64,000 nucleotides of DNA, taken from the NCBI GenBank assembly GCA_963920765.1, contig OY987249.1:8122817-8186816 (forward strand). The letters are read 5' to 3'. The notes below the pieces were generated by a model. The model was not told the DNA's origin. It saw only the letters and a list, made by a program, of their open reading frames with translations, and searched no databases. This stretch comes from Ulota crispa (Eukaryota; Streptophyta; Bryopsida; Orthotrichales; Orthotrichaceae). Each line of letters opens with the position of its first letter. The first letter of the stretch is position 1. A program made the translations under genes and the position numbers. This document shows, one piece after another, positions 1 to 64,000 of this stretch.

Positions 1-7
1 CTCTCAC

Positions 8-3000
8 TCAATAGACCATGGAGGCACGAGAACAGATGAAACCGCAAATTATTCCTAGAATGGCCCCTGCACCCACTTGCAACGGTGTGTGCCCTAAAAG
101 CTCCTTCAGCTTCGTCTCGCTCACTGGGTGCCCCTCGAACAAGTCCTGCACTATCATGTTTAAAACCTGCATCCAAATGCCAATCACCCGGTTAGACTGA
201 AGAATACAAAGATATGAGAGAGTCAGTTGCCACCCACCCAACCACCATAGAATTAAGGTATTGTATGATATGAAAACTCAAGTGTATCTCCTTCTCCACT
301 AAACTAAGTTGTACGTTACCTACACTACGTATTGCATGTAGGGCCTCACACTATTTCTCAACATTTACACTAAATAAGTGCTTATTCATACTACAGTAAT
401 CTTCATTCAGAATTAATGCCAACGACAATCTTCATCGAAAATTACAGCCAACGACAAAGCAAAAAAAAGCGTTCAAGTTGTAAACTATGTGAAATCCTAA
501 TATCTAGGGAACTACATACGCCTCCAATTGACCAAGCGATGAGTCATGAGTATGTGAAATCCTAATATCTAGGGAACTACATACGCCTCCAATTGACCAA
601 GCGATGAGTCATGAGGTAACTTTCTAAGGTAAGGCAACCTAAATGTAATATTTAATGTACATGTTTCTCCATACCCATGAATTTTACCCCCACTGAGCTA
701 TGTTTTATGTTAAATATGTGTTCCTACTTACCCCATGAATATGTACAGATTTTTCCTATCACCTAGCTACATTTTATGCTAGTTAGATGTTTTTGTATTT
801 TATGCTATTTAGATGTCTCCACAAACCCATGAATATGTACGGAGTACTGAGAGTATTGATTGCACCTACTTATGATGTAGCAGCTTCATGACCTTTCCAA
901 CTACCAATGTCATAACGCTCTAGCTATCTGCAAGCCTAGTCTAAATCAAATTACCATTATATAACTTAATACCGACATACACGAGGAGCTCCTCTTCATT
1001 GAGAGAGTTCTCACCACTACTAGCAGCATCAAAAACTGCTTGTCCATTTCTATAATGAGCCAATTAAGTGCTCTAATCATATAGCATGGTCACGATAATG
1101 ATCATATCGATTGAGCAACGATGTAAATAAAATAAAAAGACATGCATAAGTCATTGATAGTAGGGCAAACCAAGAGTAATGATTGGTTGGTCACAACAAT
1201 CTTGAGAACCCTGGTTACCAGTGATCCCAAATATGATTTTCACTTTTAACTCCAAGTGACCAAAAACACTGCTCAAACGCTAAAAATTTCAAATTCAAAA
1301 CCGTAAAGCTTAGCTTCATAGAAAAATTTGGTAGCAATCCTGCAGAATGTAGCCAGTTTAAAGATCGATGCTGGTTACGTTGTAGTATCCAAACCAATCT
1401 CCAACTCGTTCTAGAATACATGTGTCAAACCTTTCTTTGACTCCTGCTTGGATTTCTATTTTTCAAAACCAGATTGAAACGACATGGCAAATTATAAGAC
1501 TGTTGCTAAAGTTTGACAACCAATGCTGGAGATTCTTGCCGCTGAATACATATAAAGGCTTGTTTCAACTTGCTCTTATGATCGGTATTAGATGAGTACT
1601 AGACGATCAATTGTAATTGGCATTCCCACTTGAGTGAGTAATTAAAAACTAAACTTAGTTGGTAGGGTTGGTGGTAATAGATAGCATTGATTTTAGTATG
1701 TAGAAATTGTAGTAAATTAGGATCACATAAATGATTATTTGCTGAAAATCTTAAAATTCAAAATCAAGAAAAACAAAGATTTGATAGTACTAACCATGGT
1801 ATTATGTAAAGTTGATGAGGAGAGAGGATTAACTAATATTGGTAACTTTAACTCTACAAGTACCATCTACAATATGTAAGTGCCATTTGTGCACCTACAT
1901 TGTTATTCTTAATAAAAATCATAACTTTTTACTACAAGCAAGTGGAAACAGGCCTTAGGGGGGAGAAGAAGGAGCTTGGAGGTGAATTGACTTACTTCTG
2001 CTTGACGTCCAGCATGTCGTCTCACACCCGCTGCATCGTACATTACGATGAGGGTAAACCCTAAACAAACTGGGAACAAGCTGTCACCCACTCCATGACA
2101 GAGTGCCACGCCTGTGGTCAAGCCCACACAAAGAGCAGAATGCGAGGACGGCATGCCGCCTGAGCCCACGAGCATTTTCCAGTCCCATTTCCTCTCCACC
2201 CAATATTTTGTGAAAACTTTCAATACCTGCAACACACAAAGAAATTTGAAAAGTCTTGAGCCTATAAGAGTATCCGCACCCTTGCACGCAACCTAAAGCT
2301 CTCAAAAGCAGGTGCCTAGGGTGCGTCCACGATTAAGGGCTCACTCAAATCATTGATGCCCCACCTTTGCCCTCAACAAGGTACATACAAGCAAGCAGTG
2401 AGTGCATATCACTCAAAGGACACGTGTCGAGCTTCCATAGTGAACCTCTTGTGTCAATCAATCAACAAGTTTTGATTGTCCTAGATTTGGGTGCGCTAAT
2501 TATTCATCAAACCCTGATTGTTTCAATGTTTGAGATACAATTGAGCAAGCAACCAATCAACAAGTTTTGATTGTCCTAAATTTGGGTGCGCTAACAATTC
2601 ATCAAACCCTGAACATTTTAGTGAGATACAATTGAGTGAGCACGTCTGCTGTGAGGGGCGCCAAGCTGAGCAGGCACCCAAGTGCTATTATTGAGGGCAC
2701 GCCAAGTGCTATTGAGGGCCTGTTTTGAGTGCAAGGGTGCGGATACTCTAAAGAAAGTAACAAAACGTAGCAAAAAGACAAAAAGCAGAATTATACTGAA
2801 CATTGTTTGAGCGATAGGAATGTGATATGAGGAAAATCCAGTAGACAAGATTGCAAAAAGACAGAAAGCAAATTGTACTGTACATTGATTGAGCAATAGG
2901 AATGTGATTTGGAGTAAAATTCAGAAGAAAGGTTCACACTGGCACCTGTGCAATTCCCCAGGCAACAAGCCCAGACATGAAGGTGGGATTGGCGCGGAGC

Positions 3001-3383
3001 ATGACCAGCACAGGGCTGATTCGGTTGCGGGCAATGATGGACGTGCTCAGCAGGGCAAGCCCTAACCCCGCCTGCTGCAGTAACGACACCCCCCACTCGG
3101 ATTCCGCAGATAAGACCTCCATTTGCAGACGAAACCGGGCTCGCAACACGGAGAACCAAATCGCCAGGGCTTGCGCGACGAACACCACGGGTCGAGGAGG
3201 CGGAGGAGGAATAGAAGGAAGCCGTCCAGACGACGGCAAGGGCGAGGGCGGGGGGCTGTCACTCTCCTCTTGAGCAAAACCCTTCTCCGGTCTCCTTTCG
3301 CTAAACCCAGCGCCACTGTGACTCTGACACCGCAATACCGCAACACCCGGGCTCCAGCTTATCGACACTCTCCGGAATCGCAA
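8..3383 (-). CDS. DUF212 family membrane protein (acid phosphatase/vanadium-dependent haloperoxidase-related), 3 exons
   Basis: Exons on the minus strand are 3383-2946, 2226-1996 and 166-8 (stop TGA at 10-8), giving 275 aa; all junctions are GT-AG and phase 0. The conserved core runs from NPTFMSGLVAWGIAQ at the end of exon 1, through GGMPSSHSALCVGLTTGVAL and YDAAGVRRHAGRQAE in exon 2, to LFEGHPVSETKLKELLGHTP plus a hydrophobic tail in exon 3. This is the plant form of the DUF212/YuiD family: small multi-span membrane proteins that resemble PAP2/haloperoxidase enzymes in the PSSHS motif. Their substrate is not established. The start is uncertain. Met1 at 3383 adds an 87-residue Pro/Arg/Ser-rich leader that could be an organelle-targeting peptide; Met88 at 3122 would give the short form usual for the family. 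Intron 2 is about 1.8 kb, and intron 1 (about 0.7 kb) contains a MITE. The 3' UTR lies outside the window. Confidence 0.85.
167..1995 (-). other. Intron 2 of the DUF212 gene
   Basis: AT-rich intron of about 1.8 kb with donor GTAAGT and acceptor GCAG on the minus strand. It contains a perfect 65-bp tandem duplication (486-550 and 551-615). The sequence around that duplication resembles 20.3-20.45 kb and 26.6-26.7 kb, so part of the intron is a dispersed repeat. No coding sequence was recognised inside it. Confidence 0.7.
486..615. repeat. Perfect 65-bp tandem duplication
   Basis: The unit beginning TATGTGAAATCCTAATATCT and ending GATGAGTCATGAG occurs twice head to tail with no visible difference. 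Single diverged copies lie near 20318-20387 and 26590-26660. Confidence 0.9.
2268..2748. mobile_element. PIF/Harbinger-type MITE in intron 1 of the DUF212 gene
   Basis: The terminal inverted repeats GAGTATCCGCACCCTTGCAC and GTGCAAGGGTGCGGATACTC are nearly perfect and flanked by TAA on both sides (2265-2267 and 2749-2751). The 3-bp TAA duplication and the GAGNATC-type ends fit Tourist/Harbinger MITEs. Inside, a unit of about 95 bp with CAACAAGTTTTGATTGTCCT is repeated in tandem (about 2463-2557 and 2558-2640). Confidence 0.75.
2780..2925. repeat. Imperfect tandem duplication of about 75-90 bp in the DUF212 intron
   Basis: Two adjacent copies share a 'ACATTG(T)TTGAGC(G/A)ATAGGAATGTGAT' core and an AAAAAGACA(A/G)AAAGCA segment. 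It lies between the MITE and exon 1. Confidence 0.6.
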
Positions 3384-4260
3384 ATTGCTCGTGGCATCCT
3401 AAAGCAGCAACCCCACACATCCCAACCGTGAGTCGAAATGCAGCGTCCATGCAATGCAGCCAACGAACACGAACACGCACACGAACACAAACACAAACAC
3501 AAACACGAACATTACGCACCCGAAGAAGCGGACGAGCGTGGGATTGCGACGCAATTGGAGAGCCCGCCGTGCGCGACAGAGCGAGACACGCCATGAGTGC
3601 AGACCGTAAGAGGAAGCGGGTTACGTTCTCATTGAAATGAATGGACGGGCAAAGTCACCAAACACAACCATGAGAGGCGCTGTGAAAACAGAAGTGGTGT
3701 GAGAATCAGAGCGTGAGCGAGGAGAGGATAAGCTTAAGCATACAACAGCAATGGAGGCTTGTTGTGAGGAGAAAGACAGAAACAAGTGCTGCTGATGGTG
3801 GGATTGTTTGGAAGGGAGAGAGGAGTAACAAGTGGTGGAATGTTTGATTGCAGCAACGACGTGAGAATGAGGCGTGGATTGTTGCTCTGTGGTAAATGAT
3901 TTTGATTTGAAGCTCGTCGTCGTCGTCGTCGCAGGCGCTTCGACCTTTTCTCTTTTTCTTGCAAAATGCGCGCTGCGAGTGACGGAGAAGCGAGCGAGGG
4001 TCATATTCCCAGGATGTTGAAGAAGATGCCAGTACGCCCGACCTCGTACACCTACTGGTTGCCAAATCTTCAAAGGTTGAAGATTTATGCCACGTCCAGT
4101 ATCTTCGTTCTGTGAAGTCACACTAATTATGGTATAAGAATTAGTGAGATTGCAGTAGCCCATTTCTTGTTCCACGTATATCCCTCTTGAATGCAATTTA
4201 TCATCCATATGTCTGATCAAAGAGAGTGACGTAGCTCAATAGCCATCCTCGAGGAAACGT
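3384..4260. other. GC-rich upstream region of the DUF212 gene
   Basis: No gene recognised. The base composition is GC-richer than the DNA further right, as expected for a leader or promoter. It contains a hexamer-like simple repeat (ACGAAC/ACAAAC) at about 3463-3510 and a CGT-type triplet run at 3915-3932. The minus strand is open for 199 codons (4220-3621), but the translation is low-complexity and matches no family I know. Confidence 0.4.
3463..3512. repeat. (ACGAAC/ACAAAC)n simple repeat
   Basis: Consecutive 6-bp units alternate ACGAAC, ACGCAC and ACAAAC, about eight in a row. Confidence 0.85.
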
Positions 4261-7200
4261 GGACTTGATCTGTCCGTCCGGAAGGAGCATTGAAACCAGG
4301 GGTCATAAATTCATTTTTCATTTATAGCTTCCCTTGCTAAAATTGTGGATTGTACGTCAAAAAAATTGCTACCTATCTTGTATTTTGTAGAGGGGAAGTT
4401 GCAAATGTTTGTCTTTCTGTTTAGTATTTTGCCTACAAAATTTTCCTTGGTTAGAAACTTTCAGCAACGTCTTCCAACTTATTGAGATATAAATGGTAAC
4501 TTTCAAGTTTTTTTTATACATTCTCCAATTATGTGAGTTGGTGATGTTTAAAATCAATCTTCCATAGTTGTTTTATTTTGTTAATTATCATGCTGAACTT
4601 GGACATTTGCAAAGTGTAAATCCACAATGCAAATTGAAAATACATAACTCTACAATGGCAATACAACAAAAATGGAAGCAAGAGTAAATTTATCATGCAA
4701 ACAATAACTTCTAATACTAGTAGTTCTCCAAGGGTTGATTTCATCTCACATCCCCAATATTTGTGTATACAAATGATATGATGCCAAATCTGCAATTCCC
4801 TTGCTTTTGCAAAGCAAATAGGGCAAAAACTCATCAAGCAACAAGGTCCAATAAAGTTGCAATTTTGATGAAATTAACAATTGCTATTGTTATCAAGAGT
4901 CATCAAAATGGGTACCCACATTTTATCCTTTTGATCCTACCAACGGCGAAGTGGCACCCAACTCCTAGCTTGAATGCAAAGTGGGGGGAAATCAAATGTG
5001 ATTCTTGGCTACTCAAGCTATCTGGATCTAAGATCTCATTAACTACTAGGTCACACCTCAAATTGCACTTGGCTTTTTATTTTTATTTTTTATTTATTTT
5101 TATTTTTTACAATACACTTTTAGCACTATCAAAGTTTAGGTAAAAAATTTGCAAAATTTAGCCAGAAATATTTGCGTTGATTGAAATGCACCCGTTCATC
5201 CACATGGAGAGTTGTAACTCATCCATGGTTTTGGATGAATAAATGTACATCATCTATTTGTCTGTTCATTTTCATCACAATGACTTTTTTTTTCATTATT
5301 TGTTACACCTCTTTTGATGATGGTGCTTTGCTGCTTTCAAGTGCGCCATTCACTTCTTGGACCCCCAGCCCAACCACAGCCTAGAACGCTAAATTTTGTC
5401 AATTAGTAAGGATGAAATTACTTCTTGTTATGTCATTTTTGAACCCCCTAAATGATAAAAAAAATAGTTGGATGTGTTTTTTAAATGTAACTTTTACAAC
5501 TTTGTTGAAAAATTGGTATTTGAAAACTAGACAATTAGAAATTAATCATGTACGTAAACATTTTTATGATATTTCAAACTTTTATTTTAGCACGTATACC
5601 TTGCACATTATGAGTTGATAGGATTGTTGACTTCTACATACAATGGGTTGGTCAACCATGAAGAACTAGAGAAAGTTGAGTGCATTCTTGTTTACAATTA
5701 TTTTATCATTAGAAAATTTTGGGGGAAACTATAGAATCCCGAAGTGGATTCAATTGTGCATTACTTTCAAAAATTTAATTAAACTTCAAAGCTACAATTC
5801 CAAAGTTAGAATGAAAATAGATGACCAAAGGTATCAAAACAAGCTATCTAACTAGACGGAGACATTGGTCTCAAATTCAAAATCTTATACTAAAGAATGT
5901 CGAAATAACTAAAAATATTTTTGCGATTGTAGTTTTAGGAAAAAGCCCAATCAACCCTAAGAAATTTGGAGTCAAGAACATTACTTTCTATATGAAAGAT
6001 AAAATCCTTAATTACAAAGTTTTAAGTAAAATTGGAGAAAAATATTTGTAGTTGCTCATGTTCATAAATAATCAATCATTCTTGTATGAAATGGATGACC
6101 AATTTTTATACACAAATCATGAGCAAGCAAAAAGCATGAAGCTCATAGGCAAATGAACAAAATTTTGCCAAAATCTTTTTTTGGTTAGAGGATTAACCTC
6201 CAAGCCTTACAATGAATTTTTCAAAATATGATCTTAAGAAATACATTTTTCATCTACCAAAGGTTTCCTTGCTTCTTTAGTTGGTTTAGTAACACTAGAA
6301 TACCATGTGTCTCAAAATATAATTTTATTACTATTGCATAAATAAAAAAACAAAAAACATGTCAAATCCAAAAACATGTATGTTTTTTTTGCTTCAAAAT
6401 TGGTGGCACTTGGCACCAATGTATTTCACATTCTTCTAGAATTAAACTACCAATGGCCAATTTGGGGACATGACCCCTATGCACCTTGCAAGGCTTTTCA
6501 TCTAGAAATACTTATTTTGTTGCTCAAATGTATTATCAAATTTTTTCAAATTAATTTTTTTTGTTTGAAAAAAAATCAACCGTGTGTAGAATGATATAAT
6601 TAAAAATTTATTGCAACTAATTGTTATCTTAAATATAAATATTTCAAGCAATAAATTTTACATATGACAAAATTTTTGAATTTTGATTGATTTTTTTTAT
6701 CAGTGTAGGTGACAAAAATGAGAAATCCAACCTAATTAATGTGATTCAAAATCTCAAACTTACCAATTTTGTTTCAAATTCCTCTACGAAAGTAGTTTTT
6801 CTTATTTATGATGAATTTTGATGACTTAAGATGTATGTGTGGGCTCTTACGAGTTGAGTGCTGAAGTAATGGAGTCTCAAAAAAGACAAGGAAGTAAAAA
6901 AAAATCTTACAACTCCTTTTGTTCTAAAGGCCTTCATACAAACATTCTAATAACTTATTGTAATCAGTTGAGTGGTTTGTTATGGTCACTAAGATCATTA
7001 TGCTATGTAGAGACCAAACTTTTATTTGCAACTTGTGACCTATGTAATCGTAGATGTAGAATAGCTAGTTTAACCTCATATTTAGTAAAATGGGAGATTG
7101 GGCACCTCCCAAAATAACCAAAGGAGATATAAAAAATTTCAATTTCAGGTTAGTTTTGAAAGATTTTATTGCAATTTGGGTCAAGTTGACTTAAATTGCA

Positions 7201-8328
7201 ATAAAACCTTCTAATTTTAAGTAAAATCTAAAAGGTTTATGTCAATTCAACTCAAATTGAGTTGAATTGACATAAAACTTTTCGTCAACTTTCCTTTACA
7301 TTTCCTCTCATTTCAATAGAAAATTCCCATTTTATTGAATATGAGGTTGTTTTTAAAATCTGTAAAAAATCATATACTTAGAAGAAAGTAAGGTTCTCTT
7401 CAAATTTAGATAAAATTGTAATCCTTCTTTGCATTTATTTTTTTCAAAAAGGCTAAGCTTATGAATAAGCTAAACTAAATACGTAAAACCAAGTAATTGT
7501 AGTAGAGTATGAACAGGATTACATGTTTTAGTAACTAAAGCCTTAATTTACTTATGACTTTAATGAAAAAACTCAAAACGATTTGCTCATAAGTAGGATT
7601 TAAATAATAAATGAACAAATTGTTTGAAGAAAATAAAGGAAAAAAAGGTCGTTTTCATAAATCAAGATACTAGAGTATCTACTTGAGCGTCTAATTATAG
7701 ATAGTTCGTTTTTTTGCTTCAAAATCAAACTCACCATAAATCCATCAATATTCTATGTACTTGATCGTATTAGTTTCCAATTCTTTTTTACTAATGCATA
7801 TATCCCCAACTGATGCCAATTGTTATTGTTGATACATGTCAAAGTTTGAGGAGAAATTTTGTCTTCATCAGCGAAAATCTAGCATTTCCCATTTTCGATC
7901 AATTTTTTAGTGGATTGCATAAAATGTTTTTAATATTTGTATTGTGATAAACTATAATTAGTTTTTATCTTTTTTTGGTAAAATCTAATTTTTTTTTAGG
8001 GCTTGGTTTATTGCACATATGTTTATGTGAGATTAGGGTGGAAAAATTTTGATTTATCGATTACATATTTATCATCAAGAGATTAAAATAGGGGGTTGTG
8101 AATTCAGATTTTAATTCTAAGGCTCTGGTTTAACCTAGAACTGTGGAGGAGGATGCAAATGAACAACACCAAAATAAAAGGTAGATTTTTACTTTTATCC
8201 TCGTTGGTAAACAAAGGTGAGATTTTCCAGCCTAGCCTCACATTGACATATGTGCACTAAGAAGTTTTTTTAGCAAATGGTTTCAATTTCAACCAGCTTT
8301 TTTGCAACTAAAATTGGTTGACAACATG
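4261..8328. other. AT-rich intergenic region without recognisable genes
   Basis: Only short open frames with no recognisable motif occur here. There are T/A-rich runs (for example 5075-5110) and a strong palindrome at 7236-7276. I see no RNA gene and no intact transposase. Confidence 0.5.
7236..7276. repeat. Perfect palindrome, 20-bp arms, 1-nt spacer
   Basis: TTTATGTCAATTCAACTCAA is followed by a single A and then its exact reverse complement. The flanking bases continue with partial complementarity. A second, weaker hairpin (TATTGCAATTT ... AAATTGCAATA) lies just left at about 7168-7204. Confidence 0.9.
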
Positions 8329-9583
8329 CTAAGGGCTGATTCAGACCTCAAGTGAACATCCTAGTAGACAAAAGAATTTGTCCAATGTTTTGTACACCTT
8401 CATTTGGTGGGAAATTGTCATATTATCATTGATTTTGTCTATCCAGTGGAAGGTTCTAGATTAGGATCCAGACTTCCAGTGGAATTATAAATTTGATTCC
8501 ATTTGTCAAAATTTTGTATTTACCAAAAAAGACCAAAGCAGCAATAGAGGGAGTGTTCCATCCATTGAACAAGATTTGGAGCCACGTACTTGGGTTAGTG
8601 TAGACTAGGAAACAAACAAGATTTAGGAACATCTCATTGGCCGGTGGAGAGTTTTGTCCACTAGAGTTTTCACACTGAAGCGGACAGCTAGTAGGTCAAG
8701 GATTAACGCCATGTCATCACACACTCCCAACAAAAATTGAAGAGGAATTTCACTTGTAGCAGACAAAAGTTGGGGTTATCTTGGTCACCTCCTAAGGTGA
8801 CCCCAAATCTTGTCCACTGCTCAAAACACTCCCTCTCTTGCTATTTTAGTTCCTGACAAGTGAGAATAGAGCTACGACTCCATCAGACATTCGTTTCCTA
8901 ATATGAAACCTTCCACCAAACACACAAAATCAATGATGACATGGCAATTGCCCACCAAATGAAGACAAACAAAACATTGGACAAAGCCTTTTGTACACTA
9001 GGGCCCGATTCATACTAGCGGCCGGACAAAACACAAAAACTTGCACCCTATCTAGTGTTTCATCCATTAGGACTATTTTCACGTCATCCAATTATTGGAT
9101 GTGCCGTCCAAGAGTTCCTTGACATGTTTCAAACCACCTTTAGAGCAAGCCCCAAAATTGCACTATCGGGTCTGCTGATGTGAACATATTGGTTGGTGAC
9201 ATGACAAGCTGAAATACCGGACAAACCCTACATGTGAACTTTTAGTGAAAAAATTGATGTTTCAACCAATGATATTTGAGATGATTTTGTCTAGCCACTA
9301 ATCTAGATTGGGCTCGGACGTCCATTCCAAGTTTGAATTGCCCCATAGGAGGTGATCCCAAATCTTGTGCATAAGTGGATTCCTCTTCAATTTTGGTGGG
9401 AGTGGATGATAACACAAAGTTAACACCTATTAATGGGTGTTAACACCCTAGTAGTGAAGATTGCACTAGACAAAACCATCTCCGACCAATGACCAATGAA
9501 TAAAATCTCCACTGGACTAAACCCTCCCACCGGCCAATGAGAGGCTCCTAGATCTTGTCCACTTCCAGTCTGAACTGGCCCTC
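8329..9583. mobile_element. Complex foldback element(s) with AGGGC(C/T)NATTCA ends
   Basis: The left end AGGGCTGATTCAGAC (8329) is matched by the inverted GTCTGAACTGGCCCT at 9569-9583. A second left-type end, AGGGCCCGATTCATAC, sits at about 9003. Long arms pair within the region: 8345-8610 with 8800-9000 (around TTTGTCCAATGTTTTGT) and 8612-8662 with 9500-9560 (around CTCATTGGCCGGTGG). No coding sequence. It is probably two related MITE-like elements, one partly inside or beside the other. Confidence 0.6.
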
Positions 9584-9882
9584 CCGGTTCTCCCCGTTCT
9601 CCCCGTTCTCCCCGGCCTTTGGTTTGCATATGTTACCGCGGGAGCAGTAAACGAGGAGCTGCCATTCTCTCTTGAGCCACAATCGTCGAGAACGGAATCA
9701 CTAGGGTTACGCTTCTCGTCGATTGTGCTGCTGCAACTGGCTTGTCGGTAGTTGTCGCCACGGAGATCGATCGAGAAAAAGCGAGAGAAGAGAGATCGAG
9801 AGAGCGAGGTGCAATTTTGGTTTGTAGTTGCGGTTTAGGGTTTTACAGAAATTGGAGTTGGAGGTGCACGAAGTAGGGCAAG
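9584..9882 (+). promoter_or_regulatory. Presumed promoter and leader of SRP54
   Basis: This GC-richer DNA separates the foldback from the start codon. It holds a triple GTTCTCCCC repeat (9594-9620) and purine-rich GAGAGAAGAGAGATCGAGAG sequence at about 9780-9805, typical of plant leaders. No clear TATA box could be assigned. Confidence 0.4.
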
Positions 9883-14631
<4,749 letters not shown>

Positions 14632-15122
14632 CTTCTTTGATTGATACGTAGGTTTCACTTTGTTATAAAAATGAGGCTAGTGAATGACGCTTCTTGACGT
14701 TTTCAAGAGTTCCATGCAAGGTTGTACATTATAACCAGGTTGATAGTGCCCTTCTGCATGGCGGATTTTCTTACATGACACTGCTTATGGGCAGAAATTT
14801 CTGTCTCATCAAGTAATGGAAACTGTTATCTCCTGGTAGGCGTGTTAAGTTGTAGAGGTAGGCAGAATTTGAGTCTGGGAACCTCAGCCAAAATTGTGTC
14901 GACTAGATCTTTGACGACAGCAGCTTGTTTCTTCGGCATTTGTAATGAATTTTCCCTTCTAGGTCTGTCTTGGCAATTTGGCAATGAAGTTTCCAAGAGT
15001 CCAGAGAAATGGATACTACGATTTATGAAACTTGTTTGCTTCACCGAATGTAGTTTGATCCTTGATAATTATGTCCGAGGTTAAGCTATTTTGTAGTTTC
15101 TAAGGTGGCCAAAAGTACCACT
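14632..15122 (+). other. SRP54 3' untranslated region and spacer
   Basis: No further gene is recognised. The stretch is gene-like in composition up to about 15085, so it probably includes the SRP54 3' UTR. I could not assign a polyadenylation site with confidence. Confidence 0.4.
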
Positions 15123-15126
15123 TTAA

Positions 15127-15256
15127 CCCTTAAACGTCCTGAACGCCCTATGTGGCCGTATGTCCACCGGCGAAATGCGTTGTTCAGCAGTTTGATTGCA
15201 AGGGTATTTTCAAAAAATACAATCCCATATCTTAGCTCCCAAGGGCCGTTCAGGGG
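15127..15256. mobile_element. TTAA-flanked CCC..GGG element, 130 bp
   Basis: TTAA (15123-15126), then CCCTTAAACGTCCTGAACG ... CCGTTCAGGGG, then TTAA (15257-15260). The CCTGAACG segment is present in both ends in inverted orientation. It belongs to the TTAA group described in the findings. Confidence 0.65.
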
Positions 15257-15318
15257 TTAAATTTGAAAATACATGTTCTTATGGTCTCTCATTCATTTAT
15301 ATATGATGTATTTAATAA

Positions 15319-15738
15319 GGGAATTGATACATGTACCATCCCTTATGAACTATTCTACCACACCCTACTATATATGGTCAGTATTTACAATATTAAAATA
15401 GGTGTGGACCACAAGAAAAACATGACTAATTTGAAAATACAATTGGACATAGAAGTTGCAACTTTAATTTTGTTTTAACTTCAAATCTTGCTCATTGTAT
15501 CAATTAAATAATCCAAATTATGTTTAGTTTAATTTTTACTTTTTTAATTTGATACTATGAGAGGGATTAAGAGCTAAACAACAAATTTAAAGTTGCAACT
15601 TCTACGTCAAGTTGTGATTTCAAATTAGTGATGTTTTTATTGTGGTCCACACCTATGTTAATATTGTAAATATTGACCATATATAGTAGTAGGGTGTAGT
15701 AGAGTAGTCAAGAAGGGACGGTACATGTATCAATTCCC
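15319..15738. mobile_element. Mutator-like foldback MITE with perfect 9-bp target duplication
   Basis: The ends GGGAATTGATACATGTACC and the exact complement at 15720-15738 open arms of about 165 bp that pair over most of their length (for example ACACCCTACTA.TATATGGTCA and AGAAGTTGCAACTTTAAATT). The element is flanked by ATTTAATAA on both sides (15310-15318 and 15739-15747). A 9-bp duplication is characteristic of the Mutator superfamily. Confidence 0.85.
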
Positions 15739-15747
15739 ATTTAATAA

Positions 15748-16640
15748 AGAAATTTTGATGAATGCTCTTGAATTTTGCAATATTTGTAGGGAATCACTAC
15801 CCCAACACCCTAAATTGCTAACATGATACCCCGGTGAGCATGAAATTTGATAATTTAGTGTTATTTTTGATTTATTTGGTCCATCATTCATTCAATCACG
15901 GCATTACGACCTCCTTGAAAGAAAATATGACAAATATAAATTTTTGTTGAAATATTATTGCACCAATACTAAATTTTAATGTATTTTTGCTTTATGTAAC
16001 TCAAAAGTCCTATATTTTTAGTTTTAAATCTAAGCACACTTTTTTTTTTGAGTATAGCCTCAAAATGATAAAATTGAAACAAATCTTTTGATCCAAATAA
16101 AAAAATCAATATTAAAATTCACATTTCATGCTCACAAGGGGTGTCTTGTTAGCAATTTAGGGTGTTGCATTAGCAATTCCCTATTGTATAGATGTTTTTG
16201 GTGCTTTAGAAATTGCACAAATATCCTTGGATCATAATTTTTAGCTAGTTGTTTTATTGTGCATGCCACTTCCTTCTCCCTTGGTATGTAGGTTGTTCTT
16301 TCTTGTTTTGTTGCACTCCCTATTGCAAATGCCACCCTCATAACATGTTGACATAACCTTTGCATCAAAAAATGCATTGACCAACTTGTAAAGTAGCTTC
16401 TATAGGAGCAAGCACAAGAATAGGTTGTGCTTGTATGGGACATGTTGTGACCAATGTTGAAGCAAGGAGTGCAACAAAATAAGAAGCAATGTACACACTA
16501 AGGGAGAAGGAAGTGGCATGCACCACAAAACAAGTGCCTAAAAAATTATGTTTCAAGGCTATTTGTGCAATTTTTAAAAAACAAAGAAAATTTGTACAAA
16601 TATTGCAAAATTCAAAGATATCCATCAAATATTTCCTTCA
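15748..16640. mobile_element. Degenerate family A MITE interrupted by a family C element
   Basis: The outer parts (15748-15788 and 16182-16640) follow the family A layout: TGAATTTTGCAATATT, CACAAATATCCTTGG, CATGCCACTTCCTTCTCCCT, then the inverse set ending GCAAAATTCAAAGATATCCAT. The A unit is broken after GCAATATTTGTA by the family C element and resumes at TAGATG. Confidence 0.65.
15789..16181. mobile_element. Family C MITE (GGGAAT..GCTAA ends) nested in family A
   Basis: The left segment GGGAATCACTACCCCAACACCCTAAATTGCTAAC is mirrored by GTTAGCAATTTAGGGTGTTGC...AATTCCC, and GAGCATGAAATTTGA by its complement. The flanks TATTTGTA and TATTGTAT suggest a 7-9 bp duplication. A related copy lies at 52024-52431. 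Confidence 0.65.
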
Positions 16641-19150
16641 TAATGTGGGTTTTGTGCATAAATTTGTGTACATTGTTTTACAATAGTTGTTTCATGACGT
16701 CATTTAATCTAAGATTATCTCCATTTCCTTGCAAAAAATTAAAAATGAAAATAAATATTATGGTGGAATTTGTACTGCTTACCAAAGTAAATATTCTTTT
16801 GCTTCATTTTGCCATTGAAAAGGAGAAAAATGAAACATGAAGGCTTATGAGTCATTTTAAATTTCTATTTAGCTTTAGTTGGTTGGCTTGATTTTTCTCA
16901 ATATTTTGGTATTTCTCTTTATTGCAGTTGTTGCAAAAAATTAACTTGTGATTTGACACTAGCAAGTTAAGTAAAAGACGACATCATCCTTGAAGTGGGG
17001 CATGTTTTTATTTACTTTTATAACCAAGCTTAGTATTTAGTTTCTTCTAGAACAATTTTTACTAGCACTGTTCTTCAACTTTGAGTGGATTTTGTGAAGG
17101 TGGGGTATCAAAACTTTCAATGTTTGCTGTGGGGGAAGGTTTCAATGGCACAAGAGTATCAACATAAAAAAAAAAAAGGCGATATGTTCAATTTATTGGA
17201 TATGAAACTCTTTGATTACAAATTTCAAAACCAGAAAAATCAAAATCTGAAAGACCTATATTTCTCAATCAGCCTTTACATTCAAACTAATTTAGGTTTT
17301 TCAATGCTTTTTCAGTAAAATTTTAGGACATATATTCAAAAAAATCTCATGGTAGTCACTAGCCCTTTTGAATATGCATGTATGAATACGTCACTATACT
17401 TTTGATAGTTTTGATATTTTAATGATGGATAGAATTATCCAATACAATTATGCATTTTCTAAACATAAGCTGCTTACTAATCTAAGATTAATCTAAAGTT
17501 AAAATGTAGTTTTCTTGCTAATATTGCATTTGATTTGATTTGGCAACTTGCTCTTAAAATAAAATCCTATGTTGTATGGAAAGGTTTTAGTTAAATCTAA
17601 AATTTGAAACAATCATTGAAGTGACATGCTACTCTGAGAGCAACATTCACTTTTTGATAAGGTTATTGTTTCAAATTTGCCTATAATGAGAAATAGTAAA
17701 TAATGATAATAATGAGAAGAATAGACGTCATAATTTATTGCATGTGGAATTTGCAAAGTTCACAAATAATAATCCAAAATTATCTTTTGATAGATACAAG
17801 CAAAGAATTGGGAGATCTCTTGATATTTCACCTAAAATTACAAAAATCTCCAAACATTTTGTAGAGTGCACAATGATATGCGTAATCCATAATTACATAA
17901 ATGGTTCATATTTTGTTAAGTTGAACATGGCATATAATTACAGTTATTCATTCATTTTTTTGATAATAAAAAGTATATAAGTTAATTATATATTTTGAGC
18001 AGTATGGAAAAGAATGTTGAGGTTCCAAAATCGTTCCACACCATTCACTTGGTTGTTTTCTTTGATAAAGAAGAGAAAATTAGAAACAATCCTTTTATTA
18101 AGGGCAAGAAGTCCTAACTCCTAAAGACTAATCAAATTCATCGTTACATTCAAAGGCTAATTTATCAAATTCTAAAAATTAGCAAATTTACTTAATAAGT
18201 CATTTATTGGTTGAGAGTTTTAAAACCTCTCAATAAGATTATTGTCTATCCTTCAACAATTATTTATGAGATGATTCATATTTCACAAGCACATAAGTGA
18301 ACATCAAAGATGTAAAACAAAGATATAAAATTTGCGATAAATTGCTAAATGCGTGTAAAGTTGATTCCGTTTATGGTGAGTTAAGTATGAAATAATGAAT
18401 TAATCAGTTTGTCCCACCATCATGAAGTTTTCATATCGTCTTTGTTTCTGAAGGAATTTATGCAACAAAACTAACTATTATAGACAAGAAATTTGATTCC
18501 TTGAATTGTTGTAAAAGCAAGTGCATGCGCGAGTTGTTTTTAATCAATTCTTATGTGATCTTGCAAGTCACACTACAAACTTATATGCGAATACCTTATT
18601 TGTGGAATAATACAAAAATACCATTTCCTAATCAAACTTGAACCCCTTGAGTGATATGAGTCCATGGAGGAAATCTTCACGCTCATTTGTAAACGGCTGA
18701 CATTTACTCTGTATCTACTAATCTCTTAATTTGTACTATAAATATATGTGTTTATTAAATCAAATGTAAGACACAAATGGATGATTATTTAAGCTCTAGG
18801 CTTCATTAGGTCCCTTTTAGCTATTTAATTGTAGTAATCGTTAGCGCAAACCCCTCATGAATTCAAGTAATTCAGTGATTTACAAAAAATTATGACATTG
18901 GTGTTCACAAATTAAGTACACAAATCAATAACAAATAAAGGGATAAGGTTGGATGTTCACTAACCAATCATAGATGAAGTTAGGGATACTACCTTCAAAA
19001 TGGACCTTTCTATTACTTTGAGTTTACATGCATAGGGATTAATCTTTGAACTCTCAATAAATTGCATTTAATTGATTTCACTTTTGGTTGCTTTTTATTT
19101 GTAGCTAAGATTTATTTATTTGTTTTTTTTTTCATTCATCCAAGCATTGT
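16641..19150. other. AT-rich intergenic DNA, no gene recognised
   Basis: There are only short open frames and homopolymer A runs (such as 17167-17178). Neither a protein family nor a clear terminal repeat is visible. Confidence 0.45.
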
Positions 19151-19153
19151 TTA

Positions 19154-20061
19154 CCCCTTAGGGCCGGAGAAGGCAGAAATTGCTTTCTTAGGTTCTAAAA
19201 TGAAATTTAGGGTGTGCTACCAATTTTGGATCATGGGTTGACCAATTACAAACATGTAAGGAATGAAGTTTATTTTCACGCGCACTTGTTTGATCAAAGT
19301 TTGGAATTACAACTTGTTGTAGAGAGAGTGATTCATCAGAAGGGGTATCGGAAAATTTGAGTGTTTAGTACATATCACTCACTAAAACACCAACAAGAGG
19401 ATGATGTCACTTGATGTCTTTAGGGACCAAGAAAATAGTGCCATGACAGCAACCAACCCAATTATTCTTTGGCTTTGTACCCCTTACTTGAGCTTCTTAG
19501 TCCTTTTAGCATTGCACAATCAAAATCACTTATATATTGTCACACTTCTTTTGAAAAAACACATGGTCGTAGATCAATAGTATTCAAAGAACTTCTCCAA
19601 TTGGATTTTCTAACCATGCAAATGTCATTTTTCTAAAAATGATCAAAATTTCATGATCTTTTCTACAGATTCTCCACCCTAACCACCCATGCCTTTCCTT
19701 CATTGAATACAACAAATGGTACGACTTTTTCCCAAAATCCTAAGTTCAAGCCCTTCAACATATCAAATATAAGAAAAGTGCACAATTTCAAAATCTAATT
19801 CTATAGTAGTTGCTTGTAGGAGCCATTCATTCAACTTGTATTGTCCAAACTTAATCCAGTGCACCACCTTTCACTTAACCGATGCAGCACGTATCATAAG
19901 CAGATAAGTCCAAAAAAATTATGTGCTTATCTTGCAAGACTGCAGTTTCCATTGGTACAATTGGATTGTGCTTTTTACATCCAACTTAATTGCTAAAAAA
20001 CTTGAAGCATTTTGCTTTTCCAAAAAAACAACCAGCTTGGAAAGCAAGCGGCCCTAAAGGG
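19154..20061. mobile_element. Probable TTAA-type element, about 0.9 kb, eroded left target
   Basis: The left end CCCCTTAGGGCCGGAGAAGG follows TTTA (a one-base change from TTAA). The right end ...GCGGCCCTAAAGGG is followed by TTAA. CCCTTAGGGCCG and CGGCCCTAAAGGG are inverted copies. Confidence 0.5.
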
Positions 20062-22013
20062 TTAATCTCTCCATATCATTTCACCCACATTTTTGTCATC
20101 CACCTTTGTTTTCATCCCCTCTTTTTGCAAGCATGTGATCTACACTAAATATTGCATTTAGGTTGCCCTGTACTAATTTTTTGACATTTTGCACTATAAA
20201 AATACTTGCTAACATTACAATTACTTTCATTAATAAATATTGAAATAAGTAAATTTTAAAAAGCCCTTTCAACAACTAATAAGTTACAAAAAAAACAAAC
20301 TAGCAACAATCAAGCTACAAAGTATGTGAATTCTTAATATCTAAAAAATTGCATGCTCCTCCAAGTGACCAAGCAATGAGTCATGAGTAAACTTCCAAGG
20401 TAGGGCACCCTAGTTGTAAGGCAACTTACATGCAATATTTAATGTACATAAATATGAGTTTTATAAAAAAAGTCTTCAAATTGGGCAAGTGGGCCATTAG
20501 TTAAGAATTAAACTTAACCCCATTCCAACCCCCTCCTTACAAGTCCAAATTCAAAAGTCAGACAGCGAATTCTAACCGTGCGCAGTAAGTCACCATCAAC
20601 TTTCCCTTTCAAACTAAAATATAAAAAAAAACAAAACAAAACAAAACATTTACAGACAACACGGAAATAGAGGACAATACGGCAGTGTAAGTCCAACCCT
20701 CTACCAACTTTTCACTCATGTCTCTAGATTTAGCTAATTATTTAATATCTGCTTTTCTTTTCTTTTTAATCATTCTTTCAAAATTTGATATTTGAGTGAC
20801 ACTTACCAATGTCCTGAACAGCACTTTCCATTAAAAGACCAAAAAAAGCCTCAACTTTTAGAGCAAAATTGTCAAAATGCACTTGTACCAAATACCCAGC
20901 ATGTAAATAGAAGGCAATTAGGTCAAAGAACTCATACATGGAGACAAACCTTTCTAATGTAGAATAACATGATTTTTTTTTCAAGTGAACAAAGTGACGG
21001 GCTTCAAGAGGTTTAAAAGTGCACTTCTCATAAATTAGATTAGATGAGATATGTAACACTTAAGGGGTATTATGGATTGTTGATAACACTTGTAGACAAT
21101 ATTTTTAAGATATTGTACTGCAAGACGACCAAAAATGTCAAATAATAATAACTTTGAATGTCATTAACTTTATTTTAGCAAAAAATAACTCCAACATGTT
21201 TTCACAACTTTCATCCTAAGGTATTCCTACTTGTATTTACAAAGAATTTCAACTTATTGAGGGGTGCTCTAAACAACTCATATGGTTGTTAGGCCTTTGT
21301 TGCTTTATGCTATCTTAAATCATAGTAACATGAATTTTATCTATTTTTGAAAGTTATAGTGATTGGTTTCAAGTAGTCTAAAAGCATAATTGTCATAGCT
21401 TACACTAAATAGTGGAGGTAGGTTATATAACACACTAATTTCTTAACATTTTACACTATACATCAAGGTTTTCTTACAGGCAATATTTCACCATTATTCA
21501 ATGCAATGTATGAGGTAGCAACACACCCTAAGGAAATAAAAAGAAGATAATGGAAGATTTTGCCAAGAATCTTCACTTTCTATGAATACCTTCGCCAACA
21601 TTGCATGCTTGCCACGTATGTGTAGCCTACTCCCGTCACCATCTTTTCTATGATAATTGCCAAACTTTATGTTAGAACATCTCATAGTTCCAAACTTTTG
21701 CCAGATTTCAACACGCTTCAAATTCATTCTCACCATAGATAGGGTTTTAAAATTTGGATTGTAGCCACTCATAATTGTACAAGCAAACCATCCATTGCCA
21801 ACTACTATTGTTTATTCTGAGGATTCCATCGCCAGCAGTAATTGCACAATTCTTGTGAATATTGCATGTTGCTATGTGCTGGTGCATACTTGAGAATTGA
21901 GGAGGTTTGCTCAACCGTAAGAAGTAAAACTTGGCATCGTCTGTTGATTGGATTCAATTTGTATATCTGTAAAGGATTTTTGAAGGATAAGGTGTGCTTA
22001 TTTCTTTATTTTT
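20062..22013. other. AT-rich intergenic DNA with dispersed repeat fragments
   Basis: No gene recognised. 20320-20450 resembles the duplicated segment in the DUF212 intron. The remainder has only short open frames. Confidence 0.45.
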
Positions 22014-22904
22014 AGGGCCGTTTCACATTATAACCGGCCAAGTTGAGAGGCCATGGGATTGAGTGGCCAAACTTTTGTCACAAAGTGACAAGGCAAGGCC
22101 ACACATTGCCATTTCTATTTCTATTTTTGTTATTTTCTATTACTTCTTTTACTTTACTCTATTATTTTCCTTTTTTATTTTTATACTTACTAAACTTGAA
22201 ACACTTTTACTTATACTCTATATATAAAAACACTAAGCGTGTGTATTTCATAATCATTTGCAAATCATTTATTTCCTTTATATATTTCCCATACAAAGAA
22301 AATAAATGATACCAAAGAATACTTTGATCAGGTGGATGGCATAGTTAAGATTGCTTGCATGTTTGGGGTTCATGCACATTGTTAAGAGCAGTGACGTCCC
22401 CCATCATCCACCTATACTCGTTTAGAATTCTTGGCTATCATTTTTTTCTTTCTATGAAAAAACATAAATGATTTGCTGCAACCTTGTCTTTTAACACCAC
22501 ATTAGGTAAACTAGAAAAAAATACAATCTGGAACTTTCACTATTTCTGTCATTATGTAAAATTCAACATATTACAAAAAAAATAAGCAATTTCTTGTACA
22601 ATATTGAAGTATTAATGATTGTCAACAAGAATTTCAAATAAATTCCAATTTTGAGCTATAGCTATGCTTACATTTATTGTATGTAAGATTAAGGCTAAGT
22701 ACAAAATGATACCTCCATTTTTCCCAATTTACATAATATGGTGTTTTTTGCTTCTCAAAGATCTTGCTAGTTTTTTATTTATTTATTGAAAAACATTGAC
22801 TGCCTCTTAGCAAGAGTTTGGGTCCAACATTTCTTTGTTTCTTGCAATTTAATTGGTGGAAACTAATGGCCTCTTGATCTTTGGCCATAATGTGAAGCCG
22901 CCCT
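22014..22904. mobile_element. hAT-like MITE (AGGGCCGTTTCACATTAT ends) holding a family F element
   Basis: The left end AGGGCCGTTTCACATTATAA..GGCCAAGTTGAGAGGCCAT is inverted at the right as ATGGCCTCTTGATCTTTGGCCATAATGTGAAGCCGCCCT. A relative lies at 56902-57260 in the CONSTANS-like gene. AGGGCCG-type ends are common in hAT elements; no clear 8-bp duplication could be read. Confidence 0.65.
22495..22743. mobile_element. Family F MITE (CACCATATTAGGTAAATTGGG ends), nested
   Basis: The left end CACCACATTAGGTAAACTAG pairs with TTCCCAATTTACATAATATGGTG at the right. The body is homologous to 58191-58444 throughout (for example CAATTTCTTGTACAA). It lies inside the 22014-22904 element. Confidence 0.7.
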
Positions 22905-23252
22905 ACAATTTAGATTTTCAGTTGTACCATTGATATTTGTCACGATTTTTTGTATCTTTGCAAAGAGTGGGCTAAGCCGGTTGATTGAGAATTGATGGTG
23001 ATTTGATCTTGTAGATTGTAGAGTTGTTCCCATGGCTGCTAAAATTAGCTTTGCTCCTTGTGTGCTACTTAAATTAGGGTCTCTTGAGTTTCTGAATTCA
23101 GTTGCTTTAAGTTCAAAACTTGTTTGTTGATTGCTAGTTTGCTTTTGTTTCCATATTTTATTTTTGTTTGTAACTACCTTTGTGTTTTGAGAGGGATGGG
23201 CTCTAGCTAGGATGGGGCAAGAGAAGTTGAGAAACTGATCTGCAATTCTGGG

Positions 23253-25980
23253 GTGGAATTGGAGGAGGAACTTGGTCATGTAGATCTTTCTGATGTTACA
23301 GAGGTTGGGCTTGATGTATTGCATGAATTCGTGGAGCTTTTGCCTGTAGTGCTTGAAGTGAAAGGAAAGACACTTGGAAAGAAGCCAAAGTCTGTTCTTG
23401 GTAATTCCTTAAAGAGGTATTTTTGCAATAGCTGTAATGCAGACAATTTTGGCACATTGTGGATGCCAAAGAAGACAAACACAACTTCTTCTGAGGTGTT
23501 GATTCCATCTTCATTGATTGCAAGTTCATCATCCAACAACTCGACAAATAAACTACTGCCCTTAGCTTTACCACCAAGTAATGTGGCTATGAAGTTGGTT
23601 TGTCCAGGAGGCCTACCTGACTTGGCTCCACCTCCAAAAGAATTAGAAGAGGTAAGCTTTCAAGATTCTTGTTTTCTATATCTCTATTTTTAAGCTTTTG
23701 AATGATTGTTTACTGCAAGGCCCAGGAACTAATGTTTCATGTTTGTGGATGCTGGCAGGTGATCAATCTTGATGTAGAAGATGAGCCTGCAAAAAAGAAA
23801 AAGAAAAAAGCTATGAAAGTCATTGCAAGTTTCAAGATTCTTGGGCTGCTAAAATCCCATGGGCAGAGATGATTGTTGGAGCCGATGGAGAGTACCATAG
23901 TGTCAAGTGCATCATTTGCTCTGTAGTTACAGGATGTGTGAAGCTACTTGCACCTAAGCTCAATACTATCTCAAAGTATGCTGGTCGTTGCAAAGCCAAG
24001 AAAGATCTACTGCACCTGGGAGTCAAAGAAGGAGACTTTTATGTTTTAGAGAACTACAAGCATGCTGCCAACACGAGGCTTTACAAAACAAGGAGTAAGG
24101 ATTCTATGGAATTGCTTGTTGTCAAAAGGATGAAGAATGAGAGACAAAGAAAACAATTTCAGTTTGCTCTGATTTTCCATTTGCTAGCCCAAGGTTGTCC
24201 TATGCTTGAATACAAAGCATGTCTATCTCTGTTCAAGTTTTTGCTTCTCCCTGGGCTGCCAAAGTTGCACTGGTCTAGTAGTGCAAGTTGGGAAATTGCA
24301 AATGCTATGTTAAAGTAGGTTCTAAAATAAAACTGGGTTGTCATGCAGTCTTCTAAATTTCTATCTATATCTTGTGACAAAGTAACAACCATAGATAACC
24401 AGTCTTGGATCTCAATCCATGTCTATTATGTCAGTAAGTGGTGTCAGGTTCCTTTATTGGTTGGGTTAGAGCAAGTTGATATTTCACCCAGTGCAGTGAA
24501 TCTCACTAATATTCCGATTTCCAATCTTGAGAAGTCAGGGGGACTTTTTGAAGAGCAAGTTGGTAGAATGTTGGTATTGTTTGGGGCAGATGGGGCTTCA
24601 GTGTTTCAGGGGATAAGGAATAGGGTTACAAAGAAAATCCAAGAGTCTATTGCTCCTTTTTTAGAGGGTGTTCACTGCATGGCTCACCGTACCAACTTAG
24701 CTATTGCTTACTTAAGCAAACTCCCTGTTGTGTGTGAAATTGAGTCTCTTTTGTCAAGCTTACACAAGTACTTTAGCCATTCACCAAAAAAACAAGCCGA
24801 GTTTGTCAAGCTTGCAGCATTGATGCAGACCAAGGGCAATAAGATTCAACGGAACATTAAAATCCGTTGGATCTCAATGTTGGGTCTAGCCTAAAGAGTT
24901 ATTGACAAGTATAAGACCTTGATCATGAAGATGGCAGAGAATGCCTTCAAGCACAAGGATGCTAAGTTCAACAAGGAGCTATTACGCAATGTACAAGTTG
25001 TTCTTGGCTTGACGTGCTTACTTCCTTTGCTTGTTGCTGTTCATTCTTTGATTAACTTTGCCCAAGGACAAGATGTCTATGTGTGTGACTATGTAGCAGC
25101 AATCAAACAGTGTCAATTGCAGCTCTACAAGCTTTATCTTGATCCAGCTACTAAGTTTGACACGACTACTTTTTGGGACTTCACCTTAATACTTGACTAT
25201 GTATATCCCACCATTTTTGTAAGGTAGCAGGCTCCAGACTTGGTTCTGAATGACACAAATGTTGAACACCTTGCTTTTTTTACCAAAGCCGACTCTTGGT
25301 GGGCTACTCATCCTCATCCAATCATAGGGAAATCAGAGATGGTGGCAAGGGAGATTTTGGCTTCCATTGTTGAAGCTGTAAAAACTTCATGTATTGGTGC
25401 TGCTCAAGCTTTGATGAAGGAGTTAACAGGCCATTTTCCAGCATCTACATTGATGAATGCATTTTGTTTCTGTTACCCGCAGTACTGGTTGTAGAAAGAG
25501 AGTTCTACTAAGCTTGATCCGGAAACAACATTTCCTATGCATTTGGGGATTGTAAAAGCTTAGTATGCTATGGACTGTGAAGTAAAGGATTCATCTGGGC
25601 TTGTAAAGGTTGTCCCTGTATTGTTATCCTCTCGAACCTTAGACATGCAGTTTTCTCTTTTCAAAGTAACTATGCAGTCTAATGCAGCTGCAGCTTTGCA
25701 ACAGCCTTTTGATACAAACCCATTTACTCAAATTTGGAGATTAGTCACTGCAAATATTCTCTTTAGGAGGGAGCTATCAAAGTATATCAAACTTGCAAAA
25801 ATTGCCGCAGTGCAAGTCCTTGGTAGCGTTGAAGATGAGAGAATGTTTTCCACATTGAACTTCATGAAGACAAAGCTCCAAAATCGACTTCAAGACCACT
25901 TGCCAACAGTCGTTGGGATGTATTCCCAGAGTTATTTTACTATACAAAATTTCCCATATGATTCCACCTTTGATGACTAG
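23253..25980 (+). pseudogene. Decayed hAT-family transposase
   Basis: The first exon-like frame (23253-23648) ends at a GTAAGC donor and can be joined to an acceptor at about 23758. After a one-base frameshift near 23830 a single frame runs to 25980. It is broken by in-frame stops at about 24316, 24328, 24892, 25225, 25492 and 25561. Visible features are a BED/TTF-like zinc-finger region (KCIICS...HLG), the central HCMAHRTNLAI segment of a zinc-finger-protein-type hAT transposase, and the C-terminal hATC dimerisation block SVEDERMFSTLNFMKTKLQN. A hAT transposase moves DNA by cut and paste. This copy cannot encode an active enzyme. Neighbouring hAT-like MITEs may have been mobilised by relatives. 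Terminal repeats of the full element could not be assigned. Confidence 0.85.
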
Positions 25981-26697
25981 TACTCTGTGAAGAATCGGCA
26001 GGTCAAGGCTGAAGAAAGTTCCAACATGTGAATTTGATTTTTCTTGTGGATCTTTTACTCTAACTAGCAGTTGTTGCAAGTGCTTTAGGTAGCTAGAGCA
26101 GGCAATGAACATGTAATTTTGGCCTTGAACTAACCTGATTATAACTTGAAGAAACATTATTCAAACTACTTAGTCATATTTATTTTGCTTGTAGCCAAAT
26201 AATGCTTATTTGGAATGCCTTGTTGCCAAAAAAAAATTGATTTTGATATTGATTGCCTTTAAAATTGCTTAATTGTGAATGTTGTAGCCACTTGAGTATT
26301 CAACAAGTTACTGAATTTTGCCATATATATCATTGCACTAATTTTTTAGTATAGCCAAAGGTGACTTCAATCAATTTCTATTGTAGCCACAATTGTATAG
26401 TCTCCAAACTAATTATTGTAGCTAGACTTTTAAGGGCTAAATAATACTAGGAAAAACACTGCTATACATATACCCATTGATACTAAAATGATTTTCATCA
26501 GTAATTATTGTAGGAAACAAATTGTTATATCAATAAGAACTTGGTACCAACAACACCTGTCACTAAAAAATAAACTAGCATTGTCTAGGTCATAAATCAT
26601 GTGAAATCTTAATCTTTGGAAAGTTGTATGAGTCTCTTGAGTAGCCAAGCAATGAGTCATAAGATAACTTTTAAGGCAAGGACAATCTAAGGTATGT

Positions 26698-27003
26698 ACA
26701 CCCATAAGCGTCAGTGTCCTCATAACCGTCACCTTTGAAATCTTGGAAAATCTGTGGAAGTGAATAGATGTAATGACAAGGATGTGCAACATGTGAACAT
26801 GAAATCTTAAAAGTGGTTATGGGTGCAATGGCAATTTGCTGTTTATATATTCACAACTTATTCTCACATTATCCAAATAATACATTCAAAAGTGCAAACT
26901 TATATTTTCTGTTCCTAATAGTATCCTATAATTTGCTAGCTGCTTATTGATACTCATCATGTTCAAAACCCTTAATTTGACGCTTATGGGTGCACATACC
27001 TTA
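26698..27003. mobile_element. Family D MITE copy
   Basis: TAAGGTATGTACACCCATAA at the left is inverted at the right as TTATGGGTGCACATACCTTA. The interior CTTGGAAAATCTGTGGAAGT matches the SRP54 intron copy at 11116-11448. Confidence 0.75.
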
Positions 27004-27044
27004 ATTGTGAAGGAAACCAAAATGCATTATTTAGTATAGTGTAA

Positions 27045-27786
27045 CCCCTTAACTCGTGAGCGCCCAACCGTTTCCACCAAAATTAGGGTTTTGAGAGACC
27101 TACAACTTTGATGTATTGTATCCAAGTCAAATAGATGATCCACAAAAAGTATTTATTGATAATAGTGAAAGACCTACTTAGAAAACAACTTGCAAATTTT
27201 GGGAACAATTGATTGTGGGAGATGGGGAGATTATAACATATGATCAAACAACATATGATGACAAAATCTCATTTTTTGATAGGTAGTTGATTCTTATAAG
27301 CCCTTGATTCATCTCAATTTTGGTGAGTAGCAAGATTAGATGTGAATGAACACACCTACAAATTATTGAAGATTGCAATCCTTTACATGTGAAGTATTAG
27401 GGCTTCAAATTACTATTGCACAAACAACAATGACTAACACAAACGGTCAAGGTTACCTTAATAAGGGTTTAGAACAAATTTGAACCCTTACCAACAAATT
27501 TACGGCTACCACAAAGCACACACAAGGAAGCTTGCAAGGGATATTGATAAGATGCAATTTATAAAATGTTGTTTGCCACCATGCCCCATATGGTGTTTCG
27601 CCCAATCAAATCTCTTGAGGCACTTGTACAACATTTGGCTTGCCTTGCCATTAGTCCATTAGCATGAACAACTTGAATACCTTCATAATTATAGTTTATA
27701 GCAAGATCAAAAAATTAGATTGAGTGCCTCAAACAAGCATTTGAAATCATGTGAGGACACATTTGGTCCTCTAGGGCGTTCAGGGG
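27045..27786. mobile_element. TTAA-type element, 0.74 kb (uninterrupted relative of 62606-63572)
   Basis: The left end CCCCTTAACTCGTGAGCGCCC follows GTAA (TTAA with one change). The right end GGGCGTTCAGGGG is followed by TTAA. The interior (CTACAACTTTGATG, GATTGTGGGAGATG) is homologous to 62606-63572, but it lacks that copy's internal insertion. Confidence 0.65.
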
Positions 27787-28032
27787 TTAAGGATGTTGGT
27801 ATTTTGTATAAACTCTCCTATGTAGTTTATAGACAGGGGACACTTGGCATGGATAGCACATAAATTCCATCATAGCTTAAAATTTCAAGCCAAGTCATAG
27901 ACATACTATTGTCCAACTAATTTTTTTTGAAAATTTTTGACATTTGTCATAAAGCCATTCCTTCATGTATTAAATGGTCCTTGTATGAAAACACAACCAC
28001 ACTTTTGGTAGGCAACATCCTTTCGGGGATAA

Positions 28033-28426
28033 CCCTTTAACGTCTGGTCAACTACTTTTTGGTTAAACTTGCCACTTTTTCATTTGTAGGCAAAGTGATA
28101 CATTGAGTTTGGGTATGGACCAAAGAGGACGGTTGTGGAGAATTGGGAACCAAATGAATTGGGTCAAGAATCAGAACAATTTGTGTTGGCATGTGATAAA
28201 ATGATTGATAAAACTATCGCAATTTTGGCTATAAAAACAACAATCGTTATTGAAAGATGCCCATAAACACCATGAAATTCACTGCGCCGTTCCAAGCATG
28301 CATGCCACTTCCATTAGCACATACAGATATTTGAAATGCATTAATTTTCTCTAGTTATTTTTAATTATTTCCTACCAATAAGAAATGCTTTGACCGATCC
28401 CAAAATCGACCACGATCCTTATTGGG
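28033..28426. mobile_element. Possible TTAA-type element
   Basis: ATAA then CCCTTTAACGTCTGG on the left, and ...TATTGGG then TTAA on the right. The ends share only the CCC/GGG core, so this is a weak call supported mainly by its position in the cluster. Confidence 0.3.
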
Positions 28427-28488
28427 TTAAACCAAACATGGAGCACTCAAGGGGTGTTTTAGGAATTATTCAAAAAAAAGGCTTTTAA

Positions 28489-28729
28489 TCCCTGAGCACC
28501 CCACATGCTAGAATGTGGTCTCTTCATATTTGACAATTTGTTGTTTTTGACTGTTATAACTTTTTAATCCATGCAACGAAAACTTACCAAATTTTTCATA
28601 CATATGCAAACTCTAAACCTTGAGCAATATTAATGGCTAACTTGTCCAGATGTTGTTTTTGAATTTGTGATGCCAAATTGTTTGCAATGAAGTTTAACAT
28701 TGCACAAATTTGGGCTGGGTGCTCAAGGG
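28489..28729. mobile_element. TTAA-type element sharing a TTAA with its neighbour
   Basis: TTAA (28485-28488), TCCCTGAGCACCC ... GGGTGCTCAAGGG, TTAA (28730-28733). The same TTAA is the left target of the next element. Confidence 0.65.
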
Positions 28730-28733
28730 TTAA

Positions 28734-29378
28734 CCCCTCACCGCCCAAGGGGCCCAAATTGGGCTTCTTTGAATTTTATTCAGGGATGTTCAACCTTTCT
28801 ACAAGATTTTTTTAGTGATTATTATTATTTTTAAACTCTTATTGAAATCTAGTTTCAGCATCAAGAGTCTGATTTTGAAAATGAATTAAAGTGATTTGTC
28901 TATTCAAGATTTTGTGCAAGGGTGTCCATTGCAGATCTTCACTTTCTAGTGTTGAAGGCTCTTGGAAATGAGCTTCAAGTACACTAAAACTTGGAGAAAA
29001 AATCACATTAAAAATTCTATTTAAAAAGTTATAAAATAGATTTTGAGAAGCTGTAAATTGAATGGGGTTAAGCATGTTAAACTTTACATACTCATATTTT
29101 TTTGGTACCCTCAATTTTAGGTTTGAGATGCAAAAAGAGGATTGAAAGGCTTCAAATCACTTTTGCAATTTTAGCACCCTCATGATCAAATATTATAACC
29201 TTTGAATCCATAAGTGATATAGTTGTGATCTCTTTTCTTATATGATCTATAACATGTCTACCTTAAATTCGTACGATTATATTTCAAAGAAATATAATAA
29301 GATTGATCAAAATGTTGGCATTTTGTTCACTTTCAAGCAAATTCTGAGATACTCCAAAATTCCAGGGGCGTTGAGGGG
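28734..29378. mobile_element. TTAA-type element, 645 bp, uninterrupted relative of 49585-51163
   Basis: TTAA then CCCCTCACCGCCC at the left, and GGGGCGTTGAGGGG then TTAA (29379-29382) at the right. The interior matches the 49.6-51.2 kb element: GTGTCCATTGCAGATCTTC, AATCACTTTTGCAATTTTAG, CATAAGTGATAT. It preserves the empty site TTTTAGCACCCTC, where that copy carries an insertion. Confidence 0.75.
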
Positions 29379-29382
29379 TTAA

Positions 29383-30219
29383 ACCAAACATGGAGCACTC
29401 AAGGGGCATTTTAGGAATTATTCAAAAAAGGCTTGTAAGAAAATAAGGGAAGAAGTACCCACAACATGATTGCCAACTCCTCTCCCCCTCAATAATCAAC
29501 CTCAACTCGATGCCCACCAGTCAACTCCGACTAAAACCCGCACCCAATCGCAACCCCTCCACGTGGCACGAAGACCTGGCGCCCCTCGCTTCCGCCCTTG
29601 CCTTCACTTTCCGGCACCTTTCCCTCCGACGCGGCCATACCACTGCCTACCTCCGCTCCGCACTCGCCCCGTCGTCGTCGCCGTCGCTCCCCCCGCAAAA
29701 ATCAAAGCGTTCGCCGCAACAAACGCACGATCTGCCTTCACCACCGATCACTCACCACCTGTGCCACCAACCCACGTTGCAATTCTCGAGTCACTTAGTC
29801 GGAGAGCAAGCCCAGCTTCGGCTCATCAAAACCTCACTTGCATCCTCTCCTCACCGAGATTTGGATCTGGGGTTTCGACGCGTGAATTCGCGCTTTGGAG
29901 GGCAGGATTCCAGCTCCAGGAAATCGAAATACCTTCACTTCAGAGGCGGAATTCGAGATTGTGTCGAGATTGTGACGAGATTGTGTGGCGAGATTGTGTC
30001 GAGATTGGGGTGAGATTGTGGCGAGATTGGGGTGAGATTGTGTGACGAGATTGGGGTGAGAGTGTGGAGAGATTGGGGTGAGATTGTGTGGGGATGAGGG
30101 GGTAGGGGGAGAAGCAAGGAGATGGATGATTCGAGGTTGGGTGCCGCGGGAGTGTATGGAGACGGAGGCGCGACCCGAGTGAGGAGGAGAGGGAGCGTGT
30201 GAGTTTTTTTTTTGAGGCA
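29383..30219 (+). promoter_or_regulatory. Presumed promoter and leader of the sucrose transporter
   Basis: From about 29470 the DNA becomes GC-rich with CGTCGTCGTCG runs, ending in a purine-rich tandem array and a T10 run just before the start codon. Open frames here are low-complexity; I read them as leader, not protein. Confidence 0.45.
29955..30090. repeat. GAGATTG(T/G)G minisatellite in the transporter leader
   Basis: About eleven GAGATTG cores are spaced 10-13 bp apart (GAGATTGTGTC, GAGATTGGGGT, GAGATTGTGGC), all on the + strand and G-rich. Confidence 0.85.
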
Positions 30220-32016
30220 ATGGCAGGGGAGTACCAATTAGCTACTCTGGCAGCTGCGGTGGACGTGGAGGAAGAGGCATCGTCACGGTCGTCGCCGTCG
30301 GCGTTGTCATCGTCGGCGTCGTTTGCGAATGGAGATCGGAAGCTGGGGCCGTCTGAGTATGACGAAAGGCCGGCGTTGTCGTCGTCGTCGCCACGACAAT
30401 TAGGGTTATGGAAGCTGGCGCTGTCGTCGATGGTGGCAGCGGGGGTACAATTCGGGTGGGCGTTGCAGCTGTCGCTGTTGACGCCCTACATTCAAATGCT
30501 AGGCATCGAGCATGCGTTCTCGTCCTTCATCTGGCTATGCGGGCCGATCACGGGGCTAGTGGTGCAACCCTTCATCGGAATGTGGAGCGACCAATGCACG
30601 TCCAAGTGGGGGCGGAGGCGCCCGTTCATCGGCACGGGCGTAGGCCTAATCATGCTCGCCGTGATTGTGATCGGCTTCGCCGCCGACGTCGGCTACCTCC
30701 TGGGCGACTCACACGAGGATTGCGCCGTCTTCAAAGGCGCGCGCCCGCGCGCGGCCTTTGTGTTCATTCTAGGGTTTTGGCTTCTCGACCTGGCGAACAA
30801 CACCGTGCAAGGCCCCGCGCGCGCGCTTCTCGCGGACCTCGCCGGACCCGACCAACGCGACGCCGCCAACGCCATCTTCTGCCTCTGGATGGCGCTCGGG
30901 AACATCCTCGGCTTCTCCGCGGGGGCGTATGGCAACTGGTACAAGCTCTTCCCGGCGCTCACCAGCACCGCCTGCTGCGCGCCGTGTGCTAATCTCAAGG
31001 CGGCGTTTCTGCTCGCCATCGTCTTCCTCGCCGTCTGCACTGTCGTCACCATGGTCGCCGCGCAGGAATCCACCCTCTCGCTCGTCGTCACGCCACCAAC
31101 TGAAATGCTCCCCATCGACGATCCTCATGCCAAACCGCATGACGACTCCGCTCCATTACTCCAACAGCCCAACGGCAAGTCTCACGATCTGGCTATGGTG
31201 TCGGTGGACTTGGATTACCCGAACGGACATCACACGCATGACGAGACCATCCTTCACGTCGACAACCATCCCGACTCGCCACACATCGACCACAGCTTAG
31301 GATCCAGCATGGTGAACCTCCTGCTCGGAGTTCGCAAGCTTCCAGAATCCATGAAATTCGTCCTGCTGGTGATGGCGCTCTGCTGGTTATCATGGTTCCC
31401 GTTCTTCCTCTTCGACACGGATTGGATGGGGCGCGAGGTGTTCCATGGCGACCCCACCGGCACTCCGGATCAAGTGGTATCGTATCAACGTGGCGTGCAA
31501 GAGGGCGCATTTGGGCTGCTTCTGAACTCCGTTGTCTTAGGAATCAGCTCGTTGTTTATCGACGTGCTCTCTCAGAAACTGGGTTCCAAAAATCTCTGGG
31601 CAATTGGGAACTTTATTGTTTTCGTCGCCATGGCGAGCACGGGGGTCATCACGCGGCACCGCGCCGGCGGTGCCGGCGGCAGCCGCATCGCGGCCGTGGT
31701 GCTGTTCACCATCCTGGGTTTTCCTTTGGCCATCACTTACAGCGTCCCGTATTCCGTCACTGCTGAGCTCACGGCTGAGTCTGGTGGTGGCCAGGGCCTG
31801 GCTATGGGGATACTTAACCTTGCTGTTGTTGTGCCGCAAACTGTCATCGCCCTTGGAGCTGGTCCCTGGGATGAGCTTTTTGGCGGCGGCAACGAGCCCG
31901 CGTTTGGGTTTGCGTCTGTGTCTGCTCTCGCCGCTGGTGTTATTGCGGTTTGGAAGCTCCCCGCCATGGCTCGCCATGGCTACCGACCTGCTACCATCAT
32001 GCATGGCCCGCATTGA
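30220..32016 (+). CDS. SUT: Sucrose/H+ symporter (SUT/SUC, GPH family), intronless, 598 aa
   Basis: Plant SUTs are 12-helix carriers that import sucrose with a proton across the plasma membrane or tonoplast. The first helix carries the family signature GVQFGWALQLSLLTPYIQ, followed by FIWLCGPITGLVVQPFIG and the loop SKWGRRRPFI. ARALLADLAGPDQRDAANAI and ALGNILGFSAGAYGNW lie in the N half; VVVPQTVIALGAGPWDELFG lies near the end. A long His/Asp-rich central loop falls at about 275-350. The N-terminus is Ser-rich, and the whole chain is somewhat longer than usual (about 500-600 aa). The start is ATG 30220; an in-frame GTG at 30199 is not needed. The gene is a single GC-rich exon, unlike the split genes around it, whereas most seed-plant SUT genes have introns. 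Subgroup (SUT4-like or other) cannot be fixed by eye. Confidence 0.95.
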   Translation: MAGEYQLATLAAAVDVEEEASSRSSPSALSSSASFANGDRKLGPSEYDERPALSSSSPRQLGLWKLALSSMVAAGVQFGWALQLSLLTPYIQMLGIEHAFSSFIWLCGPITGLVVQPFIGMWSDQCTSKWGRRRPFIGTGVGLIMLAVIVIGFAADVGYLLGDSHEDCAVFKGARPRAAFVFILGFWLLDLANNTVQGPARALLADLAGPDQRDAANAIFCLWMALGNILGFSAGAYGNWYKLFPALTSTACCAPCANLKAAFLLAIVFLAVCTVVTMVAAQESTLSLVVTPPTEMLPIDDPHAKPHDDSAPLLQQPNGKSHDLAMVSVDLDYPNGHHTHDETILHVDNHPDSPHIDHSLGSSMVNLLLGVRKLPESMKFVLLVMALCWLSWFPFFLFDTDWMGREVFHGDPTGTPDQVVSYQRGVQEGAFGLLLNSVVLGISSLFIDVLSQKLGSKNLWAIGNFIVFVAMASTGVITRHRAGGAGGSRIAAVVLFTILGFPLAITYSVPYSVTAELTAESGGGQGLAMGILNLAVVVPQTVIALGAGPWDELFGGGNEPAFGFASVSALAAGVIAVWKLPAMARHGYRPATIMHGPH

Positions 32017-33265
32017 AAACATACCCCCCCACAAAACTCCCCCTCTTCTCCTTCTTCTCATTTCTGCAGCATTTCTACAGCATTTTTGTAGCTTTTTCAA
32101 TAGCATGTCTACAGCATTTTTGTAGCTTTTTCAGTAGCATTCTTGTACCATTCTGGGTAGCCTCTACGTAGCGCTTTTTTTGTGTAATAAATTATTCCCA
32201 CGCCGGCCAAGGAGGTCCAGTGCGAGCCAAAGCCTTCTTCTTGCGCATACCACTTTGCTTTGCTCTGCTCTGCTCTGCTCTCTTCTCTCTCTCACTTTCT
32301 GCACATGTGGGTTGAACTACTCTCTTTGCAATGCCTAGATCTCATCAAAAGTTTGGTTTTTCTTATCTTCTTCATATTCATATATTTCAGTTTTTCTTAT
32401 CTGCTTCGTGTTCTTACGTTTCAGTTTTTCTTATGTTCTCCATGTTCTTATGTTTCAGTTTTTTCTTATCTTCTTCGTATTCTTGTGTTTCAATTTTTCG
32501 CTATCTTTAGAATTCTTTTCTGGAGTGTGTGTGCTTGGAATCTTCGGCTCGTGGTTTTTCTTTGGAAAGGTTTGACCTTTTTTTAGTGGACGAGTTCTTG
32601 AGAGATCGCTTGATGCATTTCATTTTAGGTTTAGGATTTTGCCAATGACGTTACTCTTTTGGGCAAGTTTAGGGTTTGTGAGGGAGTCGTTTTGTGCAGA
32701 TGCGCTTTTGATTTCAGAATGTCTGTTTTCTCATCAAAATCTCTTTTTTCTTAAACGCTAATTTGTTTGTCTGCTCCTTACTACAGGAGAAATTCCTTAT
32801 TCTTTTCGCTGTGGGGGTTGTGGGTTCCAGAGATAGAATAGAAATGTTGATTTGGAACTGGTGATTTCTCTGGTTTTTTTTTGTTGAATTCTCACGCTTG
32901 CGTTAAGAGAGAGAGAAAGAGAGTTGGTTATTCTCCTGCAATATTGTCAGGTTTCGCAAACCTCGAAGGAATACGAAGTATATCACCGTTGCGTTTTGCA
33001 TGCAAGAGATAACAAACGACTTCCCATGTGAAATCGTGTTTATTCATGAGAAAACCTAACTTTGCTCAAAAAATGTGCAAGCGTGCATGGACTCTCTCAA
33101 GGTCATGCCATATCAAAACAAACCGGTGTTTTGTAAGAACAAGAGGCAGCGTTTTCTTCTTTGTGTACAAGTAGATTTCTCGTCTGTTTCAAACATGTGG
33201 TTTTGAGTCTTCACTAATCGTTGTCTCCAACCTCCTACCCGTAAATGGTGGAGAGGTTATCTCTA
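32017..33265 (+). other. 3' region of the sucrose transporter with short repeats
   Basis: AATAAA at 32186-32191 is a likely polyadenylation signal. 32060-32150 has two copies of CTACAGCATTTTTGTAGCTTTTTCA. 32375-32500 has about four copies of a 35-38 bp unit (TTTCAGTTTTTCTTAT..TTC..GT.TTCTTA). No further gene was recognised. Confidence 0.55.
32186..32191 (+). terminator. Putative polyadenylation signal of the sucrose transporter
   Basis: AATAAA, 170 bp after the stop codon, downstream of T-rich sequence. Confidence 0.5.
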
Positions 33266-33269
33266 TTAA

Positions 33270-33565
33270 CCCTCAAATTACCATATCTTGCATGTCCTAA
33301 CACCACCCACCCACCCCACTGTATAACAAAGAACCTCTAGTCCCAAGCATATTAGTTTAGAGTTCTACTGTAGTATGTATGCTGTCGTATAATTGGAATT
33401 TGCTATCAACAAGAGATTTCAATAGCTCACTGGAATTGCATTGATCTATTCTTCAACTTCTTTGTTGATCTAAAATGTAGTACAATAAAGGTGTGAATCC
33501 ATTCCATATACAAGAAAATTCCTTGTATTGTATTGGTCACACTGACACGCTCAAATATTTAAGGG
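33270..33565. mobile_element. TTAA-type element, about 0.3 kb
   Basis: TTAA (33266-33269), CCCTCAAATTACC ... CAAATATTTAAGGG, TTAA (33566-33569). The interior (CTTTGTTGATCT, AAGGTGTGAATC, AATACAAGAAAA) is homologous to 37127-37360. Confidence 0.6.
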
Positions 33566-34392
33566 TTAAAACAAGGCATGAAACTTTGAGCAAAGTGGTT
33601 GTCCCTCATTTTTCCAAATACAATTTCCTTCTTCATCTGTTTCAGACCGAGTATTTTGGCCTGTGTGAACTTGGCATAAAGTGAGGAATGGGGAAGAAAA
33701 AAACAAGAAAAAACGAAAATGTGAACAACCCTCGAAACTGCCGCAAAAACCTATTTTTATTTTTCTCTTGCAAATAGGGCAAGATGGAAAATACATATTG
33801 CTAAAGGGCAAAACGGAAAAAAAACAAATTCAGATGCAGAATTTACCCAAGGTTGAAATCTCATAATGGCTCAGAGAAATCCTACAGGTTTTTTTTTGTA
33901 TATTTTTTTGTCCAGTGAGAAGATTGTTTTTTGTAATGGTCACTTTCAGACGATTGAGTGTACTCCGGTTATGGTGACTACGGACAAAGGATGTCAGAGT
34001 ATCTAGCATTGAGGAGATGAGAGGTTTTGCCATGTCAGCAGCACGAGTGATTTTGATGGGCAAAGAATACGGAATGTGCTTCCATGGCCGAAAATTGACT
34101 TTGGCTAGGGAAGCCCCCTTTCAACTGAGGTGAAAAAGGTAAGATCCGAAACAACCATAGGAAGACCGTCATCCAAAAAAAATGGCAAAAAAAATGGGTA
34201 AAATAACTGGTCAGAAATTTGGTAATAAAATTGGTTGAAATTTGAAACTATTGGATAAAAACTCACCAAAAATTCAAGAATAGTATCCAAATGAAATGGC
34301 AAAAACATTGGTTAAAATTTGAATCTAATGGGAGCATTATGCAAAAGTTCAAAATAGAGGGACAAAATTTGTTAAAAATTTAGATGTATTAA

Positions 34393-34463
34393 CCCTTAAA
34401 TGCTGGAGGCACCAAATTCCAGTGGTTTTTACACTAGAATTTGGTGCCTCAAGCATTTAAGGG
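34393..34463. mobile_element. 71-bp TTAA-flanked palindromic mini-element
   Basis: TTAA (34389-34392), then arms of about 32 bp, CCCTTAAATGCTGGAGGCAC... and its complement with two mismatches, then TTAA (34464-34467). Almost nothing lies between the arms. Confidence 0.8.
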
Positions 34464-34538
34464 TTAAATAAGAAGTGCTAGGAATTATTATTATTTGTTT
34501 TCAAATCCATATGGAATGTTGTAAAGGTTGTTACATAT

Positions 34539-34649
34539 GTACCACCAATCTACCACCAATCTATCATCAATCTATCATCAATGTACCACCAATTTATCAC
34601 CAATCTATCACCAATCTATCACCAATTTATTAACAATCTATTCTCAATT
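34539..34649. repeat. 11-bp tandem array (ACCAATCTATC)
   Basis: About ten units read TACCACCAATC or TATCACCAATC/T in a row, decaying toward the right end. Confidence 0.85.
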
Positions 34650-37122
34650 TACAAGATGCTAGCTCCAAATTAAAAAAGGTTTTAATTCTAAAGAGGTGTA
34701 CAAATCCAAAAAGGCCTTGGTGAACATTGATGGACATGGCATACTCATTGAAAAGTGTATGTGCCAAATTGATTTGGGATGATCAAAGGCTTGGTGGAGT
34801 CCAAATTAAAAGTAGTAGTCAACAACTTATATTTTAATACTTGTTGTCCCTCATATTTAGCTTTCAAAATATGTATTTAGGTTTAAATTTGGTGAGGAGT
34901 TGATTCTAAAATGAGTGCAAGTGAGAAATGATTTACTTTATTCTAAATACGTTTGTTTCATTATGTACAACAACACATTCAAGAACTTTAAATTAATGTT
35001 AAATGATATTTTATAATATGTTTTTATTTTGTTTTTAAATTTAAAAGTTATTTGGCTTCTATACTTAGCCTATGATTGAGATGTAGAAGTTGACATGTTT
35101 CAATGGCTTTAAGTATACTTAAATTGTAGGTAACAGTGATTCATATGTTTACTAAATTGTGTTGTAAGCAAATCTTAGGTTCAATTTATTTTATTTTTTC
35201 ATATATTATTCATTTTTTCTTCTTACCAATATATTTTGCTATACAATATTGGAGGTTTAAGTGCATTATGTATGAAATGCATTATCACATCATTACTAGT
35301 AGGTAAATCCAACTTCATAAAAGAAACTATTTCCACAATGTTTTGTTCTAAATTAAACAATTTGTTGGCTCACCTCTTGCTTCAAAATTTTAGTAGGGTA
35401 TCATGTAGAAGATTGAAAATTGTGATTTGGTATTGCTTATCATGCAAAAGTTGCAGATCTTGAAATTTGAATCACATTTTCAAATTTGGATTTTCTACTT
35501 ATGCTAATAATTGTTACTAAAGTTTGAGAACTCAAAATTCAAATTTCCTTCTAGAGATATTTCCATGGTTTTTTTTTATAGTTTTGGAATAGATGTATCA
35601 TTTTGGTCTAGGTAATTGGTGATCCTCTCATCTAATTTGGTGATTGTGAAATTAATTTGGTTAGTCTCATTTTATTTGGTGATATGCCTCAAGGATAATT
35701 GGTGATTTTCACAAGCGTTTGGTGATAATGTCATTTGAATTGGTGATTTTCACAAGCGTTTGGTGATAATGTCATTTGAATTGGTGAAATGCATAAACAC
35801 TTTGGTGATCTATGACAAATTGAATTGGTGATATGATAACATAATTGGTGTTTTTAACAAAGTACCAAGTTAACACAAGGCATTTGTTTCCTTACTCTTT
35901 GCTTCAATTTTGTCTCAACCTCCCACCAACATGCCTAGCCAAGTGGAGTCAAAGAAGATGGTGTTTAGCTATAGCTATTAATGATGATGAAGAGTAGTCA
36001 TAGCAATTAGGTGGGAGTTTGAATCCTACCAATTATCATGGCAAAGTCACCAAATGAGGATGATTATGCTCACCAAAATAAATGTCATGTTCACCAATTT
36101 ATTCTTAGGTCCACCAACATGAATGGCAAAGTCATAAAAAAAAATGACTCATCAACTTGAAAGGCAAAGTCATCAAAAGCAAATTAGGATCACCAAATCA
36201 ATTTATTGGATCACCAATCATCCTAACCAAATGGATAGTTGTGGTGAATTTGTAATTGAAAACCTTTAACCATGTTCTCCTTTGAAGGTATCAAAATTTG
36301 ATTTGATTTGATTTTTTTGAGATCACAATCTAGATCAAAATAGACCTAATTTTTGATAAGACACCCTTCTAATCTTTAATTTATAAGTAGTAGTAAAAAG
36401 CAATCTTGAAATTTAAAATTATTCAAGTGATATTCAATTGGTACAAGAACCATGGAAGTTTGAGATGGGTGAAAATGTATTGTTTAGAGACTAGGTGGCA
36501 ATGCAAAACTTCATTCATCATCCAAAATTGGATTGCAAGGCACTTACAAGTTAATATGCTTCTAAATTTGCTTCTAAGTTAGATTGACACAAGTCATTTA
36601 GGAACATAATACATGAAAACTAATTGTTAGACCAAACTCCCTAGAAATTTGAAATCAAAACATGTACATTACCATGAAGACAAAAATGATCCTTGCGTGA
36701 GAAAATATTAAATGAAACCCTAAAACACCAAGCATTATTCAAAACCTCAAATCTTTGTGTTCAATGTTACCTTTGGACTAGGTACACTTATTATTAGTCC
36801 CCACAAAATGTCAACCCCTACTTTTGAATGAGATATTCATTCACAAATTATTTTAAAATAATGACCTAGAAAAGGACAACAATAATATGGAGTTAGTAGC
36901 CATTTACATAATGAACGTATCCATTTTTTCTACTTGAGCTTTTAGTACCCTCAAAGTGATGGCTCTAGGAAGGGCTTACTTTGGAACAATTTTTTTCACA
37001 TTGACATAAGTCATAATGGGGACATTTTCTCTCTTCCAAAGCCCTTATGACCAAAAGTTGAGGGCCACAACTTCAAACCTTATAACTTCCAAAAAAGATG
37101 ATGAGATTGGTGAAAAGGGTCC
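34650..37122. other. AT-rich intergenic DNA with a large imperfect foldback
   Basis: No gene recognised. 35590-36235 contains many (A)ATTGGTGAT words on the left and the complementary ATCACCAA(T) words on the right. Confidence 0.5.
35590..36235. repeat. ATTTGGTGAT array with inverted ATCACCAAAT partner
   Basis: The left side (35610-35850) carries about eleven TTGGTGA words, including a tandem 48-bp unit (ATTGGTGATTTTCACAAGCG... twice at about 35698-35790). The right side (36040-36215) carries about seven TCACCAA words. Together they form an imperfect foldback with a spacer of about 190 bp. Confidence 0.65.
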
Positions 37123-37126
37123 TTAA

Positions 37127-37360
37127 CCCTTAAATGACCCTAGAGCATAGTATATACAGAGCCCTATGATTGGCATTTGCTACCAATAAGAAGTTTTAAT
37201 TTAGGATCTCAAGTAGCTCACTAGAACTGCTTTGATCTATTCTCCTTTGTTGATCTCAAATGTGGTAAAGGTGTGAATCTAATTCAAATACAAGAAAAAC
37301 ACTCCAAGAAAAACACTCCATATTGTGTTGGTTGCAACGGCACTCTCATTTGTTTAGGGG
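37127..37360. mobile_element. TTAA-type element with eroded right end
   Basis: The left end TTAA-CCCTTAAATGACCC is intact; the right end reads ATTTGTTTAGGGGG without TTAA. The interior matches 33270-33565. Confidence 0.5.
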
Positions 37361-37750
37361 GCTCATAATTTGGTTGTGTTTTGATGCTATAAATATCTCT
37401 CTTATTGTGCACTATATAAGTTTTAAAATTACGGAAGTTACACAAACAACCTCTTACAAGGTCAACCTAATTCAAAATTTACAACCAATTTTTTGGCTTC
37501 AAATTTTATACAACCACTTCATTGTGTATCATAAGCACTTGCCAAAGTGCAAAAGAACATCATTGCCTTCTCCGTCTTTTCCGTGCAACCCGTGCGTTTC
37601 ATTTGGACAATTTTAGGTACAATTACCTCAATTGTGTAAAAGTGTAAAGTATAGAGGGAAGACTCCTACATAGATATACCCTCCTTTAGTCATTTTACGA
37701 GGACGTTCATCCCAAAAGTCGGTCACTAGTAGCCACTTTTGTAACCCCGA

Positions 37751-38095
37751 TAAGGTAGTATGCTCTAAAACTGTCACATAAAAGTATTTTGTCTAATTGG
37801 ATGCCAAATGTAACATAATTTTTTTCATATTTTTTTGAAGCATTATTGATTTATTGATGATTTTTCAAAGTTGTGTAATAGACACCTATTTGTGACTCTA
37901 GATCTTTCATAAACCGTTCCTTTGCAATTTGTTAAGAGATGAGGAGAAACTAAGGAGTGTGATTGACTCTTACAATAAAATACACTTTCTTTTCTATGAC
38001 TTGAAGGGGTCCATTCAAGGACCACTTCATGTCCATTCTTGAGTTACCTATGGCACGCTTTATATGAAAGGGTCACATTTTTAGCGTACTACCTT
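37751..38095. mobile_element. Foldback MITE with TAAGGTAGTA ends
   Basis: TAAGGTAGTATGCTCTAAAA...TGTCAC at the left pairs with GGTCACATTTTTAGCGTACTACCTTA at the right. It shares the TAAGGTAG start with families B and D. Confidence 0.65.
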
Positions 38096-38207
38096 AGTCG
38101 CAAGAATCTCATATCTTTGCTGCAAACTTGTCATCCAATTATAATGACACAAACACTTGATTACTCAGAAAGGAGAAATTTTTGGCTCAATAAAAATGAA
38201 ACTCAAG

Positions 38208-42540
<4,333 letters not shown>

Positions 42541-42750
42541 GCCTTATATTCTCGTGCCCCATATTCTCATACCCCATATCTTTGTGCTCCATATCCTCGT
42601 GCCCCATATCCTCGTGCCCCATATCCTCGTGCCCATATCCTTGTGCCCATATCCTTGTGCCCCATATCCTCGTGCCCCATATCCTCGTGCCCATATCCTT
42701 GTGCCCATATCCTTGTGCCCCATATCCTTATGCCCCCTATCCCTGTGCCC
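42541..42750. repeat. 14-15 bp minisatellite (GCCCCATATCCTCGT)
   Basis: About 14 head-to-tail units: GCCCCATATCCTCGT (15 bp) and GCCCATATCCTTGT (14 bp). The middle shows a higher-order order of two of one type then two of the other, repeated twice. Both strands stay open through the array, but that is a by-product of the repeat. Confidence 0.9.
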
Positions 42751-44547
42751 TCTTTTTGTCGAGAGAAAGTTGTGGTGCAACTGCCAGTGACATGCTATTA
42801 ATGTTTAGTGATTTTCCTTTATTCCATTTATAACTTTCCACAACACAACCGCTAGTGACTTGTTGACGTTTCGTGATTTTACTTTATTCCATTTATAACT
42901 TTCCAATCCCAATCATGCCCAACTCTATCTTAGTCATGCCCAACCCTAACTAACTGAACTATTCTATTATTAATATAGATTACTAGTGAGGCCTTGTGGC
43001 ATTGGCCCAATTTCCATCCTGATTTAATAAAAGTAAAAGTAAATTTTTAAAATTTTAATCCATAAAAAAATTCAAAATTTAATAACTTTTCATGATATGT
43101 CCAAATGCCACAAAATCAAGCATGTGCACCCCTCCTTGTCAAAAGCTTTATGATGGTACCAAGCATACGACAAGGGGACACACAGTCAAAGAGATCTCAA
43201 TGTGACAAACAAACAAACATCCTCATTTAAGGTACTGATTGCTTTTGCATATCATAACAAACATATTTGCAAATCACAAGATGTGACATTTGCATAATAT
43301 TTGTGCTATCATATCTAGTGATGTGTTTGTGGCACTTTTCAAGCAAGAAAATGAGAATTTTATGTCGAATTTGTTGTTTGACTATGTTCTAGAGTGCAAA
43401 GTTGCAAAAATCCATAATGCACAGTGACCTCATGAAAATTGCAAGAAGGGTAACATAGGACCTAAGGGCATCATCAATCCATTTGAGGTGACATTACCTT
43501 GGATTTTCTCATGTTGTTTGTCCTTTAACTATTTTTCAATGGGCTCTATTTTAATTATCCAATTTTCAAAATCACATGTTATTTTATTTATTTGACAAGT
43601 TTTTGTGTATGCTTCCAATGACAATAATTTCACATTTTAATTATATACAAGTCAAAAAATAACAATGTTTTTGCCTAGTCATTCCCGGTGCTACATTGAT
43701 GATGCCCTAGCACCATGTCTTTGAATCTTCTCACAAGTTGGGATACCTAAGAAATTCCATGATGGACAATATAAACTTCTCTATGATCATTTCTAAAAAA
43801 ACAGATTAAAAGCGCGGCTTTATCCTCCCTATCCTGTAGAGTGTTTTTATGATGGCGGGAGACGAAAAACGTCTTGTTGGGCGTTTAGGGATTAACAAAG
43901 ACATCCATCCTTGATGGATTGTAGGATTGCAATAATCACTGCCCAATTAACCCAACAACTTGTCACTTAAGAGTTGCTACCTCTTGTAGGCTAGCTTTTT
44001 CTTCTCGTTGATTGCAATTTGATTTGAATACCAAGAAGTCAAAAGTCTTCACACAATTCTAAGCACATAGCTATTGTCACTGCAACACATAGCTATTGTA
44101 ATTGCAAGGCATCCTCTCTCCTCTCTTTGATCCGAGGGCAATTCAGGTAAATCAGGAGTACTCAAACCATCAAAACAAGTGCAACATAGAAATTATGGGA
44201 AAACAAGCATTTATTTATATGCTGTGCTGGAGCACAGGATGTAAATCAAAATATATACATTTGTCTGATTCTTATCCACTGCTGTACATGAAACACAATA
44301 ACGGACCCCCCCAAACTTACAAAAGACACTTCGTGTCAGCAGTCCAGCTCCCAAAACACAGACGTGCCAGAAACTAACTGAAGCTAGTGCTTGTGCCGAG
44401 AACAAAATTCAGCTGGTTGTGAACGTAGTCCTGTTGACTGCCTGATAGCTTCACAAAAACAAAACAAAAAAAGGTTCCAGAATACCCAATACTCTTACGA
44501 ATGGAATACAGAGTCTTCCTCTTCAACCAGCAATGCGCTGGGTCATT
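42751..44547. other. Intergenic DNA, no gene recognised
   Basis: AT-rich with short open frames only. 42800-42905 has two copies of a GTGACTTGTT/GTGATTTT..TTTATTCCATTTATAACTTTCCA segment. A solitary TTAA-type right end (GGGCGTTTAGGGATTAA) lies at about 43879-43895. Confidence 0.45.
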
Positions 44548-45849
<1,302 letters not shown>

Positions 45850-46700
45850 GATCACCTCCTCAACCACGAAAGCTACGCCTTGACAGCAGCCGTCTAAATA
45901 ACGTAACCCTCGGTTCACCGATCTGCGCAGATCCGAAGCCAGAAAACGTAAGCGAAAACCGGAAATATGACCAAACCCTACGAGCGCACCATAACCATCA
46001 ATAACCCCCCTTCCGAATCAAATTTCGCTAAAAAATCACACATACAAAGCCCTAACCCACCTTCAATTCAACCCTCGCGCAGCCAATTCCCGTAAAACGA
46101 ACACATGCAACAAACCCTCGTCGTTCGTAAAAAGACGAATACGAAGCGGCTGAAGGGAAGAACAATTGCGCACCGTGTGTGGAAAACTCGTCTCGTGATC
46201 GCGATGCGAAGAAGCAAAGATGTGGTGCGAATGATGCCGATGGCGATGTCGACGTGACTCGGAGATGCGACAACGGGAGGCGTTCAAGGCACGGCATACA
46301 CAAGAGCAAGCAAGGGTCCTTGTGGGAAAGGAACGGCAGCAATTGTGAGGGCGGCACGTTCGGTAGTATTGAGGCCTGGTGCCAGGTCTGCGGTTTGGTC
46401 AGGCTCCTGGTCTGGGACTAGGTTCGGAGCCTTTGAGGGTTGAGGGTTGGATTCGGTAAGTGCCTGCGGTTCGGGTCGGAGCTTAGTCTGGAACTGGTTT
46501 GGTATTAGGTTTGGTGTTGTTAGAATCCTGCGGGATCAATAGGTCAGAGGTTCGGTCCAGCAGGTGGTGCGGGTTTGGGTTCGGGGACGGACGTCGGGAC
46601 ATCGTGGCTGATATCCGACCATGGTGTGGCTTCTTGCTGTAGTCCGTCGTGGCTGGTATCAGGCGGGGGAGAGGATTCGGGATGCATCTGTCGACATTTC
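45850..46700 (-). promoter_or_regulatory. Presumed promoter and leader of ATG8
   Basis: GC-richer DNA with several CG-rich stretches; no gene recognised. The 46380-46680 part is G-rich on the + strand (repeated GGTTCGG, GGTTTGG words). Confidence 0.4.
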
Positions 46701-46711
46701 TTGTATGGGCG

Positions 46712-47338
46712 TTGGAGCATCTCCAGCCTTGCAGTTCAAACTTGACACTTCAAGAGATTACATCTATTTATGAAGGGTCCTCAAATTTTTTGCTCTCTAG
46801 TCATGCACTTCAAACACGGTCCTTGCACTCTACGCGTGCCTCATAAATAGTCATTTGATCATCCATCAAAGGAATATAGGATAAAGCTCACTAAACTTAA
46901 GATGAATAATGTTTAATTTGAAAAATCATTGCTTTGACTCCCTAGAATGGAGTGCCATGAGAGAATTTTGAAGGGCCTTGAGCATTTCTCATCCGTGCTT
47001 GGAGTGTGCTCAACCCTACCAATGCAAGGCTAGCCTTAGGGCATCTCCACCAGTGGCTCAAACATGCTCAAAGTGGATGAAAAGTGTTGAGGCCCCTCTC
47101 AAAACCATTTCAAGACACTTTGTCCTACTTGTCTAGCAAGGGCCCATCAAGACACTATTTATCTTAAGTTTAGTGAGCTTTATCCTCTACTTTCCTTAAT
47201 AAGTCGTCAACTGATTATTTATGGGACGTGTTGGAGATCAAGGCCACCTTTTTGAAGAGCATGGGTGGAGATCAAGGGGCTTGAGGGCCGGCAAAAACAG
47301 ATGAAAAACTTTAAAAGAGCCCGGACTCGTGGAGATGC
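46712..47338. mobile_element. Harbinger-like foldback with GAGCATCTCC ends
   Basis: GAGCATCTCCAGCC at the left and GTGGAGATGCTC at the right, followed by TTA (left flank TTG). Arms pair around AAAGCTCACTAAACTTAAGAT (46881-46901 against 47158-47178). A further GGGCATCTCCACC copy with a TTA in front lies inside at about 47037, so a second element may be nested. Confidence 0.65.
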
Positions 47339-47398
47339 TCTTAGATCTTTTGGAACTAGAGGAGCCACATTTTATGTTTTTTAAATTTGGAAAAATAT

Positions 47399-48288
47399 CA
47401 AAAATGCACCCCCAATTCACTCAAAATTTCAAATATAGCCCTACATTGTTTGAAATTTCATAAATACCCTTGGGTTTGTGTAAAACTCACATTTATATTC
47501 TTAGTTATCTCCAAAAACATCTAGTACCCTTGATTTCTTGTACCTTGATCTTTAGTGCAAATTTTAGTAAACATTGGGATGACAATGGAAATTACACAAA
47601 CTAGATGCAAGATAAAGGCCCAAGCCCTTTTTTCCAATGAAAGTAACTGTTAACTATCACTTTGGGGGAATGAGTAGAAAAATAGGAAATAAAGTTTGTT
47701 TTGCAAATCCAACTGTAGGATCTTGCCTTTAGACTAGAAGAGGTACTTATGGGAAAAATCAGGTCATTCTAAATGGAGAGGAAGGAGATATTTACATTTG
47801 AGGTGAAGGGAAAAGGTTTTTTTCCTTGCTGCTAGTAAATTTCAAAAGCCTTTGACCACTCTTACATGAAAAAAATTACTCCACACGAAGTTGAGGTTTA
47901 TTTTTTCTATGTAGAAGACTAAGTCAGGTATGTGTGGGAGAATTTTCAAATCAATTGGAACTATACAACACATGGGGAAAATATCAAGTAAAAAGAAGAA
48001 GAGAATAAGCTTTATACATGGTTTTGGCATTTAAGTTTGTTGTGACTAAAGCCATTGCATTGATTGAACAACACACATTTCTTTGCTAATGTCTTTAGTG
48101 CAAATGTGACTTACAAAACATTTCAATAAAGAGGCAAAAGAAGACTAAAGGTATTAGATGTTTTCAAAATAACTAGAGGTATAATTGATGTTCTTACACA
48201 AAACCTAGGGAATTTTTTATAGTTCAAATAGTATTAGGGAATCTTTGATATTTTGAAAGAACTGAGGAACAATTTTGATAGTTTTCCC
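47399..48288. mobile_element. Foldback element with GGAAAAATATC ends
   Basis: GGAAAAATATCAAAAATGCACC...CAAAATTTCAAATATAGCCC at the left pairs over about 90 bp with the complement at the right, ending TATAGTTTTCCC-like (GATAGTTTTCC). The build is like family A (GGGAAAA end, repeated 'taccc' words), but the sequence differs. Confidence 0.6.
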
Positions 48289-49580
48289 TCTATTTAAAAA
48301 AAAATCCTATCATATGTAAACATAGTATCCCTTTTCTTATTGTTAAGTATAAATTAAGTTCGAGGGTTTTTGAAAGAAATATAAATATATAAGTAAATAA
48401 AGTCAAATTGGTCTAGAAGACCATTGTGAACAAAGGGTCTCTTGGGAATGGTTCAACTATCAAAGATTTATAAACCTAAATAGCTAATTTTATTCTTGAT
48501 GCTTGCTTTAGGAGGTAAACCCCATGAAGAATCAATATGTTCTTTCCCCTAAGAAATTCTCACAACCCTCTTCATGTGGGGATATGGTTATTTAATCATA
48601 CCATAATTGGGTGTACTATGATATTATACCACCATTAGCTTTTGAACTCATAATTACCTCAGTCCTTGCCTCAGTCTTTTGATGTGCTAAGGTGAGGGCC
48701 ATTAGACCTTGACAATAAATCCTTACAAGGTTCCTTGAAGATGCTAATCATATTATAGGAAAGTAGATTGTCTTCCCTACATCATGGTTTGGTTTGATTG
48801 CTTAATTGTGTAAAAAGTTTTGATGTTTCTTTTTCAAAATAAAATCTTCAATTCATGATAATCACAAATTCAAAGCAAAATCTTTGTGTAGAAGTTAGAT
48901 CCATTGTCACAATTTTAGTTTCATTTAGTTTGCTTTGACCCTTGAAGAAAGACTAGCGTTATCTTAGATGTCAATGCACAATGTAAACCACTTATAAGTT
49001 TTTTATCAAAGTTCATTTTAGAATGTATAATTCCATTCTCAATGTCCTATGTAATATGATTTGTTTTAATTCTGGTCCTTTTTTGTTTGGGTCAATAATC
49101 ACTAAAAATAACCGCATATGACACAAATATAATTCACACTCTCAAATTGATTGAAGCAATTGGACAGTTCATATTCTCTCATTTAGACAATGAGTAAGTT
49201 AAATTCTTGAATAGCATATATTGAAGGAGGAACTTGGCATTCAATGCAAGGTAGAGGAAAATGTTAATGAGGGTTCCAGATACCTAATGAGTGTTCAAGA
49301 TACCTAATGACTAATGAGTGTTCAAGATACCTAATGCATGTGTTGTGCTCAGTATTTATTTATGTTGTAAATACATTTTAAATCACAAAATTACAAAACT
49401 TTGTGATGAATTCTCCCTACATGCTATTTTGTTATCGTTATTTATATACTTTTGGATTACAAGTATAATTATAGGCCATGCAAAACATTGGAAGAGCTCA
49501 ATATGTTTGGATGAAGCACGGCAAAAGTTGTACAGATTTTTTTTGATGTTTATACAGAATACCTTGATGTCTTTGGATGT
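48289..49580. other. AT-rich intergenic DNA, no gene recognised
   Basis: Short open frames only. A small tandem repeat of GTGTTCAAGATACCTAATGA (two to three copies) lies at about 49270-49335. Confidence 0.45.
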
Positions 49581-49584
49581 TTAA

Positions 49585-51163
49585 CCCCTAGATGCCCAAG
49601 GCACCCAATTTGGGTGTTTGCAAAACTTTGAAGACAAATAAATTCTCATCAAACCATTATTTTTGGTATTTTTTTTTGAACACAGGTTTGCTTTGAAGTC
49701 TATTTTCAATATCAAAAATCTGATTTTGAAATTGAATGTTCAAGATTTTTCTATTAAAGATTTTGTACAAGGGTGTCCATTGCAATCTTGAGTTTTCTAG
49801 TGTAGGAAGATCTTGAAAATGAGCCTCAAATACACTAGAGCTTGGAGAAAAATTTGCATTAGAAATCCATTTAAAATATATATAAGAGTAGATTTTGAAA
49901 GCCATAAATTGGTTGAGGTTAAACATGTAATGACCTTAAACCTCATATTTTTTTGATGACCAACTTTTAGATTTGACATATGAAATGAGGATTAGAAAAC
50001 TTCAAGTCACTTTTGCAATTTTAACCCTTAAATTTTTCATCAGCCCAAATTGAGTCAATTGGTTTTTAGCAATGCCATTTATGACCTTAGGAATGTGAAG
50101 AGTCACTTGAACTTTGACTCATATGAAAGATAAACAAGTTAGCTATGTAGGGGTGTTTTCAAATTTAGAACAAGAGTCACCATTGAATTTACAGAAATTT
50201 TCAAACCATGGGTGGTCTTGGATTTATAGTGTTAAATTTTGGCCCTAGATTTGTGAAAGTCTTCAATTTTACTCACAGTTTTTGAAATTTAAGGGTAAAG
50301 TGGTCACTATTGCAAGACCATTTACTCACTCATTTTTTATCCTAAAAATACAAGACCTATTTCTATGCATGTGGAACTTGATTACCTTGAGAATGAGCGT
50401 AAGATGCCAACTTTTTAAAATGTTATGTGTCCAAAAGAGCCAATCAAAGCACAGTTTCAACTACTCCAAAACATTGGTTTCCTTGTAGTACCATTTATCA
50501 ATCAAACCCTTGGATTGAAACCAAACTTTGCAGAGATGATAAGGACTTGGCTTTCTATATGATCTTACAGGTACTTTAGCTTAAAAATGACTCATCATTC
50601 TTTAAGCTTCACCCTTTCATAACTTATAGAATTGAGGTCCAAAACACCTTCAAAATGGCTGAAAAATTTAAGGGTTAACACCCTCATGTTCAAATGTTAT
50701 AATCTTTCAAACTATAAGTGATATTGTTGTGTTTTCTTTTTCTATGTAATCTCTAACATGTCAAGTTTAAATTTGTACTATTACAATTTTAAAAATTGAT
50801 GAGATTTATGAAAAGGTTGGTTGATTGTTCACTTTCCTAGAAATGCCACATTACAAGGGATTTAGACCCAAGCATGGGCCACTTCCTCCGAAACTATGGG
50901 AACTTTGGAAATGTTTCCACAACACTTCCACATAGGCAATTTGGAGCAATATGACATGGCATTAGGGTGACCACGTCAGAATTTCTTATTTTATTAATTT
51001 TTTGGAAAAAACTTTTATTTTTTATTTTTTTACTTTTTTTAATATTTTTCTGACAACCAACAATGACTGGTTCCCACCATCGAGAACATCCAAACTCATA
51101 GCCCTTTCTTGGGTCCAAATCCTTTGTAATGAGAAGTTCAGAAAGACCTTGGGCATTTAGGGG
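49585..51163. mobile_element. TTAA-type element, interrupted by a second TTAA-type element
   Basis: TTAA (49581-49584), CCCCTAGATGCCCAAGG ... CCTTGGGCATTTAGGGG, TTAA (51164-51167): 16-bp near-perfect terminal repeats. The interior is homologous to 28734-29378. Outer length without the insert is about 0.93 kb. Confidence 0.8.
50025..50674. mobile_element. Nested TTAA-type element, 650 bp
   Basis: TTAA (50021-50024), CCCTTAAATTTTTCA ... TGAAAAATTTAAGGG, TTAA (50675-50678): 14-15 bp exact terminal repeats. The host sequence reads GCAATT-TTAA before it and TTAA-CACCCTC after it; the uninterrupted relative at 28734-29378 reads GCAATT-TTAG-CACCCTC. Confidence 0.85.
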
Positions 51164-51167
51164 TTAA

Positions 51168-52023
51168 GCAAAACGCCACGAGATTTGTTGGTGATTTACA
51201 TATATCGCTAAAATAAACTGATTTTTCACTTCTGAACTACACAAAGTCCATTTTAAATCAGGTATGGCATTCAAGTGTTTTGTTTCAAACCCCATGTCAC
51301 TAATTTGAAAGACAAAGATCCCCCTTAATGTTCTTACCAATTTGATGCATTTGAAATGATTATTGCAATATTCAATCAAAATTTTCAGACTATTCCACAT
51401 TTGATCAACACCTTGAAACCGGAAATGACTGTAAACAAACATGACATGGATGTCATAAGCATGATTCTTGCTTCCTTGATCTTGTCTTCATTAAATTCCA
51501 ATATCTGTATCTATTCCACCACTCACGTATACTCTAGTTACAATTTATGAAACTTAATAATGGGCACAAATTATTACACAAGCGAGGAACATGTGTTGTT
51601 TGTAGTAGTTTTCAGTTCATTTTTGAAGCATATTGGAATGAATACAATTTGAACCCTTATGAATATGTATTTTTTCAATATGGTTAATGATAATCAAATG
51701 AATAAACACAAAGCTCCAATGTAATCACTTATTTTGAGATAAAGGGAGTATCGAGATATCAAAGGATGGAATTCACCATCTAAATTCATGATGCGTAGAT
51801 AGTTGAGCCATTTCCAAACATGTGAGTTCTTTATAAGGCGTACCTCTTAATGTAAACATCAAGGATGAAATTTTTCATTTAGGTTCATAAGGCTTTTATT
51901 ATTGAGCTATTTCCAACATATGATTCATTTGCATTAATCTTTCATACTAAAGATAACCATCCTTTAATGAAAATCGTCCAACTTGCACTAATGTAACTAC
52001 ACTAACTTAAATACAATATACAT
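51168..52023. other. AT-rich intergenic DNA, no gene recognised
   Basis: 51760-51930 holds two diverged copies of a unit of about 105 bp (CAAGGATG(G/A)AAT..., GAGC(C/T)ATTTCCAA). No coding potential was recognised. Confidence 0.45.
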
Positions 52024-52431
52024 AAGGAATTGCTAAAGCCATACCCAAAATTGCTAAAGCCACACCATTGTGAGCATGCAATTTGAGAATTGAATGCTAT
52101 TTTGTTTTATTCAAGTGGTTCATCTTTCATTCAATCATGACATGACCACCTTCTTGAAAGAAAGACTAAGAACAAATACAATTTTTTGTTGAACTTTTAT
52201 TGCATCATTGCTGTTTATTTTGTGTATTTTTGCTTTAAGTGATTCAAAAGTCTTAGCTTTCTAATTTCAAATTCAAGCACCTTCTACTTTTTTGAATACA
52301 ACCTTAAAATGATAGTAGTGAAACAAATCCAAATATTAAAAATCAGCATTAAATTCTTAAATTTCATGCTCAAAGTGACACCTTTGGGGTGTGGCTTTAG
52401 CAATTTTAGGTGTGGCTCAAGCAATCCTTTA
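52024..52431. mobile_element. Family C MITE copy
   Basis: AAGGAATTGCTAAAGCCATACCC at the left and GTGTGGCTCAAGCAATCCTT at the right. The interior follows the 15789-16181 copy (TGAGCATG, CAATCATGAC.TGACCACCTTCTTGAAAGAAA). Confidence 0.7.
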
Positions 52432-53700
52432 AACATATTACTACTAATTACTCCATTAAAATTTAAGGAAAGTTGCATTGAGAAATTCAAAGGAACTGCA
52501 GGAACGACTAGCTGACCTAGCAATCATTTTGAACCACCGAGCACTGGTTATCTGGATTTTCATCAACTTTTTCCACGTGTCAATTAACTATAAGTTCTTG
52601 TCATTTCAGCGCAGCCACGTTGGCACTCAGGACCAGAATATCTCCTGTTTTTTCATTCTCATTAGCGGCAATGATACCCAAGTAGTTTATTAGGGTCTAG
52701 GTCAAATTTGGAGTTGATCTAATTCACAATTCATCAATTAGGCTCAAGTTTTAATTCAACCCTAATATTTAATTATTGAGTCATTGATGTTCCAATTTTG
52801 AATTTGAAAAATGAGCCTAAATTCTTGAATAGGGTTAATGTGTTGTGGTGATTCAATTTTATTTGGTTTGGGTTTCATTGTTGGTGTCAAGAACTCACTA
52901 AGTAAGTAGCAATCATGTTATCAATAAGACCAATTGGATCAACCCTCAATTGAACCCATAAATGTCAAGCGTGACGGAATTTGTTTGATTGTTGAGAAAA
53001 AGAAAACATTTTGTAGGATGGAAAAAAATCATTTTTTATCTATTTATATAAAGTGACCACATAAACATGATTCATCATGGAAGGCAAAAAAACAACCTCA
53101 TTGAAAGCATTCCTATATTTTGTATCTTAGATTGTAAAAAAACTCATAGAAACAATTAGTTAGGTTCAATGCTACCCTTCTTGCAATTTTTGTGAGGGCA
53201 CCATTGCATGCTAACTTTTGCAACTTTTGGCAATAGTGTTGAATTTTGTGGACAATATATATGCCATAGTTACCACATCATTATAGGTGGGCAGCCACAA
53301 TGACCAACCAGTTGTTCAAGGATTAAAACCTTGTGCTTTAATTGATGACTTGATTCAAGGATTCAAATAAATTTATTGGTTCATTTTGGTAGTTCTTAAA
53401 TTGGGCAACAACCAAGTCATGTTTTGAAGTGGCCCTTGGTTAGTTCAATTCTCAAGTCTTTATTTATTTTTTCTTGATTTTTGCAATCTAATTGGTGGAA
53501 ATTGACATCCTCTCAACCTTTGACCATAATATGAAGTGGCTTTTGATATAAAGGGGCACTTAGGGGCACTTACTCCAAATCTTGGCCCTAATGTAAACCC
53601 AAGCTTTGTCAACCCACATACATAATATTCCAAAACTTAAAAGCACATTTTTTCTCTCCACCCCCCTAGCACACCCCCAAAGGGCTCATCATACATATTT
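52432..53700. other. AT-rich intergenic DNA, no gene recognised
   Basis: 53486-53555 resembles the right end of the hAT-like MITE (CAATCTAATTGGTGGAAATT...GACCATAATATGAAGTGGC), apparently without its left end. Otherwise nothing is recognised. Confidence 0.45.
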
Positions 53701-54510
53701 AGGGAGCAACTAGGCGGACACCTCCTAGCTGCTATGTGGACACCCCATAGTCTAGCTTATTAAATTTGAGATTATTATTATGCTAAAATATGAAAGAAAA
53801 TTAAACTATACTTTAGTGTACGTACATCTACGTTTACAAGAGTTGCAAACATACATTAAATATGCCTCATTTGTGACATGGTGAGGAGTCAAACTAGTTG
53901 TTCCCTTCATTTATTGGTTAAACTCCTCATTGTGTCTCAAATGAGGCATATTTATTGTGTGTTTGCAATGCTTGTACAATAGAACCTCACTAAATCAATC
54001 CTCTCTAAGTCAATAAAGAGTTGTCAAGAAGTATTGATTGCTGGTCCCAACTTAACAATATGAACTACATATGAACATGATGGCCCTCCCTAATGTAATA
54101 ACCTCTCTAACTCAATGTGTGTGACTGGTCCCAACTCTATCAACTTAGGATACCTTTCCATGGAGAGGTTGGAGGGGTCCGGCCTAGATGTCCAACCTCC
54201 AATTTTGCTAAAGTCAAACTACATCCTTGAAGGGCTTGGACCCAAACTCAGAGGTCCTTTCTAAACTTTATGTGACGTGTAGATTTTAAATTTTTTTTGC
54301 CGTTATGCCTGTGGTCAATCTAGATACGCCTCTGATTCCGTTTACTCATGGAAAAGTATCCTTAAAGAGATTCCAATGTAGATACAAATGTACACTAATA
54401 TATTGCTTTGATTTTAATTCATTTTCAGTGTACTAATAATTTCAAATTTAATAGGCTGAGCTACGGGTGTCCGCATAGCAACTTTTAAGGGTGTCCACCT
54501 AATCGCTCTC
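53701..54510. mobile_element. MITE-like element with GGGAGCAACTAGGCGGACACC ends
   Basis: The left end GGGAGCAACTAGGCGGACACC and inner GCTATGTGGACACCC pair with GGTGTCCACCTAATCGCTCTC and GGGTGTCCGCATAGC at the right. ATATTTA occurs at both borders. An inner palindrome (53833-53982) pairs around TATGCCTCATTTGTGACA. Confidence 0.65.
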
Positions 54511-56443
54511 GATATTTAATCCCCAAAGGCGTTCCACTTGCCAACCATGCCAATCCCTACCACAATGAGAAAAAGCAAATCCCTCCTCCCTTTTTGTTCT
54601 TTCGACCACCTGGCCTTTTACCCTTTCACCTCCGTGTTCCCCTCTCATAGGCTCTCACCCCTTGTATCCTATCCGACCCCCTCATTGGCTCTCACCCCTC
54701 GTATCCCATCCGACTGTGCAGCAGCACCATCGTCTCCACGAGTTTTCCTCCCTTTCGCTCGCTCGCTTTGTTATCTCATCATCGTCAACGCCAGCAATCG
54801 AGTCGATTCCTGACCAGCATCATCTCAGAATTTCTCTTTTCTCTTTGGGGTTTTTTTTCTTCTTCTCGAATCCAAGTCGGTGTTGGGGTGTCAATTCCCA
54901 GTACTCTCTGCAAAGTGTGGTTTTGTGTTTGTGTAGATCTGCCGTGAATGAATTTCCTTCGCATACCGTTCTCAAAATGTGTAGATAAACCTCGGACGTC
55001 ATGACTGGAGCTCGGCGGTGATGGCGCAGCAGACGTGGCCTCGGAACTTGACTGACAGAACTCAAGATCTAAAGATGGTGGCTTGATTTCAGAGGAATAA
55101 TCTTTGAAGACGAAGGAATAATACAGGGTAGTAGTAGTAATAGTACTAGAAGCAAGCTTTGCGCAGATTTATTTCGCACTCTGAAAGGTCAGCCGCTCTT
55201 TTACTAAGCGCTCGCAGATGGGTTTTTTCAAATGGCTAGAAATTTGAATTTTGTAATGTTTTTGGAGTGTTATTTGGTGGCTTGGTATTTGAGGTTTGTA
55301 AGTGTAGATCTCGTTGCTGATGATGCTGCCTTGGTTGGGGCTATGGGTTGGGGGAGATAAGAAGGCAAGCATACGTCGCACTGAAACTGACATTCTACTT
55401 GTTTCCATTTCATTGAGGTATTTCGTTGGATCGTGGAGCTTTTGGAGTGTGAGCCCATGAAAGCTCTGGTCGCCCTCCTGTTTACTTAGTGCCGGTTCCG
55501 AAACCAGGTTGGTGCCTTACCTGCTTTGCAAACCCCATAGACAGAGGAATTGAAATGAGATGGGGAAACATGCTTTGTGGTTGACCTTGTTTGTGACATG
55601 TAGTACACTAATGGTAGACATACCCGTTCCTGAGCGGCACTCAATTTTGCACCCTATTTTTGAAGGTGTTCACTGTCCACTCTTGAACCCCAAAGTGGAG
55701 CAGTGAATTCACAAGCAAATTCTTCGGTCATATGGCAGTTGCTCAGCTAAGTTGCTTTGAGAGGGTGGGGTTGGGACTATCAAAGTGTCATTTTAGGAAC
55801 ACATTCAAGTAGTTTCAAGGTTAATCTAGAGTTGCTTACAAGGACCTTCTGAGCTGCAGATTTGCTTTTTACTATAAAACATTCTACAATACATTCTTTC
55901 ACAGAAATGATGTCTTTTGAGACCTTGAGGTATGTGCTTGTCTACCTTATATAAGGTAGCAGCACTCCTCACCGTTAGTATCCCCACTCCTATACCTACT
56001 GGCATCAATGATGTCAGTGATTGACAATTTTTTTAAAAGTTGGTTATGGGTGACAAAGTGAGTGATGATTTTGGGTGAGTGGCATAACTATTTTGAGTGC
56101 CCCATCTCACTATTTAAGAATTCCTCAAGTTAGTATTATGAGTGTATGAGCACACCAAAAACATCTCCTACACACAACTATACATTTTCAGTGATTTGAA
56201 CTTTGAAAACTCTTTGTGAACAAATGCTTGCAATGAGAACTTTCAAACTGATACCAATATTTCTAATTTCCTCTTCCTTAGTCAACATTAACATTTTTTT
56301 TTTGAAAGTTCATCAACTGGATTTCCTACTCCAAAATCCTTAACTAGTTTCACGTTTATGGGTGTTGCTACCTTCTATAGATGTTGACAGTATGACGCTT
56401 GCAGAGTGGAGAGCGTGGAGTGGGGTGAGTTGCTGAGAACGAG
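54511..56443 (+). promoter_or_regulatory. Presumed promoter, leader and leader intron of the CONSTANS-like gene
   Basis: The DNA becomes GC-rich with pyrimidine runs at about 54540-54870, as in other leaders here. A 21-codon open frame (55021-55086) starts MAQQTWPRNLTDR. The bases CGCTTGCAG at 56397-56405 just before the start codon read as an acceptor, so a 5' UTR intron containing the family D MITE is likely. This is inference; no transcript is available. Confidence 0.4.
55952..56376. mobile_element. Family D MITE upstream of the CONSTANS-like start codon
   Basis: TAAGGTAGCAGCACTCCTCACC at the left and TTTATGGGTGTTGCTACCTT at the right. It ends only about 70 bp before the start codon. Confidence 0.7.
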
Positions 56444-59400
56444 ATGGAGGCGGCGTGTGAGTTCTGCGGCGACAGTCGTGCGACGGTGTACTGTCGCGCG
56501 GACTCGGCCCGGCTCTGCCTTCCTTGCGACAGGCACGTCCATGGCGCTAACGCCTTGGCGCAGCGACACCCGCGCACGCTGCTCTGCCACGCCTGCAACG
56601 CCAGGCCGGCGGCGCTGCGGTGCCCGTCGTGCCATTCGTCTTTGTGCCAAGCGTGTGACGTGGAGAGACATGAGTCTGGGATGGGGACGGAGGTGCACAA
56701 GCGCCATGGCTTCGAATGTTTCACTGGATGCCCGTCTGCCATGGAACTGGCGACGTTGTGGGCGTGCGAGGACAGTGATCCTCATAAGCTTGCGAGGTCG
56801 GTGTCGACTGCTGGTGGAGGAGCCTCCATGTCTGGCCCTGGGCCTCCGCCTCAGCCCTTGAAGGTACCACCATTTTGCCAACCACACTTGCAAGCACTCT
56901 AAGGGCCGCTCGACATTATGGCCGATCAAGTTGAGAGGCAATGGGATTGAGTGGCCAAAATTTGTTAATAGTGGCCAAATTTTGTTAAGAGGCCAAGAAA
57001 ATCTGTTGAAAATATGTAGTAAATGTTTAAATTGATGATCTCTCAACCATAGTTTGGGTCTCCATTTTTTTTGGACCCAAACTTCCCTATGAGAGGCTGT
57101 CGTTTTGGATGATGAAGTACTGCTGGCAGTTTGGTGGATGGCGGACTTTGGACTTTGGCCTCAAGTGTAAAGGGTCAAGAGGCCGAACTCTTGGTTTCCT
57201 GCAATTTGATTGGTGGAGAGCTATAACCTCATGACATTTGGCAATAGTGTGAAGTGGCCTAATACAGAACACTGGAAATGAGAAGGAGAAGAAAAACGAA
57301 GGGTTTGATAACAATGACGCTGTACACGAGACATTAACGATAACGCTCAATTTTAGAAATAAACAGAGATTCTGCTATGGGCTTGTATTTAGAATCATCT
57401 TTACCCTCCCCTTAACCAGCATTCAATTCGTGATAGAAATTTTTTAAAGCTCTGCTAAGAACCGCTAGTGAGTTCCATAGAAGAATGTTTATCTTAACCC
57501 TTCAAGGATGTTGCTTACTAAATGTGTTGGTTATACTCATACGAGGACCATTTAGTACTTGAAGAAATGGTTTTATAATAAATGCTAAAAATTCTCCAGA
57601 AAATCCTAGTTGAGTTGACCAGGAGTATGTCTGTGACTTGGCTTTGAATTTACAACTCCAATGGGATTTATGTGCTACTACCCAAGTGCCCCATCCATAT
57701 ATAACACGGGAAAGCGTATACAAAAGAGCACCATCCTTCCTAAAGGGGTTGATAATGGTTATATAGATAGAAATCTTGTTTTGAATTGGCATTTTCTTTG
57801 TCTTTTCTCGCAAATTCCACTCGAGGGAACTCTAGCGAGGTTTCTGCATACCTCATGTGTAGAAAACTGTGAGAATTTTTGTGAGATTAGGTTGGTTTTC
57901 TCTTTCAAAGAATGTAAGATTTTGCCAAACGCCTGAGAGAATTCAAGTGTCCGTAGAATTTGAAATTTTTAATTTTACTCCATTACTTGATCACTGATCG
58001 AAGGGTCGAGGGTCATACCTTTAGTGAAACCTTTCCTATAAGAGAGAGAATACCGTCAGATCCAGAGCTTTGGTCGTAACATGACGTGTAACTCAATTTG
58101 GTACTTGCGTGGAGAAGGGATACTCCATGGTATGGATGAGATAGAGAGAGACAGTTGGATACGAACTTAAGTCTCGTTGTTTCGAGGGTGTACCATATTA
58201 GGTAAATTGGAAAAAATAGTACATTCTGAGACTTTTACTATTTCTGCTATTTTGTATATATTAGCATATCACAAAAAAAACAACTGTGCATTTTCTTGTA
58301 CAACAATGAAGTCTCAGTGATTTCCTCTAAGAACTTCAATCATTATAACTTTTGAGCAATAGCTATGCCAACATTGAATGATGTGGGATTAAGGTGGAGT
58401 ACAAGATGGTCCCTTTGTTTTTCCCAATTTACCTAATATGGTGCAGTATTAGAAAAGTCAGGTTTTTATTACAAGCTGGGTGATACTAAATATTGGTTTT
58501 ACTTTGGTTTTCAGAAAGCAATAGCTGCTACTACAGCAGACTTGGGTAGGCAGAATGTGCAAGGGCACGAGAGGGCAGTGTTCAAGCAACTGGAGAAACT
58601 GCAAGCTCAGGATCCAACACGCATTGTGATAACTTCAACGTTACCAGTTCTGCCTATGAAGTCACAGCCGGTGGTGCATGCCCCTGAGCCTGCAGTACAA
58701 AGCTCCCGTCCTGTGGAGGATCCCAGGTTGGCTGAAGCGCAAGCGCAAGTTGTCAAGGTGGAGATTCAAGCTGATGGCGCTCTGACCCAGGGCAGCACAG
58801 ATGTATTCTGGCGTAACAATTCTGCTAGCCAGGCTCCTCAGGTACGGCAGCTCCGACGCGTTATTCATTGAATTAGGAAAAAGCGTACGTATTGGGACTT
58901 TTTCATTTGTCATTTTTAAGAGCTTTTAGGTGATGTAGAGTGAATCCTATGATGGTTTCTTCAAGACCTTACATCAATGATGAAATACCTTCCAAGAATG
59001 AAAAAAAAACTCACTTCAAATCACCAAAATATTCTCACAACTACAAAATTTAGTATTTCTAGAATATGTTTTGGGAAAAAGTTTTTCCCAATTTAATGAA
59101 TAATGCTTTCTCGCTTTTACTTTCTGCAATGTAAGTCCTTTCTGAAACACATTATTGCAACCACTTTTTCACATACTTTTTTCACATGTCTTTGTAATAA
59201 AAGCAAGGGAAAATTTCATGAATACCCCTTGAAGTTTGCAATATTTACATAGATACCCCTGCTTTTTCAGAAGTTACACAAATACCCTTGGACCGTAATT
59301 TTTAGGCGTTTGTTTTGTTGTGCTATATGTATGTGATTAATCAATTTGACCCCAATCACAGATTCACCTCACACCTCCCGTGCCTGATATGAAGGAGGCC

Positions 59401-61721
59401 ATGTTTGCTCTGTAGGGAAAATTTTGATCTCACGGGTTTTGCAAAATGTTCCTTCGTATCTTATAATGTATTTCTATATTAGAAATCAAGCAGCTAATTG
59501 TTAGTGTCTCCATCTCCTCCAAAGGAGAATAGTATAATTTTCATACCATATATTTATTTCGGGATATTAGTTAGTTTTTGAGAGGTCCAAGAATGGCACT
59601 ATTTCTACAATTCATGAATACAAATTTCCTTCGTTTGAATTTAGTGGTGTTTACAAAAATGCTCGTTTGGTGACTGATGTAGTGAGGGTTTGGATGACCA
59701 GGTGTGGGGGCAGGCCATGCAGGACATAGGAATGTGTGACGATGAGGAGCGTGATTTGTGTTCTGGCTTTAACATGGCTGGCGTGAACCTGTCTTTCGAC
59801 AACTACGAGGACATCTTTGCTAGCACTCAAGCTCCTGCTTCTCTGGATCAAGATGGAGCTGTTGCTGCTGACCTGGAACGGTCTCTCATGCAAGGCGTTC
59901 CGGAGGCTGAGCTTTTCAAACCTCTCAATGTACCTTTTTCACTTTTCTGCACATTGCTTTTTATCTTACCTTGAACCTCCGTTGGAGCCCATATATGTAT
60001 ATATGCTTAATTTATTATTGAACGTAAAGAGCATGTTTGTACCTCGGAGTATCGTCCATTTTGCTCTTTTAGACCCTTGATTAGACTAGAGAATGTTTGG
60101 AAGCTGGGCATTTTCAAACGTAATGCGAAGTCATTTGTACTGTACAGATTGGCATGTTTAACTAACTTTACATTGTACAAAGTCCAGAAATCAATTATCG
60201 AACAAAATGGTTTTGGAGAGACATGTAAAATATTGGGAGATTTCTTGATAATTTGCTACACTGGAAGAAAAATGTATCCTAAACAATTGGTTCATAACAG
60301 TTACAAATGTGTCAAACAACTATGTAATGACTCAATTACAGTTGTTTAGGACATTTGCAATTGTTTAGGGATCAGTTCTTTGTTGCACGCTTTTTTCTTC
60401 TGGTGCTTGAACATTGGGAGGTCTCTTAATGTTGTGCCATCTAGAATCAAATCTCTAGTCTAAAATTCTATTAGTGAACCAAAATTAGTAAAATCTTGCT
60501 ATCTAGATGTTTGCTTTGTAAACCTTGTTGGAAGAGTCAATGAGGTGGTGATATAGTTGCCTTGAACACCATGTGGTCTTTTTGCATAACTATTTCGGCA
60601 TTTGTTTGTAAGGTAGTGACTTGTCATGCAAAGTAAGAATGTTATTCATCTAATATTTGTTTTGTTTTTTTTTTGGTATTTGTCAGCAGGATAATGATCA
60701 AGCTAACTTCCACGGCCAGTTAGTGGGACTGGAGTTGGGTCCTGGTCCAGTGGAGGGAGAGGCTCACCGTTCGGGGAGAGCTGGGCTGGATGAAATGGAC
60801 ATGAGCAACATGGATGTGGCGTTTGCACCAAAACAGGAGGACCCAAGCTTGACGTCATTGCCAAGGTCTGTTGTCAGTGGGGAGAATAGTGACTACGTGG
60901 AAGGGAGTGTAGCGTCTACCGTGCGGCACTCTCCCGGTGGAGATGCCTCTCTGGGCTCTGGCAGTTTCGACAGTGTTTCTTTTGCTCAAGCTCGTGATTC
61001 TGCTATGCTTCGCTACAAAGAAAAGAAGAAAATCCGCAGGTTCGAATAATTTCTTCTTTCTTTTAATGTATTATTCAATGGGTTTTTCCATATGAAGCTG
61101 GCAGGCTGAGCTGTGTAAATCACCCACTTTCTAGTTGTCTAAATCCTTGTTTGTGACTTGGTTTTGTTGTCTCGTTCTTTCAACCTTTTGTTGCATATTT
61201 GTGTTTTTGACAAAAATTTGATTACTAGTTCTAGACCAACGAGTTGGTGTCTATTGAAAGTGAGCCACACGTTGGCAAGCTTTTATGCGAGAAATTGGTT
61301 ATGGGAAATGAATGTTATGTAGAGAGTTTACCTCCTTTGAGAAGGAGGTACTAAAGGTAACACTTGGTATTTTGTAATTATGCGGTGTAATTAGTAGAAC
61401 TACTCCCCTAACAAACTCTTCTGTCATATTAGGAATATGATGTAAGTTTGGTCCATGCATGGTGGTTTAAGTTATAGAGGGTTGAAGACTTGGTCGTTTA
61501 CTAAGTACGAGTATATGGTGAGTCAGAAAAGTATCAGTTATTTTATTTGAAAGGTGTTTGACCTTTTTTTTGTGTGATTTTTTGGGAACAGGTTTGGCAA
61601 GAAGATTCGTTATGAGTCACGCAAAGCCCGGGCTGATATTCGCAAGAGAGTGAAGGGAAGGTTTGTGAAAGTGGGTCAAGCATACGATTATGACCCAGAG
61701 ATGCAGCCTTGGGGTATGTAA
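56444..61721 (+). CDS. COL: CONSTANS-like transcription regulator, two B-boxes and CCT domain, 5 exons, about 484 aa
   Basis: Coding exons are 56444-56863, 58515-58841, 59702-59929 (or from 59687), 60690-61039 and 61592-61721; the phases close to a TAA. B-box 1 (residues 5-47) reads [20 protein letters not shown]...; B-box 2 (48-90) starts [16 protein letters not shown]. After the B-boxes comes [20 protein letters not shown], as in the COL9-15 type (group III). The C-terminal CCT domain reads [20 protein letters not shown] then [20 protein letters not shown]. Such proteins bind DNA with NF-Y partners through CCT and act in light, clock or flowering control. In B-box 2 the aspartate ligand position is a cysteine. 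The CCT domain is split between the last two exons. The acceptor of exon 3 is uncertain (two in-frame choices), and the 3' end may be spliced differently (see findings). Confidence 0.9.
56902..57260. mobile_element. hAT-like MITE in intron 1 of the CONSTANS-like gene
   Basis: AGGGCCGCTCGACATTATGG..GATCAAGTTGAGAGGCAAT at the left and TTTGGCAATAGTGTGAAGTGGCCT at the right. It is related to 22014-22904, including ATTGAGTGGCCAAA and CAATTTGATTGGTGGA. Confidence 0.7.
58191..58444. mobile_element. Family F MITE in intron 1 of the CONSTANS-like gene
   Basis: TACCATATTAGGTAAATTGG at the left and CCAATTTACCTAATATGGTG at the right: an almost perfect 20-bp terminal repeat. It matches 22495-22743 along its length. 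Confidence 0.8.
59210..59325. mobile_element. Truncated family A MITE in intron 2 of the CONSTANS-like gene
   Basis: Only the left arm is present: GGGAAAATTTCATGAATACC, CTTTTTCAGAAGTTACACAA and TAGGCGTTTGTTTTGTTGTG, then it breaks off before the hairpin turn. Confidence 0.75.
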
Positions 61722-62601
61722 AAAAAAAACTCACGAATTTGTTTCTTGAACCTTTCAAAAATTGCAACTTAAATTATCATTTGAGTTTTTTTTTTAGTAT
61801 TTAAAATGCGTTAAATTTTCTTTCTGCGATGGAAATTTTTTGTTTTCTTCTTTTTAGATTGGCATTTTAAAGCGACCACTGCTATGCTGGTTGGTTATTT
61901 TCTGCTGGCTGCTGTAGTGAGTTGGGTTGCCAAAGTAGGGTTTTTAGGGGAGCTTTATGTCGTGAAATCATGGTTGAATTGAGGAGTAGGGGGTTTGTTT
62001 TGGTTACCATTACCAAAACCTTGTACAGTTATAGTGGTTTCTAACGAGATTTGTAGACAGAAGCCATGCCTCTCATTGGCGCTGGTGCTTCCTTCCTTTT
62101 TTTTAGTCAATAGATGGCTGACAGCACATCAGCTGCAGATATTTCATGTGCACATGTGCAATTCTTTTTGATTTTATGACTTTGGAAAAAAATTCTATGA
62201 CGACATTCTACCATTCTTTCACTTGATGTATAGTCTTTTATTGATCTTTGTGTTTATAAAAATTTGAAATGTAGCGCCGAGTGTGTGTGCAGTTGTGTAG
62301 TGCCCTCCAACAAGTTCTTGGATTTCTTGAAACTCAGCTAGACAGCGACTAAGTTACTGGTGAAGAATGGCAATTGAACACTTCAAAATCAATAGTCTCA
62401 AAAGTTATATGCTAGCAATTTGGAGTCATATATCTACAAATTATATTAATGGCAAAAACATTAGCTAGGCTATGGAACTTGCTTTTGTTTGACAAATTTG
62501 AAATATCTAATTGAGTTTCAATGAACTTGAAAACTTGTTGGAGAGCATTTTATGTGCCATGGTTTTGCCTTTTGTAAACTCCATGGTATTATATATCTTT
62601 G
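61722..62601 (+). other. 3' region of the CONSTANS-like gene
   Basis: It includes a possible alternative last exon (61859-61982). No other gene was recognised. Confidence 0.45.
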
Positions 62602-62605
62602 TTAG

Positions 62606-63572
62606 CCCCTACGCGTCCAAGTCATTGTCATCAAAATTAAGATTTTGGGTGATCTACAACTTTGATGCATCATATCTAAGTCAATTAGATGCTCTACAAA
62701 AAAGTGACCATTGAAAATTGTGAAACATCTATTTCAAAAATGGCTTGCAAATTTTGAGGATAGTTGATTGTGGGAGATGAGAGGTTAACCTTGAACGTCA
62801 CATGGGCTTTGGAGATATAGTACCAAATATGGTCGTAACCAGTATTTAGAAGTTTGAATCAGCTAGAAATTAAGTGTTACAACCATATATATTGCAGGGT
62901 TGTATGATGGGGGGTGCATAAAAATAATTGGAAAGCCTTCAGAACTGCTCAAATATGTCTGTATACACGGTTGTATGTACGGCCGCAAAGGGCTTTGGTG
63001 TTGTTCAAGGGTTAAACATTTGATCAAACTACATGAGATGGTAAAATCTCTTTTTTTTGGCATTTAGTTGCTATTTATTAACTTTTACAAAATTTTATAA
63101 GCCCTTGGTTCATCTCAAATTATGTGAGTAGCAAGATTGGATGTAAATGTATACACTTGCAAATTATTGAAGATTGTACTTCTTTGGGATGTTAAGTTTT
63201 AGACAAAATGTTATTGCATGGAAAATGATGATTGGCACAATTGGTGAGAGTTGCCACAATAAGGGTGTAGAACATGCTTGAACCCTTGTTGACAAATTTT
63301 CTGCTACCACAAAGCACATGCAAAGAAGCTTGCAAGGGGTAATGACTGGTTGCAACTTGGAAGTTACTACTTGCCACCTTGTCTTGTATGGTGTTCCACT
63401 CAATTGGGGCTCTTGAGGCTTTTCAACCTTTGACTTGCCTTGCCATTACTCCACTTGCATGGACCACTTGAATGCCTTGATAATTGTAATTTATAACAAG
63501 ATCAAAAAACTAGATTCAATGCCTCAAAGAGGCATGTGGAATCATGTAATGACACTTTTAGTCTTCTTGGGT
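62606..63572. mobile_element. TTAA-type element, interrupted copy
   Basis: The left end CCCCTACGCGTCC follows TTAG (one change from TTAA). The right end is shortened (CTTGGGTG then TTAA). The interior is homologous to 27045-27786 (CTACAACTTTGATG, TTGATTGTGGGAGATG, CACAAAGCACA.GCAA.GAAGCTTGCAAGG). Confidence 0.6.
62789..63011. mobile_element. Nested TTAA-type element, 223 bp
   Basis: TTAA (62785-62788), CCTTGAACGTCACATGGGCTTT ... AAAGGGCTTTGGTGTTGTTCAAGGG, TTAA (63012-63015). The uninterrupted relative at 27045-27786 reads GAGATTATAACATATGATC where this copy reads GAGG-TTAA-[insert]-TTAA-ACATTTGATC. Confidence 0.7.
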
Positions 63573-63576
63573 GTTA

Positions 63577-64000
63577 AGACAAATATATTTTAAAAGCATC
63601 ATAACCCTTATAAATTAATAGCACAAATGCAAAGTTCATGTCGATCAGTCTTGTATTAGAATGGGATGAACAAAACCCATCCAAAACAAGAAATGCAATG
63701 TTGTTTTGAAGCAACATGGTTAGTTTGAAGCAGCAACATTTGTCGTTTTGAATCAATGATGTAGTTTCCATGTAACAATTTTGGCTTAAAGCACCAATGT
63801 TGCTTCTGAAGTCATGTGTTCTATTTGTTGTTTGTATTGTGGATGATGGCTCTTTTAGAGGTTAAGGAAACATGGGTAATGTGTTGATGAAGTTTGGTTT
63901 TTTAGGTATGCATGGGTAGGTTCTTTCTAAATTAGGAAAATTTGAAAAATGACATATGATTGCTTTCTATAAAGGTTATTGCAAAAGAAAGCCATTTGAC
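63577..64000. other. AT-rich DNA at the window end, no gene recognised
   Basis: It has several GAAGCA(A/G)CAA(C/T)(G/A)TT words (63705-63810) but no coding sequence that I recognise. Confidence 0.4.

Follow-up and report, generated by a model that had tools for sequence, protein, structure and literature searches.

Within the window, by which we mean the entire 64,000-nucleotide stretch of Ulota crispa DNA analysed here, twelve stretches are bounded, with varying fidelity, by TTAA and a CCC-type start on the left and by a GGG-type end and TTAA on the right (Table 1). The elements listed in the first-pass annotation are real, but two of them are nested, with 50025-50674 lying inside 49585-51163 and 62789-63011 inside 62606-63572. 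Ten non-overlapping outer stretches together occupy 5,813 of the 64,000 bases (9.1%).

Table 1. Elements of the window and target-site copies of the two nested insertions.
Positions	Strand	Feature	Basis
15127-15256		130-bp element, TTAA on both sides	ends read, motif
19154-20061	+	908-bp internal-deletion derivative of the L017 transposase-bearing element; left TTAA changed to TTTA	both ends match L017
27045-27786		742-bp element of an older family; left TTAA changed to GTAA	ends read, genome matches
28489-28729		241-bp element, ends CCCTGAGCACCC / CCCTTGAGCACCC; right TTAA common to the 28734 element	ends read
28734-29378		645-bp element of a large genome-wide family	genome matches, aligned copies
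33270-33565		296-bp element, relative of 37127-37360	ends read, comparison
34393-34463		imperfect palindrome of 71 bp (84.5% identity with its reverse complement), flanked by TTAA on both sides	ends read, pairing scan
37127-37360		eroded element of 234 bp without its right TTAA; L022 holds a full-length relative (75%)	ends read, comparison
49585-51163		outer element, 925 bp once the insert and one TTAA copy are taken out; its left end is similar to the L012-derived family L057-L060	ends read, junction alignment
50021-50024		TTAA target-site duplication of the nested 650-bp element, left copy; the right one is at 50675-50678	junction alignment
50025-50674		650-bp element nested in 49585-51163; uninterrupted site in the relative 28734-29378	ends read, junction alignment
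62606-63572		eroded 27045-family member, interrupted by 62789-63011	junction alignment, comparison
62785-62788		TTAA target-site duplication of the nested 223-bp element, left copy; the right one is at 63012-63015	junction alignment
62789-63011		223-bp element nested in 62606-63572, TTAA on both sides; relative in L018 (79%)	junction alignment

At least ten elements had been proposed to share a single TTAA-CCC(C/T)T plan, and the core of that proposal stands. In the window, TTAACCCYTNANNG is found 11 times; 100 dinucleotide shuffles gave a mean of 0.06 and a maximum of 1. For TTAACCCYT the count is 17, against a mean of 1.39 and a maximum of 4 in the shuffles. Given this excess, the TTAA...CCC/GGG end pattern is genuine and lies well beyond chance. 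The plan allows more variation than described, with starts of TCCCTGAG at 28489, CCTTGAA at 62789 and CCCTCAA at 33270. With both ends read, TTAA is intact on the left of 9 of the 12 stretches and on the right of 10; the altered left copies belong to 19154 (TTTA), 27045 (GTAA) and 62606 (TTAG). The stretches at 37127-37360 and 62606-63572, described earlier as eroded, end without a clean right TTAA. A strict scan for paired ends, which required TTAACCY at both ends and complementarity in at least 11 of 18 terminal bases, recovered only four pairs in the window, those of 28734, 34393, 49585 and 50025. Many terminal repeats are therefore short or worn, and those of the window elements outside the four strict pairs are shorter or eroded.

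The interiors had been described as several unrelated or loosely related families. At the sensitivity of our comparison, three pairs are related and no relation was seen among the other window elements. The pairs are 27045 with 62606-63572 (74-75% identity), 28734 with the outer 49585 element (74-79%) and 33270 with 37127 (71%). The window also holds features of other kinds. An uninterrupted open frame of 628 residues at 30130-32016 has MFS matches and by eye resembles a plant sucrose transporter. Four plus-strand open frames at 23785-25980 resemble by eye a broken hAT-type transposase (a SVEDERMFSTLNFMKTKLQNRL stretch), and Pfam gave no match at E 0.01 to the four pieces of these frames. A second repeat family, with a unit of about 30 bases (ATACCCCTGAAGTTTGCAATATTTTCATAG) that is partly inverted, lies at 10199-10584, 38881-39214 and 59190-59323.

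The nested elements allow the target site to be read against uninterrupted relatives. When its insert is removed, 49585-51163 aligns through the junction with 28734-29378 (GCAATTTTAACACC versus GCAATTTTAGCACC). The same operation on 62606-63572 yields a less clean alignment through the junction with 27045-27786, which there reads ATTATAACA and has a two-base gap beside the site. Both junction alignments thus show a gain, at a TTAA-like site, of the element together with four bases, and the two insertions point to TTAA as the target. The 28734 family as a whole has 39 other near-full-length matches at 90-92% identity among the 40 scored of 3,835 candidates. We aligned 21 of its copies, made up of the one in the window and 20 drawn from the 39 closest matches; the sample is not random. 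TTAA stands at 21 left and 16 right ends, the others being one- or few-base variants, and no common sequence was found outside the TTAA in these 21 copies.

The first-pass annotation placed no transposase for these elements in the window, and we likewise found none there by tblastn with 20 transposase domains (best E 0.13); as a positive control, the same 20 domains matched in 400 of 400 locus pairs, self pairs included. It had also proposed a genome-wide search for DDE_Tnp_1_7 (PF13843) transposases carrying the same ends, and this search was productive. With 116 of 528 candidates scored, PF13843 gave at least 120 match rows, some loci contributing two, with a best E of 1.3e-73; 14 control genomes gave none. 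In-frame stops are absent from only 10 of these 120 rows. The open frame of locus L026 matches Trichoplusia ni piggyBac (PDB 6x67, E 4.1e-20) and piggyBat (PDB 9c0f, E 5.8e-17) in a phmmer search of PDB sequences. Two transposase loci with open frames, L035 and L036, were considered as possible host genes and dropped, as both look frame-shifted by eye.

Twenty transposase loci, picked from the better-scoring or more open ones rather than at random, were compared in detail, with the catalytic residues taken to be those that correspond to T. ni piggyBac. The first catalytic aspartate is kept in 19 of 20 loci, and the second in fewer than 17 of 20, with asparagine in L015, L018 and L027. The aspartate of a G-V-D motif is kept in 18 of the 19 loci with a residue there, and that of the D-Q that follows it in 17 of 19. 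L026, which is free of stops, has asparagine at the third catalytic position. Across the loci the catalytic aspartates are thus present, with single copies frequently broken. By eye, L021, L025 and L028 have Cys/His-rich tails, and Pfam reported a zinc ribbon in 0 of the 4 C-terminal pieces scanned. Pairwise identity among the 20 transposases is 29-73% (mean 39%), and their tree, as we read it, suggests about six deeply separated groups, the deepest splits being weakly supported. Some transposases occur as opposite-orientation pairs whose two copies lie about 15-109 kb from each other and score equally or almost equally (C7:18203169/18223004, C2:36765124/36779670 and C10:676128/785346); these may be inverted duplications or products of assembly. 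Among 166 pattern matches in IMG/VR viral contigs, tblastn found no relatives (alignment of six transposase pieces).

Do the transposase genes and the window elements share their ends? Terminal-repeat pairing around the 20 loci reached at least 12 of 18 bases in 8, compared with 0.0 for shuffled flanks and a mean of 4.7 when right flanks were swapped between loci; at several loci the best pairs span 6.0-7.7 kb or are absent. Such ends are found throughout the genome, so that pairing exceeds that of swapped real flanks only modestly, and we rejected it as proof of the ends of a transposase locus. Given this weak flank-swap result, we relied instead on homology boundaries and on deletion derivatives. 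Ten locus pairs align over 1,800 bases or more around the transposase; in 4 of them, one homology boundary falls within one base of a TTAACCC end. Three of these boundaries are on the right (L011-L019, L011-L020 and L019-L020, with TTAACCCCTAAA(A/G)G in all three loci) and one is on the left (L014-L018). In the other 6 of the 10 pairs no boundary lies exactly at the motif, and in 0 of 10 do both; for L013-L026 a boundary on one side comes within about ten bases of it.

The deletion derivatives tie two families to particular transposase-bearing elements. The window element 19154-20061 matches L017 at its positions 1-155 and 402-908 (66% each), the matching parts of L017 flank the PF13843 domain, and the middle is missing. 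In L017 itself the outer TTAAs are eroded, neither of them being intact. The L012 element measures 5,746 bp including both TTAA copies, with 16 of 18 terminal bases matching. Its first 400 bases served as a probe, for which 40 of 417 candidates were scored. Matches start at base 1 in 34 (itself included) and at base 2 or 3 in 6, and 36 of the 40 end by base 150. All four matches fetched (L057-L060) carry the left 205-278 bases of L012 at 67-71% identity and, after an unmatched stretch, the right-hand L012 part at 80-83%, without the transposase; L058 alone is long enough to reach the right terminus of L012. The left end of L057-L060 is common to window element 49585. By these matches, 19154-20061 and L057-L060 are internal-deletion derivatives of transposase-bearing elements, L017 and L012 respectively. 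Non-autonomous copies were traced to transposase-bearing elements with the same ends for these two families, and most window families were not linked to a particular transposase copy. The best supported transposase-bearing elements are L012, L017, L022 and L028, of about 5.5-5.7 kb.

Across the 274.8 Mb of the genome, 50,697 copies of TTAACCCYTNANNG were counted, and 535 of the reversed pattern. This corresponds to 11.8 per 64 kb, compared with 11 in the window, and the window is therefore typical of the genome. Extrapolated from this one window, about 9% of the genome (some 25 Mb) would be piggyBac-derived, in 25,000 or more elements. About 6 of the 21 copies of the 28734 family abut another element by eye, with one TTAA common to both, as 28489-28729 and 28734-29378 do in the window (28727-28736). 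We considered a special preference for such insertion and dropped it. Ends preceded by ARGGG number 896 of 12,997 genome-wide, about what random choice among TTAAs would give, because by a rough estimate some 6% of the 366 TTAAs in the window border an element.

Taken together, the window stretches are almost certainly non-autonomous DNA transposons of the piggyBac superfamily, moved in trans by piggyBac transposases encoded elsewhere in the moss nuclear genome, as the first-pass annotation had supposed from their ends. The non-autonomous forms are MITEs and internal-deletion derivatives. The TTAA target duplication, short terminal inverted repeats beginning CCYT in the window and genome-wide, the PF13843 genes with their homology to known piggyBacs, the deletion derivatives of two elements and the abundance are all observed here. 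The route of movement may be sketched as follows. Window elements with short CCCYTNANNGCCC-like terminal repeats would be mobilized by transposase that longer elements elsewhere in the genome supply in trans. By analogy with piggyBac biochemistry, the enzyme would bind both element ends, cut with TTAA hairpins, and excise the element without a footprint for joining to a new TTAA. Such activity recurred over a long time.

A single TTAA cannot distinguish a TTAA duplication from a TA duplication within it, since TTAA contains both TA and TAA, and Tc1/mariner or PIF/Harbinger elements (TA or TWA duplication) could have come by the outer bases by chance. The genome-wide end survey argues otherwise. 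TTAACCCYTNANNGCCC was counted 12,997 times, compared with 5 for the reversed control; with any other outer base the pattern was counted 546 times, so that the base beyond TAACCC is T in 12,997 of 13,543 ends (96.0%). These are therefore not TA or TAA duplications with free outer bases. TA or TWA duplications with variable outer bases, which the first-pass annotation had named as the finding that would count against it, were not seen genome-wide, and we give this reading practically no chance. Kolobok and Sola3, superfamilies that also duplicate TTAA, might have moved the elements. Against them stands the PF13843 transposase, which is encoded by elements with the ends and subterminal sequence of two non-autonomous families; this largely refutes a Kolobok or Sola3 origin for the L012 and L017 families and makes it highly improbable for the elements as a whole.

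The elements had also been described as a burst, and here the earlier account gives way. The 28734 family is tight enough to suggest one recent episode and one transposase, its 21 non-random copies differing on average by 4.1% from the majority sequence and by 7.2% from one another. The 27045 family, however, is far older: among the 40 scored of 2,166 candidates, 39 others match over 640 bases or more at only 77-83% identity, a divergence of 17-23% from the window copy. Families of different age imply several waves, and the transposases average the low mutual identity given above. A single recent burst is thus very unlikely; the sequences instead record long-running activity of a diverse set of piggyBac elements, not one event or one enzyme.

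Piggybac elements have mostly been studied in animals and are used as an engineering tool. The moss elements share with T. ni piggyBac (PDB 6x67/6x68) the PF13843 DDE domain and the TTAA target, for which TTAA targeting and hairpins are described in PMC7351741. They differ in their distant sequence and in a moss host with thousands of non-autonomous derivatives. Classical piggyBac is 2,472 bp long, compared with about 5.5-5.7 kb for the four best supported moss elements; for animal piggyBacs, PMC10813416 gives lengths of 1.23 to about 9.5 kb. PiggyBat (PDB 9c0f) has the same domain, and its alignment also spans the G-V-x-x-x-DQ region, but its host is a mammal and its sequence distant. Animal piggyBacs resemble the moss elements in the TTAA duplication of most and in a CCYT or CCCTT terminal motif (PMC10813416, PMC10175614), CCYT being given as the piggyBac terminal motif in the latter. 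They differ in their animal hosts, and several of the moss families have a longer motif, CCCYTNANNGCCC, in common.

The literature already places piggyBac in plants. It is said to have been isolated from insects, fungi and plants (PMC10813416), and a plant review includes PiggyBac as a superfamily (PMC10794571). In the fern Ceratopteris, a repeat table has a PiggyBac row with 1,230 copies and 122 kb (PMC6890710), given as 0.00% of that genome, whereas extrapolation yields about 9% for the moss, in which transposases and ends are linked. One of the two occurrences of the term in PMC10619864 is the word 'piggybacking'. Among the matches listed, no title or opening of an abstract gave an account of piggyBac transposons in mosses, Repbase and preprints lying outside the scope of this search. 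The kind of element is already known; what is new, as far as these searches show, is the host and the abundance. We lean, by a modest measure, towards regarding moss genomes as a major undescribed home of piggyBac, with several transposase lineages of ancient separation and at least 25,000 elements making up close to a tenth of 275 Mb, upheld by repeated cycles of deletion-derivative amplification, so that the superfamily would be an important shaper of genomes in a land-plant lineage. The moss elements offer material for asking how the superfamily reached plants, by vertical descent or transfer, how plant silencing copes with a footprint-free transposon, and whether plant repeat annotation overlooks a superfamily.

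The plastid genes of the assembly make a moss host very likely. The plastid contig (C157) reads by eye in the order rbcL, a tRNA with anticodon CCG, accD. rpoA has no match on this contig and a good match on C2; its absence from the plastid contig is a moss trait. The psaA sequence is closest to PDB 8htu and 6l35, of which 6l35 is tied to the moss Physcomitrella by title and co-occurrence (PMC7884438) and 8htu appears alongside Physcomitrella in PMC10005731. In passing, a second match to the RuBisCO large subunit was noticed in a 964-residue open frame on a small contig (C97:118173-118940); it possibly does not come from the plant itself.
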